Part shown: piece by piece, positions 1-64,000 of the stretch
Layout of the letters: every line of letters begins with the position of its first letter
Position numbering within the stretch: the stretch's first letter is position 1
DNA from: an uncultured Bacteroidota bacterium
GTDB taxonomy: Bacteria > Bacteroidota > Bacteroidia > Flavobacteriales > Flavobacteriaceae
NCBI GenBank assembly: GCA_902536935.1
Contig: CACAZM010000002.1
Location: 1-64,000 of the forward strand
Direction: 5' to 3'
DNA length: 64,000 nucleotides
Program-made: the position numbers and the translations under genes
The notes under the pieces: generated by a model
Database searches by the model: none
What the model saw: only the letters and a program-made list of their open reading frames with translations
Told to the model about the DNA's origin: nothing

Positions 1-42
1 TAAATTAGAGTTATGATAACCAATGCAATGAAAAAAATTATT
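1..42 (+). promoter_or_regulatory. Leader repeat copy 1 with ATGCAATGA mini-uORF
   Basis: This stretch aligns without gaps to 1678-1719 in front of the next gene, with about 34 of the first 40 positions identical. It holds TAAATTAG (1-8), one base off the TAnnTTTG -7 box. It also holds ATGCAATGA (23-31), a two-codon ORF (Met-Gln-stop) whose TGA overlaps the ATG of the gene at 28. The promoter assignment is inference. Confidence 0.5.
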
Positions 43-1500
43 AGTTTAAAATTTTTAAACAATTTAATTCCAAAGTGTCTTTGCATCATCTTCTTAGCTT
101 TAACAAATATTCATGCACAAAATCAATTAGTAGGATCCAAATCTTATATTCATCTAGAAAAAATTGACAATGTTTGGTGGTTTGTAGACGGTAATGGGCA
201 AAAATTTGTTTCAACTGGGATGAATCACATGCAATCCAATATCAGATTTGCTAATTATAACAAAGAATATTGGGCTAAAGAATTTGGTGAGGAAATTCTT
301 CAAAATGGTCGTTTCAATAGAAAAGCGACTTCCGCTATCAAAAAGTGGATGGTGCGAACTGTCAAAGACCACAAAGACTATGGATTTAATACAATTCCTT
401 ATCACAGACAGTTAAACATTCCAGATGAATATTTTGAAGAACTAGAGATTTTCTACCTTGGGAAAATAAAGACAGGAATCATCCATGCAAATCGTGTCAA
501 ATCTTTATCTCATGATGGTAAATTCCCAGATGTTTTTAGCGAGGAATTTAAACTTAGTGCCGATAGTATTGCTAGCGAATATTGCTCCAAACATAAAGGC
601 AACAAATATTTTCTCGGATACACCTATGAAGATTTGCCAGCTTATGAGTTTCAGATGTACAAACAAGTTCATTTAAGAAGCAACAAAAACTTCGCATACC
701 TTCCGTGGGTTGCTGATATCATTAACAAAAGAGGGTTAACCAATGGCAAGAAAGTATGGCTTACAATTTTAAAGAAAAACTACAATACTCCAGCTGAGGC
801 AGCTGACAATTACAACATCACGTTAAATAAATGGGACGACATTGCTTCTGTTTGTTATTGGCCTGAGCCAAATAACAAGGAAAAGTGGCTAGTCGACCAA
901 GAGGAAATGAGCAAACAAATTCTCGAAAATTGGCATAAAATAAACCGTGAAAGTATTTTGAAGTATGACCCAAACCATTTGATTTTTGGGGACAAAATCT
1001 TTTGTCATGGAAAAGGACACCCCGATTGGGTGTTTGAAATAGTTGGTAAGTATGTCGACGTTTTGCTCATACAAGATTACGAAATGTTAAAACCTACACA
1101 CATCAAAGAGCTAGAGCGATACCATAGTCTTTCTGGAAAACCTGTATTAAATGGTGATGCATCCTATGCGGTTACGGTAAAAGAACAAAAAGCATCAAAG
1201 GGATTGCAAGTGGAAAGTCATGCAGCTGTGGGAGAAGAATATGCGGTCTATCTAAAAGGTATCATGAATCTTCCTTTTATGCTGGGTTGGCACAATTGTG
1301 GATATCTAGAACAATGGACTGGTAGTAGACTAGATGATACAGGCAAGCAACAATCAGGGCTTTTTGATCCTTTTGGAAATCCAAGATCAGAAGCACTTAA
1401 TCTAATCAAAAAGGCTAATCAAAAAGCTGTAAAATGGCACATTGCGTCTGGTAATGATGTGTTTGAATACTCTAAAAGAAAAAATAAGTGGAGTAAATAA
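28..1500 (+). CDS. Secreted glycoside hydrolase-like protein (GH50-like TIM barrel)
   Basis: Predicted exported carbohydrate-active enzyme. Residues 1-31 form a signal peptide (MKK, hydrophobic core, ending at HAQ). The mature start carries WWFVDGNGQKFVSTGMN, the typical opening of beta-agarase-like GH50 barrels, and a later YDPNHLIFGD segment (near residue 315) matches their DPNH strand. I infer a polysaccharide-active role, in keeping with the sulfatase at 7.8-9.3 kb. The usual catalytic positions look altered: the expected NEL-type acid/base region reads YEDL (E201), and the expected GEF-type nucleophile region reads GDAS (D377). I prefer the ATG at 28 over the in-frame ATG at 13. The leader aligns with that of the next gene, where position 13 is ACG and position 28 is the start. 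The exact GH family is uncertain, and it could be an inactive relative. Confidence 0.7.
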   Translation: MKKIISLKFLNNLIPKCLCIIFLALTNIHAQNQLVGSKSYIHLEKIDNVWWFVDGNGQKFVSTGMNHMQSNIRFANYNKEYWAKEFGEEILQNGRFNRKATSAIKKWMVRTVKDHKDYGFNTIPYHRQLNIPDEYFEELEIFYLGKIKTGIIHANRVKSLSHDGKFPDVFSEEFKLSADSIASEYCSKHKGNKYFLGYTYEDLPAYEFQMYKQVHLRSNKNFAYLPWVADIINKRGLTNGKKVWLTILKKNYNTPAEAADNYNITLNKWDDIASVCYWPEPNNKEKWLVDQEEMSKQILENWHKINRESILKYDPNHLIFGDKIFCHGKGHPDWVFEIVGKYVDVLLIQDYEMLKPTHIKELERYHSLSGKPVLNGDASYAVTVKEQKASKGLQVESHAAVGEEYAVYLKGIMNLPFMLGWHNCGYLEQWTGSRLDDTGKQQSGLFDPFGNPRSEALNLIKKANQKAVKWHIASGNDVFEYSKRKNKWSK

Positions 1501-1555
1501 TAAATCCTATTATTTCAATATGGTTTAGAAAGGTTATTCAAAATATTAAGTGATT

Positions 1556-1629
1556 GTTTCGAAAATAGCTCAATTGGGTGTACGATTTTATTCCCAAGAA
1601 TAATTTTTTATTCTTGGGAATATTTTTTT
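1556..1629 (+). ncRNA. Candidate small RNA or 3' element: 28-nt motif plus terminator, copy 1
   Basis: Positions 1556-1583 match 7617-7644 at 26 of 28 bases, core AGCTCAATTGGGTGTAC. A 13-bp stem (1591-1603 with 1608-1620, TTTT loop) and a T-rich tract (1621-1629) follow, as in an intrinsic terminator. The hairpin sequence differs from that of copy 2, so the conservation is not simply shared terminator DNA. It may be a small RNA, the 3' UTR of the glycosidase mRNA, or a recombination-site remnant. The tRNA D-arm resemblance (TAGCTCAATTGG) is only superficial. Confidence 0.45.
1591..1629 (+). terminator. Intrinsic terminator after the glycosidase gene
   Basis: A perfect 13-bp inverted repeat with arms TTCCCAAGAATAA and TTATTCTTGGGAA and a 4-nt loop is followed by TATTTTTTT. 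It lies 90 nt downstream of the stop codon. Confidence 0.8.
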
Positions 1630-1677
1630 AGTTCACATTAAATATAAATCCCATTCATACTTAACCCAGGGTTTTCT

Positions 1678-1719
1678 TAAATTAGTGGCACGATAATCAA
1701 TGCAATGAAGAAAATTAAC
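1678..1719 (+). promoter_or_regulatory. Leader repeat copy 2 with ATGCAATGA mini-uORF
   Basis: Second copy of the leader at 1-42. TAAATTAG lies at 1678-1685 and ATGCAATGA at 1700-1708, with the mini-ORF stop overlapping the ATG at 1705. The similarity continues a few codons into the signal peptide and then fades. Confidence 0.5.
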
Positions 1720-3957
1720 TTAGCTTTTTTAAACACTTTTATGAAAAAAAATACAGTCTACCTACTGTTCACATTGATATTACCGGTTATAGATGTTTCT
1801 GCACAAACTTTGCCTTCAGACTTAATTTGGAATGATGACGAAACAGCATATTATGAAATAAAAGAAAATAATATTGTACTAACCCATTTTGAATCAGCTG
1901 ATCAGCAACTTATTTTATCTTCAGATGAAATTGAAAATATTAATATTGAATCGTTCAGCTTTTCAAAAAATAAAAACAAGGTTTTACTATTTACAAATTC
2001 AAAAAAAGTATGGCGCTACAATACAAGGGGTGACTATTGGGTTTATGATTTTGAAAAAAAAGAAATAGAAAAACTCGGAGATGGTTTCGATGATTCTAGT
2101 TTAATGTTTGCCAAAATCTCACCAGATGAAGATCACGTTGCCTATGTACATAAAGAAAATACTAATACAAGTGTAAGGAACCGAAGTACCAAAGCAAACA
2201 TATATATCGAAAATCTTGAGAACAACACAATTAGAAAATTAACTAGCTCAAAAGGTACAGAAAAGCTTATTAACGGAACTTTTGATTGGGTTTATGAGGA
2301 AGAATTTAGCTGCCGGGATGGGTTTTTATTCAATGAAGATGGTACCAAAATTGCCTTTTGGCAAGTTAATGCCAATAAAGTGAAAGATTTTCACATGATT
2401 AATAACACAGACTCGATTTATTCTTATACAATTCCCGTTGAATATCCAAAAGTCGGTGAAGAACTCACGGCAGTCAAGATTGGGGTAATTGATTTAAATA
2501 AAGAGAAAACCACATGGATGAGTATTCCTGGCGCTGAGGATAAGTTTTTTATTCCAAGAATGACTTGGATACCAGGAAAGGACAAGTTGATGATTCAACA
2601 ATTAAATCGAAAGCAAAATCACAGCAAAATTTTTATTTCAAATGCAGTTAACGGAAACTCAAAATTATTGCTTGAAGATAAAGATTCTGCTTGGGTAGAT
2701 GTCAGAACGTCATGGCCTAATCAACCACAAGCAGGATGGAAATTTATCAATAGTGGAAAAGAGTTTTTATATGTTTCTGAGAAAGATGGCTGGTCTCACA
2801 TACACAAATACAATATCAAATCTCATCTAGACAAGGTCGTCACTGCAGGAAATTATGATGTTATTAAGCCATTGTCTTATGACGAAAAAAATGACAAGCT
2901 ATACTTTTTAGCATCTCCTGATAATCCCACAGAAAGATACCTTTATTGTGTTTCTGTACGTCAAAATGATAAGCCCACCAGAGTTACTCCTAAAACATTA
3001 GAAGGATATCATAATTATAAAATTAGCCCCAAATCAAAATATGCTTTTCATACATTTTCAAATTACTACACACGTCCATTTCGAGCTATTGTATCTCTAT
3101 TTGATCATTCCTTCATTGGAGAGGATCATAAGTTATCAGACATCATCAGTTTACAACAGAAAGAATCTCATCCTCTTGAATTTTTTACGATTACGACTGT
3201 TGATAAAGTAACTATGGATGGTTGGATTGTTAAACCTACAAATTTTGATCCTACCAAAAAATACCCTGTCCTTTTCTATTTTTACAGTGAACCAGCGGGT
3301 CAGACTGCTTTAAATCGATATGGTGCGGGATATAACCCTCTTTATGACGGGAGCTTACAGGAGGATGGATATGTTTATGTGACATTTGATGGAAGAGGAA
3401 CACCATCTCCTAAGGGTAGAGCTTGGCGTAAATCTATTTATAAAAATATTGGAAAAATCAATGTAAGGGATATGGGTATGGGTGCAAAAGCCGTATTTGA
3501 AAAGTTCAACTTTATCGATAAAGATCGCGTTGCAGTTCACGGCTGGAGCGGTGGTGGATCAGCAACACTAAACTGTTTATTCCAATATCCGGATATCTTT
3601 CACACCGGAATTGCAGTTGCTGCAGTTACAAATCAACTCACTTACGATAATATATACCAAGAAAGATATATGGGTGACCCATCTGAGGGAGTACAAAACT
3701 ATATTGCCGGATCCCCGTTGACTTATGTTGAAAATTTTAAAGGAAACTTACTCTACATCCATGGAACAGGCGATGACAATGTTCATTATCAAAATGCTGA
3801 GTTACTTGCTAATGAAATGATTAAGCATAAAAAAGTTTTTTATATGTTGCCTTACCCTAATCGTTCTCATTCTTTGAGAGAAGATAATGCCATTCCACAT
3901 TTGAAATTGATGTTTACAGATTTTTTGAGAAAAAACTGTCCTCCTGGAGGGAGATAG
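1705..3957 (+). CDS. Dipeptidyl-peptidase IV family serine protease (S9B)
   Basis: Exported exopeptidase predicted to release X-Pro or X-Ala dipeptides from peptide N termini. A signal peptide ends at VSAQ (about residue 34). The N-terminal beta-propeller contains DWVYEEEF (194-201), the double-glutamate motif that binds the substrate N terminus in DPP IV. The C-terminal alpha/beta hydrolase has GWSGGG with Ser615, HGTGDDNVH with Asp690 as the likely catalytic acid, and NRSHSL with His722, so the triad is complete. At 750 residues the length is normal for the family. ATG 1705 is supported by the leader repeat; a second in-frame ATG at 1741 would also begin a plausible signal peptide. It is convergent with the phosphatase gene, 26 nt away. 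Confidence 0.93.
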   Translation: MKKINLAFLNTFMKKNTVYLLFTLILPVIDVSAQTLPSDLIWNDDETAYYEIKENNIVLTHFESADQQLILSSDEIENINIESFSFSKNKNKVLLFTNSKKVWRYNTRGDYWVYDFEKKEIEKLGDGFDDSSLMFAKISPDEDHVAYVHKENTNTSVRNRSTKANIYIENLENNTIRKLTSSKGTEKLINGTFDWVYEEEFSCRDGFLFNEDGTKIAFWQVNANKVKDFHMINNTDSIYSYTIPVEYPKVGEELTAVKIGVIDLNKEKTTWMSIPGAEDKFFIPRMTWIPGKDKLMIQQLNRKQNHSKIFISNAVNGNSKLLLEDKDSAWVDVRTSWPNQPQAGWKFINSGKEFLYVSEKDGWSHIHKYNIKSHLDKVVTAGNYDVIKPLSYDEKNDKLYFLASPDNPTERYLYCVSVRQNDKPTRVTPKTLEGYHNYKISPKSKYAFHTFSNYYTRPFRAIVSLFDHSFIGEDHKLSDIISLQQKESHPLEFFTITTVDKVTMDGWIVKPTNFDPTKKYPVLFYFYSEPAGQTALNRYGAGYNPLYDGSLQEDGYVYVTFDGRGTPSPKGRAWRKSIYKNIGKINVRDMGMGAKAVFEKFNFIDKDRVAVHGWSGGGSATLNCLFQYPDIFHTGIAVAAVTNQLTYDNIYQERYMGDPSEGVQNYIAGSPLTYVENFKGNLLYIHGTGDDNVHYQNAELLANEMIKHKKVFYMLPYPNRSHSLREDNAIPHLKLMFTDFLRKNCPPGGR

Positions 3958-3983
3958 TGTTTAAAAGTTAACATTAACGTGAG

Positions 3984-5333
3984 TTACTGGTAAGTTTTAA
4001 AACCCGTATTAAAATCTTTGGTAATAATTGCTTTGTCGTACTCATTTCCTGTAGCAGTATAAGCGGTATAAGTAAGTGTTTGGTTATCAACTTTAATAAC
4101 TTGGAAAAATTGGGTTTGTTCTCCAACTTTATCCGATTTGTAACCATCCGCTTTGTAATTCTTCATTTGAATTGAGTCTATTTCATATTGTTTGGGACCG
4201 CTAACTGAAGTTATGTACAATGTATTTATATTTCCTGATACACCTTTCACTGTCGATTTAATCGGAACATGACCTCTCGCATAAGAGTGATCGTGACCAT
4301 TGAGTACTAAATCAACTCCATACACATCAAACAAAGGTTTCCAGTTTTTTCTAGCATATTCAAAATCTCTTCCCTTTGCAGGAGAAAAAATTGAATGATG
4401 GCATGTAACTATTTTCCATTTCGCATCGCTATTTCGTAATGTTTCTTTAATATATTCTGTCTGCTTTTCTAGAAACTCATTTGAGTTTAAAACAAGAATT
4501 AAAATACCTTGATAATTGACTGAATAAACTGTTTCGCGAAGTGATTGATCTAAATTTTTTTCAACTGGCAGATTAAATTGAGGTCTCCACTGAATCGAAA
4601 GTTTACGGGGGCTAGAAAAACTCGTTTTTTTAAATTCATGATTTCCAACTACGGGAATGGCTGTCCACTGTTTATGAATAAAACCTCCTGCTTTGAACCA
4701 TTGAGCCCATTCATAATCTAGGTGAGCATCATCAACCAAATCACCTGCATGAATTACAAAAGAAGAATTTGGTGCTGTTTGATATGCCATCCGTATTACT
4801 CTCGACCAGTGACTTAAAATGTCATTTTGAGCATCCCCAAAGTATACAAATTCGGTAGGAGCATAACCTTTATTGGCGGTTCTAAATTGTATCCACTCAG
4901 ACCAAATCTCTCCATCTCCTACTCTGTATGTATAAAGCGAATTGGGCGTCAAATCTTCAAAAATAACGCTGTGATAGTGAACATCAAAAGAGTTATTGGA
5001 TTTATATGCCCCTAAGTCAAAAACTTCGGTTATCGCATGGTAAGTGGAAGCATCCGTTACAAAATTTTTGTTTGGTCCAGCTAGAGCAATTTGTGCTTTT
5101 GCACTCAATACTGAACTATCTGTTCTCCAAGTAACAGCACGTTTTGTGGATGGATCACCATTAAAAGTCAGAATGATTCGGTCTGGATCTTGACTTGGAA
5201 TTTCCCAGTGATGTAAATTTATATAATGATGATGGTGAGTATGATGTTTTTCAATGTTTCTATTTGATCCTACCGACTGGCTAAACAACGAGAAGCTGAA
5301 CAAAACAAACACTATAGATTTTAAGTTTATCAT
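3984..5333 (-). CDS. Secreted purple acid phosphatase-like metallophosphoesterase with His-rich N terminus
   Basis: Predicted secreted phosphoesterase. After a signal peptide (about 1-22) comes a histidine cluster, with eight His between residues 30 and 42. A fibronectin-III-like domain of the kind found in purple acid phosphatases follows (about 45-155), then a calcineurin-type metallophosphoesterase domain. Motifs in order are GDAQ, GDLVDD, GNHE, CHHS and GHDHSYAR. The GD-x-x-Y tyrosine that gives purple phosphatases their colour is not obvious, because the block reads GDLVDD. It is the last gene of a likely merC-like/COG0523/phosphatase operon, 43 nt after the GTPase gene. The operator upstream of that operon suggests metal-dependent expression, which is inference. 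The substrate is unknown. Confidence 0.85.
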   Translation of the reverse strand: MINLKSIVFVLFSFSLFSQSVGSNRNIEKHHTHHHHYINLHHWEIPSQDPDRIILTFNGDPSTKRAVTWRTDSSVLSAKAQIALAGPNKNFVTDASTYHAITEVFDLGAYKSNNSFDVHYHSVIFEDLTPNSLYTYRVGDGEIWSEWIQFRTANKGYAPTEFVYFGDAQNDILSHWSRVIRMAYQTAPNSSFVIHAGDLVDDAHLDYEWAQWFKAGGFIHKQWTAIPVVGNHEFKKTSFSSPRKLSIQWRPQFNLPVEKNLDQSLRETVYSVNYQGILILVLNSNEFLEKQTEYIKETLRNSDAKWKIVTCHHSIFSPAKGRDFEYARKNWKPLFDVYGVDLVLNGHDHSYARGHVPIKSTVKGVSGNINTLYITSVSGPKQYEIDSIQMKNYKADGYKSDKVGEQTQFFQVIKVDNQTLTYTAYTATGNEYDKAIITKDFNTGFKTYQ

Positions 5334-5376
5334 GATTCGTTGAATCTAGTTCATTCTATAGACATCAGCTGTTCTG

Positions 5377-6585
5377 TTAGCTTGTTGGCACAGGCCAATT
5401 GTCATTTTTTTGAAATTTACCTTCTTTCCATTGCAGTAACTCCTCATCATTTAGTAAACAATTTTCAAGCTGATTTTTAATTATATCAGGATAAAGTTGT
5501 TGTCCAATAAAAACCAATTCAATTTTTCTATCTCCAAATGGCGACTCCCAGTCAGACTCTATAGATGCTTGATTATCGACAAAAGCAGTGTAATTAATTC
5601 TTTCCGAAAAAGGCATTGATGCCCACCACACACCTGCTGGGTCAGATTTTATAGATCCTCCTGCACTGCTCCATATAAGTGCTTGATCTGACCTTGATCC
5701 CAGCCAAAATAATCCTTTGCTTCTAATAACATTATTAGGGAAGTCATTTTGTATAAAATTTAAAAATCGTTCAGGATGAAAAGGCTTTTTTGAACGAAAC
5801 ACAAATGAACCAATACCAAATTCTTCCGTTTCAGGAGTATGCTCATTTTCCAACTCTCGAATCCATCCAGCTGAACTTTCAGCCTCTTCAAAATCAAACC
5901 GTCCAGTACCAACAACCTCATTTATATCAACCCTTGAATGCTCAGTTTTAATAATCTGTGCTTTTGGATTTAACTTATTAATTATATCGTTTAAATTTCT
6001 AAGGTCCGATTGTGATACCAAATCGGTTTTATTTAATAAAATTACATTAGCGAATTCAATTTGGTCAGTAATTAAATTTACTATAGTACGCTCATCCCCT
6101 TCAATATCAGTCAAATCTCTATCTTTTAGAAATTGAGAACTTGAAAAATCTTTCATGAAATTGAATGCATCTACAACAGTAACCATAGTATCTACATAGC
6201 TAAATTTACTTAAATCAATCGCCCCGTCTTCACTTTCAAAACTAAAGGTTTGTGCTACTGGAATTGGCTCTGATATACCTGTGCTTTCAATAAGTAGATA
6301 GTCAAACCTATTTTCCTTTGCAAGTTTCTCTACTTCAATCATCAGGTCTTCACGAAGTGTGCAACATATACAACCATTGCTCATTTCGACTAACTTCTCC
6401 TCTGTTCTTGAAAGAGTATTTTCATTTTTTACGAATTCAGCATCTATATTTACTTCGCTCATGTCATTTACAATCACAGCAACACGTAAACCCTCTTTGT
6501 TGTGCAAAATATGGTTAAGTAAGGTTGTTTTACCAGCGCCTAAAAATCCACTTAAAACTGTTACAGGAAGTTTTTTATCAACCAT
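5377..6585 (-). CDS. COG0523-family GTPase (CobW/ZNG1-like metallochaperone)
   Basis: G3E-family P-loop GTPase. Residues 13-20 read GFLGAGKT (Walker A). GCICC (71-75) is the CxCC metal-binding signature that defines COG0523. NKTD (near 185) gives guanine specificity, and the last 100 or so residues fit a CobW C-terminal domain. Relatives deliver zinc or other metals to client proteins, and Zur-controlled members act in zinc starvation. Its place between a MerC-like gene (22 nt upstream) and a metallophosphatase, divergent from a Fur-family regulator, makes a zinc role the best guess. The metal cannot be read from sequence alone. Length (402 residues) is typical. Confidence 0.92.
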
Positions 6586-6606
6586 AATTATGAAAATTAA
6601 ATTCGG

Positions 6607-6990
6607 TTAGCATCTGCAATATTTGTAGTTATATAAATGAACAACCGCAAGATTTATTGATGCAATGTATGTGACAAGCTCAGGTATATGAAAAACACCT
6701 ATTTTTTCATTTGTTAAAACTAAAAAAAGCATCAGCCAGCTCATTCCTAAGAGGTATTTCATGATCGACTTTGTTGTATTCTTTGCTGAGTTATAGACAA
6801 TAAATAACGAAATTGCTAAAAACAAATAATCTAAATTTTTCCATAAAAACGGGGGGAGAATTTTATTATCATTGGATAATGCTACGGAAAAAAAGATTAG
6901 TGGGGTAGCAATACAATGAAGTAGGCAAAGTGTACAAACGATGATGCCATAGATATCAATATTTTGAATAGACGGTTTAACTATTTTCAT
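6607..6990 (-). CDS. MerC-domain small membrane protein
   Basis: A 127-residue protein with about four hydrophobic segments. Cysteines lie in and near the first segment (C19, C22, C26, the last in LLHCIATP), and the protein ends in CRC. The HC-x-x-TP pattern and layout match the MerC family of heavy-metal transport proteins, often found beside Fur-family regulators in Bacteroidota. I chose the ATG at 6990 rather than 7017, because 7011-7018 holds the promoter -7 element and a later start puts the signal before the gene. It is first in an operon with the COG0523 GTPase and phosphatase. The substrate (mercury, zinc or other) is not known. Confidence 0.75.
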   Translation of the reverse strand: MKIVKPSIQNIDIYGIIVCTLCLLHCIATPLIFFSVALSNDNKILPPFLWKNLDYLFLAISLFIVYNSAKNTTKSIMKYLLGMSWLMLFLVLTNEKIGVFHIPELVTYIASINLAVVHLYNYKYCRC

Positions 6991-7002
6991 ATTAAGACAT
7001 AA

Positions 7003-7032
7003 TTTGCTTGCAAACATAAATATGTATATTTG
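7003..7032 (+). promoter_or_regulatory. Promoter of the Fur-family regulator gene
   Basis: TTTG (7003-7006), an 18-bp spacer and TATATTTG (7025-7032) match the Bacteroidota consensus TTTG-N17-23-TAnnTTTG. The predicted start near 7039 falls inside the operator and upstream of the ATG at 7063. Confidence 0.7.
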
Positions 7033-7041
7033 TTATTGCAA
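7011..7041 (-). promoter_or_regulatory. Divergent promoter of the MerC-like/COG0523/phosphatase operon
   Basis: On the minus strand TTG (7041-7039), a 20-bp spacer and TATGTTTG (7018-7011) match the Bacteroidota consensus. The -33 element lies within the palindromic operator. The predicted start near 7004 precedes the ATG at 6990. Confidence 0.65.
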
Positions 7042-7055
7042 CTATGTCGCAATAA
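7033..7055. promoter_or_regulatory. Fur-family operator, 23-bp palindrome
   Basis: The outer arms TTATTGC (7033-7039) and GCAATAA (7049-7055) are perfect inverted repeats, and 9 of the 11 base pairs around the central A match. The length and 11-1-11 symmetry fit Fur/Zur operators. It begins right after the -7 box of the regulator gene and covers the -33 TTG of the divergent operon. Confidence 0.75.
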
Positions 7056-7062
7056 ATTTATT

Positions 7063-7443
7063 ATGGGAATCCTTAGAAAAACAAAATCCATTAAATTAAT
7101 TTTAGGTGAATTCACAAGTGAAACTATTGCTATCTCAGTGACTGATTTAATTAACAAGCTTTCTTTAAAAATTAACAAGAGCACTGTTTATCGTATTTTG
7201 GATAAACTTGAGGATGATAATATTTTATATTCCTTCATTGCCGCTAATGGTGCAAAATACTACGCCAAATGCAGATGTCGTTCAAAAGAAAACACGAACC
7301 ATATTCACCCACACTTTGAATGTACTGGGTGTGGAAAAATAGATTGCTTGGAAATGGAAATTGAAATTCCTATAATCCCTAATCGAAATATTTCTTCCTC
7401 TCATTTTATGTTTCAGGGAAAGTGTGAATACTGTTCAGCTTAA
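7063..7443 (+). CDS. Fur-family transcriptional regulator (Zur-like)
   Basis: A 126-residue Fur-type repressor. An N-terminal winged helix includes the recognition-helix segment STVYRILDKLEDDNIL (about 40-55). The dimerisation domain has HIHPHFECTGCG, with C87 and C90, and a second CxxC (C121, C124). Together these form the structural zinc site common in Zur and PerR proteins. The ATG at 7063 is preferred to a TTG at 7030, which falls inside the promoter. The gene diverges from the MerC-like/COG0523/phosphatase operon and has a palindrome over its predicted transcription start, implying autoregulation and control of that operon. A zinc effector is inferred from the neighbours. Confidence 0.88.
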   Translation: MGILRKTKSIKLILGEFTSETIAISVTDLINKLSLKINKSTVYRILDKLEDDNILYSFIAANGAKYYAKCRCRSKENTNHIHPHFECTGCGKIDCLEMEIEIPIIPNRNISSSHFMFQGKCEYCSA

Positions 7444-7616
7444 TTGAGTTTTTCTATCCTTTCTTGAAAAGAATTACTCTGAAATTTAACTGTATTAAAT
7501 ATTTAATTTTTTAACAATGATTAGGGTTTAAATTTTTTTTAAGGCATTATTTTTTAATATGAATATGATTCTAAAAAATTTAATTTTAGTTGATATCAAT
7601 AAAGATTGTAGGTATA

Positions 7617-7690
7617 GTTTCGAAAATAGCTTAATAGGGTGTACACACTGGGATAAATCTTCATTTTTAAGATTTATCCCTTTTTTTATT
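7617..7690 (+). ncRNA. Candidate small RNA or 3' element: 28-nt motif plus terminator, copy 2
   Basis: Positions 7617-7644 match the element at 1556-1583 at 26 of 28 bases, core AGCTTAATAGGGTGTAC. A 12-bp stem follows (7650-7661 with 7669-7680) and then seven T. The stem sequence is unrelated to copy 1 while the arrangement is the same: motif, 6 nt, hairpin, T tract. Function unknown. Confidence 0.45.
7650..7687 (+). terminator. Intrinsic terminator downstream of the Fur-family gene
   Basis: Arms GGGATAAATCTT and AAGATTTATCCC form a perfect 12-bp stem with a 7-nt loop, followed directly by TTTTTTT. Confidence 0.8.
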
Positions 7691-7773
7691 TTTTCGGTTT
7701 ACGATCTTAAAAATGAGCTTTTTTGTAAAAAATGGGGTTAATTCCTGGGGTTTGACCATCATTATTTTTTTTT

Positions 7774-7810
7774 AAAAAGACAATAAGTCCAATTTGTAGA
7801 GATTGGATTT
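7774..7810 (-). terminator. Probable terminator of the sulfatase gene
   Basis: Arms AAGTCCAAT (7785-7793) and ATTGGATTT (7802-7810) pair with one G-T. Read on the minus strand the stem follows the sulfatase stop and runs into a TCTTTTT tract. Confidence 0.5.
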
Positions 7811-7813
7811 TAT

Positions 7814-9286
7814 TCACTCTCCCTCAATATTTTTTTCATAGGCCGAGTGTAGTGTTTGGCTCATTTCAGCAGCAATGCTTAAAAACTCTTTTTTGTTAAC
7901 AACATTTATATTTTCAGCTTTGCTTTCCCTGTGGTCATAAAGCATTTTGTCCAGTATCGAGTTGTCCGCTGCTTTTATAAATTCGGTATAACTAAAGGCA
8001 TTTGTTTTTAATGTATATCCATTTGTTTTTTTGATAAAAACGTGTTTTCTGCCTTCCAGTTCTGGATTTTTCAAAATGGGTACAAGGCTGGTACCGTCCA
8101 ATTGTTCTTTAGGGGCTTTGAGTCCGCACAGTTCAACCAATGTTGGATAAACATCAATCAAGGATGTTAACGCATTTGTTGTTCCATTATTTTTTGACAA
8201 TGGATTGTAAATAATTAGTGGTACTTGTGTAGCTGTGTTGTAATTTGTAAACTTAGCCCACAGTGTATGTTCTTGTAAGTTGAATCCATGGTCTGACACT
8301 AAAACCACAATAGTGCTTTCGGATAACTGTTGATCCTCTAATTCCTTTAGAATTTTTCCAATCAAAGCATCGGTGTAAGATACCGTGGCATAATAACCGT
8401 GTATTAAATCAATGGCCAAGCTGTCGGAGACCTGCCCTTGTTTTGGGATGTTTGAGTAACTACGCATTTCACCCCAGTTGCTAATGCTTATTTTTGGGGC
8501 ATCTTTTGGAATGTAATTGTAATTTTCCGGCTGCTTAATATTTTTTCTGTCGTATAAATCCCAGTATTTTTTAGGAGCATTAAAAGGTAAATGTGTGTTA
8601 ATAAATCCTGCGGTTAAAAAAAATGGCTTTTGATTTTTTTTTAGTTGTCTGAGATCTCGAATTAACTTTTCGGTTAGTAAACCATCAATATAAGTGCTGT
8701 CAGAAACGTCTGCACTTTCATAAGCAGGACCTGTGTCAGTTGCCTTATAGTGCATCCGATTTTCAGGGTCATGATAATCTTTCCATAAGGATTGCCAATA
8801 ATCAGTAGGCACCAAGCCACTATCATTTTCATCAAAAGCGTATGGTCGCCAAACTTCATCCCAGTCGCTTTCTCTGTCGTCTAAATGGTGGTAAATTTTT
8901 CCATTTGAAATGGTTGTGTAGCCATTGTTTTTAAACAATTGAGGCAGGGTTATGACGTCCGGTGTTTCCCTTTCAACAAAGGTGTTGTAATCTAAAAATC
9001 TATTTTTTGTGGGCAACATTCCCGTCAACATGCTTGCGCGAGATGCCCCACAAACCGGCACATTACAATATGCGTTGGTGAATTTAATGCCCTTTTCTGC
9101 CAGCGCATCAATATTAGGAGATTGTATGTAAGTTACCCCATAACTGGACAGTTCAGGACGCAAATCATCTACATATATCAACAGTACATTTGGTTTCTCT
9201 GGGAATTGACAGAGGACGATTCCTTTAAAATTAGATAAGATTAAAACGGAAAGGAGGCATAGTTTTTTTATAATTAAATTATTCAT
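7814..9286 (-). CDS. Secreted S1-family sulfatase (iduronate-2-sulfatase-like)
   Basis: Predicted sulfate-ester hydrolase. A signal peptide (about 1-26) is followed by KPNVLLIYVDDLRPEL, with Asp40 and Asp41 as calcium ligands. The sulfatase signature CGASR (79-83) has Cys79 as the residue converted to formylglycine. SDHGFNLQEH, a later metal-site segment, is present. The VDDLRP opening and 490-residue length resemble iduronate-2-sulfatase-like subfamilies used on algal or animal sulfated glycans. No SusC/SusD pair or maturase gene is in the window. It lies 82 nt downstream of the TonB-dependent receptor gene on the same strand, so co-transcription is possible. The substrate is not predictable. 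Confidence 0.93.
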   Translation of the reverse strand: MNNLIIKKLCLLSVLILSNFKGIVLCQFPEKPNVLLIYVDDLRPELSSYGVTYIQSPNIDALAEKGIKFTNAYCNVPVCGASRASMLTGMLPTKNRFLDYNTFVERETPDVITLPQLFKNNGYTTISNGKIYHHLDDRESDWDEVWRPYAFDENDSGLVPTDYWQSLWKDYHDPENRMHYKATDTGPAYESADVSDSTYIDGLLTEKLIRDLRQLKKNQKPFFLTAGFINTHLPFNAPKKYWDLYDRKNIKQPENYNYIPKDAPKISISNWGEMRSYSNIPKQGQVSDSLAIDLIHGYYATVSYTDALIGKILKELEDQQLSESTIVVLVSDHGFNLQEHTLWAKFTNYNTATQVPLIIYNPLSKNNGTTNALTSLIDVYPTLVELCGLKAPKEQLDGTSLVPILKNPELEGRKHVFIKKTNGYTLKTNAFSYTEFIKAADNSILDKMLYDHRESKAENINVVNKKEFLSIAAEMSQTLHSAYEKNIEGE

Positions 9287-9368
9287 CCAACAAATCTAAA
9301 TAAATTGAAATAATATTTGATTGTCTAAGGGGGACCTTGTGTAGCTCCGTTTTATTATTAATTTTTTA

Positions 9369-11336
9369 TTAAAATCCAGCTTTTAACGATAATAGAATTT
9401 GCCTTCCTGGTGCAGGTTCGTAAAACCGGTTTCCAAATGCATTGATTCTAATATTGTCAAAATAATTTGTGGCAGTAAGGTTGTACACAGAGAACCCAAT
9501 TGTAATGGGAGTATATTCAAGATTAAATTGTTTTTGGATTTCCAAATTTGAAATACTATAGTGATCAATACTAACCTCATTGGAATTATCTGCAAAATAT
9601 TCACCGATAAAACTACTATTAATGAAGATTTTCCAATTGTTTTTGTTGTATGTCCAACGTAGGTTTGTGGTTGTGTTAGGTAACCCAGGCAGATTTTTTA
9701 AGACTCCCTTTTCTAAAAATTTATAGGAAGCTAATGATACGCCGCCATTTAGCATATGATTTTTAAAAGTAATAAATGAAGCATCAACCTCGATTCCATA
9801 ACGCGTAGATTCTCCTAGATTCCGATAAAAATTTTGATCAGGGAAATCTTCCAACTCATAACGAATCAACTCATTTGTTGCGGTTGTGTAAAAGGCAACT
9901 ACTTCCCAACGACAGAAAGGATTTTGTTTTCTAAAGCCAAAATCCAAGCTGTTAAATGACATGGGTTGAATCTCTGGATTAAAACCACTGCCATAAGGAT
10001 TGGCTGAAAGTTCACTCAGAGAGGGGACCTCAAACCCCGATCCCAAAGAAACAAACCATGCTGTTTTAGGGCTTGACTTCCACAAAAGGCCAAGATGGGG
10101 TGAAAATCGACTAAATTGACGTTCATATCTTTGCTCACTTATCGCAAAATAATCATCAAGTGCGACTTGATTGTTGTCATATCGAATGCCAAGGTCAAAA
10201 ATAGACTTCCCAACAGAAACTGACCAAATAGCAAATCCGCTGGCAGAGGAAAAACGCTCAATCTGATTCATGGTTTGCTCTCCTTTCATTCCTGTGCGAT
10301 TTGCATATCGCCTGCGATGGTCTCGCTGATTTTGAAAATCAAGTCCCAAAATTCCTTGACCAAAGCGGTTCTTTGCTGAGGTACGGTACAGCACCATTCC
10401 CCCATAAAAATCTCTCTCAAGTTTGATTATGCCCCCGTTTTCAAAGGGAAGCTTTCCGTCAAAAACTCTGGGGCTAAAATGCAAAGTGGTTTCTAGTTCT
10501 CCACTTTGGTAGGGGGTTTTGTAATGCCATGCAATTTGAGATTGGCGAACGCTCTCTCCAGCATCAAAGATAATGTTTCTTTCTCGCCCTTGTGATCGAT
10601 TGCGATTGACTTCCTCAAGCGTGAGACCACCTGAGTCGAAAGCATAGGGACTGTCAAAGTGGAGTATAGACAGCTTGTGTAAAACCTCGTTTTTTTGGTG
10701 AGTAAACTTGACATAGGTACTTTTATTTTCAAAACCTGCATGCTTGCGATAACCATCTAACTTGTGATAGTTCAAAGAACCCATGATTTTAGAATTGTCA
10801 GACAGATTATGATGGATCGTTGCATCTGTAGAAAATAAGCCGTAGTTACCATGTTGAAGGCGGATATTTGCTTGGTTTTGATTTGTATTATCCGTAAAAA
10901 AGGAAAGTACACCACCTGCTGCATTCCCATGTCGGGATCCAGCTGGGTTTCGAATAATTTCACTTTGTTGAATAAGATGAAGGGGCAAATGGTCGATTTG
11001 ACTTTGTCCGTCAGGGGTTGTTTGGGGAATACCATCTAAAAGAATCCGAATCCCACGTACGCCAAAGGATGCCCGTGACCCAAAACCGCGTATCGAAATT
11101 CGATAGTCTTGCGCTGCATTGCTATTGTTTGTCAGCCATACACCAGGCACATTGTTGAGCTCTTGCTCAATAGAACGAAAATTACCATTGTTAGACCAAG
11201 TACTTATCGTTACTGGCAGTGCATTCTCACCAGTGAGTAGTAAGGAAGATTTGACAACAACTTCTTCCAAGTCAAGCGTGTCTTGTGCGGAGGTGACCGC
11301 AAAACATATCACAATGAAAAATAATGTTCTCAACAT
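9369..11336 (-). CDS. TonB-dependent outer-membrane receptor
   Basis: A 655-residue outer-membrane beta-barrel. After a signal peptide (ends near TSAQ, residue 17) comes a TonB-box-like segment and a plug domain with VPGVWLTNN and the RISIRGFGSRASFGVRGIRILLDGIPQTTPDG signature region. The barrel ends in LLSLKAGF with the usual terminal aromatic. There is no N-terminal carboxypeptidase-regulatory domain and no adjacent SusD, so it resembles FecA-type iron or siderophore and cobalamin receptors more than a SusC glycan importer. The start codon is only 3 nt beyond the rimM stop, so it probably depends on the rpsP-rimM transcript. The substrate is unknown. Confidence 0.9.
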   Translation of the reverse strand: MLRTLFFIVICFAVTSAQDTLDLEEVVVKSSLLLTGENALPVTISTWSNNGNFRSIEQELNNVPGVWLTNNSNAAQDYRISIRGFGSRASFGVRGIRILLDGIPQTTPDGQSQIDHLPLHLIQQSEIIRNPAGSRHGNAAGGVLSFFTDNTNQNQANIRLQHGNYGLFSTDATIHHNLSDNSKIMGSLNYHKLDGYRKHAGFENKSTYVKFTHQKNEVLHKLSILHFDSPYAFDSGGLTLEEVNRNRSQGRERNIIFDAGESVRQSQIAWHYKTPYQSGELETTLHFSPRVFDGKLPFENGGIIKLERDFYGGMVLYRTSAKNRFGQGILGLDFQNQRDHRRRYANRTGMKGEQTMNQIERFSSASGFAIWSVSVGKSIFDLGIRYDNNQVALDDYFAISEQRYERQFSRFSPHLGLLWKSSPKTAWFVSLGSGFEVPSLSELSANPYGSGFNPEIQPMSFNSLDFGFRKQNPFCRWEVVAFYTTATNELIRYELEDFPDQNFYRNLGESTRYGIEVDASFITFKNHMLNGGVSLASYKFLEKGVLKNLPGLPNTTTNLRWTYNKNNWKIFINSSFIGEYFADNSNEVSIDHYSISNLEIQKQFNLEYTPITIGFSVYNLTATNYFDNIRINAFGNRFYEPAPGRQILLSLKAGF

Positions 11337-11339
11337 CCT

Positions 11340-11864
11340 TTAGGAATCTAAATCTAGCAAGCCTTCTGGGATGGAAAGATAAAGTTGTTTTTCTTTTTTG
11401 TCAAATTTTTGGATAAGCTCGTCTACCAATGGAATCAGGATTTGCCTGTTATTGTGTTCGACTTCTAACAAAACCTGTGATGAGGCATCATTAACGCCCT
11501 TTATTATTCCAATAGGGCGTTGCAGTGAGTCGATAACTTCAAAACCAATGATTTCATGAAAATAAAATTGGTCGTCAGCGAGTTTAGGAAGCTGATCAAG
11601 AGGAAGATACACTGATTTTCCAATGATCATATCGGCTTGCTTTTCAGAGTTGATACCTTCGAGAGAAACGCGGAGGAGTTGAGATTTATGGAACTGAACC
11701 TTGGTTGTGAAATAGGGAATTAGACAGGACTTGTCTTCTAAAAGAACCGATTGAAGTGATAGATAAGTTTCTGGATCATCCGTGTCGAGTTTGATCAACA
11801 CCTCACCTTTGAAGCTGTATTTAGCGACTACTTTTCCTAAATAGAAGCAGTCTTCTTTACGCAT
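11340..11864 (-). CDS. rimM: Ribosome maturation factor RimM
   Basis: Assists maturation of the 30S subunit, binding S19 and acting on the 16S rRNA head domain. The N-terminal RimM barrel begins CFYLGKVVAKYSFKGEVLIKLDTDDP. The PRC-like C-terminal domain includes FYFHEIIGFEVIDSLQRPIGIIKGVND and ILIPLVDELI. At 174 residues it has normal length. It follows rpsP by 24 nt, the conserved order in many bacteria, and is followed after 3 nt by the TonB-dependent receptor gene. Confidence 0.94.
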   Translation of the reverse strand: MRKEDCFYLGKVVAKYSFKGEVLIKLDTDDPETYLSLQSVLLEDKSCLIPYFTTKVQFHKSQLLRVSLEGINSEKQADMIIGKSVYLPLDQLPKLADDQFYFHEIIGFEVIDSLQRPIGIIKGVNDASSQVLLEVEHNNRQILIPLVDELIQKFDKKEKQLYLSIPEGLLDLDS

Positions 11865-11888
11865 GTTCTTTTAGTCTTGGCTATCCAT

Positions 11889-12572
11889 TTATGAAGCATC
11901 AGTAGCAGGCGCTTCTTCTTGTGCTTCGTCTTCAGTAGCAGCTTCTTCAGCTGGTGCTTCTTCAGCGGCTGTCGCTTCTTCTTGTGCTTCGGCTTCAGGA
12001 GCAACTTCTTCGGTTGGTGCTTCTTCAGCGGCTGTCGCTTCTTCCTGTGCTTCGGCTTCAGGAGCATCTTCTTCAGTTGGTGCTTCTTCAGCAGCTGGCG
12101 CTTCTACCTGTGCTTCAGAAACAGCAGCAGCTGCAGCTTCTTTACGTTTTGTACTCGCTTCTTTTTCTGCAGCTATAACAGCAGCACGAGACTTCTCCGC
12201 TTCGGAGTTAATTTTTTTCAGGATAGTTTCGTTTTTACTTTCTTTGTCTTTAAGCCAAGCCTGAAATTTTGCATTGGCATCATCTTGAGTGAGCGCACCT
12301 TTGTGCACCCCATTGATAAGGTGGTTTTTAAGCATGGCACCTTTTTCAGAAAGTAAGTTGCGAGCTGTATCGGAGGGCTGTGCCCCATTTTGCAACCAAT
12401 TTACTGCACGATCTAAATCCAACTCAACAGTAGCTGGAAGTGTATTTGGATTATAAATTCCTAATTTTTCAAGATATCGGCCGTCTCTTTTTGCGCGAGA
12501 GTCTGCTGCTACGATCCAATAAATGGGTTTACCTTTTTTTCCGTGTCTTTGGAGACGAATACGTACTGGCAT
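11889..12572 (-). CDS. rpsP: 30S ribosomal protein S16 with long repetitive acidic tail
   Basis: The first 85 or so residues are canonical S16: MPVRIRLQRHGKKGKPIYWIV, then ADSRAKRDGRYLEKLGIYNP and the LDLDRAVNWLQNGAQPSDT region. The protein continues to 227 residues, more than twice a standard S16. A charged helical linker (about 95-150) is followed by an Ala/Glu tail with three 21-residue tandem units and a short ATDAS end. Extended S16 proteins are common in Bacteroidota, but the repeat count is probably variable. A consensus promoter lies upstream, and rimM follows after 24 nt. Confidence 0.95.
   Translation of the reverse strand: MPVRIRLQRHGKKGKPIYWIVAADSRAKRDGRYLEKLGIYNPNTLPATVELDLDRAVNWLQNGAQPSDTARNLLSEKGAMLKNHLINGVHKGALTQDDANAKFQAWLKDKESKNETILKKINSEAEKSRAAVIAAEKEASTKRKEAAAAAVSEAQVEAPAAEEAPTEEDAPEAEAQEEATAAEEAPTEEVAPEAEAQEEATAAEEAPAEEAATEDEAQEEAPATDAS
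11907..12095 (-). repeat. Three 63-bp tandem repeats in rpsP
   Basis: Three consecutive 63-nt units (12033-12095, 11970-12032, 11907-11969) encode variants of AAEEAPTEEVAPEAEAQEEAT. The first two differ by one residue (D/V); the third has diverged. The reading frame is preserved. Confidence 0.85.
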
Positions 12573-12618
12573 TTCAAATTAATTTGTGAAGTTCTAAACT
12601 TCTGTTATTAATGAGGGG

Positions 12619-12648
12619 CAAATGTACATTTTTTTTAGAAATATACAA
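12619..12648 (-). promoter_or_regulatory. rpsP-rimM promoter
   Basis: On the minus strand TTG (12648-12646), a 19-bp spacer and TACATTTG (12626-12619) match the Bacteroidota consensus. The predicted start lies about 40 nt before the rpsP ATG. Confidence 0.7.
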
Positions 12649-12724
12649 GCGTTAATAACTTCTCGTTTTTCAGCAGCATTTTGGAGGTTGAGTTATTTAT
12701 TTTTATGAAGTTTTTTAAGCAAGG

Positions 12725-15700
12725 ATGTATTTAGTTTTTGACACAGAAACAACAGGCCTACCCCAGAATTGGAATGCACCACTTTCGGACAGCGAAAATT
12801 GGCCTCGTTGTGTGCAGATAGCATGGCAATTACATGCTCCTAACGGGCGAATGATTTCTCATAACGATTTTATCATAACTGCTGATGGATTTGATATTCC
12901 TTTTGAGTCTGAAAAAGTCCATGGAATTTCCACAGCACTAGCAAAAAGAGATGGTACAGAAATAAAAACTGTAGTAGAATCTTTTTTAGCAGTTGTAGAT
13001 CAAGCTGATTTTCTGGTGGGTCACAATTTAAAGTTTGATCTTAATATCATGGGAGCCGAATTATTGCGATTGGGGATGGAAAATACCCTCGCTGAAAAAG
13101 CGATTTTGGATACTTGTACTGAAGACACAGCTTTATTATGTGAACTCCCTGGCGGGAGAGGAGGGAAGTTTAAACTCCCAACCCTTGGTGAACTGTACCA
13201 TTTTTTGTTTCAGGATTCGTTTGAAGAAGCGCATAACGCAACAGCTGATGTTGAAGCAACTGCTCGGGTTTTTATCGAGTTGATACGACAAAACAAATTC
13301 ACACAAACTGAGTTGCTACAATCTACGCAAGACGTTAAAAATACTTATGTTGACACTGTTCCACTAGCGGGCTTGGAACACCGAAACTTACACAAGGAAA
13401 CAGCTGCTTTACTTTCGCCTCAAAAACCAGATCTTAGCTTTGAAGAAACCCAAGTACAGACCCTACCGTTTTGCCACCTTCATACCCATACACAGTTTTC
13501 GGTTCTTCAATCTACTATTTCCATTCCAAAACTAGTTCAAGAAGCGGCGTCGATGAATATGCCAGCGGTTGCTATTACAGATATTGGTAATCTGATGGGC
13601 GCCTTTCACTTTGTCAAAGAAGTAGATAAACACAACAAATCCCTTGAAGAAAGTGCTGGAAAGCCCATTAAACCAATTATTGGAATCACCCTTAACGTTT
13701 GTGCGGACCACCTCGATAGATCTCATCGAGATGATGGCTTTCAAATTGTTCTGATTGCAAAAAACAAAAATGGTTATCACAACCTAGCCAAGCTTACATC
13801 AATCGCCCACACAAAAGGGTTTTATTATGTACCTCGTGTTGATCGGGAGATGATCCTTAACTACAAGGAAGATATTATTGTTTTGACTGGAAATCTGTAC
13901 GGAGAAGTGCCCTACAAGGTTCTCAATGTTGGTGCACAACAAGCTGAGGATTCTCTGCTGTGGTGGAAAGAACATTTTGGATCAGATTTATATATCGAAT
14001 TGATGCGTCACAATCAGGAGGACGAAACTCGAGTCAATTCAACTTTGGTTGAATTGGCAAACAAGCACGGTGTCAAAATGATTGCTTCAAATAGTTGCTA
14101 TTATCTGAAAAAGGAGGAAGCAAATGCGCATGATATTTTGTTGTGTGTCAAGGATGGCGAAAAACAGTCAACGCCCATAGGAAGAGGTCGTGGTTACAGA
14201 TATGGTCTTCCAAATCAGGAATATTATTTTAAATCTCCTAGGGAGATGACCCAATTATTTTCAGATATTCCCGAAGCCATCTACAATATTCATGAGGTAA
14301 TCGAAAAAATAGATCCCTTTGCTTTGGCTCGAGATGTTTTACTCCCAAAGTTTGATATCCCCTCAGAATTTGTTGTTTCTGAGGATAAAGAGGATGGTGG
14401 TAAAAGAGGGGAGAATGCCTATTTGAGGCATCTTACATTGCAAGGAGCAAATTTACGCTATGCTGAGCTAACCAAAGAGATTCAGGAACGGATTGACTTT
14501 GAACTGAGTGTTATCGAAAACACTGGATATCCAGGGTATTTTTTGATTGTACAAGATTTGATAGCAGCTGCTCGCTCTTTGGATGTCTCCGTTGGTCCAG
14601 GTCGAGGATCTGCAGCTGGATCTGTGGTCGCATATTGTTTACAAATCACAAACATTGATCCTATTGCATACGATCTACTTTTTGAGCGATTTTTGAATCC
14701 GGACCGTGTGAGTATGCCCGATATCGACATCGATTTTGATGATGAAGGTCGTTCAAAAGTGATGGATTATGTTGTTGAGAAATATGGAGCAAATCAGGTT
14801 GCACAAATTGTAACTTATGGCACCATGGCTGCAAAATCTTCAGTACGAGATACGGCTCGAGTATTGGATCTTCCACTTGTTGATGCTGATCGCCTTGCCA
14901 AGCTGATTCCAAATTTAAAACTCAATACCATTCTTACGGCGGAAACCACCACTCTCAAAGAAGATCTAAGAGCAGATGAATTTCAACGGGTGGAGCAATT
15001 GAAAGAGATTGCAAAAGGGGATGACCTAGAGTCTCAAACGCTAACACAGGCACAGATTTTAGAGGGGTCACTGCGAAACACAGGTACCCACGCTTGTGGG
15101 GTAATTATTACTCCTGAAGACATCAGTAATTTGGTTCCAGTGGCTACGGCAAAGGATTCGGATTTGGTGGTTACGCAATACGACAATGCAGTTGTGGAAA
15201 GTGCAGGTCTGTTGAAAATGGATTTTTTAGGACTCAAAACTTTAACACTCATAAAGGATACAGTAAAGTTGATCAAATATCGATACAATATTACTCTAAT
15301 CCCTGATGATTTTCCTTTGGATGATGAGGCGACATACAACTTATTTCAACGTGGGGAAACCGTTGGAATATTTCAGTATGAAAGTGTTGGGATGCAACGC
15401 TATTTACGAGAACTTAAACCAAATAAATTTGAAGATTTAATTGCGATGAATGCCTTATATCGACCCGGTCCCTTGGAATATATTCCTAGCTTTATTCGCC
15501 GCAAAAATGGTGATGAAGAAATCCAGTATGATCTGCCAGAAATGAAGCATCACTTGCAGCAGACTTATGGTATAACCGTCTATCAGGAGCAAGTAATGTT
15601 GTTGTCTCAGGAATTAGCTGGCTTTAGCAAGGGTGAGGCAGATGTTTTGAGAAAGGCAATGGGGAAAAAGATTTTTTCTCTACTTGAAAAACTCAAGCCA

Positions 15701-17035
15701 AAATTTATCAATGGAGGAAAAAAGCGAGGTCATGATCCTGATGTTCTTGAAAAAATTTGGAAGGATTGGGAGGCATTTGCTTCTTATGCATTTAACAAAT
15801 CGCACTCCACTTGCTATGCTTGGATTGCGTACCAAACCGCGTATTTAAAGGCTAATTATCCAGCCGAGTATATGGCGGCTGTGTTATCAAATAACATGAA
15901 TGACATCAAACAAGTTAGCTTTTTTATGGAGGAATGCCGAAGAATGGGTGTTCCAGTTCTTGGACCCGATGTTAACGAATCGTTTTACAAGTTCACTGTA
16001 AACAACAACAAAGCAATCCGATTTGGTATGGGTGCAATTAAAGGGGTTGGTCAAGGTGCTGTAGATAGTATTGTCGATGGTCGAAAAGATAAGCCATATG
16101 TTTCTCTCTTTGACATGACAAAACGAGTGGATTTACGTGCTGCAAATAAAAAAACATTTGAGAGTTTGATTTTGGCAGGTGGTATTGACTCTTTTGGGGA
16201 CAATCATCGTGCGCAATACTTTCAGGATAAAGGGGATGGGGTTTCTTTTTTGGAAAAAGCACTCCGGTTCGGCGCTAATTTTCAAGAACATCAAAACTCG
16301 TCACAGGTTAGTTTGTTTGGTGAGGATAGTGAAGCATCGCTTAATGAACCTGAAATCCCAGAATGTGAGCCATGGGGGACTTTACACGAACTTAAGCAAG
16401 AAAAAGAAGTAGTAGGGATTTATTTGTCTGGTCATCCCTTAGATGATTTCACGTACAGCTTTAATCATTTTTGCAATGCGCGTGTTGGTTTGTTTAACGA
16501 CCTTGATCCATTGGTTAACAAAGAATTGACATTTGGTGGAATTGTTGGTGAAGTCGAACATAGGATTTCAAAAAACGGCAAGGGTTGGGCGATCTTCCAA
16601 TTGGAGGATTATGAAGACACGTTTAGCTTTCGAATTTTTGGAGAAGAGTATCTAAAGTTTCGTCACCAATTGGTGGAGAATAATTTTGTGCATGTGAAGG
16701 CGTTTGTCCGGCCAGGTTGGGTTAATCAGGAGACAGGAAAGACGGGAGATCCACGCATACAATTTAACGATTTTCGGCAGTTGCAAGACGCCATAAGCAC
16801 TTATGCCAAAAAACTGACATTGAAAATCAATATCAATCAGTTTGAAAAAGAGAAGTTATCACTATTGACAAAAACTATCAAAGCTCATAAGGGTGATCAC
16901 AAATTGGACATTGCTTTTTATGATCTAAACCAACAAATCAAACTTGTTATGCATAGCCGAAAGAAGAAGGTGAACATTAGTAAGGAGCTTCTTGCGGATT
17001 TAGATGAACAACAAATCCATTTTAAGCTGAATTAG
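12725..17035 (+). CDS. dnaE: DNA polymerase III alpha subunit with fused N-terminal 3'-5' exonuclease
   Basis: Replicative C-family polymerase of 1,436 residues. Residues 1-195 are a DnaQ-like DEDDh exonuclease, with D6 and E8 in FDTETTG, HNLKFDLN, and AHNATADVEAT. A PHP domain begins near 250 (HLHTHTQFSV). The polymerase core has GPGRGSAAGS near 618 and the catalytic PDIDIDF at 665-671. Helix-hairpin-helix and OB-fold regions follow. DnaE normally recruits proofreading as a separate subunit. The fused form is known in Bacteroidota and is intact here. It is divergent from rpsP with a 152-bp spacer, and trxA follows with its own promoter. Confidence 0.96.
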   Translation: MYLVFDTETTGLPQNWNAPLSDSENWPRCVQIAWQLHAPNGRMISHNDFIITADGFDIPFESEKVHGISTALAKRDGTEIKTVVESFLAVVDQADFLVGHNLKFDLNIMGAELLRLGMENTLAEKAILDTCTEDTALLCELPGGRGGKFKLPTLGELYHFLFQDSFEEAHNATADVEATARVFIELIRQNKFTQTELLQSTQDVKNTYVDTVPLAGLEHRNLHKETAALLSPQKPDLSFEETQVQTLPFCHLHTHTQFSVLQSTISIPKLVQEAASMNMPAVAITDIGNLMGAFHFVKEVDKHNKSLEESAGKPIKPIIGITLNVCADHLDRSHRDDGFQIVLIAKNKNGYHNLAKLTSIAHTKGFYYVPRVDREMILNYKEDIIVLTGNLYGEVPYKVLNVGAQQAEDSLLWWKEHFGSDLYIELMRHNQEDETRVNSTLVELANKHGVKMIASNSCYYLKKEEANAHDILLCVKDGEKQSTPIGRGRGYRYGLPNQEYYFKSPREMTQLFSDIPEAIYNIHEVIEKIDPFALARDVLLPKFDIPSEFVVSEDKEDGGKRGENAYLRHLTLQGANLRYAELTKEIQERIDFELSVIENTGYPGYFLIVQDLIAAARSLDVSVGPGRGSAAGSVVAYCLQITNIDPIAYDLLFERFLNPDRVSMPDIDIDFDDEGRSKVMDYVVEKYGANQVAQIVTYGTMAAKSSVRDTARVLDLPLVDADRLAKLIPNLKLNTILTAETTTLKEDLRADEFQRVEQLKEIAKGDDLESQTLTQAQILEGSLRNTGTHACGVIITPEDISNLVPVATAKDSDLVVTQYDNAVVESAGLLKMDFLGLKTLTLIKDTVKLIKYRYNITLIPDDFPLDDEATYNLFQRGETVGIFQYESVGMQRYLRELKPNKFEDLIAMNALYRPGPLEYIPSFIRRKNGDEEIQYDLPEMKHHLQQTYGITVYQEQVMLLSQELAGFSKGEADVLRKAMGKKIFSLLEKLKPKFINGGKKRGHDPDVLEKIWKDWEAFASYAFNKSHSTCYAWIAYQTAYLKANYPAEYMAAVLSNNMNDIKQVSFFMEECRRMGVPVLGPDVNESFYKFTVNNNKAIRFGMGAIKGVGQGAVDSIVDGRKDKPYVSLFDMTKRVDLRAANKKTFESLILAGGIDSFGDNHRAQYFQDKGDGVSFLEKALRFGANFQEHQNSSQVSLFGEDSEASLNEPEIPECEPWGTLHELKQEKEVVGIYLSGHPLDDFTYSFNHFCNARVGLFNDLDPLVNKELTFGGIVGEVEHRISKNGKGWAIFQLEDYEDTFSFRIFGEEYLKFRHQLVENNFVHVKAFVRPGWVNQETGKTGDPRIQFNDFRQLQDAISTYAKKLTLKININQFEKEKLSLLTKTIKAHKGDHKLDIAFYDLNQQIKLVMHSRKKKVNISKELLADLDEQQIHFKLN

Positions 17036-17082
17036 TTGTTTTTGGAAATCGATATGTACTGTTAAATCCATTAACATATGAT

Positions 17083-17111
17083 TTTGAAAAGATTTTAAAA
17101 CCGTACTTTTG
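17083..17111 (+). promoter_or_regulatory. trxA promoter
   Basis: TTTG (17083-17086), a 17-bp spacer and TACTTTTG (17104-17111) match the Bacteroidota consensus. This places transcription start near 17118 and rules out the upstream in-frame ATG at 17109. Confidence 0.65.
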
Positions 17112-17129
17112 ATACTTAAAAATAAAAAA

Positions 17130-17447
17130 ATGGCTTTAGAAATTACAGATGCAACTTTTGACAATATTGTTTTACAATCCGAAAAACCTGTCTTGGTTGA
17201 TTTTTGGGCAGCTTGGTGTGGTCCTTGCCGCATGGTTGGACCGATCATTGATGAATTAAGCAACGACTATGATGGTAAAGCTATTGTCGGTAAAGTGGAC
17301 GTTGATAGCAACCAAGAGTTTGCTGCCAAATATGGAGTTCGCAATATCCCAACTGTTTTGTTATTTAAGAATGGGGAACTTGTTGATCGAAAAGTAGGTG
17401 TATCCCCAAAACAAGTTTACGCAGAGGCCATTGACAGTGCTTTATAG
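17130..17447 (+). CDS. trxA: Thioredoxin
   Basis: A cytoplasmic 105-residue thioredoxin that reduces protein disulfides. The redox motif WCGPC has C30 and C33 within VLVDFWAAWCGPCRMVGP. The conserved cis-proline loop is NIPTVLLFKNGE. There is no signal peptide. The ATG at 17130 follows a consensus promoter at 17083-17111. It is a monocistronic gene between dnaE and tRNA-Asp. Confidence 0.96.
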   Translation: MALEITDATFDNIVLQSEKPVLVDFWAAWCGPCRMVGPIIDELSNDYDGKAIVGKVDVDSNQEFAAKYGVRNIPTVLLFKNGELVDRKVGVSPKQVYAEAIDSAL

Positions 17448-17464
17448 GATATTTGTACTGAGTA

Positions 17465-17495
17465 TTTGTGTAATGAAAAATGCGGTGTATATTTG
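17465..17495 (+). promoter_or_regulatory. tRNA-Asp promoter
   Basis: TTTG (17465-17468), a 19-bp spacer and TATATTTG (17488-17495) match the Bacteroidota consensus exactly, 15 bp before the mature tRNA 5' end. Confidence 0.8.
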
Positions 17496-17510
17496 CAGCC
17501 GCAAGATCTT

Positions 17511-17584
17511 GGTCTGGTAGTTCAGTTGGTTAGAATACATGCCTGTCACGCATGGGGTCGCGGGTTCGAGTCCCGTCCAGACCG
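17511..17584 (+). tRNA. tRNA-Asp (GTC anticodon)
   Basis: A 74-nt cloverleaf. The acceptor arms GGTCTGG and CCAGACC pair perfectly with discriminator G. The D arm is AGTTCAGTTGGTTAGAAT. The anticodon stem CATGC/GCATG encloses loop CTGTCAC with anticodon GTC. The T arm is CGGGTTCGAGTCCCG. CCA is not encoded. Confidence 0.97.
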
Positions 17585-17624
17585 CAGCTTATTTATTAAG
17601 TAAAGATTTAAAAATGTTGTGTTG

Positions 17625-17647
17625 CTTGCAAACCTACGGTTTGCAAG
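17625..17647. other. 10-bp hairpin between the tRNA and the giant gene
   Basis: Arms CTTGCAAACC and GGTTTGCAAG enclose a TAC loop. There is no T tract, so it is not a standard terminator. It may help tRNA 3' processing or be chance. Confidence 0.5.
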
Positions 17648-17670
17648 AGGTTCGTAAGAGAGCCAATGAG

Positions 17671-17701
17671 AAGCTTTCCTGAAAATGGAGGGCTTTTTTT
17701 G
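17671..17701 (+). terminator. Intrinsic terminator downstream of tRNA-Asp
   Basis: Arms AAGCTTTCC (17671-17679) and GGAGGGCTT (17687-17695) pair over 9 bp with two G-T wobbles, followed by a T tract. It separates the tRNA from the giant adhesin gene. Confidence 0.7.
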
Positions 17702-17783
17702 TGGGATAGACCTGTTTAATACGAAGGTTTTACTCTATATAACAAATATATTAACTAATTTAGCTGAAATTTGAACCAAGGAT

Positions 17784-20700
17784 TTGATGAAATTTATACC
17801 AATTTCAAAAGTTTTTGTGCGTTCATTATTGTACGCTTTTGTTTTAGTTGCCAGCCTCAATCATTCTTGGAGCTATGGCAATTATATCAATGATGACATA
17901 TTAAAAAGCGTTAAATCATCAGCTACAGAATCTTCTTCAAATTTTAGTCAGCCTGAATCTTTGGACGGTATTGTCCATCATAATGCTGGTTATGGACGAG
18001 ACCAAAACGGGAACTATTTTTTTGCAATGAGTTTTGGGAATTTGGACTGGGGTCTTTTAAATGCCGAGGTTACAACTTATAGAGACGGAACTCCGATTCC
18101 ACAACATACTGGCACGCCAGAGACTTGGGCTAATCTAACAACGGGTGCCTGGGTCTGGGCTCAGGATGGTCAAGGTCCACAAAGAAAACTTTATAATTGG
18201 TACGCAATTATGGGTATTCATGATGCTGCATCATTGACTGAAACTAGTTTAAGAAAAGAATTTGCACCCGAAGGCTGGCGAGTTCCTACACAGGCGGATT
18301 GGGATAATTTTCTAAATCATTTAACAACAACAGCGGGTTATCAATCAACAGAAGTTGCTAAGGCTATAGCCTACCAACCTGACACACCGCAAAACAATTG
18401 CTACATAACTGGCACCCATGCTGCTTGGACAGATGCATCAACTTCTCCGGGATCTCCCGGTGATTATAATACTCCCAATAATGCTACCTGTTTTGGTGCT
18501 ATTCCATATGGATTTTATAGCGGCGATGCGGGTGGGCATTATCAACAAAACCAGCGTTCAGGTTTTTGGATGTCAGATAGTGAGTCAGGTGATAATGGAA
18601 AAATAGCTACAGTACACCACACCACCACCACACTTAATTTTCTATTAATTGGTAAGAATTATGGGTTTTCTGTACGATTTACTAGAGATGAACTCAATGA
18701 CCAAACTGCTCCTACAATTGATAGTGGTTCAGATTCTATAAGTGTTCCTGAAAATCAAACAGTCGTAGAAACTTACACAGCTAGTGAAGATGTTATTTGG
18801 GCAATTTCAGATACTGAGCCAGACTCTGATAAATTTGTGATATCAAATGATGGAGTATTGTCATTTGTTTCTGCACCAGATTTTGAGGCCCCTGATGATA
18901 ATAATAATGATCATACCTATGATATATCAATCTTCGCTGAAGATACGGCAGGAAACGAAAGTACTTTGTTTCCTCTTACAGTTACCGTAACAAATGTCGA
19001 TGAAATTGATCCAACTATCACAGATGGTCTAAGCTTTGTTACAATCGATGAGAATCAAACAGCTGTTGACGGTTACGCAGCGGATGAAGAAGTTACTTGG
19101 ACACTTTCAGGACCAGATAATGCTTTATTTGAAATTACACCTTCTGGACCAGCGATGACTGCTAATTTGAGTTTCATAACTGCACCTGATTTTGAAAATA
19201 AACTTGATACGGATACAAATAATATCTATGAATTAGATGTTGTTGCAACTGATGCTGCAGGTAACGCAGTAGCTATTCCTGTTTCTGTTACGGTTCAAGA
19301 TATTGATGAGGTTCAACCATTTATAACTGGTCCTGGCTCATGGGATGTTGATGAGAACATCACATTTGTATATACTTATGTATCAAATAAAGATGTAGCA
19401 AGCTGGACACTTTCAGGGGATGATAATGCTTTATTTGATATAACATCTACTTCATCAACTAATGCTGATTTGGAATTCAAAACTGCTCCTGATTTTGAGA
19501 ACCCAGTTAATGCAAATAATCAATACTCTTTGTCAATTAATTTAACAGACAACTCTGGATTTACAGCACAAAAAGCTGTAACAGTTAATGTTCTGGATGT
19601 TAATGATACAGGTCCAGTTATTTCTGGATCAGATACTGTTTCTGTCCCAGAGAACGAAGTAGTGGTTTCAACTTATACGGCAAATCAAACTGTTTCTTGG
19701 TCAGTTTCAGGAAATGATAGTAATTATTTTACTATTACAACAACGGGCGTATTGTATTTTAAAGAACTTCAAGATTTTGAAACCCCAGTTAATAATAACC
19801 AATATAGTTTGAATGTAGTAGCTACTGATACTTCAGATAATACGATTTCAAGTGAATTTCCAGTAACAGTAACACTTACAGATATTGATGAAATTAGTCC
19901 AGTAATTTCAGGACTTACTACTATAGATTATCAAGAGAATGTATCAGCTAATTTTACATACACTGCAAATGAAGCTGTTACTTGGTCATTATCAGGGAAT
20001 GATAGCGGTCTCTTTAGTATTTCAAACATAGGGGAGCTATCATTTAATTCAGCTCCTGATTATGAATCACCAGGCGACAGCGGAACAGACAATATTTATA
20101 ATGTAACAGTAAATGCTACGGATAGCTCTGGTAATACAAGTGATTTTTCTGTAACAATTACTGTAGCTGATGTCGATGATAGTAATCCAGTAATTACTGG
20201 TAATACTACAGTTTCAGTTCAGGAGAACCAAACAGTAGTTTCTACTTATAGTTCAAATGAAGCTGTTACTTGGTCATTATCAGGTACTGATAGCAGTTTA
20301 TTTAGTATTTCAAACACAGGTGAGCTATCATTCAATTCCTCTCCTGATTTTGAGTCGCCAGAAGATAATGGAGCAGATAATCAATATAATGTAATAGTGA
20401 CTGCTACAGACAGTTCCGGCAACTCTGATGATATATCTGTATCAATAACTTTAATAAATATTGATGAGGTTGGTCCAACAATCACTAATTCAGCAAGCAC
20501 GAGTACTCCTTCAGTAAATGAGAATCAAACTTATGTAGCAACTTTCAGTTCTAATGAGCAAGTTGCATGGTCAATTTCAGGAGCTGATAGCGGATTATTT
20601 AGTATTTCAACTTCAGAAACAGGGAGCACATTTAGTATCAATTCAAATTCAGCCCAACTTTCGTTCATTTCAGCTCCAAATTATGAGGCGCCAGCTGATA

Positions 20701-23700
20701 GTAATTCTGATAATGTATATGAATTAATTGTAATTGCAACAGATAGTTCGACTAATACCACTGAATATCCAATGTCAATTGCTGTTACCGATCAAGCAGA
20801 AGCTTTTAACACAAACACTCCCCCAACAATTACTTTAAATGGACCAAACCCTCAAATTGTAACTCTAGGTAATAGTTATATTGAGTTAGGAGCTGTTTCG
20901 GATGACACTGAAGACGGGCCTCTAACGGATCAAATTGTTATTAATGGTGTTTCTTTAATTAATACTAATGTTGTAGGTACATACACTGTTCAGTACAGCG
21001 TTACTGATTCTGATGGCAATATTGTTTCTGTTAACCGTACAGTTGAAATAATTGATACTACTCCACCGCAAATTAATTTAAATGGTAATAGCATTATTTC
21101 TATTGAAGTTGGCACTACTTATAATGAACTCGGAGCCACTGCAACTGATAACTATGATGACGACACTACCATTACATCAAATATTTCAATTTCAGGATCC
21201 GTAAATACTGCTACCCTAGGTTCTTACACCGTTTCTTATGATGTTACTGATGCATCTGGAAATTCTGCTCCAACATTGATTAGAACAATTAATGTAGTAG
21301 ATACAACAATTCCTGTTCTTACTTTATTGGGTACTTCACCTGTTAGTATAGAACTAAATGGAACATATTCAGATGCTGGTGCTGCGGCAAGTGACAATTA
21401 TGACGATGATGTATCAATAACAACACTTATAAGTCTCTCAGGGACTGTTGAAAATACGATAGTTGGTTCTTACACATTAACTTATAGTGTTTCAGACTCA
21501 TCAAATAATCAAGCAATCCCTATAACTAGAGTCGTAAATGTTGAAGATAATACTAAGCCTGTTATAACTTTGCTTGGTAATACTAATGTAACAATTGAAG
21601 TTGGTACCAATTTCACAGATCCGGGTGTGGTCGCATCTGACAATTATGATAATGACTCTTCACTCACTGGCTTAATTTCTGTTTCTGGTTCGGTTGATAC
21701 AACCGAGTTAGGAGCTTATTTATTAACATATTCTGTTTCTGATAGTTCTGGGAATTCAGCTGACCCTGTGGATAGAACAGTTCAAGTTGTTGATACAACA
21801 GCGCCAATAATCTCACTTAATGGTAATTCATCAATTAATCATACATATCAAACTTCATTTGTTGATCCTGGTGCTACTGCAAGTGACAATTATGACACTA
21901 ATTTATCATCTTTAATTGTTGTCTCTGGCTCAGTCAATGAAAATACATTAGGTGCCTATAATTTATTATATGATCTTAATGATAGTTCTGGGAATTCTGC
22001 AGCTACTGTTACTCGGGAAGTAACAGTACTAGATGATTTACCTCCAGTGATCACCCTAACAGGAGATTCGGTTGTTTATCTTGCTATTGGAGATTCATAC
22101 GTTGATGATGGCGCGACAGCAAATGATAATTATGATGGAGTATTGACGGGTGCTATTGTCACATCAGGAACAGTTACTACTTCAACTGTTGGAACTTATA
22201 CCATATCATATAACGTATCAGATTCTAATGGTAACCAAGCTGCTCAAGTAACAAGAACAGTTTTAGTAGGAACACCTCCTTCGATTACACTTCAGGGAGA
22301 TAATCCAACGGAAATTGAGATTGGTTCAAATTATATAGAGTTGGGTGCAATTGCTTCAGATCCAGAGGACGGAGATTTAACAAATAGTATTTCAATCAGC
22401 GGTGTTGTTAATACAAATGTGTTAGGGACTTACCAAATACAGTATAGTGTAACGGATAGTGAAGGAAATACGACGTTTTTAAATAGAACTGTACAGGTTG
22501 TCGATTCCACAAAACCAACAATTCTTCTGATTGGTGACTCAACAATTTCTGTTGAAGTAGGAAGCAGTTTTATTGATCCAGGTGCCACAGCATCTGACAC
22601 AAATGATGGTGATATTACATCTTCGATTATTGTATCAGGAGCATTTGATTTAAATTCCACTGGCACTTATGCTTTGACATACAATGTTAGTGATAGCGCT
22701 GGTAATTCTGCAGATTCTGTAACCAGAAGTATTATTGTTGGAGATACTACTCCACCACAATTCTCTTTAAATGGCAATTCAAATCTAAATATTGATTTAA
22801 ATTCAGTTTTTGTAGATCCGGGTGCCATAGCAATTGATAGTTATGAAGGTGATATCAGTTCGTCAGTTAACATAATTGGAAATGTTGATACGTCAACAAT
22901 CGGATCGACAACATTATTTTACAATGTTTCAGACTCAGCAGGCAATGCTGCAAATCAATTAGTTAGAATAGTTAATGTTGTTGAAAACACTTTGCCAATT
23001 ATTTCTCTCATTGGTGACGCATCGGTTTCAATTGAGGTCTTTTCTTCCTATATTGATCAAGGAGCAACCGCTTCTGACAATTACGATGGAAATATTACAA
23101 ACGCCATAGTTTCAACCGGAACGGTAGACACTTCATCTATTGGAGTTACAACAATTAGATATAATGTGACTGATAGTTCTGGAAATTCTGCGGTAGAGGT
23201 CACAAGAACGGTTACAGTAGAAGATACGACAGCACCTATATTATCATTGATAGGGGATTCCAATATGTCACTAGAATTGGGAGGTTCTTTTAACGATCCT
23301 GGAGCTACAGCAGCAGACAATTTTGATGGAGATATAACAAATAACATAGTTGTTTCAGGCACAGTAGACGTAAATATTGCTGGCTCATACACTATTGCAT
23401 ATAATGTTTCGGATAGCCAAGGTAATTTTGCTACTCAAATTATAAGAACTGTTGTTGTAGGAACACCACCTTCAATAAATCTTCAGGGTGATAACCCCCA
23501 GACAATACAGTATGGCGAAGCATATACTGAACTCGGAGCAACATCCTCAGATGTTGAGGACGGAGATTTAACATCAAGTATTTCAATTACAGGATCTGTT
23601 AATTCCTCTATTCTTGGTACTTATAATATCCAATACAGTGTTACGGACTCGTCTGGAAACACAACAATTGTTCAACGTCTTGTGAATGTTGTAGATACTA

Positions 23701-26700
23701 CACTTCCAGAAATTACATTAATAGGGAATTCAAATGAAGATATTGATGTTGGTTCTGTTTACATTGATCCCGGTGCATCTGCCACTGACAACTATGACGG
23801 GGATATTACAGACCTAATTGTTGTTTTAGGAAGTGTAGATCCTACTACCATTGGTACATACTATTTACAATATAATGTTACTGATAGCGAAGGAAATGAT
23901 GCTATTACTATGACTCGCACAATCAATGTTGGTGATCAAATTCCTCCTACAATCAGTCTGTTTGGATCACAATCGATCACTATTGAAGTTGGAAGTTCGT
24001 ACTCTGATAGTGGCGCTAGTGCAATAGATAATTATGATGGTAATATAAGTTCACTTATTCAAGTTTCAGGTTCTGTTGATCCATCTGTTGTGTCATTATA
24101 TACAATTGATTACGATATAACTGATTCGAGTGGCAACTCTGCGACTACTGTTACAAGAACTGTAAATGTAGTTGATACAACTAAACCTGTCATTAATTTA
24201 TCAGGAAATAGTTCCACTACCATTGAATCTGGATTAATTTATATAGATTCTGGAGCAACGGTTTCTGATAACTATGATTCTGGATTGACATATAATGTTG
24301 ATCTCAGCGTTGTTGATACATCGACACTTGGAACATATACTTTAACTTATTCAGCAACTGATAGTTCTGGAAACCAAGCAGATCCGATCTATCGTACTGT
24401 TGAGGTTATCGATACAACATTACCGGTAATTAACATTATTGGATCTTCAGTTATGAACGTTGAAGCAAGCCAGTCTCAATTTGATGAACCAGGTTTCACG
24501 GCTTCAGACTCATATGAAGGAAATATTACGCCCTCAGTTGTGACTTCAGGTGTAGTTGATATGCAGACTTTAGGAACTTACATTTTAAGATATAACGTTT
24601 CTGATAGTTCAGGAAATGCTGCAGTTGAAAAAACAAGAACCGTTACTGTCGATGACAATACATCACCATTAATCACAATACAAGGAAATGAAACAATGAA
24701 TGTTGAGTTAGGTTCAACCTTTATTGATCCAGGAGTTTCTGCTTTTGACAACTTGGATGGTGATTTAACAAATTCAATAATTATAGAGGGCAGTGTTGAT
24801 ACTTTTGTTGCAGGTGTGTATACCATAACATATAAAGTTGTAGATAGCCAAGGAAATGTAGCTCAACAAGTTACTAGGACAGTAATTGTTGGCTCTCCTC
24901 CTGTAATTACACTAGATGGTGACAACCCAATGACTTTAGAGGTTGGCACTGCTTATGTAGAACCTGGTGCAACAGCTTTGGATGATGATCAAGGAGATTT
25001 AACGAATCAAATTCAGATTTCAGGTGCAGTTGATGAAAACCAACTTGGTCAAAGTAATATTGTATATACAGTTGAGGATATAAATGGAAATATCACTAGT
25101 GCAACTCGTGTTGTAAATGTTGTTGATACCACGCCTCCAGTACTTGTGTTAGATGATACTTCAATAATTACAATCGAAGTAAATTCCCCTGAATATGTAA
25201 ATCAGACAACATTTACCTATAGTGATAACTATGACCAAAACCTTACTGATTCTGATGTAATAGTTACTGACAACATAAATGAAAATGTTGTTGGTGACTA
25301 CACAATTTCGTTTAACCTAAGTGACGATTCTGGGAATGCCGCAATAACTCAAATTAGACAAGTACAGGTCGTTGATACTCAGTCACCAACAATTACATTA
25401 ATTGGTGATACAAATGTATCGATTGAAAAAGGTTCATCATATATTGATGCAGGTGCAACAGCCGAAGATAATTATGATGGAGACATTTCTTCGCTAATAG
25501 TAACCACTAATGGTGTAAATACTGCAACAATTGGATCATATAATGTTAACTATAATGTTTCTGACTCATCTGGAAACGCTGCCCCAGTGGTTTCAAGAAC
25601 AGTAAATGTTGGTCCTGATGTCAATGCGGGATCTGATATAACTGTTTGTGTGGAAGCCACAATCAATATTGGCTCTAATTCCAATGATTTGTCTTATGAT
25701 TACCAATGGACAGCCTCACCTGACCCAACTGCTGCAAATGGACCAACTCTCAATAACCCAACAACACCAGTCACTCAAGTAACTGTATTTACAACTACGC
25801 AATTTACATTAAGTGCTTATGAATCAGGAGTTCTAGTTGGTTCAGATGTTATTGTAGTTACCGTCATTGATAAACCGTTGGCTACTGTTGCTGCTGATGT
25901 AACGATTTGTGAAGGGGATAATGTTCAGATAGGTTCTGCTTCAGTTCCTGGTCATACTTATCAGTGGACTTCAAGTCCTGCTGGATTTTCATCTTCGATT
26001 GCTAATCCAACTGTATCACCAAGTGCAACTACAACCTACACGCTTGTAGAAACGATAAATGCTACACCCGGATGTACTGCTACAAGTTCAATAACTATTT
26101 CAGTTGAAGAGCCTATTAATTTAAATGTTGGGATTGATACAACTATTTGTGAAAGCGAAGTTGCTACTGGATATCGCTTCGATGACGCGACTTCATCGTC
26201 TTCAAATGCAACCTATCTCTGGCAAGCTTTGGGTGGAGATGGAACTTTTGATAATGACTCGGATCTAAATGCTACTTATTTTCCTGGTACAACAGACATT
26301 TCTAATGGCAGTGTAGTTCTTCAACTTACAGCTACTTCTACTACGGGTGTTTGTACTTCCCCTGTTACAGATGAACTTACCCTGATTATAACACCTTCAG
26401 CATCTGTTGACGCTGGGGTTAGTGCTCTTGTATTGTGCGAAAACGAGTCTATACAAATATCAGGTGCCGCTGCCCAGTACTATGATCCAAACTCCATTTC
26501 TTGGACTAGTTCAGGGACAACTGGTACAATGACGGGTAATAACACACTTAGCCCAATATATACACCTTCTGCAAGTGATGTCGCCGCTGGATCTGTAACC
26601 TTGACACTATCAGTATTGCCCCTTTCTCCTTGTGACGTCAGCGGCCCAATAACCGACTCGGTTACGATCAATCTAGTCACAGCACCTAGTGTAAGTGTTC

Positions 26701-29700
26701 CAACGGGATTATCAATTTGCGAAGGTGAAAACGTGCCACTTACTGGAGCAACGGTTAGTAATGCTTCAAGCTTTACATGGACTGACAGTAGTGGAGGAAG
26801 TTTTAGCGTGACAGGACCAAATCCAGCAGATTGGGTATATGAACCTAATCAAACAGCTATTGATAATGGAGGAACAGTATTGACTTTAACCGCGACGCCA
26901 ACTTCTCCGTGTGCAGATGATCCTAGTTACTCTGTAACACTACCAGTTGTCATCAACAAAAATCCTGTTGTTGATGCCGGTCCTAGTAATCAAATTTTAT
27001 GTGAAGGTTTGAATCCGATATCTGGTGCAACAGCAGATTTTGCAGATACTTTGACATGGTCAACATCTGGAGATGGATTTTTCACCACAGCCAATTCAAT
27101 ATCTCCTTTTTATACTCCTGGGCCAAACGATTTAACGGTTGGTGCGGTCACACTCACCCTGACAGCCACACCACAAGGGGCATGTACAAACCCAGTTTTG
27201 GATACTGTTAATTTTTCTGTTTCCAAACAAGCTGTGGTTAGTGCTGGCGGTGATGCAGAGGTTTGTGAGGGTGACTCTTATATATTTGGAAGTGCGGCTA
27301 TTACTGATACTTCAGGAGGTGCTCTAAGCCCTACCTCAACACTTTGGACAACAAGTGGATCAGGGACATTTGACAATGCAACCATGGTTAATCCAGTTTA
27401 TACTCCAAGCACTGCAGATATATCAGCTGGTCAGGTAGTATTAACCTTAACAGTCGAGCAAAATGGTTGCCCTGATGAGTCTGATGAAATGATCTTGACT
27501 ATTGTTCCTCAGGTCAGTGCAAATGCAGGACTTGATCTATCTATTTGTCAGGATGGTAGTGGTATAATCGCAGGTGCTTCGGTTACGCCAAATACAACAT
27601 TCATTTGGACTGTAATTTCAGGTGCTGGAACATTACAAAATGAAACTGATATAAACCCAGTTTACCAGCCATCGGCTGGAGAAACAGGGGAAATCGTATT
27701 GCGATTAACAGTTGACCCATTGCAAATTGATGGAGTTGACTGTGGTAATCCTTCAACTGATGATGTTTCTATTTTCATTGAGCCTCTGCCAATTGTTAGT
27801 GCTGGAAGTGACATTGTCATTTGTGAAGATGAGACATATACATTTGATAACACTGTATCTGCAACTGACTTCAATAGCTTGACTTGGTCTACACAAGGTG
27901 ATGGTTCTTTTGATGACAACAATGCTCTCAAACCGACATATTTCCCTGGTCCAAATGATAAGGCAAACGGAGGTGTTATCCTTCAACTTGAAGCATCTTC
28001 TAATGCACCTTGTACAAGCACAGCAAGTGATGTGATGTTCTTGGAAATTACACGTAAGCCAGTAATTAATGCACCAAGTACAATTAATTATTGTGTTGAC
28101 AGCTCTCCAATTGCTTTGGATATGGTTACTGCAAATTATTATGACACAATTCAATGGACTTCGTCTTCCGGTAATGCTTCGGGTACTTTTTCAGATAATA
28201 CCGTTCTAAATCCAGATTATACCCCATCACAACACGATATCAACAGTGGTGAAATTTTATTGACTATTAGCGCAACAGAGACCTCTTGTCCATTTGATAC
28301 TGAAGCTGTTATTCGTGTTGTTTTTGTTGATCTTCCAACAGTCGATGCGGGTGAAACACCAGTTGAGATTTGTGAGGATAGCACCTACCAACTCAATGGA
28401 ACAGTTACAGGTACTTCATCCCAAACTTGGAATACATCTGGGACAGGAACCTTTAGTAATCAAACCTCTGAGGATCCTGTATATACCCCTAGTGCTGCAG
28501 ATATTGCGGCTGGAGTTCCTATTCGACTTACACTCACCGCAGTTAGTACAAGTGTATGTGAGGCTGAAATTAGTGACTTTATCGATTTGACTTTTGCACC
28601 AAGTCCGATTATGAATATTGGTCCAGATCGAACACTTTGTGTGGGTGAAGATTTAGTTATTAATCTTACAGCAGGTTCTGACGTAGCGCACGTTGACACG
28701 AGTACCTATGCTTGGGCATCTACTGGGAACGGTTTCTTCAACAGTGTTAATACTCTATCACCAACTTATTCGCCAAGTGAAGACGATATTTCTAACGGAT
28801 CGGTAACGATTTCACTTACAGCTGATGCTTTGAGTCCATGTGGCGGAACAATTCAAGATGATTTTGTTTTCACAATCATGACTGAACCAACAGTAAATGC
28901 TGGACCAGACATTAGTATGTGCGAGACAGGGGGCAATTTGGAAATTGTTGCCGGAGATGTCACCAATTACAGTAGTTTTATTTGGACTAATGAAAGCGGT
29001 ACTACAGGTAGTCAAATTGTCAATAACTCAAGTCTAACGCCTACCTTTATTCCTGGACCAGCAGATATCGCTAATGGCTTTGCAACCCTTCGTTTAACCG
29101 CCTACCCAATTACACCATGCGCAACTCCAGCTACAGATGACGTAATTATTACTATTGCTCCACAACCAGTGGTTTCTGTCGGAAGTAATAATACGATATG
29201 TGAGGGTGAAGAATTTATTTTCTTAGCTAATATCGCGAGTGTTTCAAATGAAAGTGGCTTTAGTTGGAGTTCTGATGGCGGTGGTGTATTTGCCAACGCA
29301 AACACATTAACACCTACATTCACACCGAGCGCTGCAGAGATTACAGCTGGCCAAGCGATAATTAGTTTAACAGCACAACCAATTTCTCCATGTGCTGATC
29401 CAGTTGTAGATACAATGACTCTTATCATTCAACAACTTCCATTAGTAGAAGCCGGTAACAATGCAGTATTGTGTGAGAGTGATGCAAGCTATCAAACCTT
29501 GACAGCATCAGTTTCTAATGAGTCTGCAATTAATTGGACAACTAGTGGTAGTGGAACTTTTGATAGCCAAACTGTTATTAACACAGTGTATACACCAAGT
29601 ATAAATGATCGAAGTCTTGGATTTGTAACCTTAACATTAACGGCAACTCCAATTGCACCATGTGAACCTGGTAATATTGTTTCAGACACAATTACACTGA

Positions 29701-32700
29701 CATTTATTGACTCATCTACAGTATCTATTTTACGCGGAGATATAAATTCTGATGGGGTGGAGGAATATGCAACCGAGTTTTGTGCTTCTTCAGACTATAG
29801 TTTCACTGATGATCAAATTATTGATGGTCAGGCAGACACTTATAGCTGGACAACCAGTGGGGATGGAACATTTTCTGCAGCTGACGAAAAAGCACCCACA
29901 TATACACCCGGTGATTTTGATAAATCAAGTGGGACAGTGACTTTAACTCTCACTGTTGCTGATGCAGCTGGCTGTACAACGGACTCAGATAGTATTACTA
30001 TTTCTGTAATTGCTGAGCCAACATTAGACTTATCAGCATCTGCTTCATCTGTCTGTTTTGGTAGTGATGTGCAGTTAACAGCAATTGCTCAAAATTATAG
30101 TTCAATAAATTGGCAAATTACTAGCGGTACTGGTCTGATAATTTCTGGGGGCAACACACTAACCCCAATTTATCAGCCATCCTCAGATAGTGACACTGTT
30201 GTTCTAGAAGCCACGGTCATTGGTCAAAATCCATGTACAGAATCTGTAACAGAAAGTATCACTATTCAAGTAACGCCAAATCCAGAAATAACAAATTTCC
30301 CAACAGATTATGAAATATGTTTTGATGAAAATATTCCTGTTAATGGTGTAACAACAACTGGGGTTGAGTCAAGTGTGGAATGGACCTCTGATGGGGACGG
30401 TACTTTTGACAATACTTCTTCTCTAAACCCAAGTTACTTCCCATCGTCAACTGATATTGCAAATGGATCTGTTACGTTAACGATGCGAGCGATTGCTGAT
30501 AGCCCATGTAGCAGTGCAGTTGATGATACTGCTTCATTTGTGGTTACTTTAACCCCAGCACCAATAATAACAATGTCAATATCTGACACAGTATGTGAAG
30601 ACAGTAATTATTTCGTTTCAGACGTCAGTGTAGAAAATGTAGTTTCCTACGCTTGGACTGCAGTTGGAGATGGAACATTCCAAGATACAAACACCCTGAC
30701 TCCTACATATTTACCTGGAACAAATGATTTGGCTGCAGGTACTTTCACACTGACATTAACTGCCCAAGGAAATGGTATTTGCCCAGAAGTAATTGCTACT
30801 AAAGAAGTAACAATAATTCCAACTCCGATTATCGAATTGGGGGTTGATACAGCTGATTATTGTACCTCACCAGATCCAAACAGTTTTGATAACCCGATTA
30901 CCATAGCCGCACAAACCATACAGAATGTTAGTGCAATAGAGTGGAGGACTTCGAGTGATCCAACTGACCCAACAGCTCAGATAAATCTAAATAGTGATAA
31001 TTCTGCTACTTATTATCCATCTCAGCAAGATTACGATAATGGACAGGTAACCATTACTCTAGTAGGTTTCCCAATAGACCCGTGCGCTGATTTAGTTGAG
31101 GATAGTTTGATTTTATCATTTGCAGAGCCACCAGCAGTGGACGCTGGTCCTGATCAAACAGTTTGCGAGGATATTGCAGATGTACAACTTAATGGTACAG
31201 CGTCACAATACGATACCATCACTTGGACAACATCCGGTAACGGAACATTTACTGGAAATAACAATAACATTGAAGATCCAATTTATATTCCAAGTATACA
31301 AGATTTGGAAGCTGGATCAGTAACCCTCACGGCAACTGCTATTGGAGATATCAATTGTACCAATGCAGCTGATGATGTGGTCATTACATTTGCAAGAAAT
31401 CCTCAGGTTGATGTGGGTGTTGATCTTAGTTTATGTGAGGGCGATGTAGTCAACTTTAATGATGTAACTGTGGTAGTAGGAACATATTCCTCATTATCAT
31501 GGGTAACAACCAATGGTTTAGGCACCTTAAGCGGTGAGCAAACATTAACTCCGAGCTATACACCAGCACCTGGAGAAACAGGTCAAATTGACTTTGTGTT
31601 AACGGTTCAGCCTCAAGCCCCTTGTACTACAGCTGAAATTGTTACAAAATCTGTTATATATGTAAGTCAAGCATCTGCCGATGCAGGGCCCGATTTAGAG
31701 GCTTGTCAAGCTGATGGTGACATCACAATCGCAGGAGCAAGTGTTGCCAACAGTGAAGGACCCACCTGGAGTGTAATCACTGGTAGTGGGTTACTTGTCA
31801 ATCAAAATGACATTTCTCCGACTTATACCCCTTCCAACCAAGATTGGGTCAATGGCCAAGTGATTTTGAGGTTAACCGCTAATGCAAATCCAGGCTGTTC
31901 CGATGTCTCGGATGATTTGGTTATTTCCTTAACTCCAAGCCCAATTGTTGATGCTGGAATTGATGTAAGTGTGTGTAATAATAGTTTATATACTACCACA
32001 ACTGCTTCTGTTCAATATGCCGACAATTTTGCATGGTCAACACCTGATGGAACAGGAACACTTACTTCTTCCGCTAATGACACAGTTGCGATCTACACAC
32101 CTGGCGCTGATGAGTCTGGAATCGTTACACTTGTCCTAACTGCTCAATCAAATGGTTCATGTACCGAAGTCGTTACAGATGAAATTCTTCTTACGATTAA
32201 TCCTGCACCAACTGCAGATGCAGGTGTTGATCAAACCCTTTGTACATCAAATAACGAAATTGTATTATCTGGGGCTGTAACCAATGAAGCAAGTTTTGCT
32301 TGGACTGCAAACCTTGCTGATGGGTCTGCTGGCTCAGGAACATTTACCCCAAATAATGATGTGAGTACAACTTATAATCCATCACCAACTGATATTGCAA
32401 GTGGTTCTGTTATATTGAGTTTAACAGCAGTTGGACTTGACGGATGTATAGACTTTACCGACAGTATGGTAGTTAGTTTTGAACCTCAGCCAATTGTAGA
32501 TGCTGGTACAGATGCTTCAATTTGTGAAGGTGAGTCATATGATTTGACAAATTCCTCACCTAGCTATTCATATGGTGTCAGTCCGGAATGGACAATCATT
32601 GGAGGTGATGGGAATTTTAGCGGTAACATTAATAGCAATATTCTTGAGCCTGTTTATACACCTGGACCACAAGACATTATTGATGGTGCTGTTACTTTAC

Positions 32701-35700
32701 GATTAACGCTTGACCCAATTGATCCTTGTACAGAGTCAATAAGTGATGATGTGGTTATTCTAATATCATCAGCACCAACAGTCAGTGTAATTAACAGCTT
32801 TGACATCTGTGAAGGGCCATTCACTGTTACAGGAACAACAGTAGAAAATGCTGGTTTGGTTGAATGGTCAATCGTAGATGGTCAAGGTTCACTTGCTTTT
32901 GAGAATCAAATCGAACCTATATACACTACCAATCCAGCCGATGTAGGTGCTTTAGGACCCGTTATTCTAAAGGTTGAGATCTTTGGAATAAATGGATGCA
33001 ATACTACTTCAGCATCAGAATTTGTTACTTTGAACATAAGCCCTGCTGGTGAATTAGATGCTGGACCTGACATGACTATTTGTGAGGACTCAACAACATA
33101 TACTTTTTCAAATGGTGCCTCTTCTTCAAATGTTCAAAATATTCAGTGGACACATAACGGCCTTGGTTCTATTACAAACGGACAAGGTTCACTCATCCCG
33201 ACTTATACTCCAGCAAGTGGAGAAACCGGTACAATTACTTTTACGGTTACTGCAGATGAAATAACTCCTTGTGTAAATTCTTTAACAGATACTGTTAGTC
33301 TTACAATTATTGAAAAGCCTACTGCTGAGGCAGGAGAAAGTTATACAACATGCGCTGGTCCAATCAACTTAAACGGAGTTGTAGGGGGTGATGTAGATAG
33401 TATTCAATGGTCAGGGGGGAATGGCTTGTTTGATGATCCAACAACTGGAGCAAATGTATCTTCAAATCTAATTACAACTTATTACCCAAGCGTAGAAGAA
33501 ATTGGACAAGGTTTTGTGAGTCTTATATTAACTGCTAATCCTGTTGCTCCATGTAGTCCAGCATATTCAGATCTTGTAACCATCTATTTTGAAGATGCAC
33601 CACAGGTAAATGCAGGGCCTGTTAATGCTTCAATTTGTGAGGGGGATACTTATCAATTAGACCAAGCAATTGCATCTAACTTTACTTCATTCACCTGGAC
33701 AACTTCTGGATCTGGTACCTTCTCACCTACAGAGCAAACACTACAACCAGTTTATATTCCTTCGGAGACTGATGTTGTCAACGGAGTTGTTACTCTTCGA
33801 TTGACTGCTACTGGCAACAGTGATTGTGCTGATTCATTTGATGAATTAGAATTAATAATTGACAAACAGCCTAGTGTTGTTATTTCAGAAACAACTTTAG
33901 AGCATTGTGAAACACAACCTCTAATTTTAAGTAATGTGACTGCTTTACATTACGATCCTAATACAGTTCAATGGGTTTCGAGTTCAGGTGCTGACGGATA
34001 CTTTACTGACGACACAGCACTTAATCCCGAATATATTCCTGGGCCTAATGATCTTGCCAATGGGGTGACACTAACTATTTCTCTTAGTGGCGAAGAATTT
34101 AGAGCTTGTAGCGATCAACTTGCTACAGACTCAATTGATGTGATCTTCTCGCCAGCGCCAATTGTTGATGCTGGTCTTGACCTAGAAATATGCGAAGGCA
34201 TTTCAGAAATTTCTTTATCGACAGCATCTACAAGCCAGACAACTTCGCTAATGTGGACCACAACAGGAACAGGTACATTTGATGATGCTTCTAGTTTAAA
34301 TGCACGGTACATTCCTAGTACTCTTGATTTCTCTTTAGGTACAGTAACCCTTACTCTAACTGGATACAATGAAGGAGTTTGCAGTCAGAACTCAGATACC
34401 ATGACTTTGACACTAACTCAAGATGTCGTAATTATTACATCTCAAGATTACTTTACATTTTGTGATAGTGAAACTGTCATTCCTATTACTGGTATCAGTC
34501 TTTTAAATGTAGATACCACTGCAGGTTCACCAAACGTGGAATGGTCGATTATTACAGGCCAAGGGACATGGCAAAACTCGAATACAGAGGTTAATCCTAC
34601 GTATATTCCTGGAGGTAATGACTATTCAACTGGAGTAACATTGTTATTGACTGCTTTTGGTGAAGGAGATTGTAATTTTATTGACACCCAAGAAATTAAC
34701 ATAGAATTTGAACCAGAAATCATTGTCAATGCAGGTACAGGCGGTACGATTTGTGAGGGACAAGATTTTCAAGTGTTTGGCGCGCAGGTATTTGGAACCA
34801 CAGAATACTCATGGACTACTTCAGGTGATGGATTCTTCAACAACGCAAATCTTGTAAATCCAATATATACACCTGGTCCGCTAGATGAAGAAAATGGATA
34901 TATAACCCCAGTTACATTAACTTTAACAGCAACTGGAAATGGAAGTTGCCCAGGGAAGTCAGAGTCTATCCAACTTCTTGTAGAGCCAAGCATAAGCGTT
35001 TTTGCTGGGGATGATGTTACAATTTGTACCGATCAGGTTTTTTATACGATTTCTGATGCCTCAACAAATAAAACGAATCCAGTCGTTACTTGGACAACGC
35101 TTAGTGGAAGTCAAGCCGGATTTGTCGATCCAACTACAGTCAATACATCTTACCAACCACTACAAGAAGATTATGATCGAGGCTATGTCACACTAATACT
35201 AAGAGGTGCTGGTTCAGGAAACTGTACAAATAGCATTCAGGATACGATGACAATTTTCTTATCTGAGGCCATTGATGCCTTTGCCGGTGAGGTTGATAGT
35301 GTCTGTTATCCTGAGAGTTATATTGTACAAGATGCTGTTATTAATAGCAGTCAAGACAGTTATTCTTCATACTCATGGACGATTATAGATGGGGCAGGAC
35401 AGCTCCTCAATCCAAATTCCTTGACTCCTGAATATGTACCGAGCGTATTAGATAAAACCAATCCAAATGGTGTTCGTCTGGGCTTAAATATTATTCCGTC
35501 AAATACAGGTAACTTTAGCTGTACACCACCTCCGCCATTTATTAAAGTAATTTATATATCTGAAGATTTGGTGGGTACAGGTTCAATTTCAGGAAACACT
35601 ATAGCTTGCGAAGGTACTTCGAGCACTTATTCTGTAACAGGCTTAACGGGAGCTGTAGATTATCAATGGGACATACCAACAGGAGCAACAATTGTTTCTG

Positions 35701-38700
35701 GTGATGGAACATCCACTATACTCGTATCATTTGATGAATTTAGTCAAGATGAAAATTCTGAAATAACAGTATTAGCATCAAATAATTGCCCAGGGCAGAT
35801 ACAGTTCATGACACTTCCAATTGAAATCCAAGCAGATCCAGAACTTATTTTAACTTCTGCTAATGAATCAAATCAAGTATTGTGTTTTAATGATAATTTA
35901 AACCCAATCGAATATATCTTTGCTGGCGGAACGGATGATAGCCAAATTTCAATTGCTTGGTCTGTTGGAGGTGTAAACGTGTCTGCTCCACAAGGAATTA
36001 CAACCACTGTAACAGCTAATTCTTTCACTATATCTGGGGTTGCTAATGAAAACCTTACTTCTGATACAGTTTATTCTTATGAACTTACAGCCTCTGTTAG
36101 TGGATGCACAACACTCACAGTTGTTGAGTCAGGATCAATCACATTATCTGCTAGCCCATCGCTTGTAATTCAAGATCCAGCTACTAATAATCAGACTTTC
36201 TGTGAGGGAATACCAATTGCAGATATTGAATATACACTAGAAAATGGTGCTGATAATGTACAGTTTCAATGGACAAGTCAGTATGTACCTAATGGCTTAA
36301 CCCAAACCCTATCTTCTGGTATTTATTCAATAACAGGGTTACCTGATGCACAAGCAGCCACAAGCGTTTATACATATCAAATCATCCCTGTTAATTCAGT
36401 TACAGGTTGTGTAGGAGCGCCAACCACTGGCTCAATAACAGTAAATGCATTGTCAAGCTTAGTCTCGATTAATCCTGGGTCTGAAAGCCAATCGGTGTGT
36501 GAAGGAAACCCGATAACACCTATCGAATACAGCGTGGGCAATGCTGTTTCAGGAATTAATCTGACTTGGACAAGAGACGGTACTTCAATAACAGGAAACC
36601 CACCTGGAATCGGATATAACCTCAACGCCGGTCAGCTAGTTATTGGAGGAAATGTTACAGAAAATATTACAGCGACAACAACCTACAGCTATAATATTCA
36701 GACCTCTGGCGGATTATGCGGTAGTGGTAATGTAAATGGTACGATTGTAGTTAATCCAGGGCCGAGAATTGAATTGGCAGCTTCAACTGTTGGTTCTCTG
36801 ACTCAAATTAGATGTGAGGGTGATAATATTGATGATATTGTTATAAACTTACTTGATGGTGCATCCAGTCCAGGTGTAACTGGTTTACCAGCTGGTGTTA
36901 GTTATTTCTATGATTCAGTTGCCAATACATTGACCATTTCAGGAACCCTTGATGCGAGTAATCCTAATGATAATTATAATTACACAGTTACAGCGAGTGG
37001 CTCGTCAGGTGGTTGTTCAGCATCAATCTCAGGTGTTTTAACCATTAGTCGTGAAGATGTACTGACTCCTATGTCAGAGATTTCACAGTCTGTTTGTGAA
37101 GGAGAGGAAATTGATCTGATTCGATACGATTACTCAGGTGGTGCGGTAGGAGTAACCCTTTCTTGGATGATCAATGGGGTACCATCTGCTACTACACCAT
37201 CAGGGCTTGTGGTTAGCAATGCTGACGGGATACTAACAATTTCAGGTACTCCGTCTACCAATATAACCACATCTTCAGAGTTAGGTTATACTGTTACCAC
37301 GACAAATAGTGGTTGTACGCCTGCAAAAGAGTACACAGGCACAATAAGTATTTCACCTCAACCAATACTTTTGATCAACAGTGGCACAAATACACAAACG
37401 ATATGTGAGGGTGTAGCCATGACGGATATTGTTATTGACGCTGCACAAGGAGCCAATAATGCAATTATTTCTTGGGATGTACAGCCCCCAGGAATCCTTG
37501 GGCAATTTGATGCAACGACAGCACAATTCACAATTTCCGGTACGCCATCTGGCATTAATGATGACACTACATATAACTATAGTGTAAAAGCTATAAACTC
37601 TATTGATAGCTGTGAATCAGATACCTTTACAGGAAGCATAACGGTTCTCAATGGACATACTTTACAATTGCTTTCAGGTTCTTCTTCTGTGAATCAGACA
37701 TTTTGTGAGGGTGAAGAACTGCCATTCCCAGTTTCTTATGAATTTGGTGGAGGTGCTCTCGCAGCCCGCGTATTGGGTCTGCCACCCGGATTGAATTGGT
37801 CGATTACAGACAATCGAATAACAATTTCTGGTACACCTACTGTAAACGTCAGTGCGACATCAACTAATACATATACATACACAGTAGAAACTATAGGCGC
37901 ATCTTGTACATCGATAACAGAAACAGGCGTGATTGATCTAGTGCCCAATCCATTGATTCAACTGATTGGTGGATTGAATACACAATCCGTTTGTGAGGAT
38001 GAAGCGATAGTTGATATTGTTTACAATACAATAGATGGTGCTGAAAATGTTGACTTGACTTGGGACTCACAACCCAATGGAATTTATGGTCAATTTGATT
38101 CGACTACCAATCAGTTTACAATTACTGGAACACCTACTGGACTGGTGGAAGACAAAGTATATAACTACACAATACAAGCTGTTAATTTATCAAACAATTG
38201 TGTTTCATCAGAACTGACAGGTTCAATATCCGTGCAAAACGGACATGATTTAAAACTTCTTTCGGGATCTACTTCAACCAATCAAAGTTTGTGTGAAGGT
38301 CTCGAACTCTCACAAGATATTGTCTATGAATTTAGTGGTGGTGCAAACTCTGCTCGAGTTCTTGGACTACCACCAGGAATAGGATGGACAGTTACTGGTA
38401 ATGTGATTACGATTTCAGGGTCTGCATCAGAAAATGTCACATCTCAAACGGATTATATATTTACTGTTGAAACACTTGGAAACAATTGTTTATCAGCTTC
38501 TTTGACCGGTCAGATTACAATTAATCCAGACGCAGAAATTACTTTATCTACACCGTCGTCAACAGCAAATCAGTTTATCTGTGAGGGAGAATCTATTGAT
38601 CCAATCACTTATACTTTCGGCGGGGGAACCGTAGATGCCGTACCATCTGGATTACCTCCTGGAATTACCGGAATCTATAATTCTTCGACACGTATCATGA

Positions 38701-40946
38701 CGATTACTGGTACCCCAACTCAAAATGTTGAAATTGACACTTCATATAACTTTACGGTTCGGGCGCTTAACGATCAAGGTTGTGAAAGCCCTGAACTTAC
38801 AGGAGAAATTACTGTAAAAGCAAATGCTGAACTTACTTTACTCAGTTCAACAAATACAATTGATCAAACTGTTTGTGTTAATTCAAATATATCAGATATA
38901 AGAATTCGATTTAAAAATAGTAGTGTTCCTTCAGCTAATAACTTACCAAGTGGTCTGAGTTCGGAAGTTGTAGGTACTGATGTTCTTCGAATATTTGGTA
39001 GTGTTTCTGTTGGAGGACCATATACCTTTGATGTAATTGGTACAAATACAAATGGTTGTAGCTCTACAGCTGTTACTGTTCAACTCACAGTTGTTCCTGA
39101 TTATTCGATCAACCCAACAAAAGTTGTTCTTGATATGAATGACCCAGCTAACGGTACCGATGAGTCCCTAGTTAAAAACATCTCATGTTACGGAAACAGA
39201 GACGGTGAAATTATGGTCAACTTATCTAATAGCAGTTCAAGTCTAAGCTATATTTATTCATGGTCTGGACCAAGTAACTATGCAAACACAACTCAAAGCA
39301 ATCATATTAAAAATTTACGGCCTGGCAACTATACTGTAAGTGTTTTTCCACAAGGCAACTCAAGCTGTCCAGTGACACAGTCATTTACAATCCTGCAACC
39401 ACAACCTACACAAATTGAAACAAATACTATTTCTCCAGTTTCTTGTACAGGTTCTGATGATGGCTTAATATCTGTTTCCATTACTGGTGGTAACTCATCA
39501 TATTATAAGAATTACATATGGGAAGTTCTTAAGGAAGAGGAAAATTGTGTTACTTATACAATCCGATTACGTGATGCTGATAATGATGGTATTTTTGATA
39601 TAACTGATGCGGATTTAGATAATGACGGTGTAACTGACCCCAATGTAACTGATTCTAATAATAATGGAATAATCGATGAGGCAGAAAGTGGCAGCTTCAC
39701 TTACAGTGTTATAAGGTATCAAAGCTGTGATGGTACATTTGTCACAGATAATAAACAAAGTTTAAATGAGTTTTCATTAAACGGTACTTATCAAATATGT
39801 GCAATTCCAAATACAGTTTCTCCCGACACTAGTTTCGCTGGATTTGACCACGATTTTGATGCAAGTACTGCAGATATCTCCTCAATCGTATATACAGGTG
39901 GTACATCGTCTTGTTCGTCGGGTACATGGCAAGAAATTTCTCGTTTGAAAGGGACAACTTATGCCGATAACTTATTACCTGGATTATACAGATTAACAGT
40001 TGTTGAAGGTCCTGATTTGAATGATATTGAGTCTCTTGATATTGATGATCTTAGAAATGATTTGGAAGTTTGCATAACAGATGAAATTTTTGAGCTTCCA
40101 AAAGATCAAATCTTGTATGGCTCTGTAAGTGTTGATGATTCTTATTGCTCACTGTCTGGTGGATATATTGATATTGATGTCAACCAAAGTGCAGGTCAAA
40201 TATTCTTTAAATATGATGGTGTTATTGTTCCAAGTAGCGATGTTAGTATAATAGCTTCAGAGTTTGGCGTCAATACTTATCGGGTTCTGATTAGTGCACC
40301 TATAAGTGATGCTTCATTTGAAATTGAAAATGCTAATGGTTGTGGAATTGTTGTTGCCCAGGATCTTCTTGATACTACAGTACTTACTCCCGTTATAAAC
40401 TTTACAAGCCCTGAGCTTGAGAAATACGGAACTATCAGTGAAAGGAGTAATGTTCTCTTTACTCTTGCAAATAACACAAGTTACTTTAATGTTGAATGGG
40501 ACTTTGGAGATGCTTCACCTATTGTTGCTGGAGAGAGAGTTTCCCATCAATATTTTGCTGATGGCACATATTCAGTAACAGTTTATGTGTACAATGCGTC
40601 TGGGTGCTTTACAACAGCCACACAGGAAATTATAGTCGGTAAGGGCTACACCATTTTAATGCCAAACGCATTTAGCCCAAATGGGGATAACATCAATGAG
40701 ATCATTGGTCCAGTATTTACTGGCTTAAAGTCTGTTGACTTCTTTGTTTATAACAAGCTAGGAATACTGGTTTACCAAGAGTCTGTTTCTGAAACCAACT
40801 TATCAGCAGCTGGTACTATTGAAATTAATGGTTGGGATGGTACAAATTCTGACCCAGCATCCAATTTCTATGTTTATAAAATAATAGGGGTGCGTATAAA
40901 TGATGAGGTCGTAACTAAAACCGGCACAATATTTTTAATCGAATGA
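17784..40946 (+). CDS. Giant multidomain T9SS-secreted surface adhesin (7,720 aa)
   Basis: A single uninterrupted frame, roughly 0.8 MDa. In order: signal peptide (1-30); FISUMP domain (about 110-302, with WANLTTGAWVW, KLYNWYA, EGWRVPTQADW and YGFSVRFTRD); 7 cadherin-like repeats (309-1012); 20 DUF5011-like Ig repeats (1013-2609); about 36 PKD/Ig-like repeats usually opening AGxDxxxCEG (2610-5925); one Ig-like domain (5926-6017); 11 PKD-like repeats of the QxxCEG...SGTP type (6018-7104); an SprB-like segment (about 7105-7240); three Asp-rich calcium loops (7263-7303); a PKD domain (about 7556-7622); and a T9SS type-B C-terminal domain (about 7623-7720, opening PNAFSPNGDNIN). It is likely displayed on the cell surface or in the matrix for adhesion or gliding. 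The overlapping PorP/SprF gene supports this. No catalytic domain is visible. A TAATTTAG at 17756-17763 may be the -7 element. Confidence 0.95.
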   Translation: MMKFIPISKVFVRSLLYAFVLVASLNHSWSYGNYINDDILKSVKSSATESSSNFSQPESLDGIVHHNAGYGRDQNGNYFFAMSFGNLDWGLLNAEVTTYRDGTPIPQHTGTPETWANLTTGAWVWAQDGQGPQRKLYNWYAIMGIHDAASLTETSLRKEFAPEGWRVPTQADWDNFLNHLTTTAGYQSTEVAKAIAYQPDTPQNNCYITGTHAAWTDASTSPGSPGDYNTPNNATCFGAIPYGFYSGDAGGHYQQNQRSGFWMSDSESGDNGKIATVHHTTTTLNFLLIGKNYGFSVRFTRDELNDQTAPTIDSGSDSISVPENQTVVETYTASEDVIWAISDTEPDSDKFVISNDGVLSFVSAPDFEAPDDNNNDHTYDISIFAEDTAGNESTLFPLTVTVTNVDEIDPTITDGLSFVTIDENQTAVDGYAADEEVTWTLSGPDNALFEITPSGPAMTANLSFITAPDFENKLDTDTNNIYELDVVATDAAGNAVAIPVSVTVQDIDEVQPFITGPGSWDVDENITFVYTYVSNKDVASWTLSGDDNALFDITSTSSTNADLEFKTAPDFENPVNANNQYSLSINLTDNSGFTAQKAVTVNVLDVNDTGPVISGSDTVSVPENEVVVSTYTANQTVSWSVSGNDSNYFTITTTGVLYFKELQDFETPVNNNQYSLNVVATDTSDNTISSEFPVTVTLTDIDEISPVISGLTTIDYQENVSANFTYTANEAVTWSLSGNDSGLFSISNIGELSFNSAPDYESPGDSGTDNIYNVTVNATDSSGNTSDFSVTITVADVDDSNPVITGNTTVSVQENQTVVSTYSSNEAVTWSLSGTDSSLFSISNTGELSFNSSPDFESPEDNGADNQYNVIVTATDSSGNSDDISVSITLINIDEVGPTITNSASTSTPSVNENQTYVATFSSNEQVAWSISGADSGLFSISTSETGSTFSINSNSAQLSFISAPNYEAPADSNSDNVYELIVIATDSSTNTTEYPMSIAVTDQAEAFNTNTPPTITLNGPNPQIVTLGNSYIELGAVSDDTEDGPLTDQIVINGVSLINTNVVGTYTVQYSVTDSDGNIVSVNRTVEIIDTTPPQINLNGNSIISIEVGTTYNELGATATDNYDDDTTITSNISISGSVNTATLGSYTVSYDVTDASGNSAPTLIRTINVVDTTIPVLTLLGTSPVSIELNGTYSDAGAAASDNYDDDVSITTLISLSGTVENTIVGSYTLTYSVSDSSNNQAIPITRVVNVEDNTKPVITLLGNTNVTIEVGTNFTDPGVVASDNYDNDSSLTGLISVSGSVDTTELGAYLLTYSVSDSSGNSADPVDRTVQVVDTTAPIISLNGNSSINHTYQTSFVDPGATASDNYDTNLSSLIVVSGSVNENTLGAYNLLYDLNDSSGNSAATVTREVTVLDDLPPVITLTGDSVVYLAIGDSYVDDGATANDNYDGVLTGAIVTSGTVTTSTVGTYTISYNVSDSNGNQAAQVTRTVLVGTPPSITLQGDNPTEIEIGSNYIELGAIASDPEDGDLTNSISISGVVNTNVLGTYQIQYSVTDSEGNTTFLNRTVQVVDSTKPTILLIGDSTISVEVGSSFIDPGATASDTNDGDITSSIIVSGAFDLNSTGTYALTYNVSDSAGNSADSVTRSIIVGDTTPPQFSLNGNSNLNIDLNSVFVDPGAIAIDSYEGDISSSVNIIGNVDTSTIGSTTLFYNVSDSAGNAANQLVRIVNVVENTLPIISLIGDASVSIEVFSSYIDQGATASDNYDGNITNAIVSTGTVDTSSIGVTTIRYNVTDSSGNSAVEVTRTVTVEDTTAPILSLIGDSNMSLELGGSFNDPGATAADNFDGDITNNIVVSGTVDVNIAGSYTIAYNVSDSQGNFATQIIRTVVVGTPPSINLQGDNPQTIQYGEAYTELGATSSDVEDGDLTSSISITGSVNSSILGTYNIQYSVTDSSGNTTIVQRLVNVVDTTLPEITLIGNSNEDIDVGSVYIDPGASATDNYDGDITDLIVVLGSVDPTTIGTYYLQYNVTDSEGNDAITMTRTINVGDQIPPTISLFGSQSITIEVGSSYSDSGASAIDNYDGNISSLIQVSGSVDPSVVSLYTIDYDITDSSGNSATTVTRTVNVVDTTKPVINLSGNSSTTIESGLIYIDSGATVSDNYDSGLTYNVDLSVVDTSTLGTYTLTYSATDSSGNQADPIYRTVEVIDTTLPVINIIGSSVMNVEASQSQFDEPGFTASDSYEGNITPSVVTSGVVDMQTLGTYILRYNVSDSSGNAAVEKTRTVTVDDNTSPLITIQGNETMNVELGSTFIDPGVSAFDNLDGDLTNSIIIEGSVDTFVAGVYTITYKVVDSQGNVAQQVTRTVIVGSPPVITLDGDNPMTLEVGTAYVEPGATALDDDQGDLTNQIQISGAVDENQLGQSNIVYTVEDINGNITSATRVVNVVDTTPPVLVLDDTSIITIEVNSPEYVNQTTFTYSDNYDQNLTDSDVIVTDNINENVVGDYTISFNLSDDSGNAAITQIRQVQVVDTQSPTITLIGDTNVSIEKGSSYIDAGATAEDNYDGDISSLIVTTNGVNTATIGSYNVNYNVSDSSGNAAPVVSRTVNVGPDVNAGSDITVCVEATINIGSNSNDLSYDYQWTASPDPTAANGPTLNNPTTPVTQVTVFTTTQFTLSAYESGVLVGSDVIVVTVIDKPLATVAADVTICEGDNVQIGSASVPGHTYQWTSSPAGFSSSIANPTVSPSATTTYTLVETINATPGCTATSSITISVEEPINLNVGIDTTICESEVATGYRFDDATSSSSNATYLWQALGGDGTFDNDSDLNATYFPGTTDISNGSVVLQLTATSTTGVCTSPVTDELTLIITPSASVDAGVSALVLCENESIQISGAAAQYYDPNSISWTSSGTTGTMTGNNTLSPIYTPSASDVAAGSVTLTLSVLPLSPCDVSGPITDSVTINLVTAPSVSVPTGLSICEGENVPLTGATVSNASSFTWTDSSGGSFSVTGPNPADWVYEPNQTAIDNGGTVLTLTATPTSPCADDPSYSVTLPVVINKNPVVDAGPSNQILCEGLNPISGATADFADTLTWSTSGDGFFTTANSISPFYTPGPNDLTVGAVTLTLTATPQGACTNPVLDTVNFSVSKQAVVSAGGDAEVCEGDSYIFGSAAITDTSGGALSPTSTLWTTSGSGTFDNATMVNPVYTPSTADISAGQVVLTLTVEQNGCPDESDEMILTIVPQVSANAGLDLSICQDGSGIIAGASVTPNTTFIWTVISGAGTLQNETDINPVYQPSAGETGEIVLRLTVDPLQIDGVDCGNPSTDDVSIFIEPLPIVSAGSDIVICEDETYTFDNTVSATDFNSLTWSTQGDGSFDDNNALKPTYFPGPNDKANGGVILQLEASSNAPCTSTASDVMFLEITRKPVINAPSTINYCVDSSPIALDMVTANYYDTIQWTSSSGNASGTFSDNTVLNPDYTPSQHDINSGEILLTISATETSCPFDTEAVIRVVFVDLPTVDAGETPVEICEDSTYQLNGTVTGTSSQTWNTSGTGTFSNQTSEDPVYTPSAADIAAGVPIRLTLTAVSTSVCEAEISDFIDLTFAPSPIMNIGPDRTLCVGEDLVINLTAGSDVAHVDTSTYAWASTGNGFFNSVNTLSPTYSPSEDDISNGSVTISLTADALSPCGGTIQDDFVFTIMTEPTVNAGPDISMCETGGNLEIVAGDVTNYSSFIWTNESGTTGSQIVNNSSLTPTFIPGPADIANGFATLRLTAYPITPCATPATDDVIITIAPQPVVSVGSNNTICEGEEFIFLANIASVSNESGFSWSSDGGGVFANANTLTPTFTPSAAEITAGQAIISLTAQPISPCADPVVDTMTLIIQQLPLVEAGNNAVLCESDASYQTLTASVSNESAINWTTSGSGTFDSQTVINTVYTPSINDRSLGFVTLTLTATPIAPCEPGNIVSDTITLTFIDSSTVSILRGDINSDGVEEYATEFCASSDYSFTDDQIIDGQADTYSWTTSGDGTFSAADEKAPTYTPGDFDKSSGTVTLTLTVADAAGCTTDSDSITISVIAEPTLDLSASASSVCFGSDVQLTAIAQNYSSINWQITSGTGLIISGGNTLTPIYQPSSDSDTVVLEATVIGQNPCTESVTESITIQVTPNPEITNFPTDYEICFDENIPVNGVTTTGVESSVEWTSDGDGTFDNTSSLNPSYFPSSTDIANGSVTLTMRAIADSPCSSAVDDTASFVVTLTPAPIITMSISDTVCEDSNYFVSDVSVENVVSYAWTAVGDGTFQDTNTLTPTYLPGTNDLAAGTFTLTLTAQGNGICPEVIATKEVTIIPTPIIELGVDTADYCTSPDPNSFDNPITIAAQTIQNVSAIEWRTSSDPTDPTAQINLNSDNSATYYPSQQDYDNGQVTITLVGFPIDPCADLVEDSLILSFAEPPAVDAGPDQTVCEDIADVQLNGTASQYDTITWTTSGNGTFTGNNNNIEDPIYIPSIQDLEAGSVTLTATAIGDINCTNAADDVVITFARNPQVDVGVDLSLCEGDVVNFNDVTVVVGTYSSLSWVTTNGLGTLSGEQTLTPSYTPAPGETGQIDFVLTVQPQAPCTTAEIVTKSVIYVSQASADAGPDLEACQADGDITIAGASVANSEGPTWSVITGSGLLVNQNDISPTYTPSNQDWVNGQVILRLTANANPGCSDVSDDLVISLTPSPIVDAGIDVSVCNNSLYTTTTASVQYADNFAWSTPDGTGTLTSSANDTVAIYTPGADESGIVTLVLTAQSNGSCTEVVTDEILLTINPAPTADAGVDQTLCTSNNEIVLSGAVTNEASFAWTANLADGSAGSGTFTPNNDVSTTYNPSPTDIASGSVILSLTAVGLDGCIDFTDSMVVSFEPQPIVDAGTDASICEGESYDLTNSSPSYSYGVSPEWTIIGGDGNFSGNINSNILEPVYTPGPQDIIDGAVTLRLTLDPIDPCTESISDDVVILISSAPTVSVINSFDICEGPFTVTGTTVENAGLVEWSIVDGQGSLAFENQIEPIYTTNPADVGALGPVILKVEIFGINGCNTTSASEFVTLNISPAGELDAGPDMTICEDSTTYTFSNGASSSNVQNIQWTHNGLGSITNGQGSLIPTYTPASGETGTITFTVTADEITPCVNSLTDTVSLTIIEKPTAEAGESYTTCAGPINLNGVVGGDVDSIQWSGGNGLFDDPTTGANVSSNLITTYYPSVEEIGQGFVSLILTANPVAPCSPAYSDLVTIYFEDAPQVNAGPVNASICEGDTYQLDQAIASNFTSFTWTTSGSGTFSPTEQTLQPVYIPSETDVVNGVVTLRLTATGNSDCADSFDELELIIDKQPSVVISETTLEHCETQPLILSNVTALHYDPNTVQWVSSSGADGYFTDDTALNPEYIPGPNDLANGVTLTISLSGEEFRACSDQLATDSIDVIFSPAPIVDAGLDLEICEGISEISLSTASTSQTTSLMWTTTGTGTFDDASSLNARYIPSTLDFSLGTVTLTLTGYNEGVCSQNSDTMTLTLTQDVVIITSQDYFTFCDSETVIPITGISLLNVDTTAGSPNVEWSIITGQGTWQNSNTEVNPTYIPGGNDYSTGVTLLLTAFGEGDCNFIDTQEINIEFEPEIIVNAGTGGTICEGQDFQVFGAQVFGTTEYSWTTSGDGFFNNANLVNPIYTPGPLDEENGYITPVTLTLTATGNGSCPGKSESIQLLVEPSISVFAGDDVTICTDQVFYTISDASTNKTNPVVTWTTLSGSQAGFVDPTTVNTSYQPLQEDYDRGYVTLILRGAGSGNCTNSIQDTMTIFLSEAIDAFAGEVDSVCYPESYIVQDAVINSSQDSYSSYSWTIIDGAGQLLNPNSLTPEYVPSVLDKTNPNGVRLGLNIIPSNTGNFSCTPPPPFIKVIYISEDLVGTGSISGNTIACEGTSSTYSVTGLTGAVDYQWDIPTGATIVSGDGTSTILVSFDEFSQDENSEITVLASNNCPGQIQFMTLPIEIQADPELILTSANESNQVLCFNDNLNPIEYIFAGGTDDSQISIAWSVGGVNVSAPQGITTTVTANSFTISGVANENLTSDTVYSYELTASVSGCTTLTVVESGSITLSASPSLVIQDPATNNQTFCEGIPIADIEYTLENGADNVQFQWTSQYVPNGLTQTLSSGIYSITGLPDAQAATSVYTYQIIPVNSVTGCVGAPTTGSITVNALSSLVSINPGSESQSVCEGNPITPIEYSVGNAVSGINLTWTRDGTSITGNPPGIGYNLNAGQLVIGGNVTENITATTTYSYNIQTSGGLCGSGNVNGTIVVNPGPRIELAASTVGSLTQIRCEGDNIDDIVINLLDGASSPGVTGLPAGVSYFYDSVANTLTISGTLDASNPNDNYNYTVTASGSSGGCSASISGVLTISREDVLTPMSEISQSVCEGEEIDLIRYDYSGGAVGVTLSWMINGVPSATTPSGLVVSNADGILTISGTPSTNITTSSELGYTVTTTNSGCTPAKEYTGTISISPQPILLINSGTNTQTICEGVAMTDIVIDAAQGANNAIISWDVQPPGILGQFDATTAQFTISGTPSGINDDTTYNYSVKAINSIDSCESDTFTGSITVLNGHTLQLLSGSSSVNQTFCEGEELPFPVSYEFGGGALAARVLGLPPGLNWSITDNRITISGTPTVNVSATSTNTYTYTVETIGASCTSITETGVIDLVPNPLIQLIGGLNTQSVCEDEAIVDIVYNTIDGAENVDLTWDSQPNGIYGQFDSTTNQFTITGTPTGLVEDKVYNYTIQAVNLSNNCVSSELTGSISVQNGHDLKLLSGSTSTNQSLCEGLELSQDIVYEFSGGANSARVLGLPPGIGWTVTGNVITISGSASENVTSQTDYIFTVETLGNNCLSASLTGQITINPDAEITLSTPSSTANQFICEGESIDPITYTFGGGTVDAVPSGLPPGITGIYNSSTRIMTITGTPTQNVEIDTSYNFTVRALNDQGCESPELTGEITVKANAELTLLSSTNTIDQTVCVNSNISDIRIRFKNSSVPSANNLPSGLSSEVVGTDVLRIFGSVSVGGPYTFDVIGTNTNGCSSTAVTVQLTVVPDYSINPTKVVLDMNDPANGTDESLVKNISCYGNRDGEIMVNLSNSSSSLSYIYSWSGPSNYANTTQSNHIKNLRPGNYTVSVFPQGNSSCPVTQSFTILQPQPTQIETNTISPVSCTGSDDGLISVSITGGNSSYYKNYIWEVLKEEENCVTYTIRLRDADNDGIFDITDADLDNDGVTDPNVTDSNNNGIIDEAESGSFTYSVIRYQSCDGTFVTDNKQSLNEFSLNGTYQICAIPNTVSPDTSFAGFDHDFDASTADISSIVYTGGTSSCSSGTWQEISRLKGTTYADNLLPGLYRLTVVEGPDLNDIESLDIDDLRNDLEVCITDEIFELPKDQILYGSVSVDDSYCSLSGGYIDIDVNQSAGQIFFKYDGVIVPSSDVSIIASEFGVNTYRVLISAPISDASFEIENANGCGIVVAQDLLDTTVLTPVINFTSPELEKYGTISERSNVLFTLANNTSYFNVEWDFGDASPIVAGERVSHQYFADGTYSVTVYVYNASGCFTTATQEIIVGKGYTILMPNAFSPNGDNINEIIGPVFTGLKSVDFFVYNKLGILVYQESVSETNLSAAGTIEINGWDGTNSDPASNFYVYKIIGVRINDEVVTKTGTIFLIE
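18708..20819 (+). repeat. Seven cadherin-like repeats in the giant adhesin
   Basis: Each unit is about 100 residues and shows the pattern VxENQTxVxTYxxNExVxWSLSGxDxxLFxIS, then FExPxD, then VxATDxxGN and a VxDxDE linker. Asp/Glu positions fit calcium-stabilised cadherin folds. No cysteine is present. Confidence 0.85.
20820..25610 (+). repeat. Twenty DUF5011-like Ig repeats in the giant adhesin
   Basis: Units average 80 residues: PPxITLxGxxxxxIEVGxxYxDPGA, then ASDNYDGDIT, then SGxVDxxxxGxYxxxYxVxDSSGN, then RxVxVxDTT. They are cysteine-free. Repeats 1, 7, 12 and 18 carry a distinct GDNP/ELGA subtype and mark a higher-order period of 5 to 6 units. Confidence 0.88.
25611..35558 (+). repeat. 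About 36 cysteine-bearing PKD/Ig-like repeats in the giant adhesin
   Basis: Units average 92 residues: VDAGxDxxICEGxxxxL, then FxWTTSGDGTFxxxxxLxPxYTPSxxDI, then GxVxLTLTAxxxxPC. Most units hold two cysteines, one in CEG and one in xPC, placed for an intradomain disulfide. The copy count is by eye and may be off by one or two. Confidence 0.85.
35835..39095 (+). repeat. Eleven PKD-like repeats of the QxxCEG...SGTP type
   Basis: Units average 99 residues: NQxxCEGxxIxxIxYxxxGGA, then GLPxGI, then FTISGTPxxxxxxxTxYxYTVxA, then a second cysteine. Units 6-7 and 8-9 form a duplicated two-domain block. Confidence 0.82.
39570..39692 (+). other. Thrombospondin-3-like calcium-loop segment of the giant adhesin
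   Basis: Three consecutive Asp-rich loops at residues 7263-7303, DADNDGIFD, DADLDNDGVTD and DSNNNGIID, match TSP3/EF-hand-like calcium-binding loops. They lie between the repeat stack and the C-terminal sorting region. Confidence 0.75.
40649..40946 (+). other. T9SS type-B sorting domain of the giant adhesin
   Basis: The final 98 residues open with PNAFSPNGDNINEIIGP and contain FFVYNKLGILVYQ, WDGT and FYVYKI. These are hallmarks of the gliding-motility-associated C-terminal domain that directs export by the type IX system. Confidence 0.92.
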
Positions 40947-41953
40947 AAAGCTTTATAAGTAGACATATCATTTTATTTATATTGTTTGCATTTCCATTTG
41001 GGCATGCACAAGAAGGTTTTATCAATACGTCTCGTAACATGCAGTTTATAAACCCGAGCTATCACGGAATTAATATGGTTTCAAAAGCAGGTGTAAATTA
41101 CAGCCGTTTTGACTTTGGAGAGGGGACATCATATATTGACAACAAGTATTTATACGGAAATTTTGCTTTTGAAGATATGAATTTCAGTATTGGACTAGAT
41201 GTTAATTCATTTAGTTTAACAAATTTAGGCTTGTCAGAAAATCAAATTGACTTAAGCTATATCTATAAAATTCCGGTAAACTTTGACACCTATATTCTTG
41301 GTGCATTAACCCTTGGGATTGGTTCTCAGGATATTGACAAAAGTTCTTTGATTTTTCAAGATCAAATCGATATGACATTGGGAACAATTTCTGGGGTTTC
41401 TAGAGATCCTTTGGCAGATTTTTCACCATCAACCAATTATTTCGATATCGGAGCATCGGCTTTAGTTTATAATGAAAGGTTTTTGATTGGATTGAGTTTA
41501 GATCATATCAACACACCCAATGTTTCTTTTAACAACGAATCAGATTTTGAAAAGGAAATTGCATTTTCTCTTCAAGCTGCACTCGAGTTTAATGTTAACC
41601 AGTACGGGAGAAGCTTCCTACCGGATTACTCTTACATGATGATGTATTTATATGTTCAGCAAGCGGGTGAAACCTTGAGAATCTACTCCTCTCAAGAATT
41701 GCAAATGGATGGATTTACCTTAGGTTTATTACAATCTCTTGCCAAGTATAAAGACAACAATTCTCTTGAATTTGGATTGATATCTGGATTTTCATCAGAA
41801 AATTATCGTGTGGATTTAACATACACTTTCCCCAGTTCTCAAACAAATTTTAACCCCCCCTCTATATTTCAAATTGGTGTCACTATGGATTTTAACCGAT
41901 TCTCCAGAAACAAAAGGGGTAACTACAAACGGCTGAGTACCGATAATATGTAG
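40943..41953 (+). CDS. PorP/SprF family type IX secretion membrane protein
   Basis: A predicted outer-membrane beta-barrel of 336 residues. A signal peptide (about 1-22, ending GHAQ) precedes the family opening EGFINTSRNMQFINPSYHGIN. Alternating beta-strand segments follow, including the NPPSIFQIGVTMDFNRF region. SprF is needed for secretion or surface attachment of the adhesin SprB in Flavobacterium johnsoniae, and family members are commonly encoded just after type-B cargo genes. Here the ATG overlaps the giant adhesin stop (ATGA, 40943-40946), so translation is probably coupled and the adhesin is the likely client. Confidence 0.9.
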   Translation: MKSFISRHIILFILFAFPFGHAQEGFINTSRNMQFINPSYHGINMVSKAGVNYSRFDFGEGTSYIDNKYLYGNFAFEDMNFSIGLDVNSFSLTNLGLSENQIDLSYIYKIPVNFDTYILGALTLGIGSQDIDKSSLIFQDQIDMTLGTISGVSRDPLADFSPSTNYFDIGASALVYNERFLIGLSLDHINTPNVSFNNESDFEKEIAFSLQAALEFNVNQYGRSFLPDYSYMMMYLYVQQAGETLRIYSSQELQMDGFTLGLLQSLAKYKDNNSLEFGLISGFSSENYRVDLTYTFPSSQTNFNPPSIFQIGVTMDFNRFSRNKRGNYKRLSTDNM

Positions 41954-42159
41954 TTATTTGGTGAAGTTTATTAACTCCGCAGTTAGTTTCAAATTATATT
42001 ACAATTAATTTTTTTTTAAGTCAATTAAAACTTTCGTTCATTTTCGACTCATTTTAGCTAACCAAGGCACCAAAACAATTCCCAATCCAGCCTATAATTA
42101 CGGATTAAGAAAAAGGATTTCACATAGTTTATTTGGCTACTTCAAAAAAAAATTTCTTA

Positions 42160-43398
42160 TTAACGACTAACACAATGGATTTCAAAACTTTCTAATTTGA
42201 AATACTGAAGTGCAGCGAACAAATGATCAAAAATATCAGCAGTTAGGTGCTCATATGCCACCCACTCCTTATCATGGCTAAATGCGTAAACTTCCAAGGG
42301 TGTTGCGCCAAATTCGTTGGTGGGCAGTTGGCGGCACATCACAATGAGTTGATCACTGACTTTGGGATGTGTTTTTAGATAATTCTCAACATATTGTCGG
42401 TAAACCCCCAAATTGGTCAGATTTCGGCCATTGATGGCCAGTGACTTATCGGAATTTAACATTTGATTGTCTTGATTGATTTCAATAGTTCGTTCTGATA
42501 GATAAGACGATATACGTTCAATTTGATATAATTGTTCCAATTCATCGCTTTCCAGAAAACGAATACTGGTTGTACTGATCAGGATAGAGCGTTTGATTCG
42601 TCTACCAGCAGACTCTGCCATTCCACGCCAATTTTTAAAGGAATCAGAAATCAGATTATATGTTGGAATTGTTGTGATGGTTTTGTCAAAGTTTTGAATT
42701 TTAACGGTAGATAGATTGATCTCGATCACATCCCCGTCAGCGCCGTATTTTTCCATGGTTACCCAATCACCTATCCGTACCAAATCATTGGCTGCAATTT
42801 GAATACTGGCAACAAATCCCAAAATGGTGTCTTTAAAAACCAATAGCAGTACGGCAGATAGTGCCCCCATTGCGGTTAAAAAATACCCAATTTCTTTACC
42901 TGTTATTATCGAAAAAACAACAATAATTCCAATCGCCCAAATGAGTAACATAAAGACCTGTATATAGCTATCTATGGGCTTGTCTTTAAATGAATCAAGG
43001 GTCAATAAGAAAGACCGTAGCGTTTGAAAAATACTTCTAAAAATCCAAATGGTTACGATAATCCCATAAATGTTGAGTGAGGTTAGGACAACCGATGTTG
43101 TGTAAGGGCTATCAATAATCCATAGTGGCACAACAGACAACAGAAAAAAGTAGGGGATAATTCTAGAGAAATATAGTGGGAACTTGGAGGACAAAAGATA
43201 GTCGTCTATGTGAGATTTTGTTCGCTTGGATAGTTTTTTCAAAAAACTTCTAATGATCAACTTTGATGAGACTGTCAACAAAATTGAAATTCCAAGTAAT
43301 AAGAATGAAATAATGAAAAAGTCAATCCACCAAGCGAGTCCGAGGTCAATATCTTGATCATTTAACAACTCTATAAAGAAATAACGATTATATTGCAT
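42160..43398 (-). CDS. MscS-family mechanosensitive ion channel (YbdG-like)
   Basis: An inner-membrane protein of 412 residues with about five transmembrane segments in the first 200. The MscS pore-lining helix and beta domain follow: GALSAVLLLVFKDTILGFVASIQIAANDLVRIGDWVTM, then GDVIEINLSTVKIQNFDKTITTIPTYNLISDSFKNW. The long N-terminal membrane region and extended C-terminal domain fit the YbdG/YnaI group, which releases solutes upon membrane tension. It is a single gene, with no strong promoter seen. Confidence 0.92.
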   Translation of the reverse strand: MQYNRYFFIELLNDQDIDLGLAWWIDFFIISFLLLGISILLTVSSKLIIRSFLKKLSKRTKSHIDDYLLSSKFPLYFSRIIPYFFLLSVVPLWIIDSPYTTSVVLTSLNIYGIIVTIWIFRSIFQTLRSFLLTLDSFKDKPIDSYIQVFMLLIWAIGIIVVFSIITGKEIGYFLTAMGALSAVLLLVFKDTILGFVASIQIAANDLVRIGDWVTMEKYGADGDVIEINLSTVKIQNFDKTITTIPTYNLISDSFKNWRGMAESAGRRIKRSILISTTSIRFLESDELEQLYQIERISSYLSERTIEINQDNQMLNSDKSLAINGRNLTNLGVYRQYVENYLKTHPKVSDQLIVMCRQLPTNEFGATPLEVYAFSHDKEWVAYEHLTADIFDHLFAALQYFKLESFEIHCVSR

Positions 43399-43457
43399 AC
43401 ACGAGTATATACATTATCTTAAATTCAATTATAAAGATAACTAAAGATTATAAAAAA

Positions 43458-43489
43458 CGCCTGCACAGAGGAGATGTGTCGTGCAGGCG
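43458..43489 (-). terminator. Intrinsic terminator of the mvaA-GHMP kinase pair
   Basis: Arms CGCCTGCAC (43458-43466) and GTGCAGGCG (43481-43489) are a perfect 9-bp stem. On the minus strand it is followed by TTTTTTATA, downstream of the kinase stop at 43577. Confidence 0.8.
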
Positions 43490-43576
43490 TAAAAACAATA
43501 ACTAACAAAAATTTATTAAGACATTTTTTACACTCCATATATCGTGCCAAAATTTATTTTGGTAATTCAGCTATGC

Positions 43577-44491
43577 TTAATCCCCATGAAAAACAAGTTT
43601 AAAATAAGGAATACAAATTCCATATCCCTTTTCTAAAAAATACTCTTTGCTATTTTTAGGACCACAAGCAAGAACGAAATCACCTCCCCAAGCCCCTAAA
43701 CTCTTGACAACTCCCTCATAGTCTGAAAAGACAGTTTGTTGAACAGGTGGTATTCCAATCAGTTTGGAAATTATTCTTTCATGAGCGATCATTAACGTTT
43801 GAAACTCACTCGCTTTTCGGGTTTTTATAAATCTCTTTGTCAAGGTATTTAGATTATTTCTTAACTCATCTGATACACCGCAATAGTGATTTTGTATTGA
43901 AGTCCGGCTATTTTGTTTCTTGTTCATATAAACAAAAAATAAATATTCGTGAAATGGAGGTTTAAAAGCAACATCAACAACTGTTGGCTTTTGATCAATA
44001 AGTTGATAGGTGATTGAATTGCGTTTTTCTGCGCAAGCGATATCATAACCACTTCCTCCAAATACCTTTTCTTGGACATAAAATGGATTCACATTGGCCC
44101 ACTGCGCCACATTATTGACCAATGTCGATGAACTGCCCAATCCCCAGTCTTTAGAAAAGCCAAGTTGGGTTTCAATATTATAGCCAATGGGGTTAGACAG
44201 AAAATCAGGATTGAGTTCACGTGCTACCAGCAAAATTTGTTGTAAAAGACTAGTGGTTTCGTTTGTCTGTAAAGTTGACTGAAAATCATTGACATGAAAA
44301 TGGTCTTCAAACCAAATACTTCCATCTACATCTTTAGCGACCCAGTGTATACCCGGTTCTTTGTTATTAATGACCGTCATGCTTTGCCCCAGTTTGGTTG
44401 GTAAGGCAAGGGCACAGGCTCCATCAATCACCGCATATTCACTTGTAATGAGGAGTTTTCCTGAGCTAAAAAAACTTAAGTTTTTCGCCAT
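43577..44491 (-). CDS. GYDIA-type GHMP kinase (probable mevalonate-pathway kinase)
   Basis: A small-molecule kinase of 304 residues. It has the GHMP N-terminal strand FSSGKLLITSEYAVIDGACALALPT, the ATP loop WGLGSSSTLVNNVA, and the FGGSGYDIACA motif that gives this Bacteroidota group its name. A C-terminal GHMP segment includes SLGAWGGDFVLACG. It overlaps the HMG-CoA reductase gene by 16 nt, so I infer phosphorylation of mevalonate or phosphomevalonate in isoprenoid synthesis. Which step it performs is not settled by sequence. Confidence 0.85.
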   Translation of the reverse strand: MAKNLSFFSSGKLLITSEYAVIDGACALALPTKLGQSMTVINNKEPGIHWVAKDVDGSIWFEDHFHVNDFQSTLQTNETTSLLQQILLVARELNPDFLSNPIGYNIETQLGFSKDWGLGSSSTLVNNVAQWANVNPFYVQEKVFGGSGYDIACAEKRNSITYQLIDQKPTVVDVAFKPPFHEYLFFVYMNKKQNSRTSIQNHYCGVSDELRNNLNTLTKRFIKTRKASEFQTLMIAHERIISKLIGIPPVQQTVFSDYEGVVKSLGAWGGDFVLACGPKNSKEYFLEKGYGICIPYFKLVFHGD

Positions 44492-45801
44492 GCTTCAAGT
44501 TCTTGTTCAACAGCGTTAAAGCTGACAACATTTTTTTTAAAGTAATCAACCATTGCAATTTTTTCAGAGTCAGTAGCGCCCAGTTGATTTAGAATATTGA
44601 GTAAATGCATTTTCATATGTCCCTTCTGAATACCAGTTGTTACCAAAGACCGCAATGCGGCAAAGTTTTGAGCCAAACCACTGACCGCAAAGATTTGCAT
44701 AAGCTCTTCTGCATTTGGGTTCTGTAATAATTCATGCGACCATTTGACCAGTGGGTGGAGTTTTGTTAAACCTCCAACTGTGCCAACGGCTAAAGGAACT
44801 TCAAGTTCAAACCAAAACGTCTTGTTTTTAATCAACGCTTTTGAAAGCCCTCTGTACTGCCCATCTTGAGCAGCATAGGCATGAACCCCTGCTTCAATGG
44901 CTCTAAAATCATTTCCAGTAGCAATCGCCAAGGCATCAATTCCATTCATTATGCCTTTGTTGTGTGTAACAGCTCTGTAGGGGTTGTGGTGCGCAATATT
45001 AACTGCTTGTATAATTTTTTTAGCTAGTATGTTACCATTCTCACCTAATTCCGAAATGGGGCAACTCACCCATGCTTTGACTCGACTTCCAGGAGTGTAG
45101 TTGGACAAGATGCTCATCACCACTTCGATTTGTTTTTCACTTTCTGAAAATGGAGCGTAGTTAGCGGCTTGGTCTTGGAGTGTTTTCGCAAGCTGTTCGA
45201 GGCAGGAATTAATAAAATTGGCCCCCATAGCATCTGCAGTTTCAAAAAGCACTTGTAATTGGTAATAATCTTTTAGATTTTTCTTGCTGTCAATCAATTC
45301 AATATCGACAATTCCACCCCCACGCTTGCGCATATTTTTTGTAATACCCTCTGTTTCTTTCAAAAGTTTTGATTTGACAGTATTAAAAAATACAGTCAGT
45401 TTTTGGTGAGATCCTGAAAACAGAAAGTGCACCTGACCTGTTTTCTCCGTGCCGATAATTTCAGCGTGAAATCCGCCACGGGTTGACCAGAATTTGGCTG
45501 CATTGGCCGAGGCAGCAACTACTGAACTTTCCTCAGTGACCATAGGAAGTACGTAGTCTTTTTCGTTAATCACAAAGTTTGGTGCAACAGCGATCGGCAA
45601 GTAAAAGTTACTCACCGCATTTTCAATAAACTCATCATGTAATCGTTGTAGTTTTTCGTCCGTATGCCAATAAGTTTCCAAGATATTTTTGGCTAGCTGG
45701 GGATTGGCAAAGCAAGTTTGGGAAATCCATTTGATTTTTTCTTGTTTTGATTTTTTGGAAAAGCCCGAAACCAATCCGTTGTTAACTCGCTTGTTTGCCA
45801 T
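44476..45801 (-). CDS. mvaA: Hydroxymethylglutaryl-CoA reductase (class II)
   Basis: Interconverts HMG-CoA and mevalonate. Residues 60-80 (ENAVSNFYLPIAVAPNFVIN) and VTEESSVVAASA (88-99, with the likely catalytic Glu91) match class II enzymes. DAMGANFINS and THNKGIMNGIDALAIATGNDFRAIEAG, with the catalytic Lys and Asp, follow. The 441-residue length and the absence of transmembrane segments also fit class II. In Bacteroidota this enzyme generally works in the biosynthetic direction. The overlapping GHMP kinase supports mevalonate synthesis here. Confidence 0.94.
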   Translation of the reverse strand: MANKRVNNGLVSGFSKKSKQEKIKWISQTCFANPQLAKNILETYWHTDEKLQRLHDEFIENAVSNFYLPIAVAPNFVINEKDYVLPMVTEESSVVAASANAAKFWSTRGGFHAEIIGTEKTGQVHFLFSGSHQKLTVFFNTVKSKLLKETEGITKNMRKRGGGIVDIELIDSKKNLKDYYQLQVLFETADAMGANFINSCLEQLAKTLQDQAANYAPFSESEKQIEVVMSILSNYTPGSRVKAWVSCPISELGENGNILAKKIIQAVNIAHHNPYRAVTHNKGIMNGIDALAIATGNDFRAIEAGVHAYAAQDGQYRGLSKALIKNKTFWFELEVPLAVGTVGGLTKLHPLVKWSHELLQNPNAEELMQIFAVSGLAQNFAALRSLVTTGIQKGHMKMHLLNILNQLGATDSEKIAMVDYFKKNVVSFNAVEQELEAWRKT

Positions 45802-45884
45802 GGGGTAAAGATAAGGGATATTGAACAGGAATCTGAATTATTGAAAAATCATATATTAGCAACGCTCAATATAAAAAACAAAAA

Positions 45885-47438
45885 ATGTCAAACCAATTTG
45901 GAGGATCAGCCTTAAACCAGAAAACAATTGCCGGACATCCTGTCGGCTTATTTGTTTTGTTTTTTACCGAGATGTGGGAGCGATTTAGCTACTATGGTAT
46001 GCGTGCCATTTTGGTACTTTTCCTCACATCATCCATACTCAATGAGGGCTGGGCTTGGGAGCGTGAAGATGCTTTGGAACTTTACGCTTGGTACACGGGC
46101 TTGGTATATTTAACACCCATATTTGGGGGTCTAATAGCTGATAAGTTTTTGGGATACAGAAATGCAACCATACTGGGTGCCCTGATCATGACTCTTGGTC
46201 ATGCTTCTATGGCTTTGGAGACCTTTTCATCTACTTTTTTCTTTATCGGGTTGAGTTGTTTGGTGATAGGCAATGGATTTTTTAAGCCTAATATTTCATC
46301 AATAGTTGGTCAATTATACAAAGATGGTGACATTCGTAAAGATGGGGGCTATACTATTTTTTACATGGGAATTAATGCAGGTGCTTTTTTGGGGATTCTT
46401 CTTTGTGGATATGTCGGCGAAAAAGTGGGTTGGCATTTGGGCTTTGGGCTAGCAGGTGTTTTTATGTTTTTTGGGATGTTACAGTTTTGGTTTGCCCAAA
46501 AGATATTTGGAAATATTGGCTTATCCCCGAAAAAATTGGAATTAGCAGACACTTCGATAGATGAATTACAAGAAACCGTCCCTAAAAAAATTGAAAATGA
46601 CCGTGTTTTCGTTGTAATTATTTTTTCACTGTTTACAATTTTCTTTTGGTGGGCTTTTGAACAGGCAGGCGGGTCGATGACTATTTTTGCCAACGACTAT
46701 ACTGAACGAAATTTGATTGGTACGGCATCCCAAACATTTAAAATTGCAAACTCGATTATCACTCTAGTTCCTATGGTTATTCTGACCTATGTCTTGTATG
46801 AGTTGTTTCGCAAAATGTTGGGTAAATACACTTTATCAAATTTCTTTTTGGGATTGAGTTTTGCAATAATTTGGGGAATTGTGATATGGATGCTTAAACG
46901 TGAATTTGCATCAGATGTTGCCGAAATTCCAGCTTCATGGTTTTCCGTACTCAACTCTCTATTTATTGTCATTTTCGCACCTGTTTTTTCCAAAATCTGG
47001 GCATCACCGCTTAATCCAAGTGGGCCAATTAAATTTGCAATTGGCTTGATTTTACTTGGATTAGGATTTGGCTTTTTGTCCTATGGAGCATCAGGGATTC
47101 CACTTGGCGCAAGTACAGCAAGCGTAAGTATTACTTGGTTAATTATGGCATATTTATTTCATACTTTAGGTGAGCTTTGTATTTCCCCTGTCGGATTGTC
47201 CTATGTGAGTAAGTTAGCCCCAAAGCGGTTGGTTGGCTTAATGTTTGGATTCTGGTTTGTTTGTAGTGCTCTAGCAAACTTTCTTGGTGGGTGGACAGGT
47301 AGTTACATCGATTCAATTTCCGAATCTTATGGCTTATCTACATTTTTTCTAATATTTACTGCAATTCCTGTGCTTGCAGGTTTATTGATGCTTATTCTTA
47401 ACAAAAATTTAATTCGAAAAATGCATGGGATTGCGTAG
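45885..47438 (+). CDS. POT/PTR-family proton-coupled peptide transporter
   Basis: A major-facilitator protein of 517 residues with 12 to 14 transmembrane segments. TEMWERFSYYGMRAILVLFL carries the ExxER proton-coupling motif, and FYMGINAGAFLG matches the FYxxINxG signature. The late LGELCISPVGLSYV segment fits the PTR2 signature region. It imports di- and tripeptides with protons, which fits the exported DPP IV elsewhere in the window. A TATATTAG at 45852-45859 may be the -7 element. The 3' end overlaps the thioredoxin-like gene by 14 nt. Confidence 0.94.
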   Translation: MSNQFGGSALNQKTIAGHPVGLFVLFFTEMWERFSYYGMRAILVLFLTSSILNEGWAWEREDALELYAWYTGLVYLTPIFGGLIADKFLGYRNATILGALIMTLGHASMALETFSSTFFFIGLSCLVIGNGFFKPNISSIVGQLYKDGDIRKDGGYTIFYMGINAGAFLGILLCGYVGEKVGWHLGFGLAGVFMFFGMLQFWFAQKIFGNIGLSPKKLELADTSIDELQETVPKKIENDRVFVVIIFSLFTIFFWWAFEQAGGSMTIFANDYTERNLIGTASQTFKIANSIITLVPMVILTYVLYELFRKMLGKYTLSNFFLGLSFAIIWGIVIWMLKREFASDVAEIPASWFSVLNSLFIVIFAPVFSKIWASPLNPSGPIKFAIGLILLGLGFGFLSYGASGIPLGASTASVSITWLIMAYLFHTLGELCISPVGLSYVSKLAPKRLVGLMFGFWFVCSALANFLGGWTGSYIDSISESYGLSTFFLIFTAIPVLAGLLMLILNKNLIRKMHGIA

Positions 47439-47961
47439 TCTAATTCTATTTTTTATAGGATGCTCAATTACTTCAGCCCAAGTCAATTGGATGACAATTA
47501 ATGAGGCATTGGCAGCTCAGAAGTCAAACCCTAAAAAAATAATTATTGACGTATATACCACCTGGTGCGGCCCATGTAAACTACTTGATAAAAATACGTT
47601 TGGAAACGCAGATGTAAGTGCTTTTATTAATGCTAACTACTATCCTGTGAAATTCAATGCTGAAGGCAAAGAGTTAGTAAATTTTAATGGTAATCAATTT
47701 AAAAACCCCCAATACGATCCTAATCGAAAAGGGAGAAATGCTCGTCACCAGTTTACAGCATATCTTGGAATTACGGGATATCCTACTGTTGCTTTTTTTG
47801 ACGAAAACGCCAATTACCTTGCACCTATTGTTGGCTATCATAATGTTCAGCAAATGGAGTTTTATCTTAAGCTATTTGCATCTGGTGACTACAAGAATTT
47901 GAAATCTCAAAAAGATTTTGCTGCATACTATAAGAATTTCACAGCCAAATTTAAAAGTTGA
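47425..47961 (+). CDS. Exported thioredoxin-fold protein
   Basis: A 178-residue protein with a signal peptide (ends near SAQ, residue 19) and a thioredoxin domain with WCGPC (C48, C51). It has a longer insertion between the active site and the cis-proline strand (GITGYPTVAFF). This matches periplasmic DUF255-like or thioredoxin_7-type disulfide reductases of Bacteroidota. The start overlaps the peptide transporter gene by 14 nt in another frame, implying coupled translation. Its client is unknown. Confidence 0.85.
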   Translation: MGLRSLILFFIGCSITSAQVNWMTINEALAAQKSNPKKIIIDVYTTWCGPCKLLDKNTFGNADVSAFINANYYPVKFNAEGKELVNFNGNQFKNPQYDPNRKGRNARHQFTAYLGITGYPTVAFFDENANYLAPIVGYHNVQQMEFYLKLFASGDYKNLKSQKDFAAYYKNFTAKFKS

Positions 47962-47998
47962 GCATTAAAACTAAACCTTAAACAGAAACTTGTTGGTT

Positions 47999-48460
47999 TT
48001 ATCGAATCAGCCGTCGTGTTTGTGCATATTTCTTATTCCAATAGCCCTCACGCAAGGATGAAATGATAACTCCTCTTGAAGAGGAGGCATGTATGAACAT
48101 AGGTTCTCCGCCTTTGCGCCCAACGACAATACCAGCATGGGTGAACTTTCGTTTTTTTGTTGTTCTGAAAAAAAGAATATCACCTGCCTTTGCTCGGTCC
48201 TTGGAGATACGTTTTCCTTCTTTACGTAAAAGGTCAACGGTTCTCGAAACACGAATCCCTTGTTTTTTATAGGCATTGTGAATCAGGCCTGAACAATCAA
48301 TCCCACTTTGATTGTTTCCACCCAAGCGGTAGGGAGTACCCATATATTCCTTGGCATAAAAAACAACACCATCATGGGGTTTCATTTTTTTACCACTCTT
48401 AAGTATCCCACAGCTTGAAGCCAGAAAGACAAGAGAAATAAAGGCAAAGGACTTACGCAT
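47999..48460 (-). CDS. NlpC/P60-family lipoprotein peptidoglycan hydrolase
   Basis: A 153-residue lipoprotein with lipobox LASSC (Cys17). The NlpC/P60 domain has catalytic Cys56 in GIDCSGL, His108 in FTHAGIV and a third polar residue at His124 in FIHASSS. It is predicted to cleave peptide stems of peptidoglycan (gamma-D-Glu-diaminopimelate bond), by family knowledge. The start overlaps the lpxB stop by 8 nt, making it the last gene of the surE operon. Confidence 0.92.
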   Translation of the reverse strand: MRKSFAFISLVFLASSCGILKSGKKMKPHDGVVFYAKEYMGTPYRLGGNNQSGIDCSGLIHNAYKKQGIRVSRTVDLLRKEGKRISKDRAKAGDILFFRTTKKRKFTHAGIVVGRKGGEPMFIHASSSRGVIISSLREGYWNKKYAQTRRLIR

Positions 48461-49565
48461 GAGTTCGTTTGTGAATTAGCGAGGCAACTTTTTCACTTGC
48501 CCCTTTGCCTCCGAGTTTTTCAATGAGTTCGTCATATCCTGACAGAATCGCTTTTCTACTATTTTTGGAGAGAATTTTTTGAAGGGAATATTTCAGCTCA
48601 GTTTGGTTACATTCGCCCTGAATTAACTCCCTAACGAGCAAACGGTTCACAACCAAATTGACAAGAGAAATAAAGGGAAGTTTTACAATTTGTTTGGCTA
48701 TGGCAAAGCTCAAAGGGCTAGTTTTATAACAAACTATTTGAGGGGTTTTTAAAAGAGCTGTTTCCAAGGTAGCCGTTCCACTTGTGACAATTGCAGCATC
48801 AGCATAGCGAACTAAATAATATGTTTGATCGATGACGATATCGACACCAGGTGCAAGTTGACGATAAAGGGATTGATCGATGTTTGACGTTCCTGCGATC
48901 ACAAATCGATATTCTGGAAAAGAGTCAATTATCGTTGTCATTACCCCTAAAATCTTAGTGATTTCTTGTTTTCGACTTCCCGGAAGTAAGGCAATAATTT
49001 TTTCATTTTTTGTCAAACCTAAAGCCGATTTAAGCGCTCCGCCATCCGACTTGGGGATTGCAGATAACTCGTCGATGAGAGGATGCCCGACAAAGTCAAT
49101 AGAAAGCTTGTGTTTTTGTTCAAAAAAATCAATTTCAAATGGTAGTATTGCATAGCGGTAATTGGTGTACTTTGCCAATTTTCGCACGCGATTTTCTTTC
49201 CATGCCCAAACTTGTGGCATGATGTAATAGTGTACTGGAATTCCCATAATGGTCGCCCATTTTGCTATACGCATGTTAAAACCCGGGTAGTCGATAAGGA
49301 TTAAAGCATCAGGTTTAAATGCGAGAATATCTTTTTTACAAAAGGCAATATAGGAAAGAATTGTTTTCAGGTTTTTGGCTACCTCCCAAAATCCCATAAA
49401 AGCGAGATATTTGTAGTGTTTTACGATTTGTGCTCCCTGATTTTGCATTTTGTCCCCACCCCAAGCTCGAAATTCGGATGTTGCATCTTTTTGTTTTAAC
49501 GCAGCAATCAGATTGGCACCATGCAAATCCCCTGAGGCCTCTCCTGCGATGAAGTAGTATTTCAT
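48453..49565 (-). CDS. lpxB: Lipid-A-disaccharide synthase
   Basis: Glycosyltransferase that joins UDP-diacylglucosamine and lipid X to form lipid A disaccharide at the inner-membrane face. The start MKYYFIAGEASGDLHGANLI is the canonical LpxB N terminus and sits at 49565. An in-frame extension to 49703 has no family similarity and lies inside the preceding gene. Further signatures are PDALILIDYPGFNMRIAKWA, YYIMPQVWAWKENRV, ALLPGSRKQEI and TSGTATLETALL. The ATG overlaps the stop of the upstream 98-residue gene (ATGA). Confidence 0.95.
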   Translation of the reverse strand: MKYYFIAGEASGDLHGANLIAALKQKDATSEFRAWGGDKMQNQGAQIVKHYKYLAFMGFWEVAKNLKTILSYIAFCKKDILAFKPDALILIDYPGFNMRIAKWATIMGIPVHYYIMPQVWAWKENRVRKLAKYTNYRYAILPFEIDFFEQKHKLSIDFVGHPLIDELSAIPKSDGGALKSALGLTKNEKIIALLPGSRKQEITKILGVMTTIIDSFPEYRFVIAGTSNIDQSLYRQLAPGVDIVIDQTYYLVRYADAAIVTSGTATLETALLKTPQIVCYKTSPLSFAIAKQIVKLPFISLVNLVVNRLLVRELIQGECNQTELKYSLQKILSKNSRKAILSGYDELIEKLGGKGASEKVASLIHKRTHA

Positions 49566-49858
49566 ACACCAAATTTTAAGAGCAGACTTAGGAAAGCCCA
49601 AAAAATGGTTGCACCAAGAACAGATTGAGCTGCGCTCGTATTCTTTTTTTGAATCCACCACCAGAAGAAAAAAAGATTGGGCAGCACTGCTAATGTGATC
49701 CAAATACCTAACTCATCGTAAGCATACAACATGGGAATGGTGTCTAGAGCATTGCCATCAACCGCGTATTCTATTAATAAAAAAAGGGTGCCAAATGGCA
49801 AGACGAGTCCAGTCAGCCAACCCAACAACCCAGGACTGATTTTCTTTAAAAAGTCCAT
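49562..49858 (-). CDS. Small conserved-looking membrane protein between surE and lpxB
   Basis: A 98-residue protein with three predicted membrane segments, near residues 10-28, 50-68 and 78-97. No catalytic motif is visible and I do not recognise a characterised family. Its reading frame overlaps surE by 13 nt and lpxB by 4 nt, so translation is probably coupled to both. That argues that it is a real gene, perhaps acting in envelope lipid metabolism. Confidence 0.75.
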   Translation of the reverse strand: MDFLKKISPGLLGWLTGLVLPFGTLFLLIEYAVDGNALDTIPMLYAYDELGIWITLAVLPNLFFFWWWIQKKNTSAAQSVLGATIFWAFLSLLLKFGV

Positions 49859-50616
49859 GAGTTTAGCTTTGAAATCTGGTGATGTGCTGTAAGGTCAAAT
49901 TGTGTTGGAACTACTGAAACATATCCATTTTCAAGCGCCCAAATATCTGTGTCCTCTCCTTTGTCATTATTGATAAATGCACCAGTCATCCAATAGTATT
50001 CTTTTCCCATGGGGTCTTGACGTTTATCGAACTCTTCAATCCAATATGCGTTGGCTTGACGACAGACTTTAATCCCTTTAATTTCACCTTCTTTTAGTTT
50101 GGGAAAATTGACATTGAGAACCGTGCTTTCAGGGATTTTATGTTGTAATGCTGATTTTGTGATTTTTTCAACATAAGTTTGGAGGGAGGTAAAGTTTGCA
50201 TCCCAAGAATAATCAAGTAATGAGAACCCAATTGCTGGAATCCCTTCAATCCCGGCTTCGATAGCCGCACTCATGGTTCCAGAGTAGATGACATTGATCG
50301 CTGCATTAGAGCCGTGATTGATTCCAGAAACACAGAGGTCTGGTTTTCGCTTTAAAATTTCATGAACCCCAAGCTTTACACAGTCCGCTGGCGTTCCAGA
50401 ACATGAATATTCTTGTTGTGGACCATCATCGTGTTTGACTTGGGTACAGCGTAAGGTGCTATTTATCGTAATGGCGTGCCCCATACCAGATTGCGGACTA
50501 TCAGGAGCTACCACAACCACTTCTCCAATCGAATTCATCATGTGAATAAGGGAGCGAAGCCCCGGGGCGCTTATTCCATCGTCATTGGTAACAAGAATTA
50601 GTGGTTTATTGCTCAT
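49846..50616 (-). CDS. surE: 5'/3'-nucleotidase SurE
   Basis: A metal-dependent nucleotidase of 256 residues that dephosphorylates nucleoside monophosphates. LILVTNDDGISAPGL (N11 D12 D13 G14) is the acidic active-site motif. VVVAPDSPQSGMGHAIT and CSGTPADCVKLG, then SGINHGSNAAINVIYSGTMSAA, are diagnostic SurE segments. It is the first gene of surE-(98 aa)-lpxB-nlpC. A TATTTTTG at 50640-50633 on the minus strand is a candidate -7 element. Confidence 0.96.
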   Translation of the reverse strand: MSNKPLILVTNDDGISAPGLRSLIHMMNSIGEVVVVAPDSPQSGMGHAITINSTLRCTQVKHDDGPQQEYSCSGTPADCVKLGVHEILKRKPDLCVSGINHGSNAAINVIYSGTMSAAIEAGIEGIPAIGFSLLDYSWDANFTSLQTYVEKITKSALQHKIPESTVLNVNFPKLKEGEIKGIKVCRQANAYWIEEFDKRQDPMGKEYYWMTGAFINNDKGEDTDIWALENGYVSVVPTQFDLTAHHQISKLNSWTF

Positions 50617-50731
50617 TTTCGCGATCTATATACAAAAATACTGATTTCAATTTGCCTTTTCGACTCATATCAATGATATTTACGTGATAATAGAATAATC
50701 TATATATTCGTGAGCCCTCAAGCAAAATGAA

Positions 50732-52870
50732 ATGAAAAAGAATACCTCCTATATTGTCTTTACAATTGCCGCAGGATTTTATTTACTAACGGCGATTTCT
50801 GTTCCATCAAAAAAAGAGTTTGTCAGTAACGATAAAGACCGACTACTGATTGAGCTGATTTCACATGTAATCCAACGTGGTCATTTTAACGTGAAGACCC
50901 TCAATGATGATATGTCTGAGCAAATTTTTCATACTTACCTCGAAAGTATTGATGGCCAAAAAAGATTTTTTTTACAGAGCGACTACAGAGAGTTTGCCAA
51001 ATATATGTACCGAATTGACGATCAGTTAAGAAATTTAGATTTGACATTCTTTGACTTGACTTACCAAAGACTTATTCTTCGAATGAATGAAGTCGAAAAC
51101 TTGTATGTGTCCTTGCTGTCTCGCCCTTTTGACTTTGAGAGAAAGGAATCGTTTGACACGGATTATGAAGAACAATTATTCCCGCTTTCTTCAAGCTCCA
51201 GAGCTGAAAAGTGGAGAAAGCAACTCAAGTTATCGACATTGAGCGTTCTCTATGACAAGGTAGAAGAGGCAAAGAAAAAGGATGAGGAAAGTACAGCAGA
51301 GCATGTTTCTCCATCATGGGCGGTTCTTGAACAAGAAGCTCGAGAAACAACACGCGAAAACATGGAAAACTATTTCAATTTGATGAATGAACTAGAGCGC
51401 AAGGACTGGTTTGACGTCTATCTCAACGCTTTCGTTTTACAGTTTGATCCACATACAAATTACTTTAATCCTGACGACAAAGACCGTTTTGACATGAATA
51501 TGTCAGGAAAATTTGAGGGAATAGGTGCGCGACTTTCCAAAAGGGATCAGGCGATCAAGGTGGTTGATATCATCGTTGGTGGACCGCTTTGGCGTGATCA
51601 ACTTATGGAAGTTGGAGATGAAATTCAGTTGGTTCGACAAGATGAGGGAGATGCCGTTGATATCCGATCCATGCGATTGGACGACGCCATCAAACTCATT
51701 AAAGGACCAAAAGGTTCTACAGTTTACTTGACAATCAAAAAAGTAGATGGTACAATCCAAACGATTACTGTGAACCGCGATTTGGTAGTTTTGGAAGAAT
51801 CGTATGCACGATCATCTGTAATTAACCGACTAGATCAGAGATATGGCCTTATTCATCTCCCAAAATTTTATGTCGATTTTAAAAGCTACAAAGAAAGAAA
51901 CGCAGCGCATGATGTCGAGCAGGAGATAATCAACCTTAAAGAGGCAGGCGTTGAGGGTCTTATAATTGATTTGAGAAACAATGGCGGTGGATCCTTACAA
52001 ACGGTTGTCGATATTGCAGGTTTATTTATTGATAAAGGTCCAATTGTACAGGTAAAATCTACGGTTAGTAAAACAGAGGTATTACGTGACCGTGATGACA
52101 AAACGCTTTGGGATGGTCCTATGGTAATTCTCGTAAATGAGTTATCCGCATCGGCTTCTGAAATTTTGGCAGCAGCTCTTCAGGATTATGAACGTGCGAT
52201 TGTGTTGGGGAGTAAACAAACATTTGGAAAGGGGACTGTACAAAATGTGGTGGATCTCAATCGATTTCTTTCCAATAGTACGTATGGAAACCTTGGGGCT
52301 TTAAAAATAACAACTGATAAGTTTTATAGAATCAATGGGGGTTCAACCCAGCTTGAGGGGGTCAAAAGTGATGTGATCACTCCAGATCGTTATAGTTATG
52401 TCGATGTTGGCGAAAGGGATGAGGATAACCCTATGTCGTGGGATCAAATCACTCCTCTGATATACACAAAATGGCATGGCTATCTGAATTATAACGAAGT
52501 CATAAAAAAAAGTCAGGACCGGGTGAACAATCACCCCATTTTCAAACTTGTTGATCAAGATGCAAAGTGGGTCGAGCAACGTCAAAACGATAAAAGCATT
52601 ACTTTGAATTACCAACAATATGTTTCAGAACTGGATGCAGATCGGACTTATTCAGACCAATTTGATGCGGTAAAGGAATACAACAATAAGCTAAAATTTA
52701 CGGTTGCTCCTGCAGAGCAAGAAAGGATTATGGCAGACAGCATCTATCGTGAAAAAAGGCAACGCTGGTTTTCGGACTTGACAGCAGACTTCTATGTCGA
52801 AGAAGCTGTAAATATTTTGGATCACCTCAAAGTGGGAATCTATCAGGAAGAACTCCTTGCTATAAAATAA
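50732..52870 (+). CDS. prc: Tail-specific (carboxy-terminal processing) protease, S41 family
   Basis: A periplasmic protease of 712 residues with an N-terminal signal or anchor segment (about 1-24). A helical N-terminal domain (about 35-240) precedes a PDZ domain (about 250-345, DMNMSGKFEGIGARLS onward). The S41 protease core has GLIIDLRNNGGGSL, SASASE (472-477) bearing the nucleophile, and Lys500 in FGKGTVQ as general base. A C-terminal domain like that of E. coli Prc follows. It degrades or trims envelope proteins from exposed C termini. A TATATTCG at 50703-50710 is a weak -7 candidate. The ABC permease gene follows after 7 nt. Confidence 0.94.
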   Translation: MKKNTSYIVFTIAAGFYLLTAISVPSKKEFVSNDKDRLLIELISHVIQRGHFNVKTLNDDMSEQIFHTYLESIDGQKRFFLQSDYREFAKYMYRIDDQLRNLDLTFFDLTYQRLILRMNEVENLYVSLLSRPFDFERKESFDTDYEEQLFPLSSSSRAEKWRKQLKLSTLSVLYDKVEEAKKKDEESTAEHVSPSWAVLEQEARETTRENMENYFNLMNELERKDWFDVYLNAFVLQFDPHTNYFNPDDKDRFDMNMSGKFEGIGARLSKRDQAIKVVDIIVGGPLWRDQLMEVGDEIQLVRQDEGDAVDIRSMRLDDAIKLIKGPKGSTVYLTIKKVDGTIQTITVNRDLVVLEESYARSSVINRLDQRYGLIHLPKFYVDFKSYKERNAAHDVEQEIINLKEAGVEGLIIDLRNNGGGSLQTVVDIAGLFIDKGPIVQVKSTVSKTEVLRDRDDKTLWDGPMVILVNELSASASEILAAALQDYERAIVLGSKQTFGKGTVQNVVDLNRFLSNSTYGNLGALKITTDKFYRINGGSTQLEGVKSDVITPDRYSYVDVGERDEDNPMSWDQITPLIYTKWHGYLNYNEVIKKSQDRVNNHPIFKLVDQDAKWVEQRQNDKSITLNYQQYVSELDADRTYSDQFDAVKEYNNKLKFTVAPAEQERIMADSIYREKRQRWFSDLTADFYVEEAVNILDHLKVGIYQEELLAIK

Positions 52871-52877
52871 AATACGA

Positions 52878-53966
52878 TTGCAAAAAACAACCAACCGAGC
52901 GTTTTTATATGATCTGGGGGGTTACCTTGCCACTTGCTTTATTTTGATTTGTGTTGCCATCTCTCTTTTGGCTTATGTCATTGCACCAGACAATTCTGTC
53001 AATGCCAATCAAATGCATCTCTCTATACATTCTCAGTCGCCAGGGTTTAAGGTAAAGATGCTTCTCGTGCCCACTGCTATACATAGAGTTCATTCTCGAC
53101 TGTCCACGTTGTTATTTGGCAACCCCAATGCAGGAAATCAATACCCGATTTCATCTTATCAGATTGAGCAAGATGGAATTTGGATTGAACATTTCAACTT
53201 CGATTCTCCTGGTCAGCAAGAATGGTTTCCGTTGACCGCTTTTAATGGATTCGCATCGGTCTCTGAAATCGTTGATAAGCAAATCACAGACCATAGGTTT
53301 GTGTTGGGAACCGACTTGTTTGGAAGAGACGTTCTGAGCCGTTTGTTGGTTGGAACACGGATTTCTATTTCCATTGGCTTGATATCGGTATTCATTTCGC
53401 TGATCGTTGGTATATTTCTGGGCAGTTTAGGTGGATTTTACGGTGGTTTAGTTGACAAGATTGTCATGTGGGTCATTAATGTCACTTGGTCAATTCCTAC
53501 TTTATTACTTGTGATTGCGATATCTGTTGCTTTAGGAAAAGGTTTTTGGCAAGTTTTTATTGCTGTTGGTTTGACCATGTGGGTGGAAGTGGCTCGTATT
53601 GTTCGGGGTCAAGTGATGAGCATCAAAAATCGTCAATATGTAATAGCAACCCAGATACTTGGATTTTCCACTTTCCGCACACTTTTTGGGCATATCCTTC
53701 CAAACGCTTTCGGGCCTTTGGTGGTCATCACCGCCTCCAACTTTGCCGCTGCAATTCTTATTGAAAGCGGATTGAGTTTTTTGGGAATTGGCGTGCAGCC
53801 CCCGATTCCCAGTTGGGGCACAATGATTAAGGATCATTATCAATTTTTAGTGATGGGGAAACCTTATTTAGCATTAATTCCTGGTCTAGCCATTATGCTT
53901 TTAGTGAGCTCTTTTATGTTGATCGGCAATAGCTTGAGAGACTATTTTGACCCAGTGAAGCGTTAA
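52878..53966 (+). CDS. Peptide ABC transporter permease (OppC/DppC type)
   Basis: An inner-membrane permease of 362 residues with one N-terminal membrane helix and a periplasmic segment of about 100 residues. The canonical core is GTDLFGRDVLSRLLVGTRISISIG, followed by five helices, with the EAA-type coupling loop ATQILGFSTFRTLFGHILPN and the ending SLRDYFDPVKR. The long soluble insertion between helix 1 and the core is larger than in E. coli DppC. The only sensible start is TTG at 52878, since the next Met is about 40 codons in, inside the hydrophilic part. No partner permease, ATPase or binding protein is in the window. It lies 7 nt after prc and abuts the rodA stop. Confidence 0.9.
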   Translation: MQKTTNRAFLYDLGGYLATCFILICVAISLLAYVIAPDNSVNANQMHLSIHSQSPGFKVKMLLVPTAIHRVHSRLSTLLFGNPNAGNQYPISSYQIEQDGIWIEHFNFDSPGQQEWFPLTAFNGFASVSEIVDKQITDHRFVLGTDLFGRDVLSRLLVGTRISISIGLISVFISLIVGIFLGSLGGFYGGLVDKIVMWVINVTWSIPTLLLVIAISVALGKGFWQVFIAVGLTMWVEVARIVRGQVMSIKNRQYVIATQILGFSTFRTLFGHILPNAFGPLVVITASNFAAAILIESGLSFLGIGVQPPIPSWGTMIKDHYQFLVMGKPYLALIPGLAIMLLVSSFMLIGNSLRDYFDPVKR

Positions 53967-55223
53967 CTACCATTCGTTGACTCGATTAGCATCGAGTTTC
54001 AAGTAAATGCCCAATAACAGACTAAACGCTAGTAGGTTTGAACCACCATAACTCAAATAAGGTAGCGGGATTCCTATGGTAGGGAGTATGCCTAGGACCA
54101 TACCTAAATTTATACTAAAATGAGCAAACAAAAGACAGACCACGCAATAACAATAAATTCTACTGAAATTATTTTTTTGCCGCCGAGAGGTTAGAAGTAT
54201 ACGAAGCATTAAAATGATAAATAGAATAACAACTAAAAAAGAACCGGCAAAGCCCCACTCTTCACCAACAGTTGTAAAAATATAATCCGTCTGTTGTTCA
54301 GGAACAAAATTCCCTTTGGTTTGTGTACCCTCAAGAAAGCCTTTTCCAAGTAATCCTCCAGATCCAATTGCAATTTGAGATTGATTAATGTTGTATCCAA
54401 TCCCTTGAGTGTCCACTTCACGACCTAAAACGATATTAAATCGATCACGGTGGCGTTGTTCAAATACATTTTCAAATATAAAATCAACTGACTGAACAAA
54501 TACACTAGCCATAACAAGGGTTAAAAGTGTAGCGAGAAGACGTTTTCTACGTCTTTTTCTATCCAGTCCTATGATATATACAATTCCGAATCCCAATACT
54601 AAAGCTGTTGCGATGGTATTGCCAATTAAAAGAGTCAAAATAAATAAAACTATAAGTCCAACACACGAAAGTAAATATTGAGAAGGGAGTTTTTCTGTGT
54701 GTAAAACCAAAAGAAAACTGAGGAATACCACCGTACTGCCAGGATCTGGTTGTGGTAAGATGATTAGTGCAGGCAGGAATATAAGGGCGAAGGACGTGAG
54801 TTGATCTGATAGTGTTGTTAAATCTGTGTTGATTTCACTCAAGTGCTTGGTCAGTGCCAAGGCAGTGATTACTTTGGAAAATTCTGCTGGCTGAAAGCTG
54901 AAGCCAGCGATTGAATACCATGATTTTGCTCCTGAGACTTCCTTACCGAAAACAAAAAGCCCGATGAGTAGAGCAAGTATGATCAAATAGAAAATACTAG
55001 AATAACGCTCATAGACCTTAACTTTTGGAAATTGAAGGAAGAAAATTAGGCCAATACTCAGAAGCCCAAAGAATAATTGCTTTCCAAAGGTATGATTTAA
55101 GGACAGCATGCTTTCCTCTTGGGTATGACCAATGGAGTATATATTTATCAGTCCAATTACAACCAGAGCGAAATACACCAAAAAGGTGTACCAATCAAAC
55201 TTTAAAAGAAATTTCTTATTCAT
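53967..55223 (-). CDS. rodA: Rod-shape peptidoglycan polymerase RodA (SEDS family)
   Basis: A SEDS glycosyltransferase of 418 residues with about ten membrane helices that polymerises glycan strands with PBP2. AKSWYSIAGFSFQPAEFSKV, PQPDPGSTVVF, GKGFLEGTQTKGNFVPEQQTDYIFTTVGEEWGF and GIPLPYLSYGGSNL are diagnostic. It overlaps mrdA by 8 nt. The stop is immediately adjacent to that of the convergent permease gene, with no intergenic base. Confidence 0.96.
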   Translation of the reverse strand: MNKKFLLKFDWYTFLVYFALVVIGLINIYSIGHTQEESMLSLNHTFGKQLFFGLLSIGLIFFLQFPKVKVYERYSSIFYLIILALLIGLFVFGKEVSGAKSWYSIAGFSFQPAEFSKVITALALTKHLSEINTDLTTLSDQLTSFALIFLPALIILPQPDPGSTVVFLSFLLVLHTEKLPSQYLLSCVGLIVLFILTLLIGNTIATALVLGFGIVYIIGLDRKRRRKRLLATLLTLVMASVFVQSVDFIFENVFEQRHRDRFNIVLGREVDTQGIGYNINQSQIAIGSGGLLGKGFLEGTQTKGNFVPEQQTDYIFTTVGEEWGFAGSFLVVILFIILMLRILLTSRRQKNNFSRIYCYCVVCLLFAHFSINLGMVLGILPTIGIPLPYLSYGGSNLLAFSLLLGIYLKLDANRVNEW

Positions 55224-57078
55224 TGATTTTAAAAGGTTTACCGCTCAATGGCTTTTGATACTCATTCACTAAGCTTCCGTTTACCATTCGATTTTCAAGG
55301 TAAGTTCTTCTCACATTACCAGTGAGATATTTTTCAATGACCAAGCTTGCGATTGGTGCAGCCCAACGCCCACCCCAGTATCCATTCTCCACAAAAACAG
55401 CAACAGCAATTTTTGGATTTTCTCTAGGGGCAAAGGCAACAAACATGGAGTGATCGGTTAACTGCACTTTTTCACCTTTTATTCTCACAAAATTCTCAAC
55501 GGTTCCTGTTTTTCCACAGACTTCAACTCCTGTAATACGAGCGATACGAGCAGTACCCCACTTGACAACATTGGACATCCCCTCTATTACTGGCTCAAAA
55601 TGGATCGAGTCTATGGTTGTATAGTTTCGTTTTGTATATTTCTCAGAAATAGAATCTCGTTGTAGTTTTTTGACAAAATGGGGTTTGTAGAAAAATCCTC
55701 TGTTTGCAATCGTTGCAACCATATTGGCCAACTGAATCGGGGTAGTCAGCACTTCACCTTGCCCAATTGAGTTGGAAAGTGAAGTTGTTGCTCCCCAACG
55801 TTGGTTAGGATACCAGTAATCATAATAATCTGAATTTGGAATAAACCCTTTTTGACCAGTGGGATGATCATACCCGAGATAATTTCCCATTCCGAAACTT
55901 TTGACATGATTGCTCCACATGTCCATCCCCTTCTTTGGATCGTTTAAACGATCAATGGTGCGGCGATACACATTTGCAAAGTAGGTGTTACAAGAATTGT
56001 AAATCCCACTGTTTAGTCGATTTTTAGTTCCGTAGTTACAATGGCATTTCATAAAGTCATCTCGTCCATAATAGTGACCCTCATTACATTGCACGCGAAA
56101 TTTGGGCGTAATCGCTTCCTCCTGAAGTGCAATTAGAGCATTGATTAGCTTAAATGGAGATCCAGGTGGATACTGACCTTGAAGCCCACGATCAAAGAGC
56201 GGACGGTTAATAGTGTCGTTTTTTAAAACTGTAAAATTTTCAGATCTATTTCGACCAACCAATAAATCTGGTGGGTATGTCGGAGTACTTACGTTGACTA
56301 AAATCTCACCTGTTTCAGGCTCAATAGCAACTATACCGCCTCTTTTGTTTTGAAGAAGTTTTTGCCCATATTCTTGAAGAGCAATATCTATTGTCAGGTA
56401 AATATCTTGTGCTTTTGTCGGAAGGGTATCGAGCTCGCCTTTTTGAAAAGGCCCAATCACTCGATTAAATTTGTCTCGTTGTAAATAGCGAACCCCTTTC
56501 ACGCCTCTCAGCGTTTTTTCATAGCTTTTCTCGATTCCTTGCCGTCCGATCAATTCGCCAGATTGGTAATAAGGGTCTCTTCTGATATCAAACCGATTTA
56601 CCTCACTTATATACCCCAAAATATTTGAGGCAGAGGAACTATTGTACTTTCGAACAGCTCTTTTTTGGACATAAAACCCACTGTATTTCCAAAGTTTCTC
56701 TTGCAGGGAAGCATAATCACTTTTGGATAATTGTGCTAAAAATACGGAGGGTTTTCTTGTAGAATATGCTCGAGCTTCTTTGATTTTGTCATTGAGAAAT
56801 TTCTTGTCAACCTTTAACAGATTACAGAACTCTATGGTATCAATTTGCTTCAACTGCTTTGGAACGACCATTAGGTCGTAAGTGGGTTGATTTTCAACAA
56901 TCAATGTTTCATTTCGATCATAAATAAATCCGCGCTCTGGGTATATGTATTCTTTCAATACAGAGTTTTGAAGAGATTGACTTTCATAGTCAGAGCTAAA
57001 AACTTGTAAACTAAGGAGGCGAATTGTAAAAATGGCACCACTGCTAACAACAAGTACGAAAAGTAGGCTTTTTCTCAT
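55216..57078 (-). CDS. mrdA: Penicillin-binding protein 2 (elongasome transpeptidase)
   Basis: A class B PBP of 620 residues with a single N-terminal membrane anchor. A dimerisation region includes YIYPERGFIYDRNETLIVENQPTYDL. The transpeptidase domain has the active-site box PPGSPFK with Ser and Lys, SNSIGQG (SxN) and CGKTGT (KTG). It crosslinks peptidoglycan during elongation with RodA. It lies between mreD and rodA with short overlaps on both sides. Confidence 0.96.
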   Translation of the reverse strand: MRKSLLFVLVVSSGAIFTIRLLSLQVFSSDYESQSLQNSVLKEYIYPERGFIYDRNETLIVENQPTYDLMVVPKQLKQIDTIEFCNLLKVDKKFLNDKIKEARAYSTRKPSVFLAQLSKSDYASLQEKLWKYSGFYVQKRAVRKYNSSSASNILGYISEVNRFDIRRDPYYQSGELIGRQGIEKSYEKTLRGVKGVRYLQRDKFNRVIGPFQKGELDTLPTKAQDIYLTIDIALQEYGQKLLQNKRGGIVAIEPETGEILVNVSTPTYPPDLLVGRNRSENFTVLKNDTINRPLFDRGLQGQYPPGSPFKLINALIALQEEAITPKFRVQCNEGHYYGRDDFMKCHCNYGTKNRLNSGIYNSCNTYFANVYRRTIDRLNDPKKGMDMWSNHVKSFGMGNYLGYDHPTGQKGFIPNSDYYDYWYPNQRWGATTSLSNSIGQGEVLTTPIQLANMVATIANRGFFYKPHFVKKLQRDSISEKYTKRNYTTIDSIHFEPVIEGMSNVVKWGTARIARITGVEVCGKTGTVENFVRIKGEKVQLTDHSMFVAFAPRENPKIAVAVFVENGYWGGRWAAPIASLVIEKYLTGNVRRTYLENRMVNGSLVNEYQKPLSGKPFKINE

Positions 57079-57581
57079 TGTTTATTCTTTTGCAACAAAA
57101 ACATAATTGCAATCAAAAATAACAATGTAAAAAGACTTCCAAAAATAAATTGTTGTACTATCCGAAGCCATTGTGTCCAGCTCGACACCCCAAATACATA
57201 ATACACTAAATGATGAATCAGGACAATATTTAAACAGTAAGCAGAGAGCGCAAGCAGAGGCGTCTGTTGTAAGCGGATATTGACATATCCGTGGTTTTTA
57301 CCAAAAACCGATGTGATGATAAAAGGTCTGAGAAAAGCTGCAGTGACACAGGCCGCTGCTTGGAGACCCATTGTTGAGTGGAGGGTGTCTAAGTAAAGAC
57401 CATATAGGAATGCGGCAAAAAGGTAAAAGGTCTGATCGGCATCGGTTGGATAGAATATCAAAAAAAGTAGAGTTACATGTGGCACCAATTGTGCGCCCAA
57501 ATCCAATTGGTCAAACACCATCACTTGAAGAATTGGTAACAAAAAAAAATAGGCAATAAAGGGATATGATCTACTTTTCAT
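57075..57581 (-). CDS. mreD: Rod-shape-determining protein MreD
   Basis: A 168-residue protein with about five membrane helices, opening PFIAYFFLLPILQVMVFDQLDLGAQLVPHV and containing YPTDADQTFYLFAAFLYGLYLDTLHSTMGLQAA. These match Bacteroidota MreD in sequence pattern and place. It overlaps mrdA by 4 nt (ATGA) and mreC by 11 nt. It acts with MreBC in the elongasome. Confidence 0.92.
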   Translation of the reverse strand: MKSRSYPFIAYFFLLPILQVMVFDQLDLGAQLVPHVTLLFLIFYPTDADQTFYLFAAFLYGLYLDTLHSTMGLQAAACVTAAFLRPFIITSVFGKNHGYVNIRLQQTPLLALSAYCLNIVLIHHLVYYVFGVSSWTQWLRIVQQFIFGSLFTLLFLIAIMFLLQKNKQ

Positions 57582-58371
57582 TGGATGATTGTTGAACAGA
57601 TTTAACTTCTTCTGCTAGCGGATGGTTTATTGCAAAAACCGTTCCCAAATTGGTCATATCTTGAAAAAGAGAAATTTCAATATCATAAAAACTTTTCGAG
57701 GGGTCGTCAACAAAATTTGAAATTGACCCAATAAGAAGATTAGGAGGGAAAATCGTTGACATCCCACCTGTTTGAATCGTATCACCGACTTTGATCATAG
57801 CTGTTTTTGGAACATCGAAAAGTTTCATCCTGGTTGGGTCATCACCAGGCCAGGTTAAACTTCCAAAATGACTGCTATTTTTTAACTTTGCATTGATCTT
57901 CAAGTCTTTGTTTAAAATCGAAATTGCCTGAGCATATCGTGTCTGTACAAATTGTACAACCCCCACGATTCCTTGAGCAGTCACCAACCCCATCTCATTT
58001 TTAATGCCACTGTTTTTTCCTCCTCTAATGGTAATGTAGTTATAGCTATTCATAAATGAATTTCGAATGACTTGTAGGGGTATTGAACTATAGGTTAACG
58101 TGTCAGAAGGAAGCTTTTCTTCAAAAAGAATTTGATCAAGCAGAATTTGGTTTTCTTTTAGTAGGCGCTTGTTGGTTTCTATTAGATTGGTATACCTGGT
58201 GAAATAGTTGACAAGATCGCTCAATTGCGCACTGAAAATGACACTCACATTTGCAACTAAACTGCGGTGGTAAGCACTTGACCGTTGCAATAGCAAAATA
58301 CTCAATGAAATAAGAAGGAGATAAACCAAGCCGTTACGAAATCTAATAATGGCATTGACTAGCTGCTGCAT
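57571..58371 (-). CDS. mreC: Rod-shape-determining protein MreC
   Basis: A periplasmic scaffold of 266 residues with one N-terminal membrane helix, a coiled coil (about 50-80, YTNLIETNKRLLKENQILLDQIL) and the two-beta-barrel MreC core. ITIRGGKNSGIKNEMGLVTAQGIVGVV and VGDTIQTGGMSTIFPPNLLIGSI are core segments. It links PBP2 to MreB filaments. It follows mreB after 7 nt. Confidence 0.94.
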   Translation of the reverse strand: MQQLVNAIIRFRNGLVYLLLISLSILLLQRSSAYHRSLVANVSVIFSAQLSDLVNYFTRYTNLIETNKRLLKENQILLDQILFEEKLPSDTLTYSSIPLQVIRNSFMNSYNYITIRGGKNSGIKNEMGLVTAQGIVGVVQFVQTRYAQAISILNKDLKINAKLKNSSHFGSLTWPGDDPTRMKLFDVPKTAMIKVGDTIQTGGMSTIFPPNLLIGSISNFVDDPSKSFYDIEISLFQDMTNLGTVFAINHPLAEEVKSVQQSSNEK

Positions 58372-58378
58372 CTTTCAG

Positions 58379-59407
58379 CTATTTAACAAGGATTGTCTTA
58401 TATTGATCAATATTTTTAAGCGCGATACCAGTTCCCCTAACAACGGCACGCAATGGATCTTCAGCGATAAAAATTGGAAGATCAGTTTTTTGGGATAATC
58501 TTTTGTCTAGCCCACGAAGCATGGATCCACCGCCGGCAAGGTAAACACCTGTATTGTAGATATCTGCTGCAAGTTCTGGAGGAGTTTGTGAAAGGGTTTC
58601 CATAACAGAATCTTCAATTCTTATGATGGATTTGTCAAGTGCCTTTGCAATTTCCCGATAAGAAATCACAGTTTCTTTGGGCTTTCCTGTCAGCAAATCC
58701 CTTCCTTGAACCGTCATATCTTCAGGTGGGTTCTCCAATTCTTCAAGAGCTGAGCCAATCAAGATTTTTACCCGCTCTGCTGTCCGCTCACCAATATATA
58801 AATTGTGTTGTGTACGCATGTAGTATATGATATCATTAGTAAACACGTCACCAGCCACTTTGACTGACTTATCACAAACAATCCCGGAGAGTGCAATCAC
58901 AGCAATTTCTGTTGTTCCTCCACCAATATCGATAATCATATTCCCTTTTGGCTGCATGATATTTACACCGATACCTATTGCGGCAGCCATTGGTTCATGA
59001 ATCAAATACACTTCTTTTCCATTTACTCGTTCTGCTGATTCACGAACAGCCCGCATTTCCACCTCGGTAATTCCAGACGGAATGCAAATCACCATGCGTA
59101 AAGCAGGAGTGAAAAATCGTTTTTTGAGTGCAGGTATGTTTTTGATAAACATACTTATCATCTGCTCAGAAGCATCGAAGTCAGCAATAACACCATCTTT
59201 AAGGGGTCGTATGGTTTTAATATTCTCATGTGTTTTCCCTTGCATCAAAGCAGCTTCATGTCCAACAGCAATAATTTTAGTGGTTACACGATCACGTGCA
59301 ACGATCGAAGGACTATCAACAACCACATTGTCATTGTGAATAATTAGGGTATTTGCAGTACCTAAGTCAATCGCAATATTTTCTGTTAAGAAGTCGAAAA
59401 AACCCAT
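58379..59407 (-). CDS. mreB: Rod-shape-determining protein MreB
   Basis: A bacterial actin homologue of 342 residues. IAIDLGTANTLI is phosphate-loop 1, MIIDIGGGTTEIAVI phosphate-loop 2 and VYLAGGGSMLRGLDKRL the adenosine motif. It opens with a membrane-associating segment MGFFDFLTENI. It forms filaments that guide lateral wall growth. It follows purH after 32 nt, so the cell-shape genes may share a transcript with purine synthesis. Confidence 0.97.
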   Translation of the reverse strand: MGFFDFLTENIAIDLGTANTLIIHNDNVVVDSPSIVARDRVTTKIIAVGHEAALMQGKTHENIKTIRPLKDGVIADFDASEQMISMFIKNIPALKKRFFTPALRMVICIPSGITEVEMRAVRESAERVNGKEVYLIHEPMAAAIGIGVNIMQPKGNMIIDIGGGTTEIAVIALSGIVCDKSVKVAGDVFTNDIIYYMRTQHNLYIGERTAERVKILIGSALEELENPPEDMTVQGRDLLTGKPKETVISYREIAKALDKSIIRIEDSVMETLSQTPPELAADIYNTGVYLAGGGSMLRGLDKRLSQKTDLPIFIAEDPLRAVVRGTGIALKNIDQYKTILVK

Positions 59408-59439
59408 GATGAGCTTAATTTATAATGTAATTATACGAA

Positions 59440-60966
59440 TTAATGTTTAAAATGGCGAACCCCAGTTATCACCATAACCATTTGATTGGCATTGCAATAA
59501 TCGATACTTTGTTGGTCTTTAATTGATCCTCCAGGTTGAATGACAGCTCTTATACCTGCTTTGTGTGCAATCTCTACGCAGTCGGGAAAAGGAAAAAACG
59601 CATCGCTTGCCATGACTGCTCCATCAAGATCAAACCCAAAGGTTTCTGCTTTTTTGATTGCCTGTTTGAGGGCATCAACTCGGGATGTTTGTCCCGTCCC
59701 TGATGAAAGCAATTGTAAGCCCTTTGCCAAAACAATTGTGTTTGACTTTGTATTTTTACAGATATTAGAGGCAAACAACATGTCATCCACTTGATCTTCA
59801 GAGGGTTTTGTAGCTGTCGCCGTTTGAAGCATTTTCTCATGATCAATTAACTGATCCTTCTCTTGCACTAGATATCCGTTGAGACAGCTTCTGACCAGTT
59901 TAACTGTGTGTGTATTTGTTTTTTGAGCTAATAAAATTCTATTTTTCTTGTTTTTGAGTAAGGTTAATGCTTTCTCATCAAAGGATGGCGCAATGACAAC
60001 TTCACAAAACAAGTCATGGATTTGTCGTGCAGTTTCGATATCAATTGGACGATTTGCAATCAAAATCCCTCCAAAAGCAGAGATTGGATCTCCTGCTAGC
60101 GCAGCAGCATAGGCATCACTGAGATTGTTTCTGGTTGCAATTCCACAGGCATTGTTGTGCTTAAGAATGGCAAAGGTTGGGTCGGTTTCCTCATGGGCTT
60201 CCATCAAGTTGAGAGCAGCATCAATATCCAGTAAGTTATTATAGGATAACTCTTTTCCATTAAGCTTGTCAAACAATTGTTCTAGGTCGCCAAAGAAGTA
60301 TCCTTCCTGGTGAGGATTTTCACCATAACGAAGCTGATGTCCCTTTTGAATGCTGAGTTTTAATGATGACGAGCCATTGTCAAAGTAGTTAAAAATGGCA
60401 CTGTCATAATGAGAGGATACGTTAAATGAATGCTTTGCGAAATATTTGCGTTGCTCTAAAGTAAAAGCTCCATTTTGATCGCTCAATAAAGAAGACAACA
60501 AATTGTATTCTGATTTTGATGCTACGCACACCACATCAGTATGATTTTTAGCTGCTGCTCGAATCAATGCAATTCCGCCAATATCAATCTTCTCTATAAT
60601 TTCTTGGTCCGTACCACCACCAGCTACAGTTTCTTCAAAAGGATATAAATCAACAATTACCAAATCTATTGATGGAATGTCATAAGTAGAGATCTCTTCC
60701 TGATCTAATTTATTATTTCTTCGATTTAGAATACCACCAAAAACTTTTGGATGAAGTGTTTTTACACGCCCTCCTAAGATTGAAGGATAGTCCGTAATCG
60801 ACTCAACGCGAATGACCTCGACCCCTAAAGAATCAATGTAATCGGCAGTGCCGCCCGTAGAATATATTGTAACGCCAAGTTTATGGAGTCTTTCGACAAT
60901 GGGATCTAGACCTTTCTTGTCAAAAACCGAAATCAATGCGGATGAAACGCGGATTGAATCTTGCAT
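59440..60966 (-). CDS. purH: Bifunctional AICAR formyltransferase/IMP cyclohydrolase
   Basis: Carries out the last two steps of IMP synthesis. The N-terminal MGS-like domain (about 5-130) has ALISVFDKKGLDPIVERLHKLGVTIYSTGGTADY and GGRVKTLHPKVFGGIL. The formyltransferase domain has LRYGENPHQEG, LKHNNACGIA and DAFFPFPDCVEIAHKAGIRAVIQPGGSIKD. The ATG at 60966 is preferred over an in-frame ATG at 60975, which is within a few bases of the predicted transcription start. Confidence 0.96.
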   Translation of the reverse strand: MQDSIRVSSALISVFDKKGLDPIVERLHKLGVTIYSTGGTADYIDSLGVEVIRVESITDYPSILGGRVKTLHPKVFGGILNRRNNKLDQEEISTYDIPSIDLVIVDLYPFEETVAGGGTDQEIIEKIDIGGIALIRAAAKNHTDVVCVASKSEYNLLSSLLSDQNGAFTLEQRKYFAKHSFNVSSHYDSAIFNYFDNGSSSLKLSIQKGHQLRYGENPHQEGYFFGDLEQLFDKLNGKELSYNNLLDIDAALNLMEAHEETDPTFAILKHNNACGIATRNNLSDAYAAALAGDPISAFGGILIANRPIDIETARQIHDLFCEVVIAPSFDEKALTLLKNKKNRILLAQKTNTHTVKLVRSCLNGYLVQEKDQLIDHEKMLQTATATKPSEDQVDDMLFASNICKNTKSNTIVLAKGLQLLSSGTGQTSRVDALKQAIKKAETFGFDLDGAVMASDAFFPFPDCVEIAHKAGIRAVIQPGGSIKDQQSIDYCNANQMVMVITGVRHFKH

Positions 60967-60983
60967 ATGCAACAAATAGGTTG

Positions 60984-60991
60984 CAAAAGTA
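60984..60991 (-). promoter_or_regulatory. Candidate purH -7 element
   Basis: TACTTTTG on the minus strand fits TAnnTTTG, 18 bp before the purH ATG at 60966. A matching -33 element is not clear. Confidence 0.4.
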
Positions 60992-61027
60992 GCAATTTTC
61001 AGGCGTATTATAGATTCATATTATTGA

Positions 61028-61483
61028 CTAAAACAAATGAATTGAAACAAGATGATTTACTTCGCCTAAAAAAGCGGCATCTTTTTCCGAAAATGCACGC
61101 AATCGATTTGAGTCAATATCGATTTGCCCAATGTTTTTTTCGTTGACAAATAGTGGAATTACAATTTCGGATTTCACATCCAAACTACACGAGATATAGT
61201 TGTTATGTGCAGTTACATCATCAACGATAAAAATTTCATTGCTTTGCGCAACCTGACCACAAATTCCTTTACCAAATGGAATGTTTGTGTGATTTGTCGG
61301 CTCACCAGCGTAGGCATTCAAAACAAGCTCTTTTTTTTTGGGGTTATGCAAATAATAGCCAACCCAGTCATAATGTGCAATGTGATCAAAGAGAAGTTGA
61401 CAGATATATTGCAATCCTTCTGTTTGACTTACACCCGAACTGAGTTTATTGTCGATTATATTAAGCAATGAATCAAATGTCAT
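61028..61483 (-). CDS. GAF-domain protein, probable free methionine-(R)-sulfoxide reductase
   Basis: A 151-residue single GAF domain. The order WVGYYL, NAYAGEPTNHTNIPFGKGICGQVAQ, FIVDDVTAHNNYISC, SEIVIPLF and GQIDIDSNR matches fRMsr enzymes. The cysteine pair C75 and C99 has the same 24-residue spacing as E. coli C94 and C118, while the equivalent of C84 is not Cys (about His65). I infer reduction of free Met-R-sulfoxide using the two-cysteine variant. It lies between groEL and purH on the same strand but after a strong terminator. Confidence 0.85.
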   Translation of the reverse strand: MTFDSLLNIIDNKLSSGVSQTEGLQYICQLLFDHIAHYDWVGYYLHNPKKKELVLNAYAGEPTNHTNIPFGKGICGQVAQSNEIFIVDDVTAHNNYISCSLDVKSEIVIPLFVNEKNIGQIDIDSNRLRAFSEKDAAFLGEVNHLVSIHLF

Positions 61484-61493
61484 AGAATAAAAA

Positions 61494-61513
61494 ACTGCCC
61501 CTGGAGGGGGCAG
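61494..61513 (-). terminator. Intrinsic terminator of groESL
   Basis: Arms CTGCCCC (61495-61501) and GGGGCAG (61507-61513) form a strong GC stem. Read on the minus strand it is followed by TTTTTTATTC, shortly after the groEL stop at 61535. Confidence 0.85.
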
Positions 61514-61534
61514 TGATTTAATTATAGAGATATT

Positions 61535-63455
<1,921 letters not shown>

Positions 63456-63480
63456 AATTTGTTATACATTTTTTTTTTAT

Positions 63481-63499
63481 TTGGCACGAATCGTGCCAA
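63481..63499 (-). promoter_or_regulatory. Sigma-54-like -24/-12 promoter and perfect palindrome upstream of groES
   Basis: TTGGCACGAATCGTGCCAA is a perfect 9-1-9 palindrome. Read on the minus strand it matches the sigma-54 consensus TTGGCACG-N4-TTGC, with GG and GC separated by exactly 10 bases (GTGCC in place of TTGCW). A start about 12 nt downstream would leave a 15-nt leader before groES. It differs from CIRCE (TTAGCACTC-N9-GAGTGCTAA). Confidence 0.55.
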
Positions 63500-63568
63500 C
63501 GATATAAATTATAAAGATTGTCTGCCAAACCGTGACATTGTGACATTTTTTAAAATAACTACAGATGT

Positions 63569-63916
63569 TTATTCGGATGGAATATCTTCAGGAAAAACTT
63601 CTGGTAATTCTTCTGGAATTTCTTCAATAATGGTCTCTTCAGTGAACTCATCACTTAACAAGCTGGAATCTTCAATAGTACCAGGACGAGATATCATTGA
63701 GTTTGACAATAAAATGAGTACCAGCAATAAGGTAGCTAGCACCCATGTGCTTCGATCTAGTAAATCTGAGGTATTTTGTACCCCTCCAATCTGCTGTCCG
63801 CCACCACCAAAAGATGAAGAAAGGCCACCTCCTTTGGGGTTTTGAACCATGATTACGAGTACCAAAAGAAATGATACTATAATTATAAGAGTAATAAAAA
63901 TGGTAAATGAACTCAT
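63569..63916 (-). CDS. secG: Preprotein translocase subunit SecG
   Basis: A 115-residue protein with two membrane helices (about 5-25 and 57-75). The intervening loop VMVQNPKGGGLSSSFGGGGQQIGGVQ is the SecG signature. An acidic C-terminal tail rich in Glu is typical of Bacteroidota forms. It assists SecYEG-dependent export. It lies upstream of groES on the same strand, separated by 113 bp that hold the sigma-54-like element. Confidence 0.93.
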   Translation of the reverse strand: MSSFTIFITLIIIVSFLLVLVIMVQNPKGGGLSSSFGGGGQQIGGVQNTSDLLDRSTWVLATLLLVLILLSNSMISRPGTIEDSSLLSDEFTEETIIEEIPEELPEVFPEDIPSE

Positions 63917-63922
63917 ATTAAA

Positions 63923-64000
63923 CTATTTCGACTTTTCTTGATTGATTTTATTAATATGGTCTGCAAATAAACTACTTTTTTCTGGATATTTCAAAGAGAG
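63923..64000 (-). CDS. C-terminal fragment of a gene running off the window edge
   Basis: The last 25 codons (ending HINKINQEKSK, TAG at 63923-63925) are open to the window end on the minus strand, 6 nt before the secG ATG. In related Flavobacteria a tetratricopeptide-type gene often precedes secG, following lptE and a sigma-54 regulator gene. That identity is inference from gene order only. Confidence 0.55.
   Translation of the reverse strand, partial: LSLKYPEKSSLFADHINKINQEKSK

Follow-up and report, generated by a model that had tools for sequence, protein, structure and literature searches.

The window, a stretch of 64,000 nucleotides from an uncultured member of the Flavobacteriaceae, contains an open frame 7,720 codons long, which raises the questions of whether so long a repeat gene is intact and, if so, whether its product is a gliding leg or a fixed attachment of the cell. 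The reading favoured here, with a probability of roughly two in three, is that the protein is a type-B cargo of the type IX secretion system (T9SS) and acts as a carrier-anchored, static tether for attachment, with an exchangeable head, and not as a gliding leg.

The frame at 17784-40946 (+) has no interruption, against 300 to 914 stops in each of the other five frames over the same stretch, and the description of the locus in the earlier note as a single giant gene is thus borne out. There is a TTG at 17784 and, directly after it, an ATG at 17787. In the relative G006, aligned at the start, the TTG is present and the ATG is not, and the start is therefore uncertain by one codon. The parts of the gene, with the carrier gene that follows it, are these:

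17784-40946, + strand: the giant adhesin gene in full, 7,720 codons counting from the TTG or 7,719 amino acids from the ATG at 17787
17787-17963, + strand: N-terminus with a probable Sec signal peptide, residues 1-59, read directly from the sequence
17964-18698, + strand: FISUMP domain (Fib_succ_major, PF09603), residues 60-304, by Pfam; an optional head module
18699-20810, + strand: seven cadherin-like domains, with no cysteine and with 110 acidic and 6 basic residues
20811-25619, + strand: 20 Ig-like domains (PF16403), with no cysteine
25620-35573, + strand: 36 PKD-like domains, with exactly two cysteines in 35 of them and one in the first
35574-39113, + strand: second PKD-like class, made up of a PKD_6 domain and of 11 repeats that have two cysteines each
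39114-39386, + strand: SprB repeat (PF13573), 32.6 bits against a cut-off of 28
39387-40406, + strand: linker containing two calcium-type DxDxDG loops (at residues 7263 and 7276), by motif
40407-40661, + strand: PKD domain adjoining the sorting domain, by domain scan
40662-40943, + strand: type-B T9SS C-terminal sorting domain (CHU_C, PF13585), over its cut-off, with TIGR04131 under its own
40943-41953, + strand: cognate PorP/SprF-type outer-membrane carrier, with no cysteine and with a 4-nt overlap (ATGA) with the adhesin stop

By iterated HMMs there are 7 cadherin domains (residues 305-1003), 20 Ig domains (PF16403, 1009-2609), 36 PKD-like domains (2612-5929), and 11 PKD-like domains of the second class (6021-7109), with an additional PKD_6 domain at about residues 5930-6020 that brings this second class to 12 in all. 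The Pfam scores are 72.1 bits for Fib_succ_major (cut-off 33.9), the match spanning residues 83-298, 1121.6 for Bact_surface_Ig-like, 75.4 for HYR, 49.3 for Cadherin, 56.6 for PKD_6, and 47.6 for PKD_4, all over the cut-offs. The NCBIfam FISUMP model, TIGR02145, is below its cut-off on the giant (36.1 against 41.65), and the cadherin stretch matches solved protocadherins (5dzy, E 2.1e-6). The order of domains by HMM and Pfam supports the previous proposal of a T9SS-type giant adhesin in which the repeat classes follow one another from FISUMP to the sorting domain. CHU_C scores 28.7 bits on the last 180 amino acids (cut-off 27) and 29.8 in the genome search, and in the half-protein scan both CHU_C (24.5) and the SprB repeat (27.5) are slightly under their cut-offs. 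The type-B sorting model TIGR04131 is far under its cut-off on the giant (16.8 against 35), which leaves CHU_C and the carrier as the basis of the type-B label. The carrier itself has 71.3 bits for PF11751 (cut-off 22.3) and is slightly under the cut-off of TIGR03519 (86.7 against 90.55). All 17 of the carrier relatives for which the surroundings were fetched have a long frame with a matching terminal sorting domain directly upstream.

The earlier suggestion of distinct zones along the filament holds for composition, there being no cysteine in the 27 cadherin and Ig domains and exactly two in 46 of the 47 counted PKD-like domains. A model of the PKD-like domain, drawn from 33 of the 36 repeats in the window, has a pLDDT of 96.8, and those 33 repeats have in common two invariant cysteines and an invariant tryptophan; each cysteine pair would form a disulfide within its domain. 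The DxDxDG loops of the linker would bind calcium. The best solved-structure match to the two-cysteine domain model is the base domain of GhpA, the grappling-hook protein of Aureispira sp. CCB-QB1 (Foldseek E 4.6e-4; 9fly_A, Z 10.1, rmsd 2.1 over 83 residues), which might suggest a device of predation or capture that seizes other cells. The likeness is at the level of the fold only, however, with PKD domains of unrelated proteins close behind (Z 9.5 and 8.9) and no sequence match in a profile search up to E 1, and a capture function of this kind is considered very improbable.

Several of the relatives have contigs that start or stop inside the locus, as would be seen if the frame belonged to a repeat gene that is decaying or mis-assembled and has no present function. 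Against this, every one of the 36 PKD-like and 11 second-class repeats pairs in order with its counterpart in G006 and G005, which are separate assemblies of two other species, and the mean identity to the interspecies partner is 79-93%, as opposed to at most 55% to repeats of the same protein. No tandem array was found inside the giant gene by Tandem Repeats Finder, also with a period of up to 2,000, and exact internal repeats are no longer than 31 nt. Collapse or expansion of the assembly at the repeats, which had been named as grounds for refuting the giant, is unlikely on this sequence evidence. The Ig domains are less orderly, with the partner at the same position being the best match for 13 of the 20 in G006 and 17 of the 20 in G005, and G010 and G007, which are more distant, do not keep the one-to-one order over most of the protein. 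There are 20 Ig domains in the window's genome and in each of these four relatives; the PKD-like domains number 36 in the window's genome, G006, and G005, and 33 in G010 and G007. In all segments for which dS is finite, dN is the smaller of the two (ratios of about 0.03-0.42, many dS being near saturation), consistent with purifying selection on the giant type-B adhesins. The start region and the neighbours are also conserved, the upstream order of dnaE, a thioredoxin gene, and tRNA-Asp being common to G006, G010, and G007. Decay or mis-assembly is already contradicted by the repeat order, the dN values, and this conservation, and is hardly credible.

The thioredoxin-like gene, named from its WCGPC motif, encodes 105 amino acids (17130-17447, +) between dnaE and tRNA-Asp, and a thioredoxin-like frame is at the same place in G006, G010, and G007. 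The DNA polymerase III alpha subunit (12725-17035, +) has a DnaQ-like exonuclease domain fused at its N-terminus. The C-terminus of ribosomal protein S16 (11889-12572, -) is extended by a long acidic stretch, which is encoded by tandem repeats of 63 bp (3.3 copies with 92% matches).

A smooth gradient of conservation from the cell to the tip was expected in the giant protein and is not seen. The identity to G005 and G006 is instead a mosaic, with blocks of low identity in Ig domains 15-20 against both and in PKD-like domains 13-24 against G005, and the orientation of the filament is for this reason not argued from conservation.

The head of the protein is more variable than its stalk in its occurrence. 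FISUMP and the cadherins are absent from the orthologues in G006, G010, and G007, the N-termini of which are complete and in which the signal peptide leads straight into the Ig domains, while in G005 five or more cadherins precede the contig end. FISUMP relatives occur within other giant frames of the genus. In G012 there is a second giant type-B adhesin gene (G012:C16, L077-L079), 13,623 codons long between stops, which has an internal FISUMP near residue 4,000, DUF11-type repeats, and a PorP/SprF carrier behind it. In the window's genome this second giant is most likely split, with pieces of 8,253 and 3,212 amino acids at the ends of contigs C8 and C5; together with the giant gene of the window, these occupy about 57 kb, some 3.7% of the 1.56 Mb assembly. 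The fact that the head is optional in the orthologues, and that FISUMP lies in the interior of the second giant, indicates that FISUMP is a movable module. The earlier placing of FISUMP at the distal tip thus stands in part: the domain is N-terminal here, which would place it distally on a filament held by its C-terminus, but it is missing from three orthologues and is not terminal in the second giant.

A C-type-lectin fold for FISUMP was considered and rejected. The single-sequence model has a pLDDT of 32, the profile comparison with GldK gives a probability of 1.2, and the sole solved-structure match is at chance level (E 0.57), with none when a profile is used. The idea of this fold came from PMC4159848, where Fib_succ_major is listed as a domain that DGR target proteins can contain. 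No diversity-generating template for FISUMP was found within the window, no FISUMP relatives were found in viral contigs, and the word FISUMP was not found in the literature searched.

As a giant adhesin the protein is of a known kind. It resembles SprB-SprF of F. johnsoniae in having a giant filament protein (SprB is given as 6,497 amino acids in PMC9870892), a type-B sorting domain, and a co-encoded PorP/SprF carrier (as described in PMC9143113). It differs from that system, SprB being known here by description only, in that the carrier has no C-tail cysteines, that GldK has no Cys343, and that there is a FISUMP-cadherin head. A pair likened to it by description is Fjoh_3952-Fjoh_3951, a type-B cargo with its own PorP/SprF carrier that is reported to be static on the surface (PMC12618676). 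In size it is like the giant Ig-domain adhesin of Mobiluncus mulieris, for which 7,651 residues, 51 Ig-like domains, and stalk domains with internal cross-links, including disulfides, are described (PMC10619420), although that adhesin is from a different bacterium and the repeat domains here are others.

The earlier note had also proposed assays of gliding. In F. johnsoniae, as reported in PMC12635249, the C-tail Cys-X-Cys of SprF is tied to Cys343 of GldK, the same GldK cysteine holds PorG, and Cys343 is called completely invariant across GldK/PorK. According to the same source, replacing the cysteines of the SprF tail or GldK Cys343 leaves most adhesins nearly stationary, though still surface-exposed (less efficiently in the GldK case), and brief track contacts remain with a cysteine-less SprF. 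Some type-B adhesins of F. johnsoniae are described as static (PMC12618676).

There is no C-tail cysteine in any of the 23 PorP/SprF carriers of the genus, which are of three types; this count is without L115 and L116, which are near gldJ and most likely PorV, and G011, one of the 13 genomes, has no PF11751 match. The genus genomes are 58-86% complete, so that any of them may have a cysteine-tailed SprF that escaped notice. Cysteine-tailed carriers had seemed to be the rule outside the genus, being found in 14 of 14 distant matches (L017-L030), but that set is biased by its query, and in nine outgroup genomes tail cysteines are absent from 28 of the 30 carriers compared (the 30 of 68 matches that were available as loci). 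As carriers of this type are common outside the genus, they are no proof alone that the cells cannot glide, and since they are ordinary, it is on GldK and PorG that the unusual part rests.

GldK of the window's genome (G000:C2:71709-73301, L117; TIGR03525, 515.8 bits against a cut-off of 350) is encoded 7.7 kb past the window end. It has an Asp at the position of Cys343, and its lone cysteine is that of the lipobox. Across the genus this position is Asp in 11 of 12 sequences and Glu in the other (a count without G002, and with the codon of G007 read from the neighbouring frame because its GldK is frameshifted in the assembly). It is Cys in 21 of 21 outgroup sequences, G077 and G107 having no GldK match, and in 78 of the best 80 of at least 590 relatives from named genomes, the remaining two being Tyr (L184) and X. 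The numbering was checked on the GldK of F. defluvii, which has cysteines at 17, 285, and 343. Among the matches listed, the best named GldK is 54% identical. The protein with Tyr is from Bacteroidetes bacterium casp40-mb.157, in the genome of which, which may be incomplete, neither PF19573 nor PF11751 was found; this is possibly a second, independent loss of the cysteine at the track site.

The PF19573 proteins, which we take to be PorG, have no tail cysteine in 11 of 11 genus members, where the tail ends in GWFIEGLL in 10 and GWFIRGLL in one. Their length and tail motif agree with PorG as described in PMC12635249. The tail cysteine is present in 21 of 21 outgroups and in five more sequences from four named genomes; G007, G009, G145, and G149 are missing from these figures because no PorG was found in them, and G152 was omitted. 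Both the GldK and the PorG cysteine are kept in S4_Bin_METABAT__332_1, which has the closest GldK among the named matches listed. A single event in the ancestor of the genus is thus the simplest account of the loss, and the 12 genus genomes do not count as independent evidence of it. The literature searched on the cysteines of GldK, SprF, and PorG contained no report of a loss of this kind. From these sequences, the T9SS of the genus is apparently without disulfide coupling at all three partner sites, GldK, PorG, and SprF.

The secretion system is otherwise represented. SprA is found in 11 of the 13 genus genomes, GldJ in all 13, and GldL in 12 (over the cut-off in eight); GldK, GldL, GldM, and GldN are in a row on the window's contig, with GldL at 66.8 bits against a cut-off of 68.3. 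PorU and PorV are present, and there is a type-A cargo in G012. In F. johnsoniae without the PorG cysteines, type-A export and gliding are reported to be blocked and SprB export partly kept (PMC12635249), from which it follows that export in the genus is either coupled in another way or weaker. That the cysteine pairs of the stalk are kept argues that extracytoplasmic disulfide formation as such has not been lost.

The presence of GldJ, GldK, GldL, GldM, GldN, and SprA would fit a true SprB-like gliding adhesin, with a carrier that rides the GldJ/GldK track non-covalently, perhaps after the covalent link was swapped. The new GldK residue and the PorG tail are nearly constant in the genus, as if taking a new role. 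With GldJ in every genome, a track may still exist, and the residual contacts reported for cysteine-less SprF mean that non-covalent movement is possible; both points weigh against a static reading. However, all three cysteine sites are gone, not one of the genus carriers having the tail cysteine, and the cysteine-less state does not glide in the model organism, as reported in PMC12635249. Gliding by this adhesin is therefore unlikely, and a role in gliding is not supported.

The static reading is preferred because carrier and track are both without the coupling cysteines. In such a tether, Sec would export the adhesin, and the T9SS would pass it through the outer membrane and hand its last domain to its own PorP/SprF carrier, so that it would be held on the surface by its C-terminus. 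The stalk of some 76 beta-sandwich domains would then be cysteine-paired near the cell and cysteine-free and very acidic farther out, where the cadherins are probably calcium-dependent, and the exchangeable FISUMP-cadherin head would lie at the free end and bind a ligand. The protein would serve as a long static tether for attachment and not as a gliding leg. Whether this extends to the whole genus, as a T9SS with no GldK-PorG/SprF disulfide, a non-covalent energy chain, and giants that are static holdfasts, is evenly balanced.

The fixed order of the stalk repeats, together with the optional head, suggests that the make-up of the stalk is under selection and that binding changes at the head. 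The unexpected part is the joint loss of the track cysteines. The track model of 2025 rests on the disulfide of GldK Cys343 to SprF and PorG, as set out in PMC12635249, and a genus in which all three partners are without their cysteines puts that model to the test in nature. The joint loss supports the pairing, and it raises the question of how type IX export works without the disulfide.
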